Below, piece by piece: positions 1 to 53,466 of a DNA stretch of 53,466 nucleotides (positions within the stretch are counted from its first letter, which is position 1; each line of letters begins with the position of its first letter). The position numbers were made by a program, and so were the translations under genes. Under the pieces are notes generated by a model. It searched no databases and was not told the DNA's origin. It saw only the letters and a program-made list of their open reading frames with translations. This DNA is from Thermoanaerobaculia bacterium (GTDB lineage: Bacteria > Acidobacteriota > Thermoanaerobaculia > UBA5066). Where the stretch lies: contig JAJVIN010000055.1 in the NCBI GenBank assembly GCA_022071945.1, positions 1 through 53,466 on the forward strand, given 5' to 3'.

Positions 1-47
1 TCGACAAGCTGGGAGTGCCCCGGCTTGCCACGTGACCTCAACCGTCC

Positions 48-120
48 GAACCGCCGGATGCGGACCCGCATGTCCGGTGGTGTGGGAGGGGAGCGGCGGT
101 TACCTACCGCCGCCCCCTAT
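48..120 (+). mobile_element. 3' end of a group II intron (domains V and VI)
   Basis: The sequence folds as a domain V hairpin: 50-57 pairs with 74-81, a two-base GT bulge sits at 72-73, and 58-62 pairs with 67-71 around a four-base loop. A second hairpin follows (93-100 with 106-113, loop TACCT) in the place of domain VI, and the segment ends in CTAT near 120. This order, and the linker GTGGGAGGGG between the hairpins, are typical of bacterial group II introns. The loop of domain V is GACC rather than GNRA, so activity is doubtful. The rest of the intron and any reverse transcriptase would lie left of the window. Seen: hairpins and bulge. Inferred: intron identity. Confidence 0.65.
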
Positions 121-178
121 CCCGATGGGGGCACCCCATCGCGGTTCGAGTTCTGTAATCTCCCTTGCCACGAGCCAG

Positions 179-517
179 ATGAGAAACCCCATTTCGCAGG
201 CGCGGGCAAAGGAGATGAGGCAGCGGCCGACAGATGCCGAAAGACTCCTTTGGAGACGACTTCGCTTGCGCCAACTCGAAGGCTACAAGTTTCGCCGCCA
301 AGTCCCCCTCGGGCCTTTCATCGTCGACTTTCTCTGCTTGGAAGCGAATCTGGTGATCGAACTGGATGGTGGGCAACATGTGGAGGCCGCCGGCTATGAC
401 CGGAATCGGACCTCATACCTGCAGGAGCAGGGATTTCGAGTGATCCGCTTCTGGAACGGAGAAGTCCTCCAGAGGACGGATGAAGTGGTCGATGAGATCC
501 TCCGGAACCTTTCGTAG
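179..517 (+). CDS. DUF559 endonuclease-like protein
   Basis: This 112-aa protein matches the DUF559 family, small proteins with a restriction-endonuclease-like fold related to very-short-patch repair nucleases. Visible signatures are the N-terminal helix with RPTDAERLLWRRLR, then YKFRRQ, the strand FIVDFLC, the acidic ELDGGQH and the late RVIRFWN. The ATG at 179 was chosen because the family begins just before RARELR-like helices and the upstream in-frame sequence is intron RNA. There is no convincing ribosome binding site. It directly follows the intron tail, so it may have moved with it or been the insertion neighbour. Cellular role is not established for the family. Confidence 0.85.
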   Translation: MRNPISQARAKEMRQRPTDAERLLWRRLRLRQLEGYKFRRQVPLGPFIVDFLCLEANLVIELDGGQHVEAAGYDRNRTSYLQEQGFRVIRFWNGEVLQRTDEVVDEILRNLS

Positions 518-549
518 ATCTGAAGGGAACGAGGGTGCCCCCACCCTAG

Positions 550-583
550 CCCTCCCCCGCCCGGCGCGCCCGGCGGGGGAGGG
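550..583. terminator. Strong 12-bp inverted repeat, terminator-like
   Basis: Arms 550-561 and 572-583 are perfect reverse complements, and the 10-base loop is itself nearly palindromic. It lies between the convergent DUF559 gene and the minus-strand kinase remnant. There is no T-tract, so it could be a bidirectional Rho-independent-like barrier or a dispersed repeat. Confidence 0.45.
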
Positions 584-675
584 AACTCCTGGTTGATTAC
601 GTCACCGAACTTGCGGACAACAGTTCTTAGCCCGAAAGACACCAGTCTCCTAGGGCTCAGCGGCCGTTTCTGGGT

Positions 676-2389
676 TCAGGCCGCAGACGGCTGTCTCGCG
701 CCCGGCACGTGCTTCTCCATCGACGAATAGGCTCCGTAGGCTAGAAGCACCAGGGTCAGGAACGTCACGACGTACATCCCATTGGCGTACCAGGCCGAGA
801 GTTTCGTCGTGAAGACCGTACTCACCACCCAGCCGAACACGACTTGCTGGAGAAGGGTCGCCAGAAGGCCGGCTCGAGACACCAGGAAGCAAAAAAAGGA
901 CGCTGACCACCAGCGTGACCACCACGTAAGCCGGGGAACGCGCGAAGAAGAGCATCTCGATGAGACTGAAGATGACGAAGAACCCCGCGGCCGCGTAGCT
1001 CCTCCTTCGAAAAACGAGGCAGAGAATCGCCCGGAAGCAGACGAAGAGCAATCCCTGGCCAATCCCGTAGCCGGCTCTCGTGAGCATGGAGGCGATGACG
1101 GCACGGGTCCCGCCCAGGGACTCGTCCGCGGACATCACCGACACACCCTTCCATCCGTACAGAAGCTGGTTCGCGAGCCTGCCGAGCCATGTGAGCGAAG
1201 CGTGGGCAAGTCCCGCGAGGCTGCCGAGGAGCACGTCTCGCCCGACGAGGGAGTCTCTCCACTCCCCGGCGAGAAGACGGTTCCAGGAGACGATCAGGTC
1301 CGGCATGTTCCGGCGCACGATGGGCTCGAGCGCCAGGCAAGTGACCCAGATGGTGAGCGCGCGGTAGGAACTCTCGCGGAGGACGTGGAACAGACGGTCC
1401 ACCTCGGAATACCCCGCGATGTGGTGCATCCCGAGGAAGATCCCGGCAAGAAGAAGCAGGAAAACGGCCAGGCCTGTCTTGAAGGCGCCCTTCCGGTCGC
1501 CCGATCCTGACCTGATATTGCGAGCCGCCAGGAAGACCGCGGTGAAAAGAACGGCGAGCACGAGGAGCATCAGGATGGTGCTCGCCACCCAGTCGCGAGC
1601 GGTCACACCACCCGTGGAGTGCGCCTCCGGCTTTGTCCAAGGGTAGACGAGCCGGAAGAAGACGATCTTCCCGGCATGGGCGGCGGCTTCGACTCTCAGC
1701 GGAGCATCTGGGTGGTCAGGCTGGACTCCCACCCAGGCCGACCGCGTGGCGCTTCCGTGGGGTGGAGTCCACTCGGGGACGGCCTCCTTGAACTTCGCCG
1801 GGTCGAGGCCCGCGGCCCGGAAGGCCGTCGCGTAGTCGGGCGCTGGCGGCGAGGAGACCCCGGGTGTTCGCTCCTCGGGAACCGCGCTGAACTCGGCCAG
1901 GCGGCCCCTGGTGTCGAGAACGACGGTTCTCTGGCCACTCTCCGTCTGCGGCTCGAGACGCCAATCCCCGCTCCCGGCCAGAACCATCTCGAGGAGTTTC
2001 GGGCTGTGCCGTTCCCTGAAGGCGACCACGGCCGGCTGGCCGGACGTGATCCGGTCCCATTCCGCCGAAGCGGGCTTCCCTGCGAGAAACCCCACATAGG
2101 CGAAGTCGTAAAAGAACCCTTTCCGCGAATCGGCGGGAGTGCCCCGGTAGCCGAGTTCCTCCAGGATCTGGTTCGCTTTCTCGGACAGGACCTCTGGCGG
2201 CTTCTGAAACGGGACTCTGTTGTGCGACAAGACCCTCATGCCCGCAAACATCAGGAACACGAGCAGGAGGGCTCCACTTGCCGCGCCGCCCCAGGCAGTC
2301 GCAGGCGAAAGAGCACCCTCTTTGTGAGCAGCCGCAACGGTCTCGGGAGATGGTGTGTCCCCGGCAGCCAGGGCTGCCGCAATCGATGG
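676..2389 (-). pseudogene. Decayed Ser/Thr protein kinase: C-terminal membrane domain only, frameshifted
   Basis: The minus-strand frame opens at 2389 with residues like those that follow the catalytic domain in long acidobacterial Ser/Thr kinases (AAALAAGDTPSPETVAAA), without any kinase domain before it; a stop lies at 2390-2392. It continues through TM segments (SGALLLVFLMFAG; WVASTILMLLVLAVLF; GLAVFLLLLAGIFLGMHH) and ALEPIVRRNMPDLIVSWNRLL. At a run of seven A (plus strand 891-897) the frame changes. The family-like C terminus, including SAWYANGMYVVTFLTLVLLAYGAY, is only found in the shifted frame, ending at 676. An uncorrected reading would run 650-2260. Removing one T of the run restores continuity, so this is either a real frameshift or a homopolymer sequencing error. 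The missing kinase domain cannot be explained that way. Confidence 0.75.
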
Positions 2390-2470
2390 CTAATGTGCCC
2401 GAAGGGGTTTGGCTTCGCTCCCGTGGAATTCGCGGCCGTTGACGGCGCTCCAGCTACACGTCTTCCAACA

Positions 2471-3286
2471 TCACCGGAGAGGGACCAGCTTGTCCTCCAC
2501 CACCTTGGCCGTTCGCCCGGGGCACGTCCAGTCGCCGTCGCGGTTCTTGAAGCAATCGCGCCCTATCTCCGAAACCTTCCGTCTGACCTCCGAGCCATGC
2601 AGATCGCACTGCAACTCTTTTGTATTGACGGGGTAGATCATCGCGTCCACCGGCGCGCCATCGTGCTTCCGCTTGTCCCCAAATCGCGAACTCGTCGGCG
2701 TGTTCTTGTAAGCCTCTCCCAGTTCGAATTTCAGAAAAGAGAGGCCGATCTTCTTGGGCGCGCTGATCGAGTCCGGGTTGACTTTCGCCGCGGCCCGCTC
2801 GTAGATGACACGCTTGAAAAGCTCCTCCGAAGCTGACGCCGTTCTCGTCACTTTTCCCGGAGGCTCCATCATCGGACAGTCAACGGGTACAGTGCCGGCG
2901 GAAGCGGGCTTCGTCTGGGGCTGTGTTCCGCCCGCTGCCGCGCCCTTCATGGGTTCTGGCGTGTTTCGGACGGGCCCCGGCCCGCACCTGTTCTTCGTTC
3001 CGGCGACAAACATTCCCCAGTCCTTCGGGCTATACCAGTCCCCGTTCGGGCCGTTCCAGCTGAAAACGATCCGGTACCAGCCAACATGAGGCGGCTTGGC
3101 TCCGATCTCCGCGATCGTGCCGATGCCCCTCCCGCCGTCTTCGAACTCGACGCGAGTGGCGACACCACAGAGGTCCTGCGCGAGCGCGCGTGGTACCGGA
3201 TACAGCAGCAGGGGGAAGAGGGCCGCCGCCATGTACACGGAGAAACCCGGTGGCTGCCGCACCGCGCTCGGTTCTTTCGATTTCAT
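2471..3286 (-). CDS. Secreted protein with SH3/Tudor-like N-terminal domain
   Basis: A 271-aa protein with a signal peptide (VYMAAALFPLLLYPVPRALA, about residues 17-36). The mature N terminus holds a small beta domain (TRVEFEDGGRGIGTIAEIG ... GWYRIVF ... WYSPKDWGMF) resembling the chromo/Tudor-like domains that recur in secreted acidobacterial proteins. A proline- and glycine-rich linker follows (about 100-130), then a domain of about 140 residues with four cysteines that I do not recognise. The protein at 31119-32054 has a similar layout. On the minus strand a TAGTAT(AAG) box lies only about 10 bases before the ATG, so the mRNA may be nearly leaderless. Function unknown; export is the only firm inference. 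Confidence 0.7.
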   Translation of the reverse strand: MKSKEPSAVRQPPGFSVYMAAALFPLLLYPVPRALAQDLCGVATRVEFEDGGRGIGTIAEIGAKPPHVGWYRIVFSWNGPNGDWYSPKDWGMFVAGTKNRCGPGPVRNTPEPMKGAAAGGTQPQTKPASAGTVPVDCPMMEPPGKVTRTASASEELFKRVIYERAAAKVNPDSISAPKKIGLSFLKFELGEAYKNTPTSSRFGDKRKHDGAPVDAMIYPVNTKELQCDLHGSEVRRKVSEIGRDCFKNRDGDWTCPGRTAKVVEDKLVPLR

Positions 3287-3370
3287 TCAGTGCTTATACT
3301 ACAGACGGCCTCGCTCGGGGCCCCCTTCCGAACGGTGGCCCGGCGGGGCGGGCGTCACGCCCCGAGCGCC

Positions 3371-3386
3371 ATCTGGGATCCCAGAT
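3371..3386. promoter_or_regulatory. Perfect 16-bp palindrome, possible operator
   Basis: ATCTGGGATCCCAGAT is a perfect 16-bp palindrome, about 85 bp upstream of the minus-strand start at 3286. It has no T-tract and no coding role that I can see. It could be an operator for the secreted-protein gene; no regulator is identified. Confidence 0.35.
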
Positions 3387-3470
3387 TTGATAGGAGTCCC
3401 GTCCATCATCTCGGTCACGAGAACTTCAGTGCCTTCGAAAGGGCGCGGCGCTCCGCGCCTTCCCTCCCCG

Positions 3471-3704
3471 TCAACTCGCTTGCGGCCCGTGGGCGGTTTC
3501 CTTCACGCCCGTGGCCGCAACCGCCTGAACGCGGACACACTGGCTCTCGGTGACGATCCGCTGGTAGGAGTGGTTGTTCCGCGGGTTCACGAGCTTCTGT
3601 GAATCCCCCAGGAGAGGGGCCGCTGTCGCGATGAGAAGCGGGGCGGCAAGGAACCGCTGGCGCAAGACGCGTGGGGACGAGACTGCCTCCTTGTGGAACA
3701 GCAT
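3471..3704 (-). CDS. Possible truncated secreted protein
   Basis: A 77-codon frame with a hydrophobic stretch (FLAAPLLIATAAPLLG) and then KLVNPRNNHSYQRI, which resembles the opening of C-type-lectin or sulfatase-modifying-factor-like domains. The remaining 30 residues do not continue such a fold. AAGGAGG lies inside the frame but no ATG follows at the right distance; a TTG near 3663 is possible. It may be the 5' end of a gene that lost its body. Weak call. Confidence 0.25.
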   Translation of the reverse strand: MLFHKEAVSSPRVLRQRFLAAPLLIATAAPLLGDSQKLVNPRNNHSYQRIVTESQCVRVQAVAATGVKETAHGPQAS

Positions 3705-3774
3705 CCAGACTTGGTTGGCGGGTGAAGTGAAAAGTTCTACACGGCCGGAGCCGAGCCGGAGTGGCCAGATTGCA

Positions 3775-3833
3775 CTCTCAGATCTGAGGAATCGCGCATT
3801 CCAGTTTTCTCACATTAGAGAGGCGCATATCCG
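3775..3833. promoter_or_regulatory. Paired palindromic enhancer site (UAS-a)
   Basis: Two imperfect palindromes of the CTCTC-N-GAGAG type: 3775-3790 (CTCTCAGATCTGAGGA) and 3816-3833 (TTTCTCACATTAGAGAGG). Their centres are 42 bp apart, four helical turns. They lie about 98 bp upstream of the -24 element at 3931. The same architecture recurs at 33703, 36988, 47095 and 50143. Confidence 0.55.
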
Positions 3834-3928
3834 GAGGGCGGCTTCTGTTCGCATCCGCTGCCCTGTTGACCCGTGATTCCGAGTGGGGCGGCCGCGCCCC
3901 TGATGAGTCACGCCCCGGCATGTCTGGA

Positions 3929-3946
3929 CTGGCAAGCCGATTGCTA
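3929..3946 (+). promoter_or_regulatory. Sigma-54 promoter facing the vWA gene
   Basis: CTGGCAAGCCGATTGCTA matches the sigma-54 -24/-12 consensus closely: GG at 3931-3932, ten bases, GC at 3943-3944, with TGGCA and TTGCT intact. Transcription should start near 3956 and run toward 4149. Confidence 0.65.
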
Positions 3947-4072
3947 GACCACACGTGGAACCGTTCTCACATTCACAGCAAAGCGGGGCCCCGCGGTCTG
4001 GTGTTCACGCGACTCTGCCGCGCCCCTTTTCAAGGATCTTCAGTCACTTGGCGCCGTTGACCTTTCCCTCCC

Positions 4073-4113
4073 AGACCCTCCCCCCAGCCAGAGCCAGGGA
4101 GGGTCTCTTTTTT
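4073..4113 (+). terminator. Intrinsic terminator inside the vWA leader
   Basis: A perfect 10-bp stem (4073-4082 with 4097-4106, 14-base loop) is followed by six T at 4108-4113. No gene on the plus strand ends upstream of it. It sits about 155 bases after the predicted sigma-54 start and 35 bases before the vWA ATG. It therefore either attenuates vWA expression or ends a small RNA. Confidence 0.7.
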
Positions 4114-4148
4114 GAGCCCCCGGGTCTGCGGGTATCGGAGCTGAGCTG

Positions 4149-5570
4149 ATGCGTTTCAGGGTGAGACCTTTCACGGCGCTCCTCTCCCTGGGGATCCTCG
4201 GCACTGCCGGCGCCGGGTTCGGGAGCGGTGTGCCCCCCGGCGAGAGGCCACCCGGAGCCGGCAAGAGAGTGGTCTTCATCCTCGACGCGTCGGGCAGCAT
4301 GAAGGCCAAGCTGGGAGCGGGGACCCGGATCACAGCCGCCAAGGACGTCATGATGCAGCTCATCCGGGATCTCCCGTCCGCAGTCGAGTTCGGGGTCCTG
4401 GCCTACGGGCACAGGCGGAAGGACGACTGCGCCGACATCGAGGAGATCATCCCGCTTGGCCAGCCGTCGAAGGACGCGGCCATCCTGGCTGTCCAGAAGC
4501 TCTCCGCGGCCGGGAAAACACCCATCACGGCCTCCGTCAGGCTGGCGGCACAGAGGCTCGGGCCGGGCGGCGGCCCCGGGGCGATCATCCTCGTTTCCGA
4601 CGGAGAGGAAACCTGCGCGGACGATCCCTGTGGCGCGGTGCGGGACCTGAAAAGGGAGGGCATCGCCTTCACCCTCCACGCCGTCGGATTCGGCGTGACC
4701 CAGAAGGAAGCCAGGCAGCTCGAGTGCCTCGCGAAAGAGGGGGGAGGCACCTACACGAGCGCCGCCAACGCGAAGGAACTCCTCGACGCTCTCGAGAAGG
4801 TCCAGAGAGCCGAAGTCGCCACGGGGGAACTCTCCCTCACGGCCAGAAAACAGGGGAAGCAGTTGCAGGCGGAGGTCGTCATCGCGTCGGCGGGGGGCTC
4901 GCGCGTGGAGGGCGGGTGGACGAGCGCCCGTGATCCGCGCGTCTTTCACCTCCTGCCCGGAACGTACGACGTCACGGTGACCGACACGTCGGTTTCGCCG
5001 AAGACGGCACGGACCGCCAAGGGACTCATCGTCAAGGCAGGCGAACGTACGGAGAAAGACTTCGAGTTCTCGCTCGAGGGTCAGCTCGCCCTCTCGGCGT
5101 TCAAGAACGGCCAGCGGATCCGCGCCGAGTTCGCGGTCTTCAAGCTGCCCGAAAAGACGCGGGTCGACAGCGGGTGGCTCTCGACGAGCGGCCCTGTGAG
5201 CGTGCGGCTCCTCGCCGGGCCGTACGAGGCCGCGGCCGTGGACACCCGAGTGGCGACGAGGTCCGAGCGGCGCGCGGTCTTCGAGGTCAAGTCCGGCGAG
5301 ACCACCACGGTCGACCTCGCCGGGTTCCTCGAGGCCGAAGTCGAGCTCTCGGCGATGCGGGATGGGAAGCGCATCCGTTGCGAGTTCTCCCTGCGGCGCC
5401 GGGAAGGCGGAGGGAGGGACAGCGGCTGGCTCCCGACCGAAGGTCCTCGAAAGTGCTTCGTCCTGCCCGGTACCTACGACCTTGACGTGCGGTGCGGGGA
5501 TGAAAAGAAGAAGCAGGAAGGGATCACGCTCGTCCACGGAGACAGAAAGACGTTGGAGGTCCAGTTCTGA
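4149..5570 (+). CDS. Secreted von Willebrand factor A domain protein with three C-terminal repeats
   Basis: A 473-aa exported protein. A signal peptide (FTALLSLGILGTAGAG) precedes a vWA domain at about 38-220. Its metal-binding MIDAS motif is complete in its first element (DASGS, residues 46-50), followed by a later Thr and by VSDGEETC. vWA domains bind protein partners through a divalent metal. Residues about 224-473 form three related units of about 80 residues, each opening like GELSLTARKQGKQLQAE / GQLALSAFKNGQRIRAE / AEVELSAMRDGKRIRCE and closing with LLPGTYDV-like strands. GGAG lies 8 bases before the ATG. Sigma-54 signals and a terminator lie upstream, so expression is probably conditional. 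The partner is unknown. Confidence 0.85.
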   Translation: MRFRVRPFTALLSLGILGTAGAGFGSGVPPGERPPGAGKRVVFILDASGSMKAKLGAGTRITAAKDVMMQLIRDLPSAVEFGVLAYGHRRKDDCADIEEIIPLGQPSKDAAILAVQKLSAAGKTPITASVRLAAQRLGPGGGPGAIILVSDGEETCADDPCGAVRDLKREGIAFTLHAVGFGVTQKEARQLECLAKEGGGTYTSAANAKELLDALEKVQRAEVATGELSLTARKQGKQLQAEVVIASAGGSRVEGGWTSARDPRVFHLLPGTYDVTVTDTSVSPKTARTAKGLIVKAGERTEKDFEFSLEGQLALSAFKNGQRIRAEFAVFKLPEKTRVDSGWLSTSGPVSVRLLAGPYEAAAVDTRVATRSERRAVFEVKSGETTTVDLAGFLEAEVELSAMRDGKRIRCEFSLRRREGGGRDSGWLPTEGPRKCFVLPGTYDLDVRCGDEKKKQEGITLVHGDRKTLEVQF

Positions 5571-5665
5571 GGGTCCATGGGGCGCCCATCCCTGAAAGCC
5601 TTCGTCTTCTCCTGGCCACACTGCTCGTTCTCTCCGCCCGTGGCGCCGGGGATGCGAACCGGATC

Positions 5666-6145
5666 GTGAGTAAGAAACCCTCCCAGCAGAAGCGGGGCTG
5701 GCAGCCCGGTACAGTGCTCCTCGAGGGCTACCACCCCTCCGCCGCGGCGCTCGACAGCGAGCACGTCCATGCGGTCGTGGCCCCCTTCACGAAGAGCGCC
5801 GCCGAGGGTGTCAGCGGAATCGCCGCCATCGACCGGAAGACCGCGACGGCGCGCTATCTTCTCCGCGGTACTGCCGAGCTTCTCCCCAACCACATGGCAG
5901 GGGTGCACCTCGGACGCGGCGCCCTCTCCCGGCTGAACGGCTTGACCGTGATGAAAGCCGCGGTCTCGACAGGTGAGACGCGCGCGATCTCTCCGTTCGG
6001 ATCCCTGGCAGGGGCCTTCTGGGGAATGACGCCCCACACCTTCAACCACAACGACGAGAGGAAGCGCCTGGCCATCGACACTGTCAGCGGCACGGCCGCC
6101 GGGGAGGGTGGCGAGTGGCTCCAGATTCTCGAACCGCGCGCGTAA
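5666..6145 (+). CDS. Hypothetical protein, probably exported
   Basis: Not recognised. From the GTG at 5666 the product is 159 aa with no clear domain. The in-frame codons just upstream read LRLLLATLLVLSARGAG, a good signal-peptide core, and stay open back to a CTG at 5567 that overlaps the vWA stop codon. The true start is therefore probably non-ATG and translationally coupled to the vWA gene, giving an exported protein of about 190 aa. Glycine and histidine are scattered and there are no cysteines. It could be an internally shortened beta-propeller. It precedes the cytochrome gene by about 50 bases. Confidence 0.5.
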   Translation: MSKKPSQQKRGWQPGTVLLEGYHPSAAALDSEHVHAVVAPFTKSAAEGVSGIAAIDRKTATARYLLRGTAELLPNHMAGVHLGRGALSRLNGLTVMKAAVSTGETRAISPFGSLAGAFWGMTPHTFNHNDERKRLAIDTVSGTAAGEGGEWLQILEPRA

Positions 6146-6196
6146 TCGGGCGGGATGGCCCGAAAACCGGCAGAGCCGCCTTACCGGAGGTTCCTG

Positions 6197-7162
6197 ATGA
6201 GCAGAGGATGGAAATGGGTATCGGGTCTTGCGCTGATGGCCATCATTGGCGTGGCCGGTATCGCAGTCCGCTTCTACGTCCTGGCGCCGCGCCACCGGCC
6301 TGCGCAACAGGTCGAGGCGCCAAGAACGCCCGAGGCCATCGCGCGTGGCCGCTACCTTGCCCATCACGTCGCGGCCTGCATGAGTTGCCACAGCCAGGTG
6401 CAAGAGGAACTGCCGGGCGACCCAGTGGCCATCGGCCGTTTCGGAAGCGGCCGCGACTTTGGCGCGGACGCCGGGTTTCCGGGACACGTTCGCGCCAGCA
6501 ACCTCACTGCGGCCCCGCAGGGCTTGGGGAACTGGAGCGACGGAGATATCCTGCGCGCCGTTCGCGAGGGGATCTCGCGCGATGGCCGTCCGTTGTTCCC
6601 GTTGATGCCGTATCAGGCCTACGCGCGGCAGCTGTCCGACGCCGACGCTCTGGCAATCGTGGCCTATCTGCGCACGCTCCCGCCGCTGACGGACACCGTG
6701 GCTCCGAGCGCCATCGGCTTTCCCGCCTCGATGTTCATTCGCCTCTCGCCGGCCCCCGTGGAGAGCGGGGCCAGTCCGCTGCCCGCCGAACCCCTCGCGC
6801 GAGGACGGCGCCTTCTCGACCTGATGAGCTGCGGCGACTGCCACAATTCCTTCGACGGGAGGCGTCAACCAATCCCGGGCCGCGAGATGTCCGGAGGGGC
6901 TGAGTTCAATGTGCCAGGGAAGGGGAAGGTCCACGCGAGTAATCTGACTCCGGACAAAGAGACCGGGCTCGGCACGGCCACGGAGGAGGACCTCGCGCGC
7001 GCCCTGCGATCCGGCACCGGCCGCGACGGCCGGATTCTCCACGCCATGCCCTGGACGGCCTACGCCGGGCTCTGCGATGAGGATCTGCGCGCCGTGATCA
7101 CCGCGCTGCGCGCCCTGCCAGCGGTGCGTAACTATGTACCAAAGAGAAGCTTCGAGCGCTGA
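6197..7162 (+). CDS. Membrane-anchored diheme cytochrome c
   Basis: A 321-aa protein with one N-terminal membrane anchor (VSGLALMAIIGVAGIAVRFYV) and two class I cytochrome c domains. The heme-binding motifs are CMSCH and CGDCH, about 155 residues apart. Each is followed by a plausible methionine ligand segment (FPLMPYQAY; HAMPWTAY). Both domains carry the sequence ASNLT followed by P or A, as in alcohol- and sugar-dehydrogenase cytochrome subunits and related electron carriers. The ATG at 6197 was preferred to 6155 because GGAGG lies six bases before it. It would act in the periplasm passing electrons to a terminal oxidase or another acceptor. No dehydrogenase gene is adjacent, so its donor is unknown. 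Confidence 0.88.
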   Translation: MSRGWKWVSGLALMAIIGVAGIAVRFYVLAPRHRPAQQVEAPRTPEAIARGRYLAHHVAACMSCHSQVQEELPGDPVAIGRFGSGRDFGADAGFPGHVRASNLTAAPQGLGNWSDGDILRAVREGISRDGRPLFPLMPYQAYARQLSDADALAIVAYLRTLPPLTDTVAPSAIGFPASMFIRLSPAPVESGASPLPAEPLARGRRLLDLMSCGDCHNSFDGRRQPIPGREMSGGAEFNVPGKGKVHASNLTPDKETGLGTATEEDLARALRSGTGRDGRILHAMPWTAYAGLCDEDLRAVITALRALPAVRNYVPKRSFER

Positions 7163-7165
7163 GGG

Positions 7166-7729
7166 ATGGACACGAGGCGCGCCCGCCCCTCATGGGTTGA
7201 GATCAATGGCGGTCGAGACCCCTCTCGCGAGAAACCCGGAGGCCCACGGCGGGGGAACGGAGACCTCTTGGCCGGCCTGACGGGACAGATGCTGGGCCGC
7301 TACCGGCTCGAATCCCTCCTCGGACGAGGCGGGATGGCCGCGGTCTACAGGGCTTTCGACGAGGAGCTGCGCCGCGCGGTCGCGATCAAGGTCATCCTCG
7401 GCGAGGCCCCCGCGGACGGGTCCTTCCGTCAGTTCCAGGACATCCCGGAGATTGGTGGAACGATCCCGGACTGGGCTCTTGCTCTGTCCTATCTCGACCC
7501 GAGGAGGGAAGCTCGAGACCTTCTCGCGCGGGCGGAACGGAGGGGAGATCCGGGCGTCGAGCAAGGCCGGAGGATTCTGGCGAGACTCGAGGGCGACGAG
7601 CCAGGGGTCCCTGCCCTCGATTCCAAATCAGACGGCGGAGTTGCACATGTGCCTTCCGTACCCCGAGGCGAGAGCCTCCGGGAACTTCGCGACCGGCTGC
7701 GAGGGATGAAGCCCATGCCCCCTCGATAG
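7166..7729 (+). pseudogene. Internally deleted Ser/Thr protein kinase
   Basis: Residues from about 42 read [20 protein letters not shown] and then AVAIKVI: the glycine loop and the VAIK lysine of a bacterial Ser/Thr kinase. About 13 residues later the catalytic core stops. There is no HRD, DFG or APE motif. The frame continues into a tail ([26 protein letters not shown]) like the TPR-type repeats often found C-terminal to such kinases. The simplest reading is a large in-frame deletion joining kinase subdomain II to the tail. It begins four bases after the cytochrome stop; an alternative TTG start at 7268 has GGAG upstream. It cannot phosphorylate. A protein could still be made. Confidence 0.75.
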
Positions 7730-7906
7730 CTTCCCGTGACCAGCCTGCTTCACATCCAGTCCGGGCAACGAGGACTCTTCGCCGTCCTGCTCACCACTAC
7801 CATGGGATTTCCTGTCTTACACCGACTGGCAGGGAGGGCAACTCGGGCCCTTTCTGTGGTGAAATACCCCCCGAAATCCTTCGTCCATTCTCAAGGGAGG
7901 TGGGTC

Positions 7907-8317
7907 ATGGTGTCCCTCATCACGTGGAGCGATGAGTTGAGCGTCGGCGTTGCTGCATTCGACAACCAGCACAGACGCCTGGTTGCCCTGATCAATGAAC
8001 TGCACGAGGCCATGTCCGAGGGCAAGGGCAGCAAGGTCCTGGGCAAAATCCTGTCGGAACTGGCGGACTACACGGTGTATCACTTCAAGGCGGAAGAGGC
8101 CGTCTTCGAGAAGCATGAATACCCTGGCCTCGGCAGCCACAGGGATAGCCACGGCGAACTGACACGGCAGGTTCTGGACTTCAAGGATCAATTCGAGGCA
8201 GGCGAGGCCGTTCTCAGCATGGAACTCATGAAGTTCCTGACGGACTGGCTGACGAATCACATTCTGGACACGGACAAGGCCTACACGGCGTTCCTGAACA
8301 GCAGGGGCGTATCCTGA
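7907..8317 (+). CDS. Bacteriohemerythrin
   Basis: A 136-aa single-domain hemerythrin that binds O2 at a di-iron site. The family ligands are visible in order: ITWSDELSVGV then the His of NQHRRLV, YHFKAEE with EEAVFEKH, then HRDSHGEL, and finally NHILDTD near the C terminus. The ATG at 7907 has GGGAGG seven bases upstream; the earlier in-frame ATG at 7736 would add about 57 non-homologous residues. Fusions and neighbours of hemerythrins often sense oxygen or redox. Here the next gene, eleven bases on, is a hybrid histidine kinase, so the hemerythrin may feed it a signal. Confidence 0.93.
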   Translation: MVSLITWSDELSVGVAAFDNQHRRLVALINELHEAMSEGKGSKVLGKILSELADYTVYHFKAEEAVFEKHEYPGLGSHRDSHGELTRQVLDFKDQFEAGEAVLSMELMKFLTDWLTNHILDTDKAYTAFLNSRGVS

Positions 8318-8328
8318 GGGAATCGCTG

Positions 8329-10787
<2,459 letters not shown>

Positions 10788-10791
<4 letters not shown>

Positions 10792-12017
10792 CTACGGCGC
10801 AGCACACAAAGAAACCGTCGCTCCTCATCGTTGACGACACTCCCGAGAACATCGACGTCCTCGATGGCCTCCTCCGGGAGGAGTACCAGATCAAGGTGGC
10901 TCTCAACGGAGACAAGGCGCTCAGGATCGCCTTCTCCGATTCGCCTCCCGACTTGATCCTCTTGGACGTCATGATGCCGGGGATGGACGGATACGAGGTC
11001 TGCCGGCGTCTCAAGGATAATGCGAGAACGAAGGGCGTTCCCGTCATCTTCCTGACCGCAAGAACCGAGATAGAGGACGAGACCCGCGGGTTTTCTCTTG
11101 GAGCGGCGGACTACATTGCCAAGCCCATCAGCCCCCCGATTGTAAGAGCCCGGATCAAGACCCACCTGGCGCTCCACTCCCACAACAAGCTCCTGGATGC
11201 AACCAATACCGTGCTCGCCCAGGCCAAGAAGGCCGCGGATGAGGCCAGCCAGGCCAAGGGCCGCTTTCTCGCCAACATGAGCCACGAGTTCAGGACCCCC
11301 CTGAATGCCATCATCGGCTACAGCGAAATGCTCCTGGAAGCCGCCGAGGACAGAGCGGACGACTCCCTCATCCCGGACCTGAAGAAGATCCGGATCGCCG
11401 GCAGGCATCTGCTGGGGCTGATCAACGACGTCCTGGATTTCTCGAAGATCGAAGCAGGGAAGATAGAACTCGTCAACGAGATGTTCTCTGTTTGCGACCT
11501 GTGTCAGGAAGCGATGGCCATAGCGGCTCCCCTGGCGGAGATGAACCAGAACCGGCTCGAGCTTCGGTGCTGCGGGTCGATCGGGTCCATCTACGCGGAC
11601 GAGATGAGATTGAGGCAGAGCCTGTTCAACCTGATCAGCAATGCCTGCAAGTTCACAACCCAGGGAGACATCGTGCTGCTGTTCGACCGCCAGAACGCAG
11701 GAGGAAACGGGAACGGGTTTTTCTCCGTAGCCATAACCGACACCGGCGCCGGAATGACGCCCGAACAGATTTCGCGGTTGTTCGAGGAATTCGTCCAGGC
11801 CAATTCCACGACGTCGCAGAAGTTCGGCGGGACCGGGCTGGGACTCGCGCTCTCACGCAAGCTGTGCCGGATGATGGGGGGCGACATCACCGTGACGAGC
11901 GAGTACGGGAAGGGGTCCACCTTCACCATCCGTCTTCCCGTCACGTTCGCGCCCGGCCCGCCCGGGCCACCCCCCCCATGCGGCGCCACGTTCGTCCCTC
12001 ACGCGAAACCCGAGTGA
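10788..12017 (+). CDS. Receiver-histidine kinase hybrid
   Basis: A 409-aa protein that starts at an ATG overlapping the previous stop (ATGA), so the two genes are translationally coupled. The N-terminal receiver (about 10-125) has [13 protein letters not shown] and [11 protein letters not shown] with D60 as phosphoacceptor, and a conserved lysine in IAKPI. A short coiled coil leads to HisKA with H166 in [19 protein letters not shown] HATPase domain follows with DTGAGM and FGGTGLGL. Receiver-first kinases of this type take a phosphoryl signal and pass it on. With the upstream hybrid kinase and the hemerythrin it forms one operon. The output regulator is not in the operon. Confidence 0.92.
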
Positions 12018-12031
12018 TCATCGGAAGCCTC

Positions 12032-12062
12032 GCACGTGGGCTCGCTCCGCTCGCCCACATGC
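12032..12062. terminator. Hairpin between convergent genes
   Basis: Arms 12032-12041 and 12053-12062 pair over ten bases with one C-A mismatch, around an 11-base loop. It follows the kinase stop by 15 bases and precedes the end of the nifJ remnant on the other strand. There is no T-tract, so it may be a bidirectional barrier or a dispersed palindromic repeat. Confidence 0.4.
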
Positions 12063-12117
12063 CAAGCCTTCTTGATTCCACGCCTCCCGTCCGTGATCTC
12101 TCTCGAGGGTGATGAGG

Positions 12118-12520
12118 TCAGATCCTCCTTGCCGCCATCCCGGACAGATGCACGAGACGCGCGTGAGCCTCCGCGATAAGGTCCTCGGAGACCTCCGGAT
12201 GCGCCTTCTCCGCCATTCGGTAGCGCGTCTCCTGGCTCACGTAGTCCTTCAGCGAGATCCTCGGGGCCATCGAGTCGAGTTGCAGGGGCGAGAGACCCTG
12301 CTCTCTCCGGCGGGGGTCGTACCGGTAGAGGGGACAGTGGCCCGGATCCACGGCTAGCTGCTGCCGGAGCCCACGACACGTTTCCATGCGGCCCCTCCCT
12401 GGGACACCACTCACCCATGTTCGACGAGGGGGTGATCGGGTAGATGGCGATGACCTCGTTTGCGCGGTAGGCCACCGGCGCGGCGTCGTCGTTTCCATCC
12501 AGCGTGACTGTCGCACTCAC
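12118..12520 (-). pseudogene. nifJ: Collapsed pyruvate:ferredoxin (flavodoxin) oxidoreductase
   Basis: The intact enzyme, about 1200 aa, converts pyruvate and CoA to acetyl-CoA and reduced ferredoxin. Here a GTG at 12520 opens a frame with the family N terminus (VTLDGNDDAAPVAYRANEVI, then YPITPSSNMGEW). After about 40 residues homology ends. In another frame the very C terminus appears (VDPGHCPLYRYDPRR, then PLQLDS and NRY-like ETRYRMAEKAHPE), ending at 12118. Roughly 1000 codons and all the iron-sulfur and thiamine-binding parts are missing, with a frameshift at the joint (near 12400). It lies 12 bases downstream of the lyase gene and could have been its operon partner. The gene symbol refers to the ancestor. 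Confidence 0.8.
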
Positions 12521-12531
12521 AAGAGCAACTC

Positions 12532-13755
12532 TCAGACGCGTTCCAGAGCTTGTTCGAGGTCGGCCCAGAGATCCACGGGGTCCTCCAGGCCCACGGAAAC
12601 GCGGAGGAGGCTCTCTGAGATTCCGTTCTCCCGGCGCGCGCCCTCCTCGACGACCCGGTGCGTCAGCGCCGCCGGGTGCTGGATGAGTGTGTCGACGGAC
12701 CCGAGCGATACGGCGGGCGTCATCAACTCCACGGAGGCCATGACCCGCGCCGCGGCCGCGAACCCTCCAGAGACATTGAAAGCCAGGATCGTGCCCTTCC
12801 CCTTCATCTGCTTCTTCATGATCGCGGCCTCGAGCGAGGACCCCAAGCCCGGGTAGTGGACGGCCGTGACTCTGGGATGACGAAGGAGCCGTCCGGCCAG
12901 TTCCTCGGCGCCCTGCTGCGCATGGCGGACCCTGAGAGGCAGGGTCGGCAGGCCGCGGTGGAGCAGATAGGCCGCGAGGGGGTGAAGCACGTTGCCCGTG
13001 ATGACGCGGATCTTGCGCAGCTCGCGCGCCCACTCCACATCCGTGGCGACAACTCCAGCCAGAACATCGCCGTGCCCGCCGATGAACTTCGTCGCGCTGT
13101 GCAGGACCACCGCGGCGCCGTGCCGCGCGGGATTCTGGAGAACCGGAGTCGCGAAGGTGCTGTCCACCATCACGGGGACCGTGCCGGCCTGTTCGACGGC
13201 CTCATCCAGGTCGACCAGCGACAGCGTCGGGTTGGCCGGGGTTTCCAGGATCACCAGGGCCGTCTCGGACCGCAGCGCCCGCCGAATCCCGTCCGGGCGG
13301 GCCCAGCTGACGTCGATACCGAGGAGGCCGGAGGCGAGCAGATGATCCGTGCCGCCATACAAGGGCCGAATGGCAACCACATGGCACGGCTTTCCGTTCC
13401 CGGTCCGCTGCCGGGCGGCCATGAGAACGGACGTGACGGCGGCCATGCCGCTCCCGAAGGCAACGGCTTCCTCGGTTCCCTCTAGACCCGCGAAGGCCTT
13501 CTCGAAGCGCGCGACGGTCGGGTTGTGGAGACGCGAGTAGATGGGTGTCGTGGCGGGGTGTCCGCCAGAAGCGAGGGTCTCGAGGTCGATGCCCGCGGCG
13601 GCCAGGTCCGGCACCCGGTAGGTGGAGGAGAGGTCGATGGGAAGGGCATGGACCCCCATGTCATGAAGGTCCTCCCTGCCGCCGTGGACGGCGCGGGTCT
13701 CCAGCGACAGTTTCATGGGCTCCACGGTCTTGGGCATCGCGGTCTCGAAGAACAT
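12532..13755 (-). CDS. PLP-dependent methionine gamma-lyase / cystathionine gamma-lyase family enzyme
   Basis: A 407-aa cytoplasmic enzyme of the trans-sulfuration PLP family. Visible are YSRLHNPTV, the phosphate-binding FGSGMAAV, the ETPANPT motif, the Asp of VMVDSTFATP and the Schiff-base lysine in LHSATKFIGGHGD (K223). The substrate-entry segment and the spacing fit methionine gamma-lyase or cystathionine gamma-synthase/lyase; sequence alone does not decide. GGAGGAG lies 8 bases before the ATG at 13755. The divergent Lrp/AsnC gene and the palindrome between them suggest regulation by an amino acid. The downstream nifJ remnant is notable because methionine gamma-lyase yields a 2-oxoacid that such oxidoreductases can use. 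Confidence 0.9.
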   Translation of the reverse strand: MFFETAMPKTVEPMKLSLETRAVHGGREDLHDMGVHALPIDLSSTYRVPDLAAAGIDLETLASGGHPATTPIYSRLHNPTVARFEKAFAGLEGTEEAVAFGSGMAAVTSVLMAARQRTGNGKPCHVVAIRPLYGGTDHLLASGLLGIDVSWARPDGIRRALRSETALVILETPANPTLSLVDLDEAVEQAGTVPVMVDSTFATPVLQNPARHGAAVVLHSATKFIGGHGDVLAGVVATDVEWARELRKIRVITGNVLHPLAAYLLHRGLPTLPLRVRHAQQGAEELAGRLLRHPRVTAVHYPGLGSSLEAAIMKKQMKGKGTILAFNVSGGFAAAARVMASVELMTPAVSLGSVDTLIQHPAALTHRVVEEGARRENGISESLLRVSVGLEDPVDLWADLEQALERV

Positions 13756-13794
13756 GGCGTTTTCTCCTCCGCCGCGATGCTAGGATCAGGAACG

Positions 13795-13811
13795 ATTCGA
13801 TTCCATCGAAT
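13795..13811. promoter_or_regulatory. 17-bp dyad, probable Lrp/AsnC operator
   Basis: ATTCGAT-TCC-ATCGAAT is a perfect 7-bp inverted repeat with a 3-bp centre, in the 74-bp gap between the divergent lyase and Lrp/AsnC genes. Size and symmetry fit operators of this family. It could serve both promoters. Confidence 0.6.
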
Positions 13812-13829
13812 TGATTTCGGATTCTTCCC

Positions 13830-14315
13830 ATGAGTGACGCGCTCGACCGAACAGACTTCGAGATATTGGCTCTTCTGCAGAAGAATGCTCGTCTGTCCAA
13901 CAAGGAACTCGCGGCCGCCGTCGGGCTGGCGCCCTCCACGTGTCTCGTGCGCGTTCAGGCCCTGAGGGAGAAGGGAATACTGGGGGAAGCCCACACTGAC
14001 GTCGCGCCGGAGGCTCTCGGGGTGGGCCTTCAGGCCCTCGTGGCCATCCGCTTGAAGCAGCACGGGCGCGCGCAGCTGAAGGCCTTCTGGAAGCACCTTC
14101 GCTCTCTTCCCGAGGTCCGGACGGTCTTTCACGTCTCGGGGGACCACGATTTCCTCCTCCATCTGACGGTGCGTGACTCCGCCCACCTGAGGGATTTCGC
14201 GCTCGACGCCCTGACCTCACGTCCAGAGGTGGCGCACCTCGAAACCTCGCTGGTTTTCGACGTGGCGAAGAACCCCGTCGTGCCGAACTTCCGCAAGGAG
14301 GAACCGTTGAAGTAG
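13830..14315 (+). CDS. Lrp/AsnC family transcriptional regulator
   Basis: A 161-aa regulator. The N-terminal winged helix-turn-helix (LDRTDFEILALLQKNARLSN, then KELAAAVGLAPSTCLVRVQALREKGIL) is typical, and the C-terminal RAM domain (about 65-150) carries HVSGDHDFLLHLTVRD, the ligand-binding GD-type motif. Such proteins form octamers and respond to amino acids. It is divergent from the PLP lyase with a 17-bp dyad between them, so it probably controls that lyase and itself. Methionine or a related amino acid is a reasonable ligand guess, by context only. Confidence 0.93.
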   Translation: MSDALDRTDFEILALLQKNARLSNKELAAAVGLAPSTCLVRVQALREKGILGEAHTDVAPEALGVGLQALVAIRLKQHGRAQLKAFWKHLRSLPEVRTVFHVSGDHDFLLHLTVRDSAHLRDFALDALTSRPEVAHLETSLVFDVAKNPVVPNFRKEEPLK

Positions 14316-15035
14316 GGCCGTCTCCTTCACGGCCACATGAGGGCTCCTCCTGTCGCGGCCAGTCATGATGGCGTGGCCCGCACCCTGAGCCACGGGGTTC
14401 AGGCCGCGGCGCAGCAGCCTTACCGCGACGTCACCGGTGGCGTCTCTCGAACCGTCCACGCTCACCGCGGCCGCGTAATCCAGCTCCACCCTCCAGGCGT
14501 CCGTTCCCGACGGGAGGTGCGGATGAATCGTTCGACCCTTGGATACGGCTTCGATCCGCCGCGGGCCCGGGGTCTTGACGCGGCCACGCCGCTGACCGCC
14601 AACGGCAACAGGGGTCTTCAGCTCCTGTCTCCCGCCGTATTGGGCGCGGTCGATCTCGAACTCGAACGCCTCCGGGCGCTCGGAATCCAGGCCGTCGTGC
14701 TCGCCTCCCGGATGAGGCCGGGGTCCACAACGGTTACGTCCGGATCACCAGGCTATCGGGCGGAGCCCGCTTCGTGGCCTACGGTGTCGTCAATGCCGGC
14801 GAATTCCCCGAGAGCGGAGCCACGAACGATGGGAGCTATGTGGCGATGTCGGAGTACTGACCATGGGCTGACACAAGCCCGGGTGCGCGTGCTGCCTCCC
14901 CTTGTTCCCGTCGCGAGGCTTCCACACGATTACCATCGGCCCCGGCCGCCCCGCTGGTTCGGGGCTCCAGACGAGGTCGCGAAACCCCTCGCGCGTCCCG
15001 GCGCCAATCAGGCGTGAAGGGCTTCAGGCAGCCCG
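14316..15035. other. Gene-poor stretch with coding remnants
   Basis: 720 bases without an intact gene. On the minus strand, about 14700 down to 14400, a frame with convincing codon bias (AFEFEIDRAQYGGRQEL ... IHPHLPSGTDAWRVELDYAA) has no clear start or end and is not recognised; it looks like a gene fragment. On the plus strand 14723-14860 is a C-terminal module remnant, listed separately. Nothing else is evident. Confidence 0.4.
14723..14860 (+). pseudogene. Orphan C-terminal end of the shared secreted-protein module
   Basis: Forty-five codons ending in TGA at 14858 encode GYVRITRLSGGARFVAYGVV, then a spacer and TNDGSYVAM. This is the last strand set of the module that ends the proteins at 15036, 22996, 26511 and 42692. 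No start or upstream domain is joined to it, so a giant secreted gene once ended here on the plus strand. Confidence 0.7.
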
Positions 15036-18000
15036 CTACGGCGCCTCGTCGACGAGGGACATCGGGACGTAGGCCCCGTCCCCGGTCCGCTCTCCCGGAA
15101 GACTCCCGTCGTTCACGACTCCGTAAACGATGAACGGGCTGAGGCCCTCCGTTCGCGTCACCTTCACATAGCCGGTCTTCGTTCCCGGCGCATGCCGCGC
15201 CAGGATGGTGGTGAACTGCTTGAACCCGCGAGCGGGGACGCCTTCGCCTTCGAGGGTCGCGGCCAGCTGCCCGGTGCCGCCGTCGTAAATGTCCAGCCGA
15301 AAGACATCCGCTTCCGACCCCTCCGCGCCCGCGTGAACGATCGCGAGGTTGCTCCGGCTCTCGTCGTCTTGCCTGAGCCCGAAGATCCAGGCGGAGGAAT
15401 CTGCCGCCTGGCCGTCCGGCACGGCAGGATAGAAGAGCCCGTAGCGCCCGCCGCCCCCCTCGGAGGATGTTCGCGCCCCCAGGAAGACTCCCGACGTGTC
15501 TCCCCCGTCCACGGAGGCGAAAAGCGCTCCCGCGAAGCTGCCCGAGCCCACTCCGGCGACGCCTCTCTCCCGGAGGAAGGCGACGAAGCCCGGGATCAAT
15601 CGCTGCTCACCGGGAGCCAGCAAGACCGACGTTGCCGCCGTATTCCCGGGCGCCGTCACCGCGTCCGCGAGGTAGGCGAGACGGAGCATCCTCGGCGACG
15701 AGCCGAAATTCGTCGCGACGAGTTCGCTCGAGAACGCGGATGTCTCCACGATCACGGGCAAGACCGTGACCGCCGGCTTTGCCTTCGAATCCACCAAGAA
15801 CGGCGGGATGAACGAGCCGTCCGAGTTCCGCTGGTCGTTGACGACGGCGTAGGTGTAGTAGGGGGCATTTCCGGCCACTCGCTCGACGCGCGCGTAACCT
15901 TGGACAACATCGGGTCCCGCCTTGGTCAAGACGCCCGTGATCTGCTTGAACCCGCCAGGCGCGATCCAGTACTCCGGCAGAGTGACCGAGCGCGGAGCGG
16001 TGGGATCCCCGGAAAAGACCGTCACGCGCAAGGCGATGTCGCCCGAGCCCTCTTCTCCCGCGTGTATGAGGGCGAGATTCGAGCGGTCGGCGCCGTCCTG
16101 GCGAAGCCCGCACAGAAGGACGGGACCCGTCAAGCCTGCCTGTCCGGGGACATCCGTGTAAGCCAGCCCGGCTCGTCCTTCCGGCACGACGGACGTCGTG
16201 CGGGCCAGGGCAGCCAGTGGAGACCGTCCCTCCTCGCCCGGAACGGTGATCCGCAGCGTTCCACCACGGTCGCCACTCGCCGGGATGTCGATGCCCGTGG
16301 ACGCCAGGTACCGAAGGGCATCCCGGTGCGTGATCTGTCCGCCGGGCGGCACGACATCGAAACCCGCGCCGCCGCCCCCTCCGAACGCGGGGGTGTACTC
16401 GAGTTGCGCCAGCAGCGATCCCTGCGTCGTGTTCGTCAGCGTCAGCTCGGACGTGAAGAAGGATTGGTTGGCGCCCGCGGAGGTGAGGAGGATCGGAACG
16501 AGACTGCTCGCGCGCGCATCGCCAGCCTCTTGCGTGATGCCGGCCTTCAACCCCGCGACGGTCACGGTGCCAGTCCGGGAGTCCGTCCGCGGGTTCTCCG
16601 TGGCCTGAAAAGCGACGGATCCCGAACCTGTCCCTGAAGGCGGCGACACCGTCAGCCAACTGGCATCGGAACTGGCCGTCCAGGCGCAACCAGCCGGGGC
16701 CGTGACCTCGATCGTGCCCGAGGAAGCACCAGGTCCAAGACGGGGGTGTCCGTGCGACAGACCGATCCGGCACGGCGAAGGGATCTCGGGTGTCAAGACC
16801 GCCCGGATCATCATGTTGACCGGAGTCTGCTGTCCGCCCTCGCTCTGGAAGACGAGGGGACCCTGGAACACCGACCCTCCATCCGTGGAAAAGAACCCGC
16901 GCCGCTGCTGCTCGCCGCTGCTGTCGGCCGCGAAGACGACACCGCCCGAGGGCGTGGGCGAGGCGTAGCCCGCGTAGATGTCGCCGGAGGTGACGAGCGG
17001 ACCATTGGTGACGGCGAACTCGACGAACCCGCCGCCCGAGGGAACGGCGGGGAGCGTCACGAGCTGGTCCACGGCCAGGGAAGTCACGGTACGGGGCGAA
17101 ACGGGCACCCCCTCCCGATCCACGAACGCCACGAGGCGCACGACGGCGCCGGCCGGGCTCGGTTGTCCCTGAAAGAGCGCGTGGAAGATCCGGATCGCGG
17201 TGAGCCTGACCGGGTACGCGGCCGGAGTGAACCGGTTCGCCACGACGAGGCCTGGCTGGACGGCCCCCGTCTCCACGGTGCCGTCGTCCGTGGCGAGAGT
17301 CACGGCCGCGCCCGGGGGTGCCACGCCCGTGCCTTTCAAGTCGAGGCGGAATGTGGATTGTCCGGGAACGTTCGTCAGAAGCGACAACGAGCCGGCCACC
17401 CCTCCCTCGGTGGCCGGCTGGAATCGGACCGTGAACCCTGCCTCCTGGCCGGCCTGGAGAACCACGGGGAGCGAGGGAGAAGCGAGGGAGAACGGTCCGG
17501 CCGGAACCGCCGACAAGACCTCTAGAGATCCCGTTCCGTCGTTTCGGATCGAAAGGACCGTGGTCGAGGACGTTCCTGCCGCCACGCTCCCGAAATCGAA
17601 GGCGTCAGGCGTGGCGGCAATGTGGGGGGCCACGGCCGGTGTTCCCGTCCCGGACAGGTCGATCCCGACCGTCCGTCGCGACGGGTCGTTCGTCTGGATG
17701 TGAAGACGGCCCGTCTCGAACGATCCACGGACCGGAGAGAAGGCAAGGGTCAGAACGCGGCTCCCACCGGGCTCGATGACCAGGGGGAGGGTGGGAGCCT
17801 GGAGGCTGAATCGGCCGTTGGTTGCGGCCGCGGCACCCGCGATGAGAGGGGCGTCTCCCGCGTTCACGAGCGTGACGGTCCCCAGTCCCTGCTCTGTGGC
17901 CGCAACGGAACCAAACGAGAGGGAGTTCGCGCTCAGACGGGCTGAAGGGGCGGTGATCGTGAAGGGAAGGCTCTGGCCGCCCATGCCGCGCACTCTCACA

Positions 18001-20966
18001 CTCACATGGGCCGGGCCAGGCGGGGCGCCGGCGGGCACCCGGACGACGAGCCTATCGGCCGAGGCCGAAACGATGTCCGACACGGCCTCGCCGAACAGAA
18101 CCTGGTTCTCGGCCGGTTTCTCCGAGAAGTTCCGGCCCGAGAGCGTCACCGTCTCGCCGGCCTGCCCCGTGACGGGATCCAGGGATGTGAGCACGGGCAG
18201 GGAGGGGACGACGAACGTGTGCGACGTCAGCTCTCCCTCCGTTCCCGCCTTGGACCAGTAGGTTGTCCCCTCGACGACGAGGGGCGGTCCCGGGCTGTCT
18301 GGAACCTGGAAGATGGCGCGGACGGGATAGGACGGGGGAGGGAACTGGAAATAGACCGAGCCCCCGGAAATCTCGATGACCTCCGAGGAGTTCCAGCCCT
18401 CGAAACCCGGGCCGAACTCGAAGCGCGCCTCGAGGCTGGCCGAGGGAACGGGTTCCCCCGCCTCGTCGACGAAGGCCAGCGCCGCCATCGCGCCCTTCAA
18501 TTGGGGCAGGTTCTCGCGGCCGGGCCGCGCCGTGATGGCCCGGGTGACCTCCTGGTTCGACATGTCCTGAATAGTTCCTTGCCACGTGGCGCCATTGGCG
18601 GCCCTGCCCACCTGTTCCCCTGGCGAGTAGGACCAGTCGGCCGGGTTGTTGTCATGGAAGAACCCGTGCAGCACGAAGAGCTGATCGAGGGGCGAGAGTT
18701 CGAGACCCGAGGGAACGGCCAGGGAAGGAAACGCTTGCGCGAGGGCGCCATGCAGCTGGAGCAGGCTGCCAGGCTTTCGGCTCGAGAAGACCGAGATGAC
18801 ATCCTTCAGGGAGAGGTCGATCGTGTCCGAGACCCCGGACGCCCCCGAGGGTGGGTCGATGGCGCCGTCGATGAGGTCCCACAAGAGCCCGGCGACCGCC
18901 AGCTCTTCATCGAAACGGGCGGAGGGTCCGGAGACGGGGCCGACCGCGAGGTAGTTGTGCTCCGGGTCGAGATGGCCCCCGTTCTCGGGGCTCGGACTGT
19001 TCCAGCGGAAGACAGCACGGCGGAGCGTCTCGAACACCTGGCTCGAGGCTGTTCCCCAGAAAGTCGCGAACCCCTCGTCGAGAGATCCACACGTGTAATC
19101 GTTGGCAAAGCCGTTGTGGTTCCGGTCGAGGGCCGGGTCCGTGGAAGGAGCGGGGCGCGGGAGCTCTCCCCCGTACAGCTCCCGGAGCAGATGGTGCCCG
19201 AACTCGTGCCAGACGACACTCGGATTGGCGCCCGGCACGCTATCTTTTGGCTCGAGGGAGATGCTCGAGGGTGTCAAGCACCCGGCGGGGTCCGCTGTCG
19301 CGCAATAGAAGGAGATCCCGTTTGGACCATTCAGGTAGACCTCGAGGGGCAGATCTCTCGACAGCGGGAGGCTCGTATTCACCGGCATCATCAGGTACAC
19401 CTGCCGCCAGACGTGCCAGTAGGTTTCCGCCGCGGCGTAGGAGACGTCGCGGCGCGCCGCGTCGGCCACGAGGGGAGCCCCGTCTCCAACCTCGAGGTCC
19501 CGAATGACGTCGCTCGTGCCAGAGGGAGAGAATGGCTCCCATCTCAACTCGTGGGCGGAGCCTCCATCGCTCGATCCCGCCGAGACGAGGAATCTCGAGG
19601 AGTCATCCCGTTCGGCGTCTCGAAGAAAGACCCGTGGCTGGTACTTGCGAGACGTGTCGAGGCCGGCGGCGATCTTGAAGCAGTAACGGGCGTCCGGGGC
19701 CTCGAACGTCCCCTTCAGCTCGGCCTGGACGCGGCCGATCCTCTGGCCGGGCTCCTGCGTCACGTCCCAGACTTCGACGGAGGCGTTTGGCAGCGGGTAG
19801 GTGCCGAGCCGTCCCTCGCGGAAGAGGCGTCCGGAAAGGGTGCACGGCTCCCCGACCGGATAAGAAAGAACCTGCGTTTGCGCCAGGACCTCTCCCCCGG
19901 CATCGTCGGTGAGGACACCCTTCAGTTCCAGCCTGGTCACGCCGGGGTCGATGGTGAATTCCCGCACGGTCAGCGTAACGGCCTTGGCCGCGCCCTTTGT
20001 GACCGGATCGTCCGGCGACGACGACGCCTGCAGGACCCCGCGCTGATCGTAGAGGCGCAGTCCGGCGCGTCCGGCGGGACGCGAGAGTACTTGAGCAAGA
20101 CCCGCCGCCGAAAACGAGGCGCGTGCCCCCGGTTGAAGGCGTGTTCCGGGGGCCGGGCTCACCGAGCGGGAATCGATCGAGATGGAGTCGACCGTGCTGA
20201 AGTTGTGATAGGTGCCGTAGATGCTCTGGCCGCCGGCCTCTTTCCCGTCGATCTCGAGCTTGATGGAAAGGACGGCGTCCGAGTAGTGGTTCTGGATTCC
20301 GTTGGCGAAGTTCCGGTTGTATGTGGAAAGCCCCGCCACGGGACAAGAAACAACAACGCGGAACGAGGCGGTACCGCCGGACATGAACCCCCGGGAGGGG
20401 CTCCGGACGGCACAGTCGAACGCGGGCACCGAGCTGTTGTCCCGCATCCTGACCGCGAGCACCGCCGTGTGAGGCGTTTCCGGAGCCTCCACGGGATGTT
20501 TGTGCGTGTAGGACACCGTCGCGTCGAACTGCTGAGGAAAGTCCAGCAACAGAACGCCGGAGCTATTCTCCCGGCCCGTGAAGCTCGCGGGAAGTGACAA
20601 GGAGGCGCTTCCCCAGATCTCGTCGTTGCCGCCGAGCAGGGGGACGGAAGCCGAGCTGCTCGTCGTGAGAACCGGCTCGCCCGGGAACCGGCGGTACGCC
20701 TCGAAGGCCGACCGGTACGAGGCTTGCGCCAGGAGGGGGGGGCCGTCCGGGCAGCAGACGATGGCGGCGAGGACCATCTTCAGCGAGGCGAGAAGAACCG
20801 CCCGGGCGAGGGCGCCGCTCCGGCCCCCCTCGCGCAAGAACGACTCAACCCGCGGACGAGTTCGCGCGTGCCCGGGTGCGGGCCCCATCACGGAGCGGGA
20901 CTCCATCTTTTCTCCAAGGTACCCAATCCGCTTCGACGGTTGACCTTCTCGCCCGGCTTCCGCCAT
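15036..20966 (-). CDS. Giant secreted multidomain protein with a metalloprotease-like HEFGHH motif
   Basis: 1976 aa. A signal peptide follows a long N-terminal extension (hydrophobic core about residues 52-75). AAGGAGG precedes the ATG at 20966, but GGAG also precedes an ATG at 20906. At about residue 585 WHEFGHHLL is a zinc-binding HExxH motif with the gluzincin-like GHH; a downstream Glu or Asp ligand was not identified. Further domains are an IPT/TIG fold (about 920-1000), two or more ASH/HYDIN-like units with LSFGSVAATEQG and FDFGSVAAGTSS (about 1005-1225), and a BACON-type unit (about 1420-1475: WTASSDASWLTVSPPSGTGS). The last 480 residues are two copies of the C-terminal module shared with neighbours. 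It starts 30 bases after the OmpA-like gene and is probably cotranscribed. Likely cell-surface or extracellular. Confidence 0.85.
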   Translation of the reverse strand: MAEAGREGQPSKRIGYLGEKMESRSVMGPAPGHARTRPRVESFLREGGRSGALARAVLLASLKMVLAAIVCCPDGPPLLAQASYRSAFEAYRRFPGEPVLTTSSSASVPLLGGNDEIWGSASLSLPASFTGRENSSGVLLLDFPQQFDATVSYTHKHPVEAPETPHTAVLAVRMRDNSSVPAFDCAVRSPSRGFMSGGTASFRVVVSCPVAGLSTYNRNFANGIQNHYSDAVLSIKLEIDGKEAGGQSIYGTYHNFSTVDSISIDSRSVSPAPGTRLQPGARASFSAAGLAQVLSRPAGRAGLRLYDQRGVLQASSSPDDPVTKGAAKAVTLTVREFTIDPGVTRLELKGVLTDDAGGEVLAQTQVLSYPVGEPCTLSGRLFREGRLGTYPLPNASVEVWDVTQEPGQRIGRVQAELKGTFEAPDARYCFKIAAGLDTSRKYQPRVFLRDAERDDSSRFLVSAGSSDGGSAHELRWEPFSPSGTSDVIRDLEVGDGAPLVADAARRDVSYAAAETYWHVWRQVYLMMPVNTSLPLSRDLPLEVYLNGPNGISFYCATADPAGCLTPSSISLEPKDSVPGANPSVVWHEFGHHLLRELYGGELPRPAPSTDPALDRNHNGFANDYTCGSLDEGFATFWGTASSQVFETLRRAVFRWNSPSPENGGHLDPEHNYLAVGPVSGPSARFDEELAVAGLLWDLIDGAIDPPSGASGVSDTIDLSLKDVISVFSSRKPGSLLQLHGALAQAFPSLAVPSGLELSPLDQLFVLHGFFHDNNPADWSYSPGEQVGRAANGATWQGTIQDMSNQEVTRAITARPGRENLPQLKGAMAALAFVDEAGEPVPSASLEARFEFGPGFEGWNSSEVIEISGGSVYFQFPPPSYPVRAIFQVPDSPGPPLVVEGTTYWSKAGTEGELTSHTFVVPSLPVLTSLDPVTGQAGETVTLSGRNFSEKPAENQVLFGEAVSDIVSASADRLVVRVPAGAPPGPAHVSVRVRGMGGQSLPFTITAPSARLSANSLSFGSVAATEQGLGTVTLVNAGDAPLIAGAAAATNGRFSLQAPTLPLVIEPGGSRVLTLAFSPVRGSFETGRLHIQTNDPSRRTVGIDLSGTGTPAVAPHIAATPDAFDFGSVAAGTSSTTVLSIRNDGTGSLEVLSAVPAGPFSLASPSLPVVLQAGQEAGFTVRFQPATEGGVAGSLSLLTNVPGQSTFRLDLKGTGVAPPGAAVTLATDDGTVETGAVQPGLVVANRFTPAAYPVRLTAIRIFHALFQGQPSPAGAVVRLVAFVDREGVPVSPRTVTSLAVDQLVTLPAVPSGGGFVEFAVTNGPLVTSGDIYAGYASPTPSGGVVFAADSSGEQQRRGFFSTDGGSVFQGPLVFQSEGGQQTPVNMMIRAVLTPEIPSPCRIGLSHGHPRLGPGASSGTIEVTAPAGCAWTASSDASWLTVSPPSGTGSGSVAFQATENPRTDSRTGTVTVAGLKAGITQEAGDARASSLVPILLTSAGANQSFFTSELTLTNTTQGSLLAQLEYTPAFGGGGGAGFDVVPPGGQITHRDALRYLASTGIDIPASGDRGGTLRITVPGEEGRSPLAALARTTSVVPEGRAGLAYTDVPGQAGLTGPVLLCGLRQDGADRSNLALIHAGEEGSGDIALRVTVFSGDPTAPRSVTLPEYWIAPGGFKQITGVLTKAGPDVVQGYARVERVAGNAPYYTYAVVNDQRNSDGSFIPPFLVDSKAKPAVTVLPVIVETSAFSSELVATNFGSSPRMLRLAYLADAVTAPGNTAATSVLLAPGEQRLIPGFVAFLRERGVAGVGSGSFAGALFASVDGGDTSGVFLGARTSSEGGGGRYGLFYPAVPDGQAADSSAWIFGLRQDDESRSNLAIVHAGAEGSEADVFRLDIYDGGTGQLAATLEGEGVPARGFKQFTTILARHAPGTKTGYVKVTRTEGLSPFIVYGVVNDGSLPGERTGDGAYVPMSLVDEAP

Positions 20967-20996
20967 CTCGGGTCCCTCCTTCGAGGTCTTCGCGGG

Positions 20997-21869
20997 TCAT
21001 TGAGCCTTCTTCTTGACGAGCACGACCCGCCGATTGGCGGCGCGGCCTTCCTCTGTCGAGTTGCCGGCGACCGGTTTCTCCTGGCCATGCCCGGCGGAGG
21101 AAAGTCTCTCCGCCCTGACTCCTCTTTCGACGAGGGCCGTCACGACGGCCCGGGCCCGGTCCTGGGACAGAACCCGGTTTCCCTCGAGCGTTCCGGTATT
21201 GTCGGTATGGCCTTCGACGCTTACCGCGAGGGCGGGGTCCTTCTTCAAGGCCACGACTATCTGATCGAGGATCGGGGCGGACTCGGGCTTGATCACGGCC
21301 TTGCCCGTGTCGAACAGGATGTGGAGGGCGATCGACCCTTCCTTCGCGAGCTTGTCGAGGATCGCGTCCGCCGTGATGACCTGCTCCATGGCCTTCTTCT
21401 CGACGATGGTGACGAAGTAAACCGGCCCGCTCGTGCTCGTGGAAGCCTTGATCTCTGCCCAGGCCTCGCCGGAACTCGTAGTGAGGCGGAGAGTCCGGAG
21501 ATCGTTGGAGGAGAACACGGTTCTTCCCCCCGCGTTCTGGATTGCGATCTCGTAGTTCCGCAGAATCGCCAGGCCCCCGGGGTGTGGCGTCTCCTTCGAG
21601 CGCCGGTAGTGGATGAGCGTCTTGCGGCCTTCCACGGGGGACCGCGTCGACTTGCCCACCCAGAACGTGTACGACGCGAACTCCTCGGCCTTGTAGTGCG
21701 AGATCGCGTATCCCGGCATCCGGACCGGGAAGAGCGGGTGGTCGGAGCTGCCCTTGACGTCCTTGGCGGAAGTCGCGAGAGCCCGGCCGGCGAAAGGCGC
21801 CCCACACAGAATAGAGGCGGCGAGCAGGATCGAGTGCGCAAGAAGCCTCTTCTCGAGCGGCAGTCTCAT
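20997..21869 (-). CDS. OmpA-family outer-membrane protein
   Basis: A 290-aa protein with a signal peptide (LLAHSILLAASILCGAPFAGRALA). An N-terminal domain of about 130 residues of unknown fold is followed by a C-terminal OmpA peptidoglycan-binding domain. That domain shows ILFDTGKAVIKPES, VEGHTDNTG, and NRVLSQDRARAVV with the closing GRAANRRV. These residues contact diaminopimelate in peptidoglycan. The ATG at 21869 was chosen because it gives a standard signal peptide, with GAGAAAGG about ten bases upstream. The longer open frame to 22874 is not supported. It likely anchors an outer-membrane or surface assembly to the cell wall, and the giant secreted protein follows directly. Confidence 0.9.
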   Translation of the reverse strand: MRLPLEKRLLAHSILLAASILCGAPFAGRALATSAKDVKGSSDHPLFPVRMPGYAISHYKAEEFASYTFWVGKSTRSPVEGRKTLIHYRRSKETPHPGGLAILRNYEIAIQNAGGRTVFSSNDLRTLRLTTSSGEAWAEIKASTSTSGPVYFVTIVEKKAMEQVITADAILDKLAKEGSIALHILFDTGKAVIKPESAPILDQIVVALKKDPALAVSVEGHTDNTGTLEGNRVLSQDRARAVVTALVERGVRAERLSSAGHGQEKPVAGNSTEEGRAANRRVVLVKKKAQ

Positions 21870-22995
21870 GGCATGGGCCTTTCTCGCCAGGTCAGGCAGC
21901 CCGGCGTCTGTCAAGAAGGGGTGGGAGCCGGCATCACGGCAGGGTTCGCCGTCCAGGAACGGGCCAGTCTCCGTCCGAAGCCGCGCCCACGGTTCGATGG
22001 CGTGGAGCCAACGGGGTTCCCGCCTGGAGGGCAACACCCACGGGTTCCCGGGGAATCCGGCATTCCGGCCAGCGCGGTCTTCGAACATTGGAGAAGCGCG
22101 ATTGTCGCTCCCCGCGGCCAGGCGGGTCAACCGGCATTCATCGATCAGAGCGGGTCGACTTGCTGAAAAGGCGGCATGGCCGCGGCGCGCTTCAAAGGCA
22201 AGCACCCCCACGAGCGCGCGATGTGCAAGCGTGCTCCGCGCTCCTCCCTGAGGGAGTAGGGAGACGACCGGCGAATGTAGGGAAACCGGATTCCTCGCCA
22301 TGGCTTTCTGGAGGAAGTCGAGGATGAACTTGCCTGTCTTTCCGGCCCTGATTGCTGCTGCCGCTTTCTTCTCGCCTGTCCGGGCCAGAGCCGCCGGGCA
22401 TGTCGTCTTCGTCCCCTTCCTCTGGACGAGGGGGGCGGACCGGGGAGGGCCGAAGTCATGCAATCCTCGCTGTCTGCCGCGGGAGGTTCCTGTCGAGGTG
22501 GCGGTGCTGAGCCCGTACGGCGGAGACTTCGAGAGCCGTCGAACTGCCTGGGCCAAGCCGGCGTGCGCGCCGGAGATCACGAGTCGTGCGCCAGACAGAC
22601 AGCCGGGCTTCCCCCTTCTTTGAGCATTCGCAAACTCCAGTTCCCGCTGGAGGGGGGACGGAAGCCGGAGTTCCTCGCGGGGATGGACCAGGCGTGCCGA
22701 GCGTGGGCGTGTGGCACGGGAAGGCCGGAGAGGACGTGGCGGCGGAATCGGCGGGACCCGACACGCGATCGGATGAGAAAGCGGATCACACACGGCTCCC
22801 CCATGTGTCAGTTGTACATCGTCGCGCGGCGCACATCGCGGACCCCAGAGGCTCTTGTTGGCTTTCCGCCGCATTCCCAGAACTTTCCAAGGATTTCCCC
22901 AAGAACGGCCTGAGGCGCGGACTTATCTTTCGGCCGGCACGAACACAGTCATCGGGGCGGCCCCGGCCACGGACCGGGTCCGGAAAGGAGTCGAT
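21870..22995. other. Divergent intergenic region
   Basis: About 1.1 kb between the OmpA-like gene (minus) and the first NHL gene (plus). A CGGCACGAACACAGTC box at 22935 resembles a sigma-54 -24 element but has GT in place of the -12 GC, and I found no palindrome pair. A short secreted frame at 22324 is listed separately. Confidence 0.4.
22324..22623 (+). CDS. Short secreted protein or gene fragment
   Basis: An ATG preceded by GGAGGA opens a 99-codon frame with an excellent signal peptide (PVFPALIAAAAFFSPVRARA). It is followed by HVVFVPFL, which resembles the first mature strand of the neighbouring giant proteins (VWYVPGV, FFVPVVL). The rest lacks module motifs and reads like a shifted frame. 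It is probably the 5' end of a lost member of the family. Low confidence that the product is functional. Confidence 0.3.
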   Translation: MNLPVFPALIAAAAFFSPVRARAAGHVVFVPFLWTRGADRGGPKSCNPRCLPREVPVEVAVLSPYGGDFESRRTAWAKPACAPEITSRAPDRQPGFPLL

Positions 22996-25900
22996 ATGCT
23001 CGTGGTAACGAGAAGAGTTCGAGCGTCCGGCGGGATCCTGCCCGTCTTATTGGTCCTGGCATCCGTGCTTGGTACGGCGTCCGCGCGAGCCGCCGAGCCA
23101 TCGCTTGTCATAACGACGGCGACGTTTGGTCCCAGAAGTCAGGACGGAGCGCCATCCACGGCCCGCTTCTTGGGCCCTCATCGGCTGTGCACCGACGGGG
23201 CAAACCTCTATGTCAGTGACACGGGCAACCACACGATCCGGATGATCAATCTCCGCAGTGGAGAAGTGAAGACGCTGGCGGGCTCCCCGGGAAGTTCGGG
23301 GAGCGCGGATGGCCAGGGCGGCGCGGCGCGATTCAACGCACCGATGGGGATCGCCTACAGTAGTGGATTGCTCTTTGTCGCCGACTCCGGCAACTCGGCG
23401 ATCCGCCAGGTGAATAGCATGACGGGCGACGTCGTCACCCTGGCGGGCAAGGCGGGTGAAAAAGGGAATGTCGATGGCGCAGCCGGGAAGGCGCGGTTCG
23501 GGACGCCCAGCGGCATCGCCGCGGCCGGGTCCTTCAGCGGCTTCGCCCTGTATGTGACGGATGCCGAGTTCCATACCGTTCGAAAGTTCGACGGGAACGA
23601 GTTCACGACCCTGGCCGGCTCTCCGGGAACGGGTGGATTCCTGGATGGCTCCGGTGCCCAGGCGAAGTTCAACACTCCGGCCGGTCTGGTCACGGATGCG
23701 GAGCAGGGAGGCAGCAGCCTCTATGTCGCGGACCGGCTGAATCGCCGCATCCGGAAAATCGACACCCAGACGCGCGCCGTGACGACCTTGGCTGGAAGCG
23801 GTCAGTATGGCACCCAGGACGGAAGCGGGACCGCGGCCAGTTTCACGGAGCCCTCCGACCTGGCCGGCGGCGGTCTGCTGGGTGGTTTCTATGTCCTCGA
23901 CGGTACGGCGGTCCGGTACGTCCGGTTCGACGGGGGCGTCAGCACCTCCACGGGCCTGGCTGCCACGGGGATCGCCCTGTTTGCGCAAAACCCGGATTCC
24001 GTTCCCTATCTCTTCAGCTGCGATTCCTCCCGCAACACCGTGGACCGCTGGAGACTCACGGGCGGTTCCATGGAGAGGGTCGCGGGAGTCCCATACCCCT
24101 ACCCCTGGACGTCCGTATTCGCGGCGGACGGGAGCGGCAATGCCTATTTCGCCAGTTCCAACACCGTCGTCAAATGGAGCCCCTCTTCGGGGCAGGTCTC
24201 CGTGGTGGCTTCCCTTCCGGCAAATGAGGGAATCAAGGCCCTCGCGACAAGAGGGCAGGCACTGTTCATGGCAACGCAGAGTCACGCGATCTACAAGGCG
24301 GATCTCGAAGCCTCCGGGGTTTCGCTTCTGGCCGGAAAGCCCGGCCAGTATGGTTTCGCCGACGGCGCGGGTGATTCCGCCCGGTTCCTCGCCCCGATGG
24401 GGCTCGCGGCCGACGACTCGGGGAATCTCTATGTCGCCGACGCCGGAAACCGTGTCATTCGCCAAGTCGTGGTCTCTACTGGACAGGTCACCACCATTGC
24501 TGGCAAGGCGGGTGCCGCGGGCGTGACAGATGGAACGGGCGCGGATGCCCGATTCATGACTCCCGCCTCGATCGCCTTCGACGGCGTCGATGGTCTCTAC
24601 GCGGGAGACCAGAGCGCCATCCGGAAGATCCAGCTCCCCGCGGGCCGAGTCTCCACGCCCGTCCGGTGGCCGGGGTTCTCGTCGATCAGCGCAATGGGGA
24701 TCGCGGGACAAAAACTCTACTTCACAACCGGGTCGACTTCTCTCGGTTCTCTCGATCTCGTCACGGGAGTGGACGCGACCGTTGCCGGAAAACCGGGCTC
24801 CGCGGGAATGGCGGATGGAGCGGGAGACGCCGCCCGGTTTCGGTCAGCTTCGGGGCTTGCGGTTCTGCCGGATGGGAAGCTGGTCATAGGCGATGCGTTC
24901 ATACGGCTCGGAAGTGTCGCGGCCGGCGCGCCGTTCTTCGTTCCGGTCGTCCTCTCCGCGGACGGACTCAACGACTCTCATTTCACGACGGAGCTGACCC
25001 TTACAAACCGCGGAAAGGCCGAGGCTGTTCTGTCCTACAAGTACACGGCCCAGTCGGGAGGAGGGTCCGGAGACCTTCCCGGGATTGGGAAGCTCGAACC
25101 GGGGCGGCAGTTCATCATCCGGGACGTCATCGAGTTCCTGAGATCCCAGGGCCTCGCCATCGCCGGGTCGGGTCCCCGGCTCGGAACCCTCTGGATCACT
25201 TTCGACGGGGTTGCGTCCGCCGATGTTTCCGTCACCGCCCGGACGACCACCCCTGTCGTCGCGGCGGAGGCAGGGCGGGGAGTCAAGTCGACCATCTTGG
25301 GGAGAGCCGGCCTCGCCTACTCGGGCCTCCCTCCGGCGAAGCTTCTGACCTCGACCTGTTACCTGTCTGGCCTCCGAGTGACGTCCGTGGAACGGAGTAA
25401 CATCGCTGTCCAGAACGCTGGAAGTGAAGGAGACCTCTCGGTGCGCATCAGCCTCTTTGCGGGCGACATGGCCGGGGCCCCCGTGGGCACTCAGACGATG
25501 ACTCTCGGCCCCGGGGGATTCGGCCAGGCCCGGGTCGATTCCCTGGCGGGCGGAGCCAGCTCCGATCAGGGGTTCTTCGCCAAGGTCGAACGCGTCTCGG
25601 GCTCATCTCCCTTCTACGCGTATGGAACCATCAACGACAACCCCACCTCGGACGGTTCGTTCATCTCTCCGTTCGTCCTGGACGGGAGCACTCCGGCCGG
25701 TCTCACCTTGCCCGTTGCGCTGGAAGCCACGCCCTACGCAACGGAGGTCATCGTCAATAACTTCGGGGCCACGACAAAGCGAGCCAGGATCAGCTATTTC
25801 GCCTCGGCGATTTCGGGTGGAGAGACGTCGATCGAACTCGAGTTGCCCCCGGGTTCACAACGCCTGGTCCCCGATTTCGTCGATTACCTTCGCAGATCGG

Positions 25901-26424
25901 GAGCCTCCGGAGTCGGAGCGGCTGGCACGGCGTTCGTGGGACCCGTCGTCATCTCGGTCGACGGAGGCAATGCGCAGGGGTTGGCCTTGAGCGCCAAGAC
26001 CACGAACCCGAGCCCGGCGGGCGGAGGGTTCCTGGGTCTGTACTATCAGGCGGTTCCGTTCCGTTCGACCGCCCCGAGCATCTGGATCTCGGGCTTGCAG
26101 CAGGATTCAGAGAACCGGTCGAACCTGGCACTCGTCAACACGGGCGAGGACGGCACCAGCCCGATCGAGATGAGGCTCGAGTACTTCAGTGGAGTCACGG
26201 GCCTGAAGGTGGGCGAGAAAACCCTGAGCGTGCCCGCGCGTCAGCTCGTCAATCTGACCCGTGTTCTTCTCAGTGACGGGGCCGGCGCGCCTCAGGGCTA
26301 CGTTCGTGTGTCCAGGATCTCCGGGGAGAATCCATTCATCGCGTACGGAGTCATCAACGATGGAGCCGCTCCGGGTGAAAGGACGAGTGACGGAGCGTTC
26401 CTGGTGTCGGAGAACGCCCAGTGA
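22996..26424 (+). CDS. Secreted NHL-repeat beta-propeller protein with duplicated C-terminal module
   Basis: 1142 aa. The ATG at 22996 has AAAGGAG five bases upstream and gives a signal peptide (ILPVLLVLASVLGTASARA). Residues about 30-620 are NHL propeller blades, recognisable as LYVSDTGNHTIR, LFVADSGNSAIRQ and similar, each followed by a TLAGSPGSSGSADG-type loop. These blades usually bind proteins or carbohydrates. The remaining 500 residues are two copies of the shared C-terminal module, each with ELTLTN near its start, a GGGSG turn, LSGLR/ISGLQ, ERSN/NRSN and a terminal AYGxINDx. No membrane anchor or sorting motif is visible. It is a tandem paralog of the next gene. Probably extracellular; ligand unknown. 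Confidence 0.9.
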   Translation: MLVVTRRVRASGGILPVLLVLASVLGTASARAAEPSLVITTATFGPRSQDGAPSTARFLGPHRLCTDGANLYVSDTGNHTIRMINLRSGEVKTLAGSPGSSGSADGQGGAARFNAPMGIAYSSGLLFVADSGNSAIRQVNSMTGDVVTLAGKAGEKGNVDGAAGKARFGTPSGIAAAGSFSGFALYVTDAEFHTVRKFDGNEFTTLAGSPGTGGFLDGSGAQAKFNTPAGLVTDAEQGGSSLYVADRLNRRIRKIDTQTRAVTTLAGSGQYGTQDGSGTAASFTEPSDLAGGGLLGGFYVLDGTAVRYVRFDGGVSTSTGLAATGIALFAQNPDSVPYLFSCDSSRNTVDRWRLTGGSMERVAGVPYPYPWTSVFAADGSGNAYFASSNTVVKWSPSSGQVSVVASLPANEGIKALATRGQALFMATQSHAIYKADLEASGVSLLAGKPGQYGFADGAGDSARFLAPMGLAADDSGNLYVADAGNRVIRQVVVSTGQVTTIAGKAGAAGVTDGTGADARFMTPASIAFDGVDGLYAGDQSAIRKIQLPAGRVSTPVRWPGFSSISAMGIAGQKLYFTTGSTSLGSLDLVTGVDATVAGKPGSAGMADGAGDAARFRSASGLAVLPDGKLVIGDAFIRLGSVAAGAPFFVPVVLSADGLNDSHFTTELTLTNRGKAEAVLSYKYTAQSGGGSGDLPGIGKLEPGRQFIIRDVIEFLRSQGLAIAGSGPRLGTLWITFDGVASADVSVTARTTTPVVAAEAGRGVKSTILGRAGLAYSGLPPAKLLTSTCYLSGLRVTSVERSNIAVQNAGSEGDLSVRISLFAGDMAGAPVGTQTMTLGPGGFGQARVDSLAGGASSDQGFFAKVERVSGSSPFYAYGTINDNPTSDGSFISPFVLDGSTPAGLTLPVALEATPYATEVIVNNFGATTKRARISYFASAISGGETSIELELPPGSQRLVPDFVDYLRRSGASGVGAAGTAFVGPVVISVDGGNAQGLALSAKTTNPSPAGGGFLGLYYQAVPFRSTAPSIWISGLQQDSENRSNLALVNTGEDGTSPIEMRLEYFSGVTGLKVGEKTLSVPARQLVNLTRVLLSDGAGAPQGYVRVSRISGENPFIAYGVINDGAAPGERTSDGAFLVSENAQ

Positions 26425-26475
26425 GAGGGGGGGGCAGACCGTTCGCGGTCCCGCCGGCGGGTACATCCCCCCTCT
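26424..26475 (+). terminator. Hairpin between the two NHL genes
   Basis: Arms 26424-26432 and 26467-26475 form a 9-bp stem enclosing an inner hairpin (26437-26441 with 26446-26450, TTCG loop). A short TTT follows. It could partially terminate between the two genes or stabilise the mRNA 3' end. Confidence 0.45.
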
Positions 26476-26510
26476 TTCTCCGAAGAAGTACGCATGATGG
26501 GGAGAAAGCC

Positions 26511-29500
26511 GTGTCGCGAATCGGTAGGACGACACTCACCCTGGTTTGCACCTTGCTCGCTGCTGCTGAAGGCTCGATCGCGGTCGCCCAGCCTCCTCTC
26601 GGAATAGCGACCGAGAGCTTCGGGTCGAAGAGCGTGGATGCGGCTGGAACGGACGCGCGCTTCTGGAAGCCACAGCGGCTCACCAGCGACGGGACGACCG
26701 CGTACGTCAGCGACACGGGGAATCACACCATCCGGGCCGTGAGTCTATCGGATGGACGGGTGTGGACTCTCGCTGGCTCCCCGGGCCTTCGCGGCTCCGC
26801 CGACGGTAGGGGCTCCAGCTCGCGGTTCAACTCGCCCCTCGGAATCAGCATGAATGGCGGCTTCCTCTATGTCGCCGACTCAGGGAACTCCGCCGTGCGA
26901 AGGGTCGACAGGATCACGGGGGAGGTCACTACGATCGCTGGGCGCGCCTGGGAGCGAGGATACGCGGACGGGCTTGCCTCGGCTGCACGCTTCTGGAAGC
27001 CCTCCGGGATCGCGACATCCGGCTCGGGGCCGGCCCTGAGGATCTACGTGACGGACAGTGAAGCCCACACGGTTCGCATGATCGATTCGGGAACTGTTTC
27101 TACCTTGGCGGGACAGGGGGGAAGCTCTGGATCGCTGGACGGATCCGGCCCCGGCTCACGCTTCAACGGTCCATCGGGAGTCGTCGTGGACGGCGCCGGC
27201 AACGTCTATGTCGCCGACAAGAACAACCATGTGATCCGCAAGATCGATCGAGAAAGACAGACGGTGGCCACGATGCCGCTGGAGACCCGGCCAGGTTATG
27301 GATTCATCGAGCCAACGGACCTCGCCGGGGGAGGCGGCCTCGATGGCTTCTACGTCCTGGACAGGAAGTCCACCGTCTACTTCGTGAACTTCGACGGCAC
27401 GGTCACTTTCTTCGAGACCACAGTCGCGGATGGCATAACGAGCCTCAGGCCCGGGACGAAGGACGGAGTTCTCTGGGTGAGTGCCAAATACAACGATCTC
27501 AGGAAGAAGGTGACGGGCCAGACCGCGTCCGTCGACGTGGCGGGAAAGCGACCCGCCATTCTTTTCAAGAACGGGGCGGCCGACGCCAATGGCGGTGTGT
27601 TCCACGGCACGCGGCCGGTTGCAAGGTTCGATCCCGCCACCGGAGTCTCCACGACCATCGCAACCACGGGACCACCGGGAGGACCCATCTACAACTACTA
27701 TAGTATGGCCGCCACGCGCGATGGGCTTTTCATCGCATCGGATGGCGTGATCTACAGGGTAGATCTGGCGTCGGGCGAGATCCGGGATTTCGCCGGCAAG
27801 CTCGGACAGTACGGCGCCGAGGACGGGGCCGGCACAGCTGCCCGCGTCAGCAATTTCGGTTCGATGGCCTCTGATGGCCAGGGCAATCTGTTCACACCGG
27901 ATACCTTCAACTGCATCATCCGGAGGGTTTCGGAAAGAGACGCTTCGGTGACCACCATTGCGGGGAAGTTGCGCGAGGCGGCGGGCACGAATGGCCCCGC
28001 GGCCCTTGCGCGCTTCAATGGCCCCGTCTCCGTCGCCCATGACAAGAAGGACAATCTCTACATTGGAGAGAACGGAGCGATCCGGAAACTGAACCTGACG
28101 ACAAACGAGGTCTCCACACTCGCGGGAATCACCGGACAGCCGGGTTTCGTGGACGGACGGGGTGAGGTCGTGAGGATCGGACCCGCACCCCGATTAGGCC
28201 TCATGGGATCGACGCTCTTCTTCTCTGACCAGGGAAACGAAGCCACGACTCCGCGTGCCATCCGGGCGCTCGACTTGACGACGGGAGCGGTCACCACCGT
28301 CGCGGGCCATCCTTTGGAAGGCGGACTGGATGACGGGATGGGAGACGGTGCCCGCCTGAGCTTCGCGGCCCAGTTGATTCCCCTGCCGGATGGCCGCATC
28401 TTGGTCCTGGACGATGCAGTGCCGCGCTACGCCGCGGAGGTTGCCCAGGCGCCCTTCTTTGTTCCCGTCGTCCTGTCGTCCGAAGGCCTGAATCACTCGT
28501 TCTTCACGACCGAGCTCACCCTCACCAACCGGTCACTCAACGAAGTGAGTGTGCGATTCTCCTACACGGCAGCATCGGGAGGCGGCTCCGGTTCGTTCAC
28601 GGATCCCGTGGTTCTGGGACCGGGCCGGCAGCAGATCATCCCGGATGCGATCGAGTTTCTCGCGTCGAGAGGCCTGAAGGTCGCCTCCTCCGGCCCGCGC
28701 CATGGGACGCTCTGGGTCACGTTGCAGGGCGCCTCGGGGAGCGACGCCTCCGTCTCGGCGCGAACGACGACTCCCGTGACGGCGGAAAACCTGCCAGATC
28801 TCCTCATCTCCACCGCCGGGAGGGCTGGTCTCGCGTATGCGGGAGTTCGCCCGGCCGGTCTTCTCACGGGGACAGCCTATCTCTCGGGGCTGCGAGTTAC
28901 AGACGATGAACGATCGAACGTCGCGGTACAGAATGCGGGAACGGATGCCGATGGAGCGATCAGTGTTCGCATCAGCCTCTTTGCAGGTGACGGAAACGGG
29001 ACACCCGCCGGGACTCAGGAATTCAGCATTCCCCCCGGAGGATTCGCCCAGGCGCGGGTCGAATCCCTCACCGGCGAGCCGCGGTCGAACCAGGGGTATT
29101 TCGCGAAGACCGAGCGGCTCTCGGGCACGGCTCCGTACTACGCCTACGGAGTCATCAACGACAACGCGACCTCCGATGGCTCCCTCGTCACGCCCTACGT
29201 TCCAGGTGGAATCACGGTTGCCGGACTGACCCTTCCCGTTGCCCTGGAGGCGTCTCCGTATTCGACGGAGGTGATCCTCAACAACTTCAGCGCCGTCGAA
29301 AAGCGGGCAAGAATCACCTTCGCCGCCACGGCCATCGCAGGGGGCGAGGCGTCCATGGAGTTGAACATGCCGCCGGGCTCGCAGCGCCTGCTACCGGACT
29401 TCGTGGACGTCCTGCGGAACTCCGGCGCCGCGGGGGTCGGTCCGGCAGGGCCTGGTTTCATCGGGCCCGTGTTCGTAACCGCCAGCACCGGCGACATCGA

Positions 29501-29942
29501 CGGGCTCGCCGTGAGCGCGAAGACGACCAACCCGAACCCGGCGGGTGCCGGGAAGTTGGGCCTCTACTACCAGGGCGTTCCATTTGGCTCCACGAGCGCC
29601 GCCGCATGGATCTCGGGCTTACAACAGGACGCTCGGAACAGGTCGAACATCGCACTCGTCAATACCGGCGAAAAGGGCGGTTCCCCCGTCAGCCTGAAGA
29701 TCGAGTATTTCAGTGGCGAGACAGGAGCGAAGGTGGGCGAGCGCACTCAGACGGTTCCGGCCCGGCAACTCGTGAACATGGTCCGAGTCCTCGCCTCGGA
29801 CGCCCCTGGCGTCCCCCAGGGGTATGCCAAGATCACACGCGTTGATGGTGACAACCCGTTCCTGGCCTACGGCGTAGTCAATGATGGCTCGGAGCCCGGG
29901 CTGGGAACCGGTGATGGGGCTTTTCTACTGTGTGAGAAGTGA
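26511..29942 (+). CDS. Second secreted NHL-repeat protein, tandem paralog
   Basis: 1143 aa, colinear with the previous gene: signal peptide (TTLTLVCTLLAAAEGSIAVA), NHL blades (AYVSDTGNHTIR; LYVADSGNSAVRR; VYVADKNNHVIRK) and the same two C-terminal modules (FFVPVVLSSEGLNHSFFTTE ... GLTLPVALEASPYSTEVI). The GTG at 26511 with GGGGAG upstream was chosen because it opens directly on the signal peptide; an upstream GTG overlaps the previous stop. The pair arose by gene duplication. They probably form one transcription unit unless the hairpin between them terminates. Function: extracellular binding protein, ligand unknown. Confidence 0.9.
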   Translation: MSRIGRTTLTLVCTLLAAAEGSIAVAQPPLGIATESFGSKSVDAAGTDARFWKPQRLTSDGTTAYVSDTGNHTIRAVSLSDGRVWTLAGSPGLRGSADGRGSSSRFNSPLGISMNGGFLYVADSGNSAVRRVDRITGEVTTIAGRAWERGYADGLASAARFWKPSGIATSGSGPALRIYVTDSEAHTVRMIDSGTVSTLAGQGGSSGSLDGSGPGSRFNGPSGVVVDGAGNVYVADKNNHVIRKIDRERQTVATMPLETRPGYGFIEPTDLAGGGGLDGFYVLDRKSTVYFVNFDGTVTFFETTVADGITSLRPGTKDGVLWVSAKYNDLRKKVTGQTASVDVAGKRPAILFKNGAADANGGVFHGTRPVARFDPATGVSTTIATTGPPGGPIYNYYSMAATRDGLFIASDGVIYRVDLASGEIRDFAGKLGQYGAEDGAGTAARVSNFGSMASDGQGNLFTPDTFNCIIRRVSERDASVTTIAGKLREAAGTNGPAALARFNGPVSVAHDKKDNLYIGENGAIRKLNLTTNEVSTLAGITGQPGFVDGRGEVVRIGPAPRLGLMGSTLFFSDQGNEATTPRAIRALDLTTGAVTTVAGHPLEGGLDDGMGDGARLSFAAQLIPLPDGRILVLDDAVPRYAAEVAQAPFFVPVVLSSEGLNHSFFTTELTLTNRSLNEVSVRFSYTAASGGGSGSFTDPVVLGPGRQQIIPDAIEFLASRGLKVASSGPRHGTLWVTLQGASGSDASVSARTTTPVTAENLPDLLISTAGRAGLAYAGVRPAGLLTGTAYLSGLRVTDDERSNVAVQNAGTDADGAISVRISLFAGDGNGTPAGTQEFSIPPGGFAQARVESLTGEPRSNQGYFAKTERLSGTAPYYAYGVINDNATSDGSLVTPYVPGGITVAGLTLPVALEASPYSTEVILNNFSAVEKRARITFAATAIAGGEASMELNMPPGSQRLLPDFVDVLRNSGAAGVGPAGPGFIGPVFVTASTGDIDGLAVSAKTTNPNPAGAGKLGLYYQGVPFGSTSAAAWISGLQQDARNRSNIALVNTGEKGGSPVSLKIEYFSGETGAKVGERTQTVPARQLVNMVRVLASDAPGVPQGYAKITRVDGDNPFLAYGVVNDGSEPGLGTGDGAFLLCEK

Positions 29943-29994
29943 TCCTCGGGGGGGCGGGATGGGCTTGCCGTCTCCCGAACGGCCACGACCAGCA

Positions 29995-30918
29995 TCACGG
30001 GTTCATCCTGTTCGCCATCAGCTTCGAGATCCTGGCTCCGAGGAGGCGGGAGGAATCCGCGAACATGAGATGACGGGCTCCCCCTGGCCCGGCGGTGTGC
30101 TGCTGTCCGGGGCCGACGCCGTTTCTGGACTGAAGGAAGTGGCCGAGTTCATGGGCGAGGACGAACTCATCCCGGGCGGCGAGGTCATCCTCGATCACGA
30201 GGATTCGGAGCCGGTGCACGTAGATCGCATCGAGATCCACCCCGTGCGCCTCGTGGTAGAGCGAACCGGCCTCGCTGACGAAGAAGACGGTTAGGGCCGC
30301 GGCCGCATCCCGGCTCGGCAGAATGTGACGCTCGTGGGCGTTCGGAGGCAGCGGATGGCGGCTCATCAGAAAGGAGTCTCCGAGATCGCTCTGAATCCGT
30401 ACCGTCCCGATGCTCCCTTGCCGGAAGGTCACATTCGTCTGAGGCAGGTAGATGTGGTTCACGCGTGATAGCAGGAGGCGGAGTTCCGATGCGTTTCGGG
30501 ACGTCCGGCCCCTCCGGCCCTGTCCCCACTCGACAAAGCGGAATGCGACGCTGTACTGCCGGTGCTCCTTGACGGTGAAGTCGAGCGTGGCTCGCACTGC
30601 CTTTTGCGCGTCCACCGCTCTCACCGAGCCGGAGCCGAGCCGTTTTGGAACGACCGCGACGAGAAGCGCCCTCGCGGCGGCAGCGGAGGCCAGCCAATCC
30701 GCGAGATGTTGTCGCAGGTTCGCCGTGCCCAGCGCGATCCACTCCGCGGCGGTTTTGTTGCCGCGCCAAACCGGAGCGAGTACGGCCGTTGCGAACCGCG
30801 CGACGGCTTCCTGGTCTCTCAATTCGTGAACGTCGACGAGGGGGCTGTCGAAGTCGAGCGTCAGGCCCTGAGGCTCATGGAGAAGCGCCATGTTGTACGT
30901 CTCGCGCCGGACCAGCAT
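29995..30918 (-). CDS. Zinc metallopeptidase-like protein (HELGH)
   Basis: A protein of about 307 aa ending in a clear zincin motif, FVLAHELGHFLQ (near residue 255), with a later HTAGPGGARHLMF that could supply the third ligand and a Met-turn. Catalysis would be peptide-bond hydrolysis. No signal peptide is seen. The start is uncertain: the ATG at 30918 or 30891 keeps the conserved-looking part (RRETYNMALL), while a TTG at 31098 would place the gene 20 bases from its neighbour but adds an arginine-rich stretch unlike protein. It is the last gene of a four-gene minus-strand operon under a sigma-54 promoter. The substrate could be a partner protein from the same operon; that is a guess. Confidence 0.7.
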   Translation of the reverse strand: MLVRRETYNMALLHEPQGLTLDFDSPLVDVHELRDQEAVARFATAVLAPVWRGNKTAAEWIALGTANLRQHLADWLASAAAARALLVAVVPKRLGSGSVRAVDAQKAVRATLDFTVKEHRQYSVAFRFVEWGQGRRGRTSRNASELRLLLSRVNHIYLPQTNVTFRQGSIGTVRIQSDLGDSFLMSRHPLPPNAHERHILPSRDAAAALTVFFVSEAGSLYHEAHGVDLDAIYVHRLRILVIEDDLAARDEFVLAHELGHFLQSRNGVGPGQQHTAGPGGARHLMFADSSRLLGARISKLMANRMNP

Positions 30919-31118
30919 CCAGGGATTCGGGCTGGCATCGCCCTCCACGCCTGTTTCAGGAAAGACTTCGGAAAACCTTGGCACGGGTTCTGCCCTCCTT
31001 TTCCGCACGGACCGCCGGTTGGACCTGGATTGCCCAGACAACCGAAGGCCGGGAGCCCCAAGGGAACGAGTATGCGCGCGGTGGAGCACCCGGCCCAATG
31101 GGATGTGCCGGTCCCGCT

Positions 31119-32054
31119 CTACCGCGTTCCGTGCTCCTGAAGCGTTCCGCGGGACTTGTACTCCTGCACGTCTATCCAGTCACCCGACTCGGGCTTCCTG
31201 TCTTTCAACACGATCCAGTCGTACCCGGTCTTGGCGGCCAGAAGGATGAGGGCGCCGCCCCCGCGGTAGGAGAGGGCGGACTCGTCCTCCGTCGCCACGC
31301 GGTACTTTCCCTTCACACCGTTCCAGTCGTACGTGCCGTCAGGGCGGATCCTCAATGTGCCGTTCGTGGCGCCGAACTCCATCCGGCGGTAGATCCAGCC
31401 TCCTTTTTCGTAGTCGACCGCGGGGGCGATCTTGATCAGGTTCCATGTCCCGTGAAGCCAGCCGACTGTGTTGGGCGGCCCGAAGTTGTCCTGGATCGCG
31501 AATGGAATCGTGGATTCATTGCCCCCCGAGTCGACGAGCCTCTTGGAGAAATCGGAGCCTGTCTGGTACCGGAAATTGACACCGCGCTTCCGAATGAGGG
31601 CCGCGAGCCCGGCGACCGTCTCGGCCTTTTTCGGGTGCCGCCACGGATCACTCCCGATTCGGGTTTTCAGGTAGTCCAGGATCTCTTGCTGGCTCATGGG
31701 TGGTCCGTCCTGGGCAGGCGGTGGCGCCGCCACGGCCGGCTTCGCAACGGCTGGTTGTGAGGCCGGCTGCGAGACCGGCTGTGGCGCCGCGGCTCCCGGA
31801 GCCTCGCGGACAGACTCGGGAGCCCCCGCCTTCCTTGGGCGGCGCAGTTTCTCGGCCGGAACGTAGCTCTCCCCCATGACATCGAGCCACTTGACGAAAA
31901 CCCCGTAGGAGTCGACGCGAACGACCTGGACGCGCTCGGCCTGTGCCTCTGGCCATCGCCGCATCTCCAGGACCTCTCCGGGTTTGAAGGGCGGGTCCGC
32001 CGGGAGCGGCAGCATGAAAAGGGAGGCGAAGAGAAGAACGGTCAGGCGATGCAC
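31119..32054 (-). CDS. Secreted protein with Tudor-like domain and Pro/Ala linker
   Basis: 311 aa. The GTG at 32054, with GAGG upstream, gives a signal peptide (LTVLLFASLFMLPLPA). Residues about 25-75 form a small beta domain (FKPGEVLEMRRW ... VVRVDSYGVFVKWLDVMGES) like the Tudor/SH3-type domain in the 2471-3286 protein. A Pro/Ala/Gln-rich linker (about 85-120) follows, then a C-terminal domain of about 180 residues rich in Trp and Tyr (GWLHGTWNLIKIAP, GATNGTLRIRPDGTYDWNG) resembling lipocalin-like or lipid-binding beta barrels. The gene starts 12 bases after the upstream stop, so it is operonic. Function unknown; an exported binding protein is the likely type. Confidence 0.75.
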   Translation of the reverse strand: MHRLTVLLFASLFMLPLPADPPFKPGEVLEMRRWPEAQAERVQVVRVDSYGVFVKWLDVMGESYVPAEKLRRPRKAGAPESVREAPGAAAPQPVSQPASQPAVAKPAVAAPPPAQDGPPMSQQEILDYLKTRIGSDPWRHPKKAETVAGLAALIRKRGVNFRYQTGSDFSKRLVDSGGNESTIPFAIQDNFGPPNTVGWLHGTWNLIKIAPAVDYEKGGWIYRRMEFGATNGTLRIRPDGTYDWNGVKGKYRVATEDESALSYRGGGALILLAAKTGYDWIVLKDRKPESGDWIDVQEYKSRGTLQEHGTR

Positions 32055-32065
32055 GTGGTCCCTCG

Positions 32066-32530
32066 TCACAGGGGCGCGATGTCCTCTTCGAAAACGAGAA
32101 CCTTGTATCCCTCCCTGGATTTGGCGTACCAACCCGGGGGACGGTGGCCGAGAAGCACGAGGCTCTTCTTCATGACCACCCAGAGGTATGTCTCCTCGAC
32201 GGTTCCGGAAGCCGCCGGGAAGATGTGGGCGGAGGAGGCCCACTTCTGGACGGCGGGCTCGGGCCAGTCGCCGGGTCCGCCATGACAGACGCCGAGGACC
32301 CTGACGATGTGCTCGCCGATCCCGCTCTTTTCCATTCGCAAGACCAGGAGTGTCCCGCGCGCCTGGACGAGATCACGCTTGATCATCGGCTTCAGCCGAG
32401 CCAGTTCCCTGCGAACAGCTGCGGTGATCGAGAGGTTCTGAATCAGGCCCGCCAGCGACTCGAGGCCGTCAAGGCCCGTCTGGATGTGGCCGTTTCTCGC
32501 CTCTGGTGTCCCGTATCGTGACCCCGCCAT
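32066..32530 (-). CDS. Hypothetical protein, second gene of the sigma-54 operon
   Basis: 154 aa, not recognised. AGGAGG lies six bases before the ATG at 32530, a strong ribosome site. There is no signal peptide or membrane segment. The N-terminal half is helical and basic (RRELARLKPMIKRDLVQARG); the C-terminal half has beta character with HIFPAASGTVEETYLWVVMK and a final GYKVLVFEED. Two cysteine-free halves and high charge suggest a cytoplasmic chaperone- or adaptor-like protein, but nothing proves this. Spacing to its neighbours is 89 and 11 bases. Confidence 0.6.
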   Translation of the reverse strand: MAGSRYGTPEARNGHIQTGLDGLESLAGLIQNLSITAAVRRELARLKPMIKRDLVQARGTLLVLRMEKSGIGEHIVRVLGVCHGGPGDWPEPAVQKWASSAHIFPAASGTVEETYLWVVMKKSLVLLGHRPPGWYAKSREGYKVLVFEEDIAPL

Positions 32531-32619
32531 GAGCCACCTCCTCTTACTCTTGTCGTTTCCGTTCTTGGTCCCGGGGGCATCTGCGCGGCCAAGGAGCAGG
32601 CAGGGTGAGCCGAAACGGC

Positions 32620-33432
32620 TCAGGTCCCGAGATAGGGCCGGCCATCGGAGAGGACCGTCAGCACACCGATCTGCAGGGTGCTCAGATCGGCCTTGACCGA
32701 GGGGAGCGTGAACTCGCACCAACTCGACTCCTCGATGAAGGCCTTCGCGCCGTTCGGCAGGTTGAAACAGATCTCCATCTTCGAGCCCACGGAGACGAGC
32801 AGGGCGTCGACGCCCCTCGTGTACAGGCTCACGCTGGCGCCATCCCAGTTCGGACAGGGCGGGTCGGGATAGACCTCGTGGTAGTTCGTGGTCTTCGGGA
32901 AGGGCGATAGCCCGGCTCCGGCCCCGGCACCACCCACCGCCATCGCGTAGATGTACTCCCACATGACGTCCAGGTCGCGAACGTAGACATTCCCGAGCGT
33001 CGCGGAGTATCCGGCCTTCAACCCAGCCACATCTCCCGAGCTGATGGCGACCCTCAGGTTCTTCCCCCCGGCGCGGGCCGGCTTGAAGATCCTCGACTGG
33101 ACATTGCTCGACCACGCACTTTGCGAGATGTTCTTTGGCAGGTTGAGAGTCTCGTACTTGAGATTGGCCTGGCCGTACGTGTCGACGGTGAGATCCAGCG
33201 TTCCACGGATCTTGCTTGTTCTGAAGTCCGCGCGAAGGTGCTTGTCCCCCACCAGCGTGATCCTCGAAAGCGGGAATGTGTCGCCCCGGTACGCCCCCAT
33301 GATGAGCGAGTACGACTTCAACTCGATGAGACTCCCTACCTTGCCTGGATCCGGGGAGGGGCTGTCGGTGATCCTGATTCGGAGGATGTGGTCGTCGTTG
33401 AAAACCCACTCACCGTTTGGAAAGAAGAACAC
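32620..33432 (-). CDS. Hypothetical protein, first gene of the sigma-54 operon
   Basis: 270 aa, not recognised. I chose the GTG at 33432 because AAGGAGG lies four bases before it; the open frame extends to a GTG at 33468 without a ribosome site. There is no signal peptide. The sequence is mostly beta (WVFNDDHILRIRITD, YSLIMGAYRGDTFPLSRITL, LTVDTYGQANLKYETL), with a glycine-rich turn (VGGAGAGAGL) near residue 170 and two cysteines late. Beta-rich content and a lack of export signal would suit a structural or effector protein moved by a dedicated apparatus. This is speculative. A six-base hairpin overlaps its stop codon (32607-32621). Confidence 0.6.
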   Translation of the reverse strand: MFFFPNGEWVFNDDHILRIRITDSPSPDPGKVGSLIELKSYSLIMGAYRGDTFPLSRITLVGDKHLRADFRTSKIRGTLDLTVDTYGQANLKYETLNLPKNISQSAWSSNVQSRIFKPARAGGKNLRVAISSGDVAGLKAGYSATLGNVYVRDLDVMWEYIYAMAVGGAGAGAGLSPFPKTTNYHEVYPDPPCPNWDGASVSLYTRGVDALLVSVGSKMEICFNLPNGAKAFIEESSWCEFTLPSVKADLSTLQIGVLTVLSDGRPYLGT

Positions 33433-33622
33433 GCCCCCTCCTTCTGGCCGTAATCCGGCCGGCTGCACCCGAACTCACCCGGCTCTTCGGTCCCCTCATC
33501 CAGCGAGAACGAAGGCGCCAAGCAGCTGAACCACGGCCCTTCTGCGTGAGCCGCTCTCCCCGTCCGCGCACCGCGTCCCTGGACTGTGAATCGATAGTCC
33601 CGGAAGTCCCTGAATCGCGGAC

Positions 33623-33640
33623 AGCAAATCAGCTGCCAAA
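33623..33640 (-). promoter_or_regulatory. Sigma-54 promoter of the four-gene operon
   Basis: Read on the minus strand: TTTGGCAGCTGATTTGCTG, with GG (plus 33636-33637), ten bases, GC (33624-33625). TGGCA and TTGCT match the consensus. Predicted start near 33612, giving a leader of about 180 bases before the GTG at 33432. Confidence 0.65.
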
Positions 33641-33702
33641 CTGGCCGAAACCGGGAGAACGTTGCCCCGCCGGAGGTCCCGCTCGAGATCGCCTTCGGCG
33701 GG

Positions 33703-33751
33703 CTCTCGAAACTGAGAAATGGCCGGCGGTTCGGCTCTTGAAAACGAGAGC
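33703..33751. promoter_or_regulatory. Paired palindromic enhancer site (UAS-c)
   Basis: Palindromes CTCTCGAAACTGAGAA (33703-33718) and GCTCTTGAAAACGAGAGC (33734-33751), centres 32 bp apart, lie 66 bp upstream of the -24 element. They are close in sequence and spacing to the pairs at 36988, 47095 and 50143. Confidence 0.65.
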
Positions 33752-34020
33752 CCGGGCCGGGGATTCCGGGAGGAACGCACGGTCGATGGGGGCACGGACC
33801 CCTGGTTCCAATTTTGAGGCGGCCGCCGGCGCCGATCCGCGCTCGTCCGCCGTCTTCCTCGGCGGGTCTCACGGAACTCGAGGGGTGCCAAACCCGCCAA
33901 GCTCGAGAGCCGGGGCCGAGCGGCGCGGGGCCGCCGGCTCCGTCATGAAGCGTGATTCGTCCTGCTTGGGGCAAGATGCCCAGTTCGCGACACCCGTCGG
34001 TCCATAGTATAAGAACGAAG

Positions 34021-34842
34021 ATGAATCCTGCTGGCTCCCAGCTCTGCCCTTCTTGTAGTGCGCCTCGGGTCTCGAGATTCTGTTCGGAATGTGGTGAAAA
34101 GGCCGTGGAACCGGCCGACCTGAACTTGGGGGTCTTCCTCGAGGATGCCTTCCATTTCCAGACCCACATGGACAATCGGGTCGTCTCGACCCTGGGAACG
34201 CTGCTGCGCCGGCCCGGGGAACTGACGGTTGCCTGGACCCAGGGGCGCCGCCGGAACTTCGCCAAGCCGATCCAGCTCTTCGTCGTGCTCAACCTCGTCT
34301 TCTTCTTGATAGCGCCCCAGATCGGCATCTTGCTGTTCACGGTCACCAAGTGGACTCCAGGAAAGGGTCTGCCCGGAGTCTCCGCGGAGGCGATGCTTGG
34401 CAAGCAGGCGGAGCTGGGATACACCCCGGAACAGATGGTCACTGCCTTGAACCGTGCCCTGGACCCACAGAAGAAATGGTTCTTCCTGATCTGGATTCCC
34501 ATTATGACCGTCGCTTTGTGGCTCATGCACCCGAGGCGGAAAGTAGTCGAGCATCTGGTGTTCGCCATCCATCAGGCGTGTGTTCTCTTCGTCTACATGC
34601 TGGGATTGGGCTTCTGTGTTCGCCTCTGCATGGCCCTGGAAATCCCGGAACGCATTCCTCGGGTTCTCGCGGCAGGGGTGGCCCTTGCCTTGCTGGTGAC
34701 GATGGCCGCCGCACTTCGGCGGGTCTACCAGCGCGGGTGGGGCGTGACGAGCCTCGAGGCAGTGCTCACCGTGGCGACGCTCGTTCCCGCCGCGATCGTG
34801 TCTCAACGCCTCGCTTTCATCCTAGCTTTCAGGGCATTGTGA
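34021..34842 (+). CDS. DUF3667 membrane protein with N-terminal zinc ribbon
   Basis: 273 aa. The first 35 residues form a zinc ribbon (CPSC ... FCSECGE), followed by the DUF3667 core (FQTHMDNRVVSTLGTLLRRP ... FAKPIQLFVVLN) and about five transmembrane helices. Typical proteins of this family are short inner-membrane proteins of unknown role. The ATG at 34021 directly precedes the zinc ribbon; upstream in-frame codons are not protein-like. It is divergent from the four-gene operon and has its own vegetative-like -10 box, so it is probably not part of the sigma-54 regulon. Confidence 0.85.
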   Translation: MNPAGSQLCPSCSAPRVSRFCSECGEKAVEPADLNLGVFLEDAFHFQTHMDNRVVSTLGTLLRRPGELTVAWTQGRRRNFAKPIQLFVVLNLVFFLIAPQIGILLFTVTKWTPGKGLPGVSAEAMLGKQAELGYTPEQMVTALNRALDPQKKWFFLIWIPIMTVALWLMHPRRKVVEHLVFAIHQACVLFVYMLGLGFCVRLCMALEIPERIPRVLAAGVALALLVTMAAALRRVYQRGWGVTSLEAVLTVATLVPAAIVSQRLAFILAFRAL

Positions 34843-35040
34843 GAGTTTTCCGGATCCGCCGGCCCCGGTCACCCGAGAGGCTACCTCGGAGGTCACGAGT
34901 CACCCGCCAGGAACGGAGTGCCCGGCCCCTCCGGGTTTTCGTCAGCGATCTCATGCTCGAGTTCTTCAAGACCCATTCGAAGCCGTGAGGGGGTACCGAT
35001 TCCGGGCCTCCCCGGAGAGCCATGCGCGTTCATGCCTTTC

Positions 35041-35058
35041 ATGGTCCAAGCCTTGCTT
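35041..35058 (+). promoter_or_regulatory. Candidate sigma-54 promoter of the PAAR-like gene
   Basis: ATGGTCCAAGCCTTGCTTGG has GG at 35043-35044, ten bases, GC at 35055-35056, and an intact TTGCTT -12 box. The -24 box is TGGT rather than TGGC. Predicted start near 35068, 26 bases before the GTG. I see no convincing palindrome pair upstream. Confidence 0.45.
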
Positions 35059-35093
35059 GGCCCCGAGCGACTTCTTCGTGCCGGAGGATCGAC

Positions 35094-35369
35094 GTGTCCA
35101 GCGAGTACTCATCCCTGACAACCAGTTCTGTCCTCATGTGCCCCCACGGCGGCGTTGTTTCCGTCGCGGCCAGCTCTCCCCCCGAGCTGAGAGCAACCGA
35201 TGCCTTCAAGGTCAGCGGGTGCTCCTTCGGGATCGGGGGGCGATCCCACCCTTGCACCAAGGTCAAATGGGTCCAGCCCGTGGCGGGGCCTCTGGACCGC
35301 ACGAGTATCGGCCTTTGCCTGTCGGCTCAGGGTGTCCCGTCAGGGCCCGTCATCATCGTTGCCGCTTGA
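35094..35369 (+). CDS. PAAR-like (DUF4280-type) spike-tip protein
   Basis: 91 aa. The sequence runs SLTTSSVLMCPHGG near the start, FKVSGCSFGIGG, HPCTKVKWVQP in the middle and SIGLCLSAQGVPSGPVIIV at the end. This is the pattern of PAAR-like DUF4280/DUF4150 proteins that sharpen VgrG-type spikes in type VI secretion and in extracellular contractile injection systems and can carry effectors. The four cysteines and the histidines would hold the metal at the tip. The GTG at 35094 has GGAGG six bases upstream. No sheath, tube or VgrG gene lies in the window, so the partner spike is elsewhere or the protein acts alone. It converges on the Hint-domain gene. Confidence 0.75.
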   Translation: MSSEYSSLTTSSVLMCPHGGVVSVAASSPPELRATDAFKVSGCSFGIGGRSHPCTKVKWVQPVAGPLDRTSIGLCLSAQGVPSGPVIIVAA

Positions 35370-35533
35370 AGCTGCCGTAAGGGAATCCAGCGGGCCGGGA
35401 TGCAACACCAGCGGGGAAACCGACTGCGTCGCGGTTCAGGAATTCATGGCGAGTGATGGGCATGTCGTGAGCGATTTCGGGGAATGGGAAGGACCTTCTT
35501 CCGATGGTCACGCCAGGCCCGCCTCACCCGTGT

Positions 35534-36832
35534 TCAGGAGATCGTGGAGAGTTGTGTGAGGCCGCTTTCGCCCGGAGCCGAGGCGCTGGCGAGGGCATCG
35601 GCTCGGCTGGGTGCCGCCCCCTGAACTCGGCACAGAGCTTGTTGGAGATCGTGGTCGCCGGTGATCAGGCCTCCGGCGAGCATGAAGCTCCACCCTGCCT
35701 GCCGGTCCAGGCGCTTGAAACTCAGGTTGTAGACCTGCTGTCCCTCTCGAGGCGGCACGCGGCTGGCGGCGAGAATGAGGGCGGGTGCGCCGTTCGCCTC
35801 GAGAACCGCATCCCCTTGCCGCAAGTCCGCCGCCCTCCTGATGCCTTCGGCACAGAGCACGGGATGGCCGCTCGTGAGCAATACGGCGGCGTCGTCCGTT
35901 TGGAGCCTGATCAGGGGTTGGGATTCGGGGCCCCTGACGACCATGGCGATCTCGTTCGCTCTTCCCGTCACAGGGTCCATGACGAACTCGCCGGGTGTCA
36001 GGTCCTCGATGGGCACATCACGTCCGTCGTGAAGCCGGATGGGTGTCCGCCCGTCGAGGCAGCCCGCGTAGACTTTATCCTCCAGCTTGTACGTCCGATT
36101 CCCCGCGGTGACAATGATCTCGGACCTGAAATCGGTCGTGCCTCCCCAGCTCCTGTTGTCGTAGGTAGGGGTGAAATCAACCTCCTGCTCCTCGGGTTGC
36201 GTTTCGTCCATCTTCACGTTGACGTTGGGAACGATGGAGAAGAACCCCATGCGGCACCGGAACGTGATGGGCGGCAAGGTCGCCGCGTACATCCAGCGCC
36301 CGTCCGGGATTCTCGAAATCCGGCCTGGCGGGCAGACGAAGCTCTGCGTCACGCACGGAATGGGCTTCCCGTCCACGGTGATCTCGAGGCGCACATCGCG
36401 GAGGCTCGCCCCCGGTCCGATCGGGCGGAAGGTGGGGGGCTCTGAGCACTCCTGCTCGCGCCGGGACGCCTGGACCTTCAGCCAGCCCGAGATCTGCTCC
36501 TGAAGGCCGTGCAGTCCCGTCCGCGTCCCGCGCTCGAGCGCCGGCCTGTTGAGCAACGCGGCCTTTTCAACCTCCCCGATGGCATCGAGGGACAGTTTCA
36601 GCCTGGCGGGGTCGGACAGGCCGGGAAACCCGGTCAGCGCCGACGAAAGGGCCGCCTCGAGCAGCGGGGCGTGCAGCACGCCGTTCGGGTGCCTGAGGGA
36701 GTCGTCCACGCGGGCCAAGAGTTGAGTCTCGAGAGGGTCGGCGCCTGGAGCAGCCTGGTTGCGGGGACGCTGCCGGATGAGGGCCTTCAGCGCGAGCCCC
36801 ACTCCGGCCAGGTTCGTCATCGAGGAAGTCAT
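35534..36832 (-). CDS. Hint-domain protein with unknown N-terminal region
   Basis: 432 aa. The C-terminal part is a Hint (hedgehog/intein) domain. Block A is CLDGRTPIRLHDGRDVPIED, with the nucleophile Cys258. A block-B-like LLTSGHPVLC carries His323. The closing block is VYNLSF ... MLAGGLITGDHD. The usual terminal His-Asn is His394-Asp395, so full splicing is unlikely, but N-S shift and cleavage before Cys258 remain possible. Residues 1-257 contain a helical start, several cysteines (C129, C160, C167, C193) and beta strands; no known domain and no signal peptide. Only about 37 residues follow the Hint core, so there is no C-terminal toxin as in classical polymorphic toxins. GGAGG precedes the ATG at 36832. 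Its own sigma-54 promoter and palindrome pair lie upstream. Confidence 0.8.
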   Translation of the reverse strand: MTSSMTNLAGVGLALKALIRQRPRNQAAPGADPLETQLLARVDDSLRHPNGVLHAPLLEAALSSALTGFPGLSDPARLKLSLDAIGEVEKAALLNRPALERGTRTGLHGLQEQISGWLKVQASRREQECSEPPTFRPIGPGASLRDVRLEITVDGKPIPCVTQSFVCPPGRISRIPDGRWMYAATLPPITFRCRMGFFSIVPNVNVKMDETQPEEQEVDFTPTYDNRSWGGTTDFRSEIIVTAGNRTYKLEDKVYAGCLDGRTPIRLHDGRDVPIEDLTPGEFVMDPVTGRANEIAMVVRGPESQPLIRLQTDDAAVLLTSGHPVLCAEGIRRAADLRQGDAVLEANGAPALILAASRVPPREGQQVYNLSFKRLDRQAGWSFMLAGGLITGDHDLQQALCRVQGAAPSRADALASASAPGESGLTQLSTIS

Positions 36833-36882
36833 CGCGTCCTCCGTTCTTCGCGGCCTTTCCGTGGATCGAGTGAAAGCAGACA

Positions 36883-36899
36883 AGCAAGTCCGTTGCCGC
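36883..36899 (-). promoter_or_regulatory. Sigma-54 promoter of the Hint-domain gene
   Basis: Minus strand GCGGCAACGGACTTGCTTG: GG (plus 36896-36897), ten bases, GC (36884-36885), with an intact TTGCTT. Predicted start near 36872, 40 bases before the ATG at 36832. Confidence 0.6.
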
Positions 36900-36987
36900 G
36901 GGTTGCCCACCGGAACCGGGAGTTCGCGGCATGAGACGAGATCGGCAGCGCGGGGACCCGGACGGCGCTCGCCGGTTCGCGGCCCTC

Positions 36988-37036
36988 CTCTCGAAACAGA
37001 GAGATTCCGAGGGGTAAAACTCTCGGAAACGAGAGT
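36988..37036. promoter_or_regulatory. Paired palindromic enhancer site (UAS-d)
   Basis: CTCTCGAAACAGAGAG (36988-37003) and ACTCTCGGAAACGAGAGT (37019-37036) have centres 32 bp apart and lie 91 bp upstream of the -24 element of the Hint gene. They fall between that gene and the stop codon of the 1858-aa protein. Confidence 0.7.
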
Positions 37037-37060
37037 CTGGGCGAATCAGCGTACGGACTC

Positions 37061-40000
37061 TCACGGAGCCGATTCCGCCGTCGATGCGCACTGGATCCCC
37101 GATCCCGTGGTGGCCGCGCAAATGACGCCGCCGTCCGAGGACAGAGAGAGGCCTTGGGCCTCGAAGACTCCGCCTGCCTCGGTCCAGGTCTCGCCGCCAT
37201 CGACCGAGCGGACGATTCCACCGCCACCGCCGCCACCCTTCAAGAACGGCGCGGCGTAGACGATCCCGGGTCCCGTGATCAATGCGCGAGGAAACGACCC
37301 GAGCTTCGTCGCGCTCCACGTCTGGCCGCCGTCGAGAGTCTTCATCGTACCGCTGGAGTAGAGGATGTCCTCGTTCGCGGGGTCGGACGCGATGGAGGGG
37401 TAGACGGCGCTCCGGTCGTAGGGCCACGTGGTGCGCGTCCACGCCGCCCCAGCATCCGTCGACACGAAGATGGCCCTGTCCGAGCTGGAAGCCAGACCCA
37501 GAAGGAGCTTTCCATCCTTGCGGTCTGCAACCAGTTGAGGCCGGGTTCCTCCCGGGATCGGGAGCACAGTTGGGGAGGCCCAGCTGCTTCCGCCATCCTG
37601 GCTCCGGTGGAAGTACGTGTCCGAAACGACGAAGAGGGAGGGGGATGCGCCGCCTCCAAAGGCAATCGAGTAGAAGCCACCCTCTCCGCCGGATGCGGGC
37701 TCTGGCGGAGTGACGTCGATCCATGATGTGCCCGCGTCGCCACTGCGGAATACCCGTCCGCGAAAGCCCGATCTCTCGAGGGTCGCCAGAACGTTGGCGG
37801 ATTGTCGCGGGTCGATGGCCAGGGCGGTGACGGTGTACTCGGAGGGGAGCTGCGATCCGATTCCGGTCCACGTCGTTCCTCCGTCGAGGGATTTGTGAAT
37901 TCTTCCATCGGTTGTCGACAGGGCCGGGTCGGGGATGCCGTAGACGGTCTGGGAATTCGACGGATCGATCGCGACCCTCGTCATCGCGCGGGCATTCAAG
38001 CCCGAGTTGGCCGCCGTCCACGCTGCGCCGCCGTTGGTGGACTTCAGAATTCCATCCTGGGTCGCGAAATACAGCATCTGAGACGAGCCCGACGCGGCGG
38101 CAAGCCCGGTCCCGGCCCTTGCCGAAGGGGTTGTGATGACCGTCCAGCTCGTGCCGCGGTCCGTGCTCTTGCAGAGAGATGTTCCGGCCGCGGCAAAGAG
38201 TGTGCCGTCCTGAAGGACGGTCATCGGTCCGCGCCCCGCGCTGCAAGCGGCGAGAGCCGTCCACGTCGCCCCGCCGTCACCGCTCCTGAACAGAGTATCG
38301 GAACAGTCGCGGGCGTAGACGCCGCTGGCATCCGAGGGATCGGCGGCCACCTGGCGCGCACAAGGGACCGTCCCCTGGCCCACCACGCTCCAGGACCCTG
38401 CGCTGTCCGGTGATCGGGCCAGACCCGAATTGCTGGCCAAGTAAACTGTGCCGGGTGCCAGCGGATGAACCGAGAGTGAATTCACGCCCCAGCCGCTGAT
38501 CCCGGTGTTACGCAGTGTCCAGGTGGCTCCGCCATCCGCTGTCTTGTAGACGCCGCGGAACTGTCCGGCGAAGAGAATGTTCGCGGACCTCGGGTCGAAT
38601 GCCAGGGAGGTGATCGTCCCGTTGAGGAGCCCCGCCGAGGCGGCCCGCTGTGTCCAGTTCGCCCCGCCGTCCGTGCTGATGAAGACCCCCCCGAGCCACG
38701 TCCCGGCGGCCAGTGTCGAGGGAGACGACTGGGACTGTTGAAAGATGGTGGCATGGGTGCCGAATGCGGACGGACCGAGGAACGTCCAGTTCGAGCCGGC
38801 GTCCGTACTCTCGTAGATGCCGCCTGCCGTCGCGGCGTAGAGGGAGTCGGCTCCGGCGGCGGGCTCGCTCGGCCGGTTGGAAGACCGGCTGTCGCGGGAG
38901 ATGTGGTTGATGGCGCCGCCTTGCGGCCCACCGGAACGCCAGTTCAGCTTACCCTGGCTGGGGTTCTCGCCGCGCTTCTCAGGGGAAAACGTGTAGGCGA
39001 GCGTCGAACTCCCTCTCCGGGCACTGCCGATGAGTCTCTGCTTGTTGGCGACCTCGTAGCTCTCTTCCATCGTGAAGGAATCGTGAATGGGACGGAAATT
39101 CTGGGACCAGATCTCGGCCGCGAGCTTCTTCGTGGTCTTGCCGTCGATTGTGGCGCCCGCGTCGAAGTACGTTTCATAGAGGCCGCCCGAGATGTCCAGG
39201 CTGCCCTCGGGGTTCTTGTAAAGGAAGGAGTAATAGAAGAGCAGGAACGTGGACTCCTTTGGGTAGGCCGCCCCGGCGACGTTCACTTTGTAGGTCAGAT
39301 TGTCCGATGTCGCCGCCTTGATGGAGTTGCCAGGGAAGGCGCTCGGAAGAGGTTTCTGGAACGGGAGGTCCTTGGTTACGGCGTGCCTGGGCTCAGGGTC
39401 CTCCCAGCGCTGAATCTCCTGCGGCGGATCGCCTCCGTAGAGCACGAAGGAAATCCCGCTGATGGAAAACGCGGCGACACGTCCCACGCGTAGCGGCAGC
39501 GTGTAGGTGGGAACCCGGAATCCCCGGACTGGGTTCTCGTACGCCTCCTGAACCGTGATCGGGAACAGGAAGTGGCGCTCCTTGGGTTGGAGATGAAGCG
39601 AGACGGCACCAGAAGCGGGCAGTTTCGATTTCCCGTCGATCTGTCCCTTGATGTAGTAGTGGTTCCCGTCGTCGGTTCCTTGAGAGTCACCGTCGAAGTC
39701 GGCGATTTCCTTGCGGTAGATCCTCATGTCGTTCCGAGGCGCCTTCAGGTCGCAGTCACCGACTGCCTTCTTCTCGGATGAGGACTTGATGCCTCCATTC
39801 TTGGCGAGCCAGTTCCGGATTGCCTGGCGAATCGCGGCCGTCTGTTGACGCGCGACTTTCCTAGCCGCGGCGATCCACTTGTCCCGGGTTTTCGCCGGCA
39901 ACTCGGAGGCGAACTTCTTCAAGAGGCGCTTCGTGAACTGGTCCGAGATGAAATCGCCCAGCGCGTCCGACGTGACCATGCTCTCGAAGTAGGCCTCGAT

Positions 40001-42637
40001 GACCATCTTCTGGGTCTTTCCGGGCGGAATCCTGTCCGGGTTGGCGATGAAGTTGCGCAGCCACACGGGCAACGCGGGGCAAAAGGCCTTCGCCGTGGTC
40101 AGTGCCTTCACATAGCCGTTGAGGAGGGTAGCGAGTGAGTGGTTGAGGAACTCGACGATCTGGTCATCCTTGACTTGCAGGATCCTCGCGAGTTGTGTGA
40201 TCAGCGAAAGGGCCCAGTCGTCCGGCGCCACTGCCTGTAGAAGCAGGCAGGCTTCCATGCTCGGGAGCGAGACGGCAATGCAAGATCCCGTGAGGTGCTG
40301 GTCTCCGCCTCGCCTGGGCCTGACCCGCGCCGCGGAGGCCAGGATGTTTCGCCAGACGGCAACGAAGTTTCCGAGATCCTCGCGGGTGAGGGTCACGGTC
40401 TCTGGAGCCGGGACTTCGTCCGAGGGGAGATCGACGGGAAAGGTCGTGGAGGGCGCCGCCGAGAGTTCGCCGGCCGCTTTTCTCAGGAGTGCCGTGTAAG
40501 CACGGAAGGTGTCGAGGAACTCGGTGAAGCCGTTCTGGAGTTCCGGTACTTGCTGGGCTTTTTGCAGCGCGGACTCCAGCGGGTTGAGAGAGTCATCGAT
40601 GAGTTTTCGGAACTCGCCCACGGGATCGCCCGCGAATGAAAGCGGTGTGATCGTGAAGGAGACGGCGTTGGAAGTGATCCCCTCTGGGTCCAAGCTCAAC
40701 TCGCAACTCCCGAGCCGGTAACCCTGGGGCGACGAGCCGTCGAACAGGAGTGGCACGACGAATTGCACGGAAGCGCCCCCGGTCGGATAGGCGTCGGTGC
40801 GGTAGGTGGCGCCATCGGGAAACGTCAAGAGAAGGCTGGTGATGTCCGAGGGCGCCGGTTGATTCGACACCTGAATGGTCACGAGTTGACCAGGACTTCC
40901 CGAGAGAGAGGGCGAAGACGTCACGGAGGGTTTCCCCACGGCCACGGTGAGGGACTTGGAGGAACTCCCGCAAGCACTGACGGCCGTGAGGGTCAGGGTG
41001 CGCGTGGCGGAGACCCGCACCGGGGTCTCGCCTGAAACCGGGAGCGAGGGGGATGCTCCATCAAGTGTCACCGTATCTGAGTCGAATGTGACCCATGAAA
41101 CGGTGGTCTCGCCTTCGAATTCAAGCGCAAGCGGGGTCGCCACGAGAGAGTAGATCTCGGGGAGCGCGCAAGTTGAACCCCGGAAGTCATCGGCGACGCC
41201 GATCACCGGGTCACCAGTGGCGTTGTCGATGATGCTGGCGTAGAGATCCGCGGTCCCTTCCGCCGGGACGATCTCGAGGACGGAGTCGTCAGGGACCTGA
41301 AGACCTGGGAAGAGCGCGTCCAGGCCTGGCTGTGTCCATCCGTGGGACGGAAGGGAAACGGAATCGTTGGTGCCCAGGGTCTGGCCGGTTCTCGACTTCA
41401 GTGTCAGTCGAAGCGTGACGCCGCTCTTTCCAGCCAGGATTCCGATGTTGCTCCGGTAGCCCGGTACTTCGCGGGTGTTGCTCAGGCCGGGGAGGACGCC
41501 CTTCGATTGAGGTGTCAGGAACGCGGTCTCCGCGTGCCCCGCCTGGAAGGCGCCGTAGGTACCCGGGGTGCCATCCCGGCTCACGTTCGACGTCCGGGCC
41601 ATGACGGACATCGGAGCGGCCGAGGTGAACAGGAGCGAGCCCGTCGTGCCTTCGGGGGCAGAGAACAGGGCTCCGAGAACGTCCTCGATCTCCCGGACTT
41701 CTCCAGCGTTGAGCGCAACGTTCACCGGCGCGGCGAGCGCGGGGGCGGAGAGAGGGGTCACCTGAAGCTGGGCAGGCTTCGAATCGGGATTGAAGATCCG
41801 GACGTCCGTCCGGAAGAACGTCCCCTCCTTGCCCGGGGCGCGCGCGACTCCGTTGATGGTGACGGATGTCTCGGCTTGCGGAATCGGAAACGCGGGGACG
41901 GCGATTCCGTCACCGGTCACGTTGTCGACGACGGCGGCATAGGCCGCGGCTTTGCCCGCGGTGACCCGGAACTCGGCGCGGCCGACGGGCAGTCCGCCCG
42001 GCACGATCGCGCTCACGGAAGTCTGAAACAGAAGCGGTCCCCCAGTGACGGTCGTCCGGCCCGCTTCCTTCCCGCCGGCATCGAAGAGCACGACATCCAC
42101 CGCCGACTCTGGCAAGGCGAGAAAGACGGCGGCGTTGGTGCGAAACGCCCTGGAGCTGTCCGGGGACTCCGAAATCCAGGGAGCGTGGCCCGTCTCGCCT
42201 GGCCGCAGAAGGTCGTCGTGACGCAAGGGGGTCAATGCGGTCCCGAACGTCCCCCTGGGATCGGCGTCGTTGTATGTCCTGGCCGTGATCGCGATGGACT
42301 GCTCGATCGTGATCTTGAGCGTCCCGATGCCGGTGAAGTCCCAGAGGGATTTCAGGACGTTGGTGGAAACGAATGTCTCTCCCGCCGCGATGGGCCTCGA
42401 AACCGGTGGCGGGGCCTCGCCACCGGACGGGATCAGCTCGAACACTGCCAGGGCGGACACGGCGTCGCGGTTGAGGATCTTGACGTCCGACGAGAAGTGC
42501 GTGTCGTTGCGGCCGTTTGCGTTCGCCACGCCGGGGACGTACCAGACGGCGGCCTCGGCGGGGGCCGCCAGGAGCGCCGCCACGACGGCGGCGAGGATGA
42601 AACTGCAGTTCTTCCGCTCTTCTCGCATCTTGCTCAT
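37061..42637 (-). CDS. Giant secreted protein with Asp-box (BNR/sortilin-like) propeller
   Basis: 1858 aa. A signal peptide (FILAAVVAALLAAPAEAAVWY) is followed by about 480 residues of modules related to the shared C-terminal module of the NHL proteins, here at the N terminus (NDTHFSSDVKILNRDAVSAL; RTDVRIFNPDS). An Ig-like section with SACGSSSKSLTVAVG lies at about 500-670, then a helical region (about 680-960), and unrecognised beta domains. From about 1290 to the end there are at least twelve Asp-boxes (STDAGSNW, STDGGANW, TADGGATW, SGDGGATW, STDRGTSW, SLDGGTTW, SVDGGETW and similar), which form large propellers as in sortilin-like and exo-sialidase-like proteins. Catalytic residues for glycosidase activity are not evident. 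It lies 54 bases after the third NHL gene. Probably surface-exposed adhesion or binding. Confidence 0.85.
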   Translation of the reverse strand: MSKMREERKNCSFILAAVVAALLAAPAEAAVWYVPGVANANGRNDTHFSSDVKILNRDAVSALAVFELIPSGGEAPPPVSRPIAAGETFVSTNVLKSLWDFTGIGTLKITIEQSIAITARTYNDADPRGTFGTALTPLRHDDLLRPGETGHAPWISESPDSSRAFRTNAAVFLALPESAVDVVLFDAGGKEAGRTTVTGGPLLFQTSVSAIVPGGLPVGRAEFRVTAGKAAAYAAVVDNVTGDGIAVPAFPIPQAETSVTINGVARAPGKEGTFFRTDVRIFNPDSKPAQLQVTPLSAPALAAPVNVALNAGEVREIEDVLGALFSAPEGTTGSLLFTSAAPMSVMARTSNVSRDGTPGTYGAFQAGHAETAFLTPQSKGVLPGLSNTREVPGYRSNIGILAGKSGVTLRLTLKSRTGQTLGTNDSVSLPSHGWTQPGLDALFPGLQVPDDSVLEIVPAEGTADLYASIIDNATGDPVIGVADDFRGSTCALPEIYSLVATPLALEFEGETTVSWVTFDSDTVTLDGASPSLPVSGETPVRVSATRTLTLTAVSACGSSSKSLTVAVGKPSVTSSPSLSGSPGQLVTIQVSNQPAPSDITSLLLTFPDGATYRTDAYPTGGASVQFVVPLLFDGSSPQGYRLGSCELSLDPEGITSNAVSFTITPLSFAGDPVGEFRKLIDDSLNPLESALQKAQQVPELQNGFTEFLDTFRAYTALLRKAAGELSAAPSTTFPVDLPSDEVPAPETVTLTREDLGNFVAVWRNILASAARVRPRRGGDQHLTGSCIAVSLPSMEACLLLQAVAPDDWALSLITQLARILQVKDDQIVEFLNHSLATLLNGYVKALTTAKAFCPALPVWLRNFIANPDRIPPGKTQKMVIEAYFESMVTSDALGDFISDQFTKRLLKKFASELPAKTRDKWIAAARKVARQQTAAIRQAIRNWLAKNGGIKSSSEKKAVGDCDLKAPRNDMRIYRKEIADFDGDSQGTDDGNHYYIKGQIDGKSKLPASGAVSLHLQPKERHFLFPITVQEAYENPVRGFRVPTYTLPLRVGRVAAFSISGISFVLYGGDPPQEIQRWEDPEPRHAVTKDLPFQKPLPSAFPGNSIKAATSDNLTYKVNVAGAAYPKESTFLLFYYSFLYKNPEGSLDISGGLYETYFDAGATIDGKTTKKLAAEIWSQNFRPIHDSFTMEESYEVANKQRLIGSARRGSSTLAYTFSPEKRGENPSQGKLNWRSGGPQGGAINHISRDSRSSNRPSEPAAGADSLYAATAGGIYESTDAGSNWTFLGPSAFGTHATIFQQSQSSPSTLAAGTWLGGVFISTDGGANWTQRAASAGLLNGTITSLAFDPRSANILFAGQFRGVYKTADGGATWTLRNTGISGWGVNSLSVHPLAPGTVYLASNSGLARSPDSAGSWSVVGQGTVPCARQVAADPSDASGVYARDCSDTLFRSGDGGATWTALAACSAGRGPMTVLQDGTLFAAAGTSLCKSTDRGTSWTVITTPSARAGTGLAAASGSSQMLYFATQDGILKSTNGGAAWTAANSGLNARAMTRVAIDPSNSQTVYGIPDPALSTTDGRIHKSLDGGTTWTGIGSQLPSEYTVTALAIDPRQSANVLATLERSGFRGRVFRSGDAGTSWIDVTPPEPASGGEGGFYSIAFGGGASPSLFVVSDTYFHRSQDGGSSWASPTVLPIPGGTRPQLVADRKDGKLLLGLASSSDRAIFVSTDAGAAWTRTTWPYDRSAVYPSIASDPANEDILYSSGTMKTLDGGQTWSATKLGSFPRALITGPGIVYAAPFLKGGGGGGGIVRSVDGGETWTEAGGVFEAQGLSLSSDGGVICAATTGSGIQCASTAESAP

Positions 42638-42666
42638 TCCGTATTTCAGGCTGTTACCTAACGTCA

Positions 42667-42705
42667 GTCGTCATTGGACGACCGGCCGTCGTCATTGGAC
42701 GACCG
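42667..42705. repeat. Tandem copy of an 18-bp palindromic unit at a stop codon
   Basis: GTCGTCATTGGACGACCG occurs at 42667-42684 and again at 42688-42705. Each contains GTCGTC-ATTG-GACGAC. The second copy encodes the last residues and stop of the third NHL protein, so one unit was duplicated just past the gene end. Confidence 0.75.
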
Positions 42706-45700
42706 ACATCGCGATGTAGCTCCCGTCGTTCGTTCCAGGTTGGACGTTGCCATCGTTGACGACTCCGTACGCGGCGAAGCGGCCGCTCCCCGATGTTCTG
42801 GTGATGCGGGCGTAGCCGTTGGGTTCTCCGGTGGGGCCGAGGATGCCGTTGATTTGCGTCCAGCGGCCTGCCTCGAGGGTCACGTCTCCCTCGCGGACCA
42901 CGGCGCCCGAGCCCCCGCTTCTCAGCTCCCAGTGGAGCGAGACTGGCCCGGTACTCGAGGCGTTGATGAGAGCGAGGTTTGCGCGGTTGGTGTCATTCTG
43001 GACGAGACCGAAGACGAGGGCTTCCTCCTCCGCCGTCTCGTCCGCCGTCAGAGCGGGGTAGAACAGCCCGTACTGAACGGCACCACTCGCGGGGGAGCCC
43101 GTGCGGGCCGCCGCGAACCCTCCGGTGATGGATCCAGCGGCGTTCTTGAATGAGATCCGGAGCGGGCCCGCGAACGAGCCGCCGGCGGCTCCGATCGCGG
43201 CCCCGCGTGTCCGAAGGTAAGCAGTTGCTCCGGGGATGATCTTCTGCTCGCCCGCGGCCAGGGTATCCGTGACGGTGGGGGACGCGTTCGGGGCGGCGTC
43301 GAGGGATTCCTGGTAGGTCATGGAGACGGTGACGCCCTCCGTTCCCGGATTCACGAGAATCAGTTCGCTCTGGTACGACGGCGTCTCGACGATGACCGGC
43401 AGCAAGAGTTCCCCGGCGGCTCTGTCCGTCTTGATTCCCTCGACGTAGGAGCCGTCGTTCGTCGCGTTGTTGTTGAAGACGGCGTAGGCCGTGAACGGGC
43501 CGGTCCCCGAGATTCGTTCGATGAGGGCGAACCCATTCGTCAGGCTGGCGAGATTCAGCACGAACGCGATCTGTTTCCATTCCCCTGGCTCGAGGGTGAC
43601 CGTCGTGACTTCCGTGAACCCGTTCGGGGACGAGGGTCTTCCGGCGGCCGGCATTCCGTTCGCCAGGGAAACCCGCAGGGTGATGGGATCGCCGGATGAG
43701 GCCATGTTCACCATCGCGAGATTCGTCCGGTCTTCACCGTTCTGGCGAAGGCCATAGAGAAGGAGACCCGAGCCGGACGCCTCCGAGACCGTCAGCCCGG
43801 GGTAGGCGAGCCCGGCGCGGCCAGGACCCGTGGGAGCGGTCGTGCGGGCGCTGGCGAACGCGGCCTCCAGGGATGACAGGCCCGAAAACGTCACCCTGAG
43901 GGCTCCGCCCTGGGGCTGCTCCGGCGGGATCTCGAGTCCCTTCTGCCTGAGGTAGGCGATCGCGTCCGGGATGACTAGTTGCCCGCCCGCCGGCAGTGTT
44001 TCCTCGACGGAACCCGTACCCGCTCCCAGGGATGCGCGGTAGGCGAGCGTCACGCTCGCGGGAATCGCCCCGCGGTTGGCAAGGACGAGTTCGGAGGCGT
44101 AGCGGGCCTCCCCACGGCCCGCGGCGTCGAGAACGATCGGGATGGTTCGGGTCAGGGTGAGGGGATTCCCTCCCGCGAAAAAGCCCACGAGGCTCACCCC
44201 GATTCCGCTGGCGTTGCTGGCTTTGAGGGTGATCTGGTAGGGGCCCGGGACGTCTGGCGTGAATGTGGCGCGCCGGGCATTCGGGTTATCGATCTGGGCG
44301 GCGGAGCCGGGCGGACGCTGTGTGACGCGCCAGTTCCATGCGGTGGCCCCTTCACCCTTGCAGTCGAGCTGGCGCGCGATTCCGATGGGTCCGCTCCGCT
44401 GGTCGATCGTTGCGGTGTCCGGGATCGAGGGTGTCAGGAGCGAGATGGCGTGAGTGCTCCACTGGGCGATGTAGCCGCGTCCTTGTGAGTCGACCGCCAG
44501 ACCCTGGGATGTCGTGATCCTGGCAAACGAGCCGGTCCCTTCCCGGGAGCCGATGAGCCCCAGCTTGCCGGCGAGGGTCGTGACGGTTCCGCTCGGGGTC
44601 ACCCGGCGGACGAGGTTGTTGAAAACCTCGCTGACCATGATGTTGCCATCTGGTTCGACGCCGATCCCGAAGACGCCCGAGAACCGGGCCGCCGAACCTT
44701 CGCCGTCAGCCCAGCCGTGCGTACCTGGCCCGCCGGCCACGGTCCTCACGACGCCGGCGGGGCTCACCGAGCGCACGGTTGTCGAGTCCGTCACCCAGAG
44801 CGTTCCCTGTCGATCCAGGGCGATTCCCACCGGGTTATCGAAGCGGGCGGCCGCGCCCGTGCCGTCCACGGAGCCCTGCAGCCCCGCCGAACCGGCCAAG
44901 GTCGTGACGGCCCCAGCCGGGGTGATCTTGCGGATCGTCTTGTTGTCGGCCTCTGTCACGTACACGTTGCCCGCGCCGTCGACCGCGAGGTTGGAGGGCC
45001 CCAGGCGGGCGTTTCCTCCCGTTCCGTCGGCGTGTCCGGGCTGTCCGGACCGGCCGGCCAGCGTGCTCAGGACGCCCGCCGGAGTCAGTTTCTTGACGGT
45101 GCTGTCGCCCCAGTCGGCGATGTAGACGTTTCCGGCGGCATCGGCCGCGACCCCGGTCGGGTGAGCGAGCTTGCTGGCGTTGCCCGGTTCTCCCGAGAAG
45201 CCGCACGAGCCAGCCATGCCCGCGATGGTCGTGCTCACGGCCTGTGGCGAGATGCTGCGGATCGTGCAGTTGTACGAATCGACGGCGAGCAGGTTGCCTT
45301 GAGTGTCGAAGTTGACTTGTTGGGGATGCCACATCTTGATGGCGAGGCCTGTTCCATCCGTGCTTCCGGCGGTATTCGGACCCGCAATAGTGGTGACGGT
45401 GCCTGTCTGGGTAACGCGCCGCAGCAGCCCATTGGCCGCGTCTGGCACGAGAAAGGCCCCTGCTCCATCGGGGGCGATGTGGGAAGGAAAGTCGAAGCGA
45501 GCGGCCGAGCCGGTCCCATCCTGGGTGCCCGGCCCGCCAGGGGCCCCCGCGATCGTGCTGACCGAGCCATCCGGAGCGATCCTCCGGATGGCGTTGCATG
45601 TCATGTCCGCGACGAGAATGTTGCCACTCGAGTCGGTGACGCCGTTTCGGGGACTCATGAAGCGAGCCGTCGCGGCGGGTCCGTCCACGCAGCCGCTCTC

Positions 45701-46465
45701 GCCCGCCTTGCCGGCGAGGGTGGTCACGACTCCGGCCAGGGTGACCCGGCGGATCGTGAAATTCCCAGTGTCGGCCAAGAGCAAGTTCCCCTGACCGTCG
45801 AACGAAAGTCCCCGGGGGAAAATCAACCGGGCCGCGCTGCCTGTTCCATCCGTGGAGCCTTTCTGGCCAGCGGAGCCCGCGAGAGTGGAGACGTCACCCT
45901 CGGGAGTGATCTTCCGTATCGTGTGATTGAGCGTGTCGGAGAGATAGATCGTGCCCTGCCCGTCGATGACGAGGCCACGATTGGGGGTATTGAAGCGTGC
46001 CGTACTCCCCTTGCCATCCAGGGAGCCGGGAACTCCGGCCAATCCCGCGAACGTGGAGACCGTGCCATCCGGGGTGATCTTGCGGATCGTGTGGTTGCCG
46101 CCGTCCAATACGAACAAGTTACCCCGGGAATCGAATGCGAGGCCGGTCGGTTGGCGGAAACGCGCTGTCTGACGAGGACCGTCCTGGCTCCCCGGTACGT
46201 CCATGCTCCCGGCCCACGTCGAAACGGTTCCGGTGGACGAGACGTGCCGGATGGCATGTCCGTACCAGTCAGCAACGAGGTACCCCCCCTTTCCGTCGGG
46301 GATGGCGACGATCGGGTAGTGGAACCGCGCGCTGGCGGAGGGGCCGTCCTCGGTGCTGTTCCCGGCCGGCGTCCCGGCCCAGTGGGTCAGGGTCTCGGCG
46401 GGTGCGAGGCCTCCCAGAAGCGTGAAGAAAGCGAATGTGACAGGCGGCAGCAGCCTACGGGCCAT
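42692..46465 (-). CDS. Third secreted NHL-repeat protein
   Basis: 1257 aa. GGAGGAAGA precedes the ATG at 46465, and a signal peptide follows (LLPPVTFAFFTLLGGLAPAE). About twelve NHL blades (IYLSDTLNHTIRK, NLFVLDGGNHTIRK, VYIADWGDSTVKK and the TLAGSAGQKGSTDGTG loops) cover residues 20-680. A PKD-like or Ig-like unit (about 690-760: GPIGIARQLDCKGEGATAWN) follows. The last 480 residues are two copies of the shared module, ending in AYGVVNDGN and TNDGSYIAMS. It overlaps the 3' end of the truncated paralog by 11 bases, so both share the sigma-54 promoter at 46947. The next gene, 54 bases downstream, may belong to the same transcript. Confidence 0.9.
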   Translation of the reverse strand: MARRLLPPVTFAFFTLLGGLAPAETLTHWAGTPAGNSTEDGPSASARFHYPIVAIPDGKGGYLVADWYGHAIRHVSSTGTVSTWAGSMDVPGSQDGPRQTARFRQPTGLAFDSRGNLFVLDGGNHTIRKITPDGTVSTFAGLAGVPGSLDGKGSTARFNTPNRGLVIDGQGTIYLSDTLNHTIRKITPEGDVSTLAGSAGQKGSTDGTGSAARLIFPRGLSFDGQGNLLLADTGNFTIRRVTLAGVVTTLAGKAGESGCVDGPAATARFMSPRNGVTDSSGNILVADMTCNAIRRIAPDGSVSTIAGAPGGPGTQDGTGSAARFDFPSHIAPDGAGAFLVPDAANGLLRRVTQTGTVTTIAGPNTAGSTDGTGLAIKMWHPQQVNFDTQGNLLAVDSYNCTIRSISPQAVSTTIAGMAGSCGFSGEPGNASKLAHPTGVAADAAGNVYIADWGDSTVKKLTPAGVLSTLAGRSGQPGHADGTGGNARLGPSNLAVDGAGNVYVTEADNKTIRKITPAGAVTTLAGSAGLQGSVDGTGAAARFDNPVGIALDRQGTLWVTDSTTVRSVSPAGVVRTVAGGPGTHGWADGEGSAARFSGVFGIGVEPDGNIMVSEVFNNLVRRVTPSGTVTTLAGKLGLIGSREGTGSFARITTSQGLAVDSQGRGYIAQWSTHAISLLTPSIPDTATIDQRSGPIGIARQLDCKGEGATAWNWRVTQRPPGSAAQIDNPNARRATFTPDVPGPYQITLKASNASGIGVSLVGFFAGGNPLTLTRTIPIVLDAAGRGEARYASELVLANRGAIPASVTLAYRASLGAGTGSVEETLPAGGQLVIPDAIAYLRQKGLEIPPEQPQGGALRVTFSGLSSLEAAFASARTTAPTGPGRAGLAYPGLTVSEASGSGLLLYGLRQNGEDRTNLAMVNMASSGDPITLRVSLANGMPAAGRPSSPNGFTEVTTVTLEPGEWKQIAFVLNLASLTNGFALIERISGTGPFTAYAVFNNNATNDGSYVEGIKTDRAAGELLLPVIVETPSYQSELILVNPGTEGVTVSMTYQESLDAAPNASPTVTDTLAAGEQKIIPGATAYLRTRGAAIGAAGGSFAGPLRISFKNAAGSITGGFAAARTGSPASGAVQYGLFYPALTADETAEEEALVFGLVQNDTNRANLALINASSTGPVSLHWELRSGGSGAVVREGDVTLEAGRWTQINGILGPTGEPNGYARITRTSGSGRFAAYGVVNDGNVQPGTNDGSYIAMSVVQ

Positions 46466-46886
46466 TCTTCCTCCGCTGGATGCGTGACGTTGTTGAACTT
46501 GCAGTCGAAGATGCACATCGTGCGTTGGAGACATGCGGTTTCGCGAGCGGACCGCCACTTGCCGTCTCTGCACGGGACGGTTCCGGCGTGGACTCGAGCG
46601 AGAGCGAGACCAGCTCGCCCGGGGCTCCGGAGAGCGGCTGAACGGAGCCAGCGGCAGGCCCGCCGAATCCGGCCCTGACGGACCCGGATGCGCTTCCGCA
46701 GGCGCCGTCCGCGCACAGCGTGAAAGAAGCCGCCGGTGTCAGGTTGACCGTCATCGATCCCGTCACGAGGACGTACCAGACCGCGGCCTCGGCCGGAAGG
46801 ACGATCAGAGCCATGGCGGCAGCCAAGAGAGGCAGACTGAGCTTTCGCACCTCGCGGACCCCTTCCCAGCGTCCTGTCGAGGCCAC
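46455..46886 (-). pseudogene. Truncated paralog of the 1858-aa secreted protein
   Basis: A signal peptide (LSLPLLAAAMALIVLPAEAA) and VWYV, exactly as in the protein at 42637, jump directly to VTGSMTVNLTPAASFTLCAD, then GACGSASGSV and LSGAPGELVSLSL. These correspond to the Ig-like section near residue 540 of the long protein (SACGSSSKSLTV ... LSGSPGQLVTIQV). About 500 residues are missing between. The last 40 residues are unrelated. An in-frame deletion explains this. The GTG at 46886 has AAGGAAGG upstream; a GTG at 46850 is an alternative. A short secreted product may still be made, from a sigma-54 promoter. Confidence 0.75.
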
Positions 46887-46946
46887 GCCTTCCTTCGGTC
46901 CGCCTCCGCGAGGACGTTCGTTTTTTTCGAGCTTTCCGTTTCCGTT

Positions 46947-46964
46947 CGCACGTTCCTTGCCATC
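46947..46964 (-). promoter_or_regulatory. Sigma-54 promoter upstream of the truncated paralog and third NHL gene
   Basis: Minus strand ATGGCAAGGAACGTGCGAAC: GG (plus 46960-46961), ten bases, GC (46948-46949). The -24 box is TGGCA; the -12 box is GTGC instead of TTGC. It is nearly identical to the box at 49999. Confidence 0.55.
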
Positions 46965-47094
46965 GCTTGATGGCCCGAGGGGTGCCGCGGGTCCGGCTTC
47001 AGGATTGCCCCGGGAATGCCGCGCAGCCAGCCGCCTGGATCGAGTTCACGGTGGCCTGTACAACCGATCGGGGCCTACAAGGCGGTGACCCCGG

Positions 47095-47143
47095 CTCGCG
47101 TTTTCGATAGTGCCGGGAGGACTCGAGTCTCATTATTGAGAGC
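47095..47143. promoter_or_regulatory. Paired palindromic enhancer site (UAS-f)
   Basis: CTCGCGTTTTCGATAG (47095-47110, degenerate) and AGTCTCATTATTGAGAGC (47126-47143), centres 32 bp apart, lie 134 bp upstream of the -24 element at 46961. The segment aligns with the one at 50143-50190. Confidence 0.6.
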
Positions 47144-47367
47144 GAGCTCACGGCGCTCGGGCGCCCAGCGAGTGGGGATCAGGGGGAGGCGAGATCGAGC
47201 CTTCGCCAGGAACCGTGAGGAACTCGAAAGGCCGGTTCCTCCGGTTGATGGTCTTGTCCACCGGTGGAAAGAAGAGAGCGCCTCGGGTCCCCGCGTAAAC
47301 GGAATCGGGCTCTACTGCGTCAGTCACCATGACGGAAGGGGCCCACGCTCCCGCCGTGGAGGACACG

Positions 47368-49491
47368 ATGACGCAGACGACACAGGTTGCCAGAAGGCTC
47401 GCCACCGCCCTTGTGCTCACGGCCCTTCTCGGTCTTCCGGGATTCGCTCTGGCCAGTGACGCGGCGGGCGAGTCGCCTGCCGAGACTGTGGCGCCCCGCT
47501 GGTCGATCTCGATGCTCGAGGTGCTGTCCCGGCCCACGGAACAGAACGTCCTCAAGCTCTTCAGCACCGCCGTGGATGCCGAACATGGCCGGGTGTATGC
47601 CGCCGGGATTCTGACGCCCAGTATCGGGATCCTCGACACGAAGACGAACACGTGGGTCGGCACGGTCGACTCGGGGATAGGTGGATACGGTCTCAAGCAC
47701 CTCGAGGTCGATGCGGCCGCCGGGCGGGTGTACGTCCTGAACGCGACCCGAAAAGACCTTCGCGTCATCTCCTTGGGCACGGACTCCGAGGCGGCGGTTC
47801 CGGCAGTGACGGGACCGGTACCGCTTCCGAGCGTCTTCGGGGCGGTTTGCGCCGACCCCCGCCGCGGGTTGCTCTACGTTCCGACGTCCGAGACTCCATC
47901 GTTCCGGGCCTACGATGGAGCCACCCTGGAGTTGGCGTGGGGCGTCGACGCGGGTCCGGGCATCAGCCAGATCGTGACCGCCGGCACGGGGACCTCGGAT
48001 GCGGTCTACGCCTTGGATGGCGCTCAGGCCGGCCCTCGTGGCCGGATCCTCCGGATCGACCCGTCACGCCAGGCGATCGCGGAGACGATCTCTTACAGCC
48101 TCCCGCCGGGTCAGCGGGCCTCGCGAATGGCCTGGGACCCGACGAGTCAGCGATTCGCCGTGGCCGTGCCCGGCCAGTTCGTGTCCATCCTCTCGAGGAC
48201 GGGGCGTGAGCAGCGCCGGCTCGCGCTTCCCCGGGATCTCGACTTTCAGGATCTGGCTTTCGACCCCGCGAACGGGCAAGTCCTCGTTCTCGCGCTCGAG
48301 CGGGCACGGGATGGGGAAGTGGCGGGGACAGGAGGGCGTCTGCTCGTCTGGGACGCAACGACGGGGCGCATGCTGGCGGACCTTGCCTGCGGCCTGAAGC
48401 CTCACTCGGTTCGTGTCGATTCCCTGACCGGCACCGCTTACATCCCGAATGGTGACGCCTCGATCCTCTGGACGATCGGGAAGGACCGTTCCGAGGCCGT
48501 GCCCTTGCGGCTCGGCGACAGCCTGGAGCAGGTCGTCCCGGCCCTCGCCGGCCATTCCCTCTTCCTCACGAGCCGCCTGGGAGGGAGCTACCTCGTTTCC
48601 GTCGACGCGGACACCGGGGCCTTCGAGACGTTCACGGCGGGCACCTGGCCGATTCCCCTGCGGACGGACGCCGCTGGAGAGATGCTCCATGTCCTCAATG
48701 CCTGGGACGGCACGGTCTCGGTCTTCGAGCTGACACCAGAGCGGCGTCTCGTCGCGACCATTCCAACCGGCCTTCCCCGAGGGACCACGGACCGGCTGCC
48801 CGATCTCGCCGTGGATGGAGTTCGAAAGAGGGCGTACGCGGCGTATCCAGAGCACGGGAAGGTCGCGGTCGTCGACCTCTCGGCCCGGGCGGCTCTGGCT
48901 CCAATAGTGGTGAAAGGCTTCAAGCCCGGCGACACGGGGGGAGGACCGGGGCAACTCCAAGTGCTGGTGAACGAGGCCGCGGGCCGGCTCTTTGTCCTCG
49001 ACCTCGGCGGCAAAAGACTCTTCGTTCACGACCTCGCCGGCACGGTCGCTGGAGTGCCGCCGCTCGTGGGCACGGTCGCTCTCCCGAAGAGCCCCGCGAG
49101 CGCTGGGAGCAGTTTCAATCTCCTGTTCCTGGATCCAGAGAAGTCCCGCCTCTTCATCGGGCCCCTGGAGGCGGACGCCGTGACGGGCGCCCTGACCGGC
49201 CGTTCCCTGCCCCGAGGCCAGCGCGTTTTCGGGCTGGACGTTTCCCGCGGTGAGATCTGGGCGAGCGCCTCGGAAGCGGCCGAGGCAGGAAGTTCCGGCG
49301 ACAGCTCCGGCCAGGAAGTGGTGGCGGTCCTGGACGCGGAGTCGCTCGAGCCGCGCGCCGTCAAGGCGGTTGGCTCGACGGGCGCGATCGTGCCGGAGTT
49401 TGCCTACGATGGCCTCCGGGGCAGGGTCTATGCCGCCTTCATGGCCGAGGTGCTCTTGAACGTTTACGAGACCCATCACTGGCGGCCCTGA
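47368..49491 (+). CDS. Secreted YVTN/Lp-type beta-propeller protein
   Basis: 707 aa. The ATG at 47368, with GGAGG five bases upstream, gives a signal peptide (LATALVLTALLGLPGFALA). The mature protein consists of propeller blades with YVTN-like strands (GRVYAAGILTPSIGILD, GRVYVLNATRKDLRVISLG, RLFVLDLGGKRLFVHDLAG) and no cysteine pairs or heme motifs. It lacks the module that ends the NHL proteins, so it belongs to another secreted family, although its blade loops resemble theirs. No membrane anchor is seen. Likely an extracellular or periplasmic binding scaffold; ligand unknown. Confidence 0.8.
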   Translation: MTQTTQVARRLATALVLTALLGLPGFALASDAAGESPAETVAPRWSISMLEVLSRPTEQNVLKLFSTAVDAEHGRVYAAGILTPSIGILDTKTNTWVGTVDSGIGGYGLKHLEVDAAAGRVYVLNATRKDLRVISLGTDSEAAVPAVTGPVPLPSVFGAVCADPRRGLLYVPTSETPSFRAYDGATLELAWGVDAGPGISQIVTAGTGTSDAVYALDGAQAGPRGRILRIDPSRQAIAETISYSLPPGQRASRMAWDPTSQRFAVAVPGQFVSILSRTGREQRRLALPRDLDFQDLAFDPANGQVLVLALERARDGEVAGTGGRLLVWDATTGRMLADLACGLKPHSVRVDSLTGTAYIPNGDASILWTIGKDRSEAVPLRLGDSLEQVVPALAGHSLFLTSRLGGSYLVSVDADTGAFETFTAGTWPIPLRTDAAGEMLHVLNAWDGTVSVFELTPERRLVATIPTGLPRGTTDRLPDLAVDGVRKRAYAAYPEHGKVAVVDLSARAALAPIVVKGFKPGDTGGGPGQLQVLVNEAAGRLFVLDLGGKRLFVHDLAGTVAGVPPLVGTVALPKSPASAGSSFNLLFLDPEKSRLFIGPLEADAVTGALTGRSLPRGQRVFGLDVSRGEIWASASEAAEAGSSGDSSGQEVVAVLDAESLEPRAVKAVGSTGAIVPEFAYDGLRGRVYAAFMAEVLLNVYETHHWRP

Positions 49492-49599
49492 CCAACGCTC
49501 GCTGGAAGGGCTCGTCCGGGGGAGCCGGACTCGTTTGGAGGGCGGCCCTCGCGGCGGAAGAAGAATCGGGATCGTGATGCCTGTCTTCTATACTTGTCT

Positions 49600-49705
49600 T
49601 TCTGTGCGGTCCTTCATCAGTCTCTCCAGAAGGCCAAAAGACATCGAGGACATTGCCGCCCTGGTACGAATTCGTGCCCGGAAATCGGAGTTGAAAAGTG
49701 GCTGA
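49600..49705 (+). pseudogene. C-terminal tail of a nucleotidyltransferase-like gene
   Basis: The frame ends RRPKDIEDIAALVRIRARKS and stops at 49703. RPKD-x-x-DIAAL is the usual end of small nucleotidyltransferase/AbiEii-like proteins. Nothing of the catalytic domain precedes it. The stop overlaps the start of the next small gene by eight bases, a coupling that would have existed in the intact pair. Confidence 0.45.
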
Positions 49706-49916
49706 CGACACGCCGGGCGATCCTTTGCCGGCGTCTCCTCGCGGATGGGACGCTCACAGGGAGGCCCAGATCGATGCGTGGGCGCGCACGACACCGGAGC
49801 AGCGGCTCCAGTGGCTCGAAGAGGCGATCCAGTTCGCGTATGAAGCCGGGGCCATCGTGCCACGAGGCGTGGGGGACGGCCGCGCGGGCAACGTGGGGCG
49901 CCGGACCGTTCCGTGA
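49698..49916 (+). CDS. Small conserved-type protein, possible antitoxin partner
   Basis: 72 aa. The core WDAHREAQIDAWARTTPEQR and LQWLEEAIQFAYEAGAI is a recognisable short helical family usually found as the second gene after a nucleotidyltransferase-like gene. Its role there is taken to be antitoxin-like, although I cannot confirm this for this member. The GTG at 49698 has GGAG seven bases upstream. With the preceding tail it looks like the surviving half of a toxin-antitoxin-type pair. The last 15 residues (after VPRG) do not look conserved. Confidence 0.55.
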   Translation: MADDTPGDPLPASPRGWDAHREAQIDAWARTTPEQRLQWLEEAIQFAYEAGAIVPRGVGDGRAGNVGRRTVP

Positions 49917-49998
49917 GAAGAAACCAGGAATGACCGTCTCGGGGAGACATTTCCGTGGGTTTTTGCTCGAATTCGCCACCGCGCGGAACGTCACCCAT

Positions 49999-50016
49999 TA
50001 GCACGTTGCCTGCCAT
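49999..50016 (-). promoter_or_regulatory. Orphan sigma-54 promoter
   Basis: Minus strand ATGGCAGGCAACGTGCTAAT: GG (plus 50013-50014), ten bases, GC (50001-50002). It closely resembles the 46947 promoter. No credible minus-strand gene lies downstream of it. Confidence 0.5.
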
Positions 50017-50142
50017 GGCGGGAGGCCCCATGCGTGGCGCGGGATCCACCCCTGACCGGCACCGTGCCGCGAGCACAGCGGCCCGAATCGAGTTCGCCTC
50101 CGCGAGGGGGGCTGATCGCGAGCCGCATGAATTCGTGGTTGG

Positions 50143-50190
50143 CTCTCGTTTTCGAGAGTCGAAGGGGCTGAAACTCTCGTAATTGAGAGT
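50143..50190. promoter_or_regulatory. Paired palindromic enhancer site (UAS-e)
   Basis: CTCTCGTTTTCGAGAG (50143-50158, perfect arms) and ACTCTCGTAATTGAGAGT (50173-50190, perfect arms), centres 31 bp apart. This is the best-preserved pair in the window and is 129 bp from the -24 element of the promoter at 49999. Confidence 0.75.
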
Positions 50191-50343
50191 GAGCCTCCCG
50201 GCTTTGCCAGCCTGCGACAGCCTGCGGGACGGACAGCTGGACCGAGCTTGAAAGCCATCATGTCCGGTTGATAGTCTCCCTTACCTGATGGGAGGACCAG
50301 AACGTCACGATCATCGCTTCGACACGAGGTCCGGGAGTGAGGG

Positions 50344-51699
50344 GTGACGGCGATGTCGGTTCGTAAAGCAGTGTCCCGAGCCTGGCGGCACGACTTGCAG
50401 GTCTCGGCCGCGGCCGCGGCGTTGACCGTGATCCTCTCGTTCCTGGTCTTCGCCGGAATCGAGGAGTCTTTCGTGCGGCGGGAGGAGTCGAGGCGGCTTC
50501 TTCATTACGTCCGGGGAATCTCGACGAGCATGATGGCGGCGCTGGCCGTTGGGCTCACCGGCTACCGGCAGCACCGGGTTCGCGAGCGAACCTTGAGAGA
50601 GGAAGCCGAGCGCGCGGAGCGCGACGCGCGGGATGTGCGCGCGCTTCTCGGGTTCATCGTGGATGCGACGCCGGCGGCACTCGTCGTCCTGGACACCGAG
50701 TACCGTGTCGTGAGGACCAACAGGGTGGCCGAGGAGGTTCACGGAGCGGGACTTACGGGAAAGCCCTGCCGGGAAGCGGTCGGAGCCTGCTCGACCCTTT
50801 GCAGCGACTGCCCCGCGATGAGGAGCTTTCAGACGGGTGAGCCGTGCACGGGCCTGCCGCCTCATACCGATCCACGGACCGGAGAGGTGCTCTCCGTGGA
50901 GAGCTATCCTCTCGACCTGCCGGACGGGCAGCGCCACGTCCTGCTCGTCGAGCAGATCGTCACCGAACAGAAGAAGCTCCAGGCGAGGCTGCTCCATCAA
51001 GAAAAGATGGCGGCGTTCGGGCTTCTGGCGGCGGGAATCGCCCATGATCTCGGCAACCCTCTCGCGTCGATCGACGCGCAGGTGCAACTCCTGGACAGCA
51101 AGAACCTCGATGAGGGGGCGGCGTCGATCCTGCGGGAAGTCCGCCGGGAACTCGGGCGGCTTGGCCGGACCCTCCGAGAACTCGTCGACTTTGCCCGGCG
51201 CCGCCGTGACGAGGCGGCCCTCGTCTCGGTGCAGGCCGTGGCGGAGGACGCTCTGCGGATCCTGAGGCACGATCCCCGGATGAGGAACGTGACCGTGGCC
51301 TCGAGCTTCGATCCCGAGACGCCGCCCGTCCTGGTGGTGGAAGATCACCTGATGCAAGTTGTCTTCAATCTTCTCCTCAATGCCGTGGACGCGATGCCCG
51401 AGGGCGGCTCGCTTCGTCTCGAGCTTTCGCCTGCCGGTTCTTCCGTCGCCCTGCGTGTGCACGACACCGGCTGCGGCATGGACCGCTCCGTCCTGAACAG
51501 GTGCTTCGAGCCGCTCTTCACGACGAAGCCACCCGGAAGGGGGACGGGGCTCGGACTGAGTATCTCGCGAGACATCATCCGGGAAGGGGGCGGGCGGCTG
51601 GAACTCCACAGCTCTCCGGGGCATGGGACCACGGCCGTCGTCTCCCTTCCGGCGGCGAGTCCGGCCGTGGGAGCCGTGGGGCAAGGACGGGCGGCGTGA
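50344..51699 (+). CDS. PAS-domain histidine kinase, NtrB-like
   Basis: About 451 aa. Two N-terminal transmembrane helices (AAAALTVILSFLVFAGIEES; GISTSMMAALAVGLTGY) anchor a PAS domain (about 98-205) with a cysteine-rich insert (CREAVGACSTLCSDCPAM) that may hold a redox or metal centre. HisKA follows with H234 in AAGIAHDLGNPLASI, then a HATPase with NLLLNAVDAM, DTGCGM and GRGTGLGLSI. The kinase should phosphorylate the response regulator whose gene overlaps its stop codon. Start is GTG 50344 or ATG 50353. The CxxxxxCSTLCxxC cluster is like that of other sigma-54-linked sensors and suggests redox sensing, as an inference. Confidence 0.9.
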   Translation: MTAMSVRKAVSRAWRHDLQVSAAAAALTVILSFLVFAGIEESFVRREESRRLLHYVRGISTSMMAALAVGLTGYRQHRVRERTLREEAERAERDARDVRALLGFIVDATPAALVVLDTEYRVVRTNRVAEEVHGAGLTGKPCREAVGACSTLCSDCPAMRSFQTGEPCTGLPPHTDPRTGEVLSVESYPLDLPDGQRHVLLVEQIVTEQKKLQARLLHQEKMAAFGLLAAGIAHDLGNPLASIDAQVQLLDSKNLDEGAASILREVRRELGRLGRTLRELVDFARRRRDEAALVSVQAVAEDALRILRHDPRMRNVTVASSFDPETPPVLVVEDHLMQVVFNLLLNAVDAMPEGGSLRLELSPAGSSVALRVHDTGCGMDRSVLNRCFEPLFTTKPPGRGTGLGLSISRDIIREGGGRLELHSSPGHGTTAVVSLPAASPAVGAVGQGRAA

Positions 51700-53078
51700 G
51701 CGAAGCGAACGGCAAGCTGGGACGCCTCCTCGTCGCCGAGGACGAGCGGGCGCAGCGTGAGGCCTTGGTCCAGTTCCTTTCTGCCCGGGGTCATGAGGTC
51801 ACGGGCGTTGCCACCGGCGAGCAGGCGATGGAGCGGCTGGCCGCGGAGACCTTCAGTCTCCTGATCACCGACCTCAGGCTCCCGGGGATGGACGGGCTCG
51901 CCGTCGTCAGGCGCGCGCGGGAAATCGACGAGGAGATGGGCGTCCTACTGATAACGGCCTTTGCCTCGGTCGAGTCCGCGATCGAGGCGCTCCGCGCCGG
52001 GGCCCACGACTACCTCCTCAAGCCCCTGATCTTCGAGGACGTCGCGCGAAAGGTCGCCAACCTTCTCGCGCACCGCGAACTCGTTCGCGAGAACGCCCGG
52101 CTCCGGCGAATCCTGAACGAGCAGGACCCCGGTCCCGAGATCGTCGCGGTCTCGGCCGCGATGCAGGACGTCGTCTCGTGGGTGAGGCGGGCCGCGGCTT
52201 CCCGGGCCACGGTCTTGATCACGGGCGAGACCGGCACGGGAAAGGAAGTCGTCGCTCGCGCCATCCACCATCTCGGGCCCTGCCGGGAGGAGCCCTTCCT
52301 TGCCGTGAGCCTGGCGGCCGTGCCGGAGACGCTCGTGGAGAGCGAGCTTTTCGGACACGAGAAGGGGGCCTTCACCGGGGCGGAACGCCGGCGCGAAGGT
52401 CTCCTGCGCGCGGCGGGTCGAGGCACGGTCTTTCTCGACGAGATCGCCGAACTCTCGCTTCCGGCCCAGGCCAAGCTCCTGCGCGCCATCGAGGCCCGGG
52501 AGGTCCAGCCTCTGGGGAGCGACCGCAGCATCCCGTTCGAGGCCCGGCTGGTGGCGGCGACGCATCGCAGGCTCCTCGACCGCGTCGAGGCCGGGACCTT
52601 TCGCGAGGACCTCTACTACCGGCTCGCCGTCATCCAGATCCACGTCCCGCCTCTGCGGGAGAGGCCAGATGACGTCCCGGGGCTCGTCCAGCGGCTCCTC
52701 TCCCGGCAGGCGCAGCGCAGCGCCGTCCCCCTGCCTTCCGTCACCGCCGCCGCCATGAGGGCGCTGTGCCAGTACCCCTGGAGAGGGAACGTCCGCGAGC
52801 TGGCGAACGTGCTCGACCGCGCCCTCATCCTCGCCGACGAGGGCCGGATCGACGTGGAACAGATCCCGGCCGATGTCAGGAGCGCCGCGGGACCTGATCT
52901 CGACCTCGAACAGGCCATCGACCGCTTCGAGCGCGGGTACATCCTGATGGCCTTGCGCCTCTCCGGGGGGAACCGCGAGAAAGCGGCCGAAAGCCTCGGG
53001 ATCTCGCCCGCGACTCTCTACCGCCGGATCGAACGCCTGGGCCTGAAAGGGGCCGAGTCGGGCCGCTCGAAGCCCTGA
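51696..53078 (+). CDS. NtrC-family sigma-54-dependent response regulator
   Basis: About 460 aa. The receiver (about 10-122) has LLVAEDE and the phosphoacceptor D59 in ITDLRLPGMDG. The AAA+ domain (about 145-370) has Walker A GETGTGKE, the sigma-54-contacting loop ESELFGHEKGAFTGA, Walker B GTVFLDEI, and the arginine-finger region FREDLYYRL. A Fis-type helix-turn-helix ends the protein (NREKAAESLGISPATLYRRI). Such proteins bind paired sites 80-150 bp upstream and open sigma-54 promoters. The GTG at 51696 overlaps the kinase stop. It is the natural candidate for the CTCTC/GAGAG pairs found across the window. Confidence 0.95.
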   Translation: MSEANGKLGRLLVAEDERAQREALVQFLSARGHEVTGVATGEQAMERLAAETFSLLITDLRLPGMDGLAVVRRAREIDEEMGVLLITAFASVESAIEALRAGAHDYLLKPLIFEDVARKVANLLAHRELVRENARLRRILNEQDPGPEIVAVSAAMQDVVSWVRRAAASRATVLITGETGTGKEVVARAIHHLGPCREEPFLAVSLAAVPETLVESELFGHEKGAFTGAERRREGLLRAAGRGTVFLDEIAELSLPAQAKLLRAIEAREVQPLGSDRSIPFEARLVAATHRRLLDRVEAGTFREDLYYRLAVIQIHVPPLRERPDDVPGLVQRLLSRQAQRSAVPLPSVTAAAMRALCQYPWRGNVRELANVLDRALILADEGRIDVEQIPADVRSAAGPDLDLEQAIDRFERGYILMALRLSGGNREKAAESLGISPATLYRRIERLGLKGAESGRSKP

Positions 53079-53139
53079 GCCCGTGGAGACCTTCGACTCG
53101 GGCCCAGGGCTCCGCGACTCGGGGGTGTCTTCGCGCCGT

Positions 53140-53159
53140 CCTGCCCGGATCCCGGCAGG
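53140..53159 (+). terminator. Weak hairpin after the regulator gene
   Basis: CCTGCC at 53140-53145 pairs with GGCAGG at 53154-53159 around an eight-base loop. There is no T-tract, so termination is uncertain. Confidence 0.25.
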
Positions 53160-53172
53160 TTCCATCGCTGGC

Positions 53173-53211
53173 GTGAGAAACCTCACACCGGGTTTCTCTC
53201 ACGTCTGAGAG
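53173..53211. promoter_or_regulatory. Palindromic enhancer site (UAS-g)
   Basis: CTCTCACGTCTGAGAG (53196-53211) is a perfect-arm palindrome of the same type. The second element, GTGAGAAACCTCAC (53173-53186), is centred 24 bp away, unlike the 31-32 bp of other pairs. It lies about 44 bp upstream of the -24 element at 53255. Confidence 0.5.
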
Positions 53212-53252
53212 GACGCGGACCCTTCGCACCGCCACCAGAGCGGATTTGACCT

Positions 53253-53270
53253 CCGGCACGCCGATTGCGC
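53253..53270 (+). promoter_or_regulatory. Sigma-54 promoter of the right-edge gene
   Basis: CCGGCACGCCGATTGCGC: GG 53255-53256, ten bases, GC 53267-53268, with GGCAC and TTGC intact. Predicted start near 53280, 39 bases before the GTG. Confidence 0.6.
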
Positions 53271-53318
53271 ATGAGCGGCTCGGACTCGGCGCCGACGCCG
53301 GTTCTGGAAGGGAATCGC

Positions 53319-53466
53319 GTGCGACACATCCTCGGGTGCATCTTCCTCCCCTACCTTCTGACCTTTTCCCCGCAGGCCTTTTCCAGTCCCCCCACCCCGC
53401 CGGCGGCGGCGTCCGGGTCCACTTCTTCTCCCACCGCCTCGGCGGGCGAAGGTGCTCCGCCCCCCG
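53319..53466 (+). CDS. Secreted Ser/Thr/Pro/Ala-rich protein, cut by the window edge
   Basis: From the GTG at 53319, with GGAAGGGA upstream, the frame stays open to the window end (49 codons). It opens with a signal peptide (HILGCIFLPYLLTFSPQAFS) and continues in a low-complexity stretch (SPPTPPAAASGSTSSPTASA), a typical linker of exported proteins. The product cannot be named. It is placed directly downstream of the activator gene and under its own sigma-54 promoter. Confidence 0.65.
   Translation, partial: MRHILGCIFLPYLLTFSPQAFSSPPTPPAAASGSTSSPTASAGEGAPPP

What the first reader, a model, noticed from the sequence alone, without database searches (positions are those of the whole stretch)
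3775..53270. A local sigma-54 regulon marked by paired CTCTC/GAGAG palindromes
Pairs at 3775-3833, 33703-33751, 36988-37036, 47095-47143 and 50143-50190 (a less regular one at 53173-53211) share the palindrome CTCTCR-N4-YGAGAG. Centre spacing is 31-32 bp, 42 bp at the first pair: three or four helical turns. Each lies 44-134 bp upstream of a GG-N10-GC box (3929, 33623, 36883, 46947, 49999, 53253). The window also encodes an NtrC-type activator with GAFTGA and its kinase. A common activator and a defined set of targets (vWA protein, four unknown genes, Hint protein, NHL operon, right-edge gene) form a coherent system that, as far as I know, is not described.
Basis: partly seen in the sequence, partly recalled or inferred. 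Interest (0 to 1): 0.85.

Follow-up and report, generated by a model that had tools for sequence, protein, structure and literature searches.

The report
Paired enhancer sites marking nitrate-respiration regulon
A bacterial two-component switch appears to turn on nitrate respiration through a matched pair of short palindromic DNA sites, and in this genome the same paired sites also stand before about a dozen other promoters, many of them for large secreted proteins of unknown function.

Summary
The paired palindromes are real, and the local NtrC-type activator is very probably what reads them. Six pairs lie in the window (the first is spaced 32 bp, not 42) and seven more on three other contigs of the same genome. 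Twelve of 13 have an outward sigma-54 box, against 16.7% of random intergenic points. The comparative evidence is decisive: among the 80 activator homologues returned by one scan, a 31/32-bp pair occurs at 5 of 5 loci with at least 59% identity and 0 of 75 others, and the pair-bearing activators in a 33-row tree form one clade (100/100). In six of seven relatives with an orthologue the pair precedes a cytochrome c-narG operon; in the seventh, benzoyl-CoA reductase genes. This genome's narG starts at base 893 of contig C32, behind the 3' part of that cytochrome c gene, so the window's right-edge gene is very probably its 5' part. The 'less regular' sixth pair is then the conserved one. The signal, direct binding and the extra targets' functions are inferred or unknown.

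The parts
3775..3822 (+). paired palindrome 1 (sites 3775 and 3807, spacing 32)
   Evidence: duplicated copy at C3:245028
3930..3945 (+). sigma-54 box, 1 mismatch
4149..5570 (+). target: vWA protein with an apparent signal sequence
   Evidence: Pfam VWA 2.4e-12; gene call from my script
33703..33750 (-). paired palindrome 2 (spacing 32)
   Evidence: duplicated copy at C3:234012
33623..33638 (-). sigma-54 box, 2 mismatches
32620..33432 (-). target: unknown 270-aa protein, followed leftwards by further unknown genes to about 29995
   Evidence: no Pfam or NCBIfam match
36988..37035 (-). paired palindrome 3 (spacing 32)
36883..36898 (-). sigma-54 box, 3 mismatches
35534..36832 (-). target: weakly Hint-like protein
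   Evidence: Pfam Vint 2.2e-4, below its cut-off
47095..47142 (-). paired palindrome 4 (spacing 32)
46947..46962 (-). sigma-54 box, 3 mismatches; the predicted gene start lies some 370-480 bp further on
42692..46465 (-). target: NHL-repeat beta-propeller protein with an apparent signal sequence
50143..50189 (-). paired palindrome 5 (two perfect sites, spacing 31), best-scoring pair of the genome; ends 182 bp before the predicted kinase start
50000..50015 (-). sigma-54 box, 2 mismatches; my gene finder predicts no leftward gene after it
50371..51699 (+). sensor histidine kinase: hydrophobic N-terminal segment, PAS_4 with a conserved C-x(n)-C-x2-C-P, HisKA, HATPase
51696..53078 (+). NtrC-type activator: receiver, sigma-54 AAA+ domain with GAFTGA, Fis-type HTH
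53164..53211 (+). paired palindrome 6 (one weak, one perfect site, spacing 32): counterpart of the conserved nar-promoter pair
   Evidence: in R2's training set, R2 E 0.0026
53254..53269 (+). sigma-54 box, 2 mismatches
53271..53466 (+). start of the right-edge gene, very probably the 5' part of the cytochrome c gene that heads the nar operon (rest of that gene and narG at the start of contig C32)
   Evidence: inferred from gene order, the fragment itself has no significant match

Best explanation
The kinase (50371-51699) and the NtrC-type activator (51696-53078) form a two-component system that switches on sigma-54 promoters. The phosphorylated activator binds, as dimers, two palindromes CTCTCR-N4-YGAGAG set 31-32 bp apart (three helical turns, hence on one face of the DNA), assembles into its AAA+ oligomer and, by looping to RNA polymerase-sigma-54 waiting 42-132 bp away, opens the promoter. 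The conserved target is a cytochrome c-nar operon for nitrate respiration that begins at the window's right edge. In this genome the same paired enhancer also stands before a ric (iron-sulfur repair) gene and some ten further promoters, among them those of a vWA protein, a weakly Hint-like protein and large beta-propeller proteins. Shown here: the pairs, the boxes, their co-occurrence with one activator clade, the nar linkage, and an rpoN gene. Inferred: direct binding, phosphorylation, looping, and induction by low oxygen, redox state or a nitrogen oxide.
For: (1) Pairing at 31/32 bp and boxes far above background (12 of 13 pairs have an outward box with at most 3 mismatches, 16.7% of random intergenic points do; 10 of 13 against 9.5% at 2 mismatches; counting related promoters once, 9 of 10, p 8.6e-7). 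(2) Of the 80 best loci kept from 494 homologues, 5 of 5 at 59% identity or more have a 31/32-bp pair and 0 of 75 at 50% or less do; those 75 (1.18 Mb) hold one site pair at any spacing of 20-60 bp. The pair-bearing activators are one clade, 100/100 (33 rows, i.e. 30 of the 80 loci, chosen by me, plus three). (3) Model R1, built only from 11 own-genome pairs and run on 20 genomes, has as its two best places outside the own genome G005:C34:125113 (E 0.0018) and G009:C57:16728 (E 0.13): the only two of 19 relatives with an orthologue, and both just before cytochrome c-narG. (4) The motif follows the activator rather than the target: at L103 it precedes benzoyl-CoA reductase genes; G007 has cytochrome c-narG, no orthologue found, and neither pair nor box (at most 3 mismatches) before the gene. 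(5) narG of this genome is at C32:893-4471, behind the 3' part of a cytochrome c gene with which C32 begins. (6) One rpoN gene over the cut-off. (7) No other GAFTGA-type protein in the 16 own-genome stretches searched.
Against: No binding or expression data. The search scored 74 activator homologues in this genome, its limit, and another could bind the extra sites. The pair before ric has no box with at most 3 mismatches. The 50143 pair, the strongest, faces a box with no predicted gene after it, and no rightward box lies before the kinase. At L099 the nar-facing box has 4 mismatches and the better one faces the kinase. Site 53164 has 4 mismatches, and this pair did not reach E 1 with R1. G009's R1 hit (E 0.13) is barely above the noise (next 0.26) and persuades by its place. 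The window's last gene fragment has no significant match of its own to the cytochrome c proteins.
Confidence: 0.86

Rival explanations
1. The nar promoter is controlled by the window's activator, but the extra pairs in this genome are read by a different, related NtrC-type activator that shares the recognition sequence.
For: At least 74 homologues scored in this genome; the extra targets have no obvious link to nitrate respiration.
Against: Among the own-genome homologues listed, none exceeds 44% identity (the list is cut), while homologues at 50% or less never carry the pair at their own loci (0 of 75). No other GAFTGA-type protein lies in the own-genome stretches searched.
Confidence: 0.1
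2. The extra pairs are passive leftovers of segmental duplication and act on no gene; only the nar promoter is functional.
For: Window stretches recur on C3 and C32 at 83-95% identity; two pairs and one box region lie inside them. The ric pair lacks a box and the 50143 box lacks a gene.
Against: Most pairs lie outside the duplicated stretches found; both palindromes and the spacing are kept while flanks differ; boxes with at most 3 mismatches stand by 9 of 10 promoter groups.
Confidence: 0.08
3. The palindromes are sites of a repressor or other DNA-binding protein and their nearness to sigma-54 boxes is incidental.
For: Palindromes alone do not identify the binder.
Against: Occurrence follows one clade of a sigma-54 activator across three labelled phyla and across different target genes, with boxes beside the pair at each of those five loci.
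Confidence: 0.03

Closest known systems
NtrBC and tandem NtrC enhancers (NtrC-type enhancer-binding proteins)
   Same: Receiver-AAA+-Fis HTH activator with GAFTGA; a tandem of activator sites upstream of a sigma-54 promoter is the minimal bacterial enhancer (PMC4740811, passages). That the glnA sites are also about 32 bp apart is recalled; my search for it was read as a listing only.
   Different: 365.8 bits against NCBIfam ntrC, cut-off 558.6; other palindrome; linked to nitrate respiration. In Pseudomonas stutzeri an ntrC mutant lost about 70% of its use of nitrate as electron acceptor (PMC8443478, passages), so an NtrC effect on nitrate respiration is not unheard of.
NreABC of staphylococci
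   Same: Two-component control of narGHJI; NreB senses oxygen by a [4Fe-4S] cluster, in a PAS domain by the title of a cited paper, and NreC binds palindromes before nar (PMC8139620, passages). The kinase here has a PAS_4 domain with three conserved cysteines.
   Different: Activator is NtrC-type with sigma-54 promoters; NreC is LuxR-type (recalled). Three, not four, conserved cysteines; no cluster shown.
NarXL / NarQP
   Same: Two-component control of nitrate respiration.
   Different: Pfam finds no nitrate-sensor or HAMP domain in this kinase; the activator has a Fis-type HTH and sigma-54 AAA+ domain.
NorR
   Same: Sigma-54 activator of a nitrogen-oxide pathway with tandem palindromes (PMC1274295, passages).
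   Different: NorR sites are GT-N7-AC (same passages); here CTCTCR-N4-YGAGAG. 297.2 bits against the NCBIfam norR cut-off of 476; this activator has a receiver domain.
BamVW of Geobacter metallireducens
   Same: Two-component system reported to act on anaerobic aromatic degradation (PMC11497800, passages), as the L103 system may.
   Different: Homology to BamVW was not tested; no nar link known to me.

Membership tests
NtrC-type two-component sigma-54 activators | receiver + sigma-54 AAA+ domain + Fis-type HTH | tested here: met
   PF00072 3.1e-25, PF00158 2.2e-63, PF02954 2.6e-12
NtrC-type two-component sigma-54 activators | GAFTGA loop | tested here: met
   GAFTGA at 52365
NtrC-type two-component sigma-54 activators | sigma-54 in the genome and -24/-12 boxes at targets | tested here: met
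   one rpoN over cut-off; boxes at 12 of 13 pairs
NtrC-type two-component sigma-54 activators | direct binding to the paired sites and ATP-dependent activation | not testable with these tools
   needs purified protein
NtrC proper (NR-I) | NCBIfam TIGR01818 cut-off 558.6 bits | tested here: not met
   365.8 bits
NorR | NCBIfam NF003451 cut-off 476 bits | tested here: not met
   297.2 bits
ZraR / AtoC | NCBIfam cut-offs 760 / 714 bits | tested here: not met
   357.8 / 374.3 bits
NarXL / NarQP | nitrate-sensor and HAMP domains in the kinase; LuxR-type HTH in the regulator (both recalled, the former also in passages of PMC8199190) | tested here: not met
   Pfam: only PAS_4, HisKA, HATPase_c in the kinase; Fis-type HTH_8 in the activator
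NreB-type oxygen sensor | cysteine-ligated Fe-S cluster in the PAS domain | tested here: inconclusive
   three cysteines conserved in 6 of 6 kinases aligned, of 8 known; cluster not testable
Respiratory nitrate reductase (core target) | NarG equivalog TIGR01580, cut-off 1084 bits | tested here: met
   own genome C32 1469.9, G005 1479.7, G009 1501.2 bits; L099-L102 by tblastn only, 75-77% identity

The most novel reading that the evidence does not exclude
A sigma-54 two-component module for nitrate respiration (kinase, activator, paired CTCTCR-N4-YGAGAG enhancer, cytochrome c, nar operon) has passed between phyla, was re-aimed at anaerobic aromatic degradation in one lineage, and in this genome became a multi-operon regulator by gaining copies of its enhancer in front of large secreted proteins, tying an extracellular programme to anaerobic nitrate respiration.
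Probability: 0.5. Interest if true: 0.72.

Novelty: new variant of a known kind. Interest (0 to 1): 0.62.

Why it matters
The passages I read of three papers on control of nitrate respiration or nitrogen-oxide metabolism name FNR-like proteins, NarXL/NarQP, NreABC, NorR and NsrR; an NtrC-type two-component system acting on nar through sigma-54 did not appear in them. Sigma-54 and nitrate reductases are not strangers, though: a promoter survey predicts sigma-54 control for a protein group of which 42% are nitrate reductases, enriched in Proteobacteria and Bacilli (PMC12316311, passages), and NtrC affects nitrate respiration in P. stutzeri (PMC8443478, passages). If right, this gives mostly uncultured Acidobacteriota, Planctomycetota and a Deltaproteobacterium a predicted nar switch with an exact DNA site, so that the regulon can be called from sequence alone. 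It also gives a clear case of regulon growth: one strong site in each of seven relatives, about thirteen here.

Tried and rejected
Single perfect palindromes at C1:331884, C9:112742, C11:9225 and C33:52286 have no partner at 29-34 bp with a mismatch sum of at most 4 and are taken as chance and left out of the 13 (the C33 place still scored E 0.0036 with R1 and 0.055 with R2). A 42-bp spacing at the first pair: rejected. A rightward sigma-54 box for the kinase: none found; a sigma-70-like hexamer pair at 50248-50275 was seen. A known small RNA near 50000: Rfam has no match there. Looser pairs in L104, L105, L106 and L108 (mismatch sum up to 6, spacing 30-33): none. Pfam and NCBIfam on the unknown targets gave little. 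Not every window gene was scanned. narJ, narI, narK and moaA are named by my reading of the sequences, not by a family search. Paper searches for a sigma-54 two-component regulator of nar (plus 55 on NreB, no hit) listed no such system, but only the top of the ranking was listed (15 of 35; 10 of 16; 8 of 12; 12 of 99). No structure prediction was run.
Full report
What was checked. The sixth, 'less regular' pair has a perfect site at 53196 and a poor one at 53164 in the same 32-bp register. Each pair has a sigma-54 box pointing away from it, 42-132 bp off. Single palindromes with up to 2 mismatches are not clearly in excess in the window (23 against 16.9 expected). The pairing is: in 313,818 bases of own-genome stretches, site pairs with a mismatch sum of at most 3 fall at spacing 32 eight times, at 31 twice and at five other spacings once each.

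The rest of the genome. The genome has 6.17 Mb in 69 contigs; the window is contig C41. Pattern searches show further pairs at C3:206823, C3:223323, C3:234012, C3:245028, C32:26402 and C32:31141; with five window pairs they make model R1, which finds them again. A second model, R2 (19 pairs), adds C33:56774, which was not in its training set (E 0.0026). That makes 13 pairs on four contigs. Twelve lie in intergenic stretches listed by my own codon-usage gene finder; the pair at 53164 was dropped from that listing by an edge filter but lies between the activator's stop (53078) and the next gene. Twelve of 13 have a box with at most 3 mismatches 60-240 bp away in the outward direction, against 16.7% of random intergenic points. 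With related promoters counted once it is 9 of 10 (p 8.6e-7). The exception is the pair before ric. Four perfect single sites elsewhere have no partner.

The activator and its orthologues. The activator has receiver, sigma-54 AAA+ and Fis-type HTH domains and is the only GAFTGA-type protein in the 16 own-genome stretches searched. Of 19 relatives only G009 (77%) and G005 (65%) have an orthologue; the other homologues listed are at 46% or less. A search of 396 genomes of the phylum adds two, G037 and G051 (four candidates per genome were scored). A scan of public genomes kept the best 80 of 494 homologous loci, with organism names. At the five loci with 59-67% identity (L099 and L103 labelled Planctomycetota, L100 and L101 Acidobacteriota, L102 Deltaproteobacteria) there is a pair at 31 or 32 bp; at the other 75 (50% or less) there is none. 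A tree of 33 activators (30 of the 80 loci, chosen by me, plus three) puts the eight pair-bearing ones in one clade with 100/100 support. As G037, labelled Acidobacteriota, is 'same phylum', the window is inferred to be from Acidobacteriota.

What the pair controls. In G009 the order is kinase, activator, pair, box, cytochrome c, narG. In G005 pair and box precede cytochrome c, narG and the rest of the operon, with kinase and activator further on. The two cytochrome c genes match Pfam, and NarG is over the NCBIfam cut-off in G005, G009 and the own genome. L099-L102 have cytochrome c and narG/narH by tblastn, either after the activator or divergent from the kinase. At L103 the genes after pair and box encode benzoyl-CoA reductase and its pathway: subunits C, B and D and the oah hydratase are over their NCBIfam cut-offs, subunit A, had and dch under theirs. 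narG is found in 4 of 20 relatives: the own genome, G005, G009 and, in two pieces, G007. G007 has no orthologue found (77% complete), and its short contig shows neither a pair nor a box with at most 3 mismatches before cytochrome c. In the own genome narG is at C32:893-4471. The window's last 196 bases hold the start of a gene, and C32 begins inside a cytochrome c gene 78% identical to residues 88-345 of the G009 protein. So C41 and C32 are almost certainly neighbours. This rests on gene order and on where the two pieces break; the window fragment has no significant match of its own and the contig ends share no exact overlap over 10 bases.

The expanded set. In each of the seven relatives with an orthologue R2 finds one strong pair (E 5.2e-4 or better) at the nar or bcr promoter; the eight control genomes have nothing better than E 0.38. 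Since R2 was built from those pairs, R1, built on own-genome pairs alone, is the fairer test: its two best foreign places are the G005 and G009 nar promoters (E 0.0018 and 0.13; next 0.26). In this genome the other pairs precede a vWA protein, an unknown 270-aa protein and its neighbours, a weakly Hint-like protein, an NHL protein, a ric gene (over the NCBIfam cut-off) followed by a protein with four CxxCH motifs, and large PKD- or BNR/sortilin-type proteins. The C33 pair lies between a flavoprotein-like gene and a large secreted protein, with a box on either side. The 270-aa protein has a 95% paralogue here, two matches at 30-34% in G005 and none in the other 18 relatives. Stretches of the window recur on C3 and C32 at 83-95% identity; they carry pairs 1 and 2 whole and the box region of promoter 4, so duplication explains part of the growth.

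Mechanism. Two palindromes three turns apart before a -24/-12 promoter is the expected layout for an NtrC-type enhancer; PMC4740811 (passages) calls a tandem of activator sites upstream of a sigma-54 promoter the minimal bacterial enhancer. The kinase has a hydrophobic N-terminal segment and a PAS_4 domain with three cysteines conserved in 6 of 6 kinases aligned (those of L100 and L101 were not aligned). NreB, which controls nar in staphylococci, senses oxygen through an Fe-S cluster (PMC8139620, passages), so an oxygen or redox signal is my first guess (about 0.4); nitrate or a nitrogen oxide is the alternative. One rpoN gene is present.

Comparison with what is known. The activator is an NtrC-type protein but under the NCBIfam cut-offs of NtrC, NorR, ZraR and AtoC. 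Nitrate-respiration papers read in passages name other regulators; a sigma-54 promoter survey predicts control of some nitrate reductases in Proteobacteria and Bacilli (PMC12316311) and an ntrC mutant of P. stutzeri respires nitrate poorly (PMC8443478). The system is therefore a new variant of a known kind, not a new kind.

What stays open. The strongest pair (50143) faces a box with no predicted gene after it and ends 182 bp before the kinase without a rightward box; it may serve autoregulation or a small transcript. The ric pair lacks a box. The function of the secreted targets, the signal and direct binding are unknown.

Noticed in passing
window 3554-21045, 32813-34863, 46341-46965: Long window stretches recur on contigs C3 and C32 of the same genome at 83-95% identity (e.g. 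15020-21045 at 94.5% on C32): repeated segmental duplication.
   Followed up: partly
L103:9978-17337: In a Planctomycetota MAG the same activator and paired site precede a benzoyl-CoA reductase (bcr-type) operon with oah, had and dch genes.
   Followed up: partly
window 49-126: Rfam group II intron match just over the gathering score (41 against 40 bits) at the left edge.
   Followed up: no
window 50000-50190: The best-scoring pair of the genome faces a sigma-54 box with no predicted gene downstream; possibly a small transcript.
   Followed up: partly
window 50371-51699: Kinase PAS_4 domain with C-x(n)-C-x2-C-P conserved in the six kinases aligned, a candidate metal or redox site.
   Followed up: partly
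L027:6824-12392: A pair stands before ric, a protein with four CxxCH motifs and an FG-GAP/TPR protein, but without a recognisable sigma-54 box.
   Followed up: partly

Follow-up and report, generated by a model that had tools for sequence, protein, structure and literature searches.

A predicted sigma-54-dependent leader with a conserved intrinsic terminator ahead of a vWA-domain gene in a Thermoanaerobaculia bacterium

The gene for a vWA-domain protein (4149-5570, + strand; 473 aa, with a signal-peptide-like N-terminus) in the window, by which we mean the whole 53,466-nt stretch of DNA analysed here (contig C41), is preceded by a sigma-54-like promoter and an intrinsic terminator, and we give about an even chance to the reading that these two elements delimit a conditionally transcribed, attenuated leader. 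Several features of the DNA support an attenuated leader, namely, paired upstream activator sites (UAS), the sigma-54 site, the terminator, the conservation of these elements between two copies of the locus, and their recurrence at another gene of a putative regulon. We favor it over a riboswitch or a classical pairing small RNA (sRNA) because the promoter and the terminator are conserved while the transcript body between them is not. The alternative posed by an earlier sequence-only reading, that of a sigma-54-dependent small RNA or an attenuated leader, is thereby supported as an either/or.

The sigma-54-like -24/-12 element, read from the sequence as TGGCAAG-CCGA-TTGCT, lies at 3930-3945 (+ strand), with the -24 GG at 3931-3932 and the -12 GC at 3943-3944, both unchanged in the two vWA copies and separated by 10 bases. 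The start predicted from it is at about 3956, giving a predicted vWA leader of 3956-4148 (+ strand). Within this leader, the hairpin at 4073-4113 (+ strand) combines a perfect 10-bp stem (AGACCCTCCC at 4073-4082 and GGGAGGGTCT at 4097-4106) and a 14-nt loop with a following C and six T residues (4108-4113), so that a GC-rich stem directly abuts the U-run, as in an intrinsic terminator. The ATG of vWA (4149) follows 35 nt past the T-run, and GGAG at 4137-4140 (+ strand) is its probable ribosome-binding site. The succession of a near-consensus promoter, a perfect stem with six T residues and a start codon 35 nt beyond, as originally described, is borne out at these positions, and so is the statement that no gene intervenes: the open frames 3955-4149 and 3866-4060 were rejected, being devoid of the third-position bias of coding sequence and, owing to a 1-nt deletion, out of frame in the second copy. 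We also rejected a separate promoter in 4114-4148, where a TTGAGC/TATCGG look-alike is absent from that copy.

The hairpin is far above chance expectation. Its fold energy is -19.5 kcal/mol (z of about -4 with short flanks), and perfect stems of at least 8 bp with loops of up to 16 nt and at least five T residues are found 9 times in 1.25 Mb of the genome, two of these being the vWA hairpin and its paralogue, versus none in block-shuffled sequence. Terminator-type hairpins are rare in this genome (66% GC), and a generic terminator scan has a loop limit of 8 and overlooks one with a 14-nt loop. The promoter motif, on which the earlier case had been built, is indeed present but is weak evidence on its own: TGGCAMGN4TTGCW has its single match in 6.17 Mb at 3930-3945, against two matches of the reversed-pattern control, which is the chance level genome-wide. 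Matches to a relaxed sigma-54 pattern are overrepresented in sense orientation upstream of genes, although two pairs of homologous sites contribute most of them, and the genome encodes RpoN as well as about 30 sigma-54 activators. It is the regulon context that makes the site convincing, since the upstream activator site is shared with other promoters.

A paralogous vWA locus at 244.8-246.8 kb of C3, in the same assembly, is 88-89% identical including the intergenic region, and the two copies differ at 22% of the fourfold sites of vWA (56/249). Between them, the core promoter block (3859-3944, + strand) has 3 changes in 86 nt and the transcript body (3945-4048) 17 in 104, while the block 4049-4112 (+ strand), consisting of a 24-nt C/U-rich lead-in and the terminator, has 0 in 64. 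For the terminator versus the body, the promoter block versus the body, and the body versus fourfold sites, p values are 0.0003, 0.004, and 0.25, respectively, as calculated from two copies only and with block borders chosen after seeing the data; an identical run of 64 nt anywhere in the intergenic region has p = 0.006. Selection appears to hold the core promoter and the terminator and not the transcript body, which diverges like fourfold sites. The UAS region (3776-3821) has 12 changes in 46 nt, and its palindromes persist in both copies nonetheless; in the C3 copy, G replaces A/T after the -12 GC. Since the gene upstream of the C3 copy is divergent, the terminator there can act only on transcripts started in that intergenic region.

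Duplication extends well beyond vWA. Window segments 3554-12372, 12405-21045, and 31106-34842 correspond to parts of C3 and C32 as segmental duplications in rearranged form (87-95% identity), the window copies being partly decayed (truncated lectin/BACON gene, propeller gene, and Ser/Thr kinase). That C41 is a mere strain variant of C3/C32 is less likely, because the gene order is rearranged and the end of C41 appears to be continued in C32 through one cytochrome c gene. At the other end of the window, 49-126 matches an Rfam group II intron at 41 bits (threshold, 40) and overlaps the beginning of a gene called as DUF559 (32-517).

The activator sites assign vWA to a local sigma-54 regulon. The UAS unit is a 14-bp palindrome, TCTCA-N4-YGAGA, in tandem, and its motif was built from the promoters of vWA and at 33.7 kb together with the C3 copy of each. 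Upstream of vWA the pair at 3776-3821 comprises TCTCAGATCTGAGG (3776-3789) and TCTCACATTAGAGA (3808-3821), 32 bp apart from start to start and 122 bp upstream of the sigma-54 site. Allowing up to 3 mismatches, the genome has 20 strand matches to the tandem UAS (11 forward and 9 reverse), almost confined to C41, C3 (206-245 kb), and C32, whereas the reversed pattern has none and relatives have 0-2 matches per strand. About one-fifth of the genome was read directly and the remainder by pattern search, on a draft assembly with crude script-made gene calls. In the 1.4 Mb of genome covered, all full-strength pairs with 31- to 32-bp spacing on C3, C32, and C41 are followed in one of the two directions by a sigma-54-like site that scores at least 18.5 and lies 57-149 nt away (C41, 3776, 33704, 36989, 50144, and 53165; C3, 223324, 234013, and 245029; C32, 26403 and 31142). 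Pairs with no such site are the marginal C3:206824/C3:206869 and a few with 30-bp spacing inside genes. The reversed-sequence control gave 2 UAS pairs, neither with a sigma-54 site. With a background chance of 1.2% per region for a site scoring at least 19.5, finding one in 6 of 6 independent cases with either direction allowed (C41 36989, 50144, and 53165, C3:223324, C32:26403, and C32:31142) corresponds, by arithmetic from that rate, to about 2e-10.

Within the window, another regulon promoter has its tandem UAS at 33704-33749 (- strand) and a sigma-54-like site, TGGCAGCTGATTTGCT, at 33623-33638 (- strand), which is kept at C3:234125; the UAS pair at 36989-37034 (- strand) is followed by CGGCAACGGACTTGCT about 104 nt past the second repeat. 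Between divergent propeller genes lies a weaker pair (47096-47141), whose sigma-54-like site, TGGCAAGGAACGTGCG, is also weaker, further off, and directed towards the NHL gene 42692-46573; the leader at C3:223324 looks similar. On the - strand, the pair at 50144-50188 and its site TGGCAGGCAACGTGCT (50000-50015) have no convincing gene behind them and possibly drive a non-coding transcript. The pair at 53165-53210 with CGGCACGCCGATTGCG at 53254-53269 (+ strand) stands before a cytochrome c gene that the contig end truncates. The gene downstream of the C3 vWA copy (L006:11027-11497) encodes a 156-aa protein with no Pfam match, and a homologue lies directly behind another UAS/sigma-54 promoter of C32 (L139).

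Adjacent to the promoter at 53165-53269 are a PAS histidine kinase (50344-51699, + strand) and, as its probable partner, an NtrC-type sigma-54 activator (51501-53078, + strand) with a receiver, PF00158, and HTH_8, which is our candidate regulator and whose true start is probably downstream of 51501. The PAS region of the kinase has a cysteine cluster, CREAVGACSTLCSDCPA, which the G009 kinase shares and which possibly serves redox or metal sensing. The UAS pair and sigma-54 site sit directly 3' of the activator gene and ahead of the cytochrome c gene (53280-53466), of which C32 (from base 1 of L218) apparently holds the rest in frame, followed by narG-like sequence; the window gene would then run into narG via C32, across a weak, low-complexity join of 9 overlapping bases. 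In G009, of the same family, the genes and sites run in the order kinase, activator, UAS directly following the end of the activator gene, sigma-54 site (TGGTACGCCCCTTGCC), cytochrome c, and a narG above the TIGR01580 cut-off, and G005 keeps the UAS, the sigma-54 site, cytochrome c, and a narG-like gene, with the activator not adjacent. From these arrangements in the window and the two relatives, the UAS probably serves as operator for the 50344-53078 two-component system, and the regulon likely has its physiological role in nitrate respiration.

The terminator, like the UAS, recurs. In near-identical form it is found past the sigma-54 site at three regulon promoters, i.e., both vWA copies and C32:26403, where it reads GACCCTCTCCCC, 16 nt, GGGGAGAGGGTC, and TCTTTTT and the distance between the start of the -24 element and the T-run is 158 nt. 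The gene behind this C32 leader (C32:26130) is unrelated to vWA, and we read its translation as a repeat protein of the BNR/sortilin-like kind that bears a lipoprotein-like signal. The C3 vWA and C32 terminators are homologous and share an 18-nt 3' stretch, GAGGGTCTCTTTTTCCAG, the other leader sequence being unrelated. GACCCTC...GAGGGTC occurs at four places genome-wide, three of which are these leaders, and a pattern-level scan for the hairpin across 20 relatives gave scattered matches. The loops of 14 and 16 nt are longer than is usual for terminators. Each of the three leaders is immediately followed by a regulon gene in the sense orientation.

These observations can be joined in a working mechanism. 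A phosphorylated NtrC-type activator, most likely the product of 51501-53078, would bind the paired palindromes at 3776-3821 in response to an inducing signal that may be nitrate or redox state, as this UAS is also found ahead of cytochrome c-narG in relatives, and would cause sigma-54 RNA polymerase to start at about 3956. The majority of transcripts would be expected to end at 4113, and vWA, with no conserved promoter in the remaining 35 nt, would be expressed by read-through, which may act as a second gate or hold expression at a low set level. Regulation of this read-through is something we infer, the analysis having turned up no antiterminator, aptamer, or RNA-binding motif. A structured riboswitch is unsupported, since the leader folds no better than shuffled sequence (z of 0.06 for the whole leader, +0.7 and +0.4 for the 5' part) and the two vWA copies fold differently. 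Distant homologues of vWA (G022, G058, Rokubacteria, and a deltaproteobacterial MAG) have leaders in which the sites were not found; DNA matches in G005:C29 were discarded, having only a C-rich stretch in common.

The same elements might instead produce a terminator-ended sigma-54-dependent sRNA of about 155 nt acting in trans, with vWA expressed by leakage, which we consider unlikely. The promoter-terminator unit is complete, the 24 nt ahead of the terminator, in which the active part of such an RNA might lie, are identical in both vWA copies, and the C/U-rich stretch UUUCCCUCCC could perhaps pair with Shine-Dalgarno sequences; an unpaired UCCCUCCCA stretch is also present in the C32 leader, in the terminator loop. 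However, a classical trans-acting sRNA would be expected to conserve its body, of which only those 24 nt are kept between the two copies: the remainder diverges at about the fourfold-site rate, the body is unrelated between the vWA and C32 leaders, Rfam 15 has no match to the leader above the gathering score, and the regulon gene follows in sense in 3/3 cases.

If termination were simply partial and unregulated, lowering the level or the leak of a sigma-54 gene with no antitermination, the failure to find a regulatory fold or motif within the leader and the confinement of conservation to promoter and terminator would be accounted for; the conserved stretch, however, adds 24 nt before the stem, beyond what a terminator needs, and we judge this explanation improbable. 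We hold it very improbable that the sigma-54 site is a chance look-alike and/or the hairpin does not terminate, with vWA transcribed from another promoter. The chance-level motif and the long loop would fit such an account, yet it is opposed by the co-occurrence of UAS and sigma-54 site, the conservation of promoter and terminator between copies, the presence of the terminator in a further sigma-54 leader, and the absence from C3 of the TTGAGC/TATCGG look-alike past the terminator. A broader proposal, which we put forward as doubtful, is that a nitrate- or redox-responsive two-component system governs a regional sigma-54 regulon of secreted proteins, some of whose leaders carry a common terminator cassette that is either read through via an antiterminator or yields a family of sigma-54 sRNAs sharing only the terminator and a C/U-rich anti-Shine-Dalgarno stretch.

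Among known systems, the candidate regulator resembles the NtrC, ZraR, and AtoC type in its receiver, sigma-54 interaction domain, and Fis-type HTH, and its presumed operator resembles theirs in having palindromes that come in pairs, spaced by about three helical turns, and lie 57-149 bp upstream; in contrast, its best NCBIfam matches (AtoC, NtrC, and ZraR) are all far under the cut-offs. To our knowledge, TCTCA-N4-YGAGA is not the operator of any known system. The operator sequence, the candidate activator, and the list of regulon genes are now open to direct testing, and the case illustrates that a shared activator site can rescue a single chance-level sigma-54 match. Qrr, GlmY/GlmZ, and CrcZ are sigma-54-dependent small RNAs which, like the predicted vWA leader transcript, combine an activator-driven sigma-54 promoter with a short transcript and an intrinsic terminator; unlike it, they keep their body sequence across copies or relatives, where the vWA leader keeps only its ends and is followed by a gene in sense.

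The nasF operon, where NasR acts by ANTAR antitermination, is one of the closest known counterparts of the predicted arrangement, and its promoter is NtrC/sigma-54 dependent. In Klebsiella oxytoca, the nasF leader contains a terminator with nitrate-controlled read-through (PMC7496416, PMC3369931), amounting in vitro to 5% without and 52% with nitrate (PMC7496416). As predicted for vWA, a promoter is followed there by a leader whose intrinsic terminator keeps most transcripts from reaching the first gene, and a link to nitrate is possible for vWA too, as the UAS precedes narG. The genes differ, and the paired AnnGnn hexaloop hairpins of the ANTAR type, the second overlapping the terminator, are absent from all three leaders; with this hallmark missing, we do not class the vWA leader as of the nasF type. 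A limited literature search returned no sigma-54 leader terminators of this sort outside the nasF case, and the present findings suggest that activator-dependent promoters joined to leader terminators form a unit re-used beyond its enterobacterial example.
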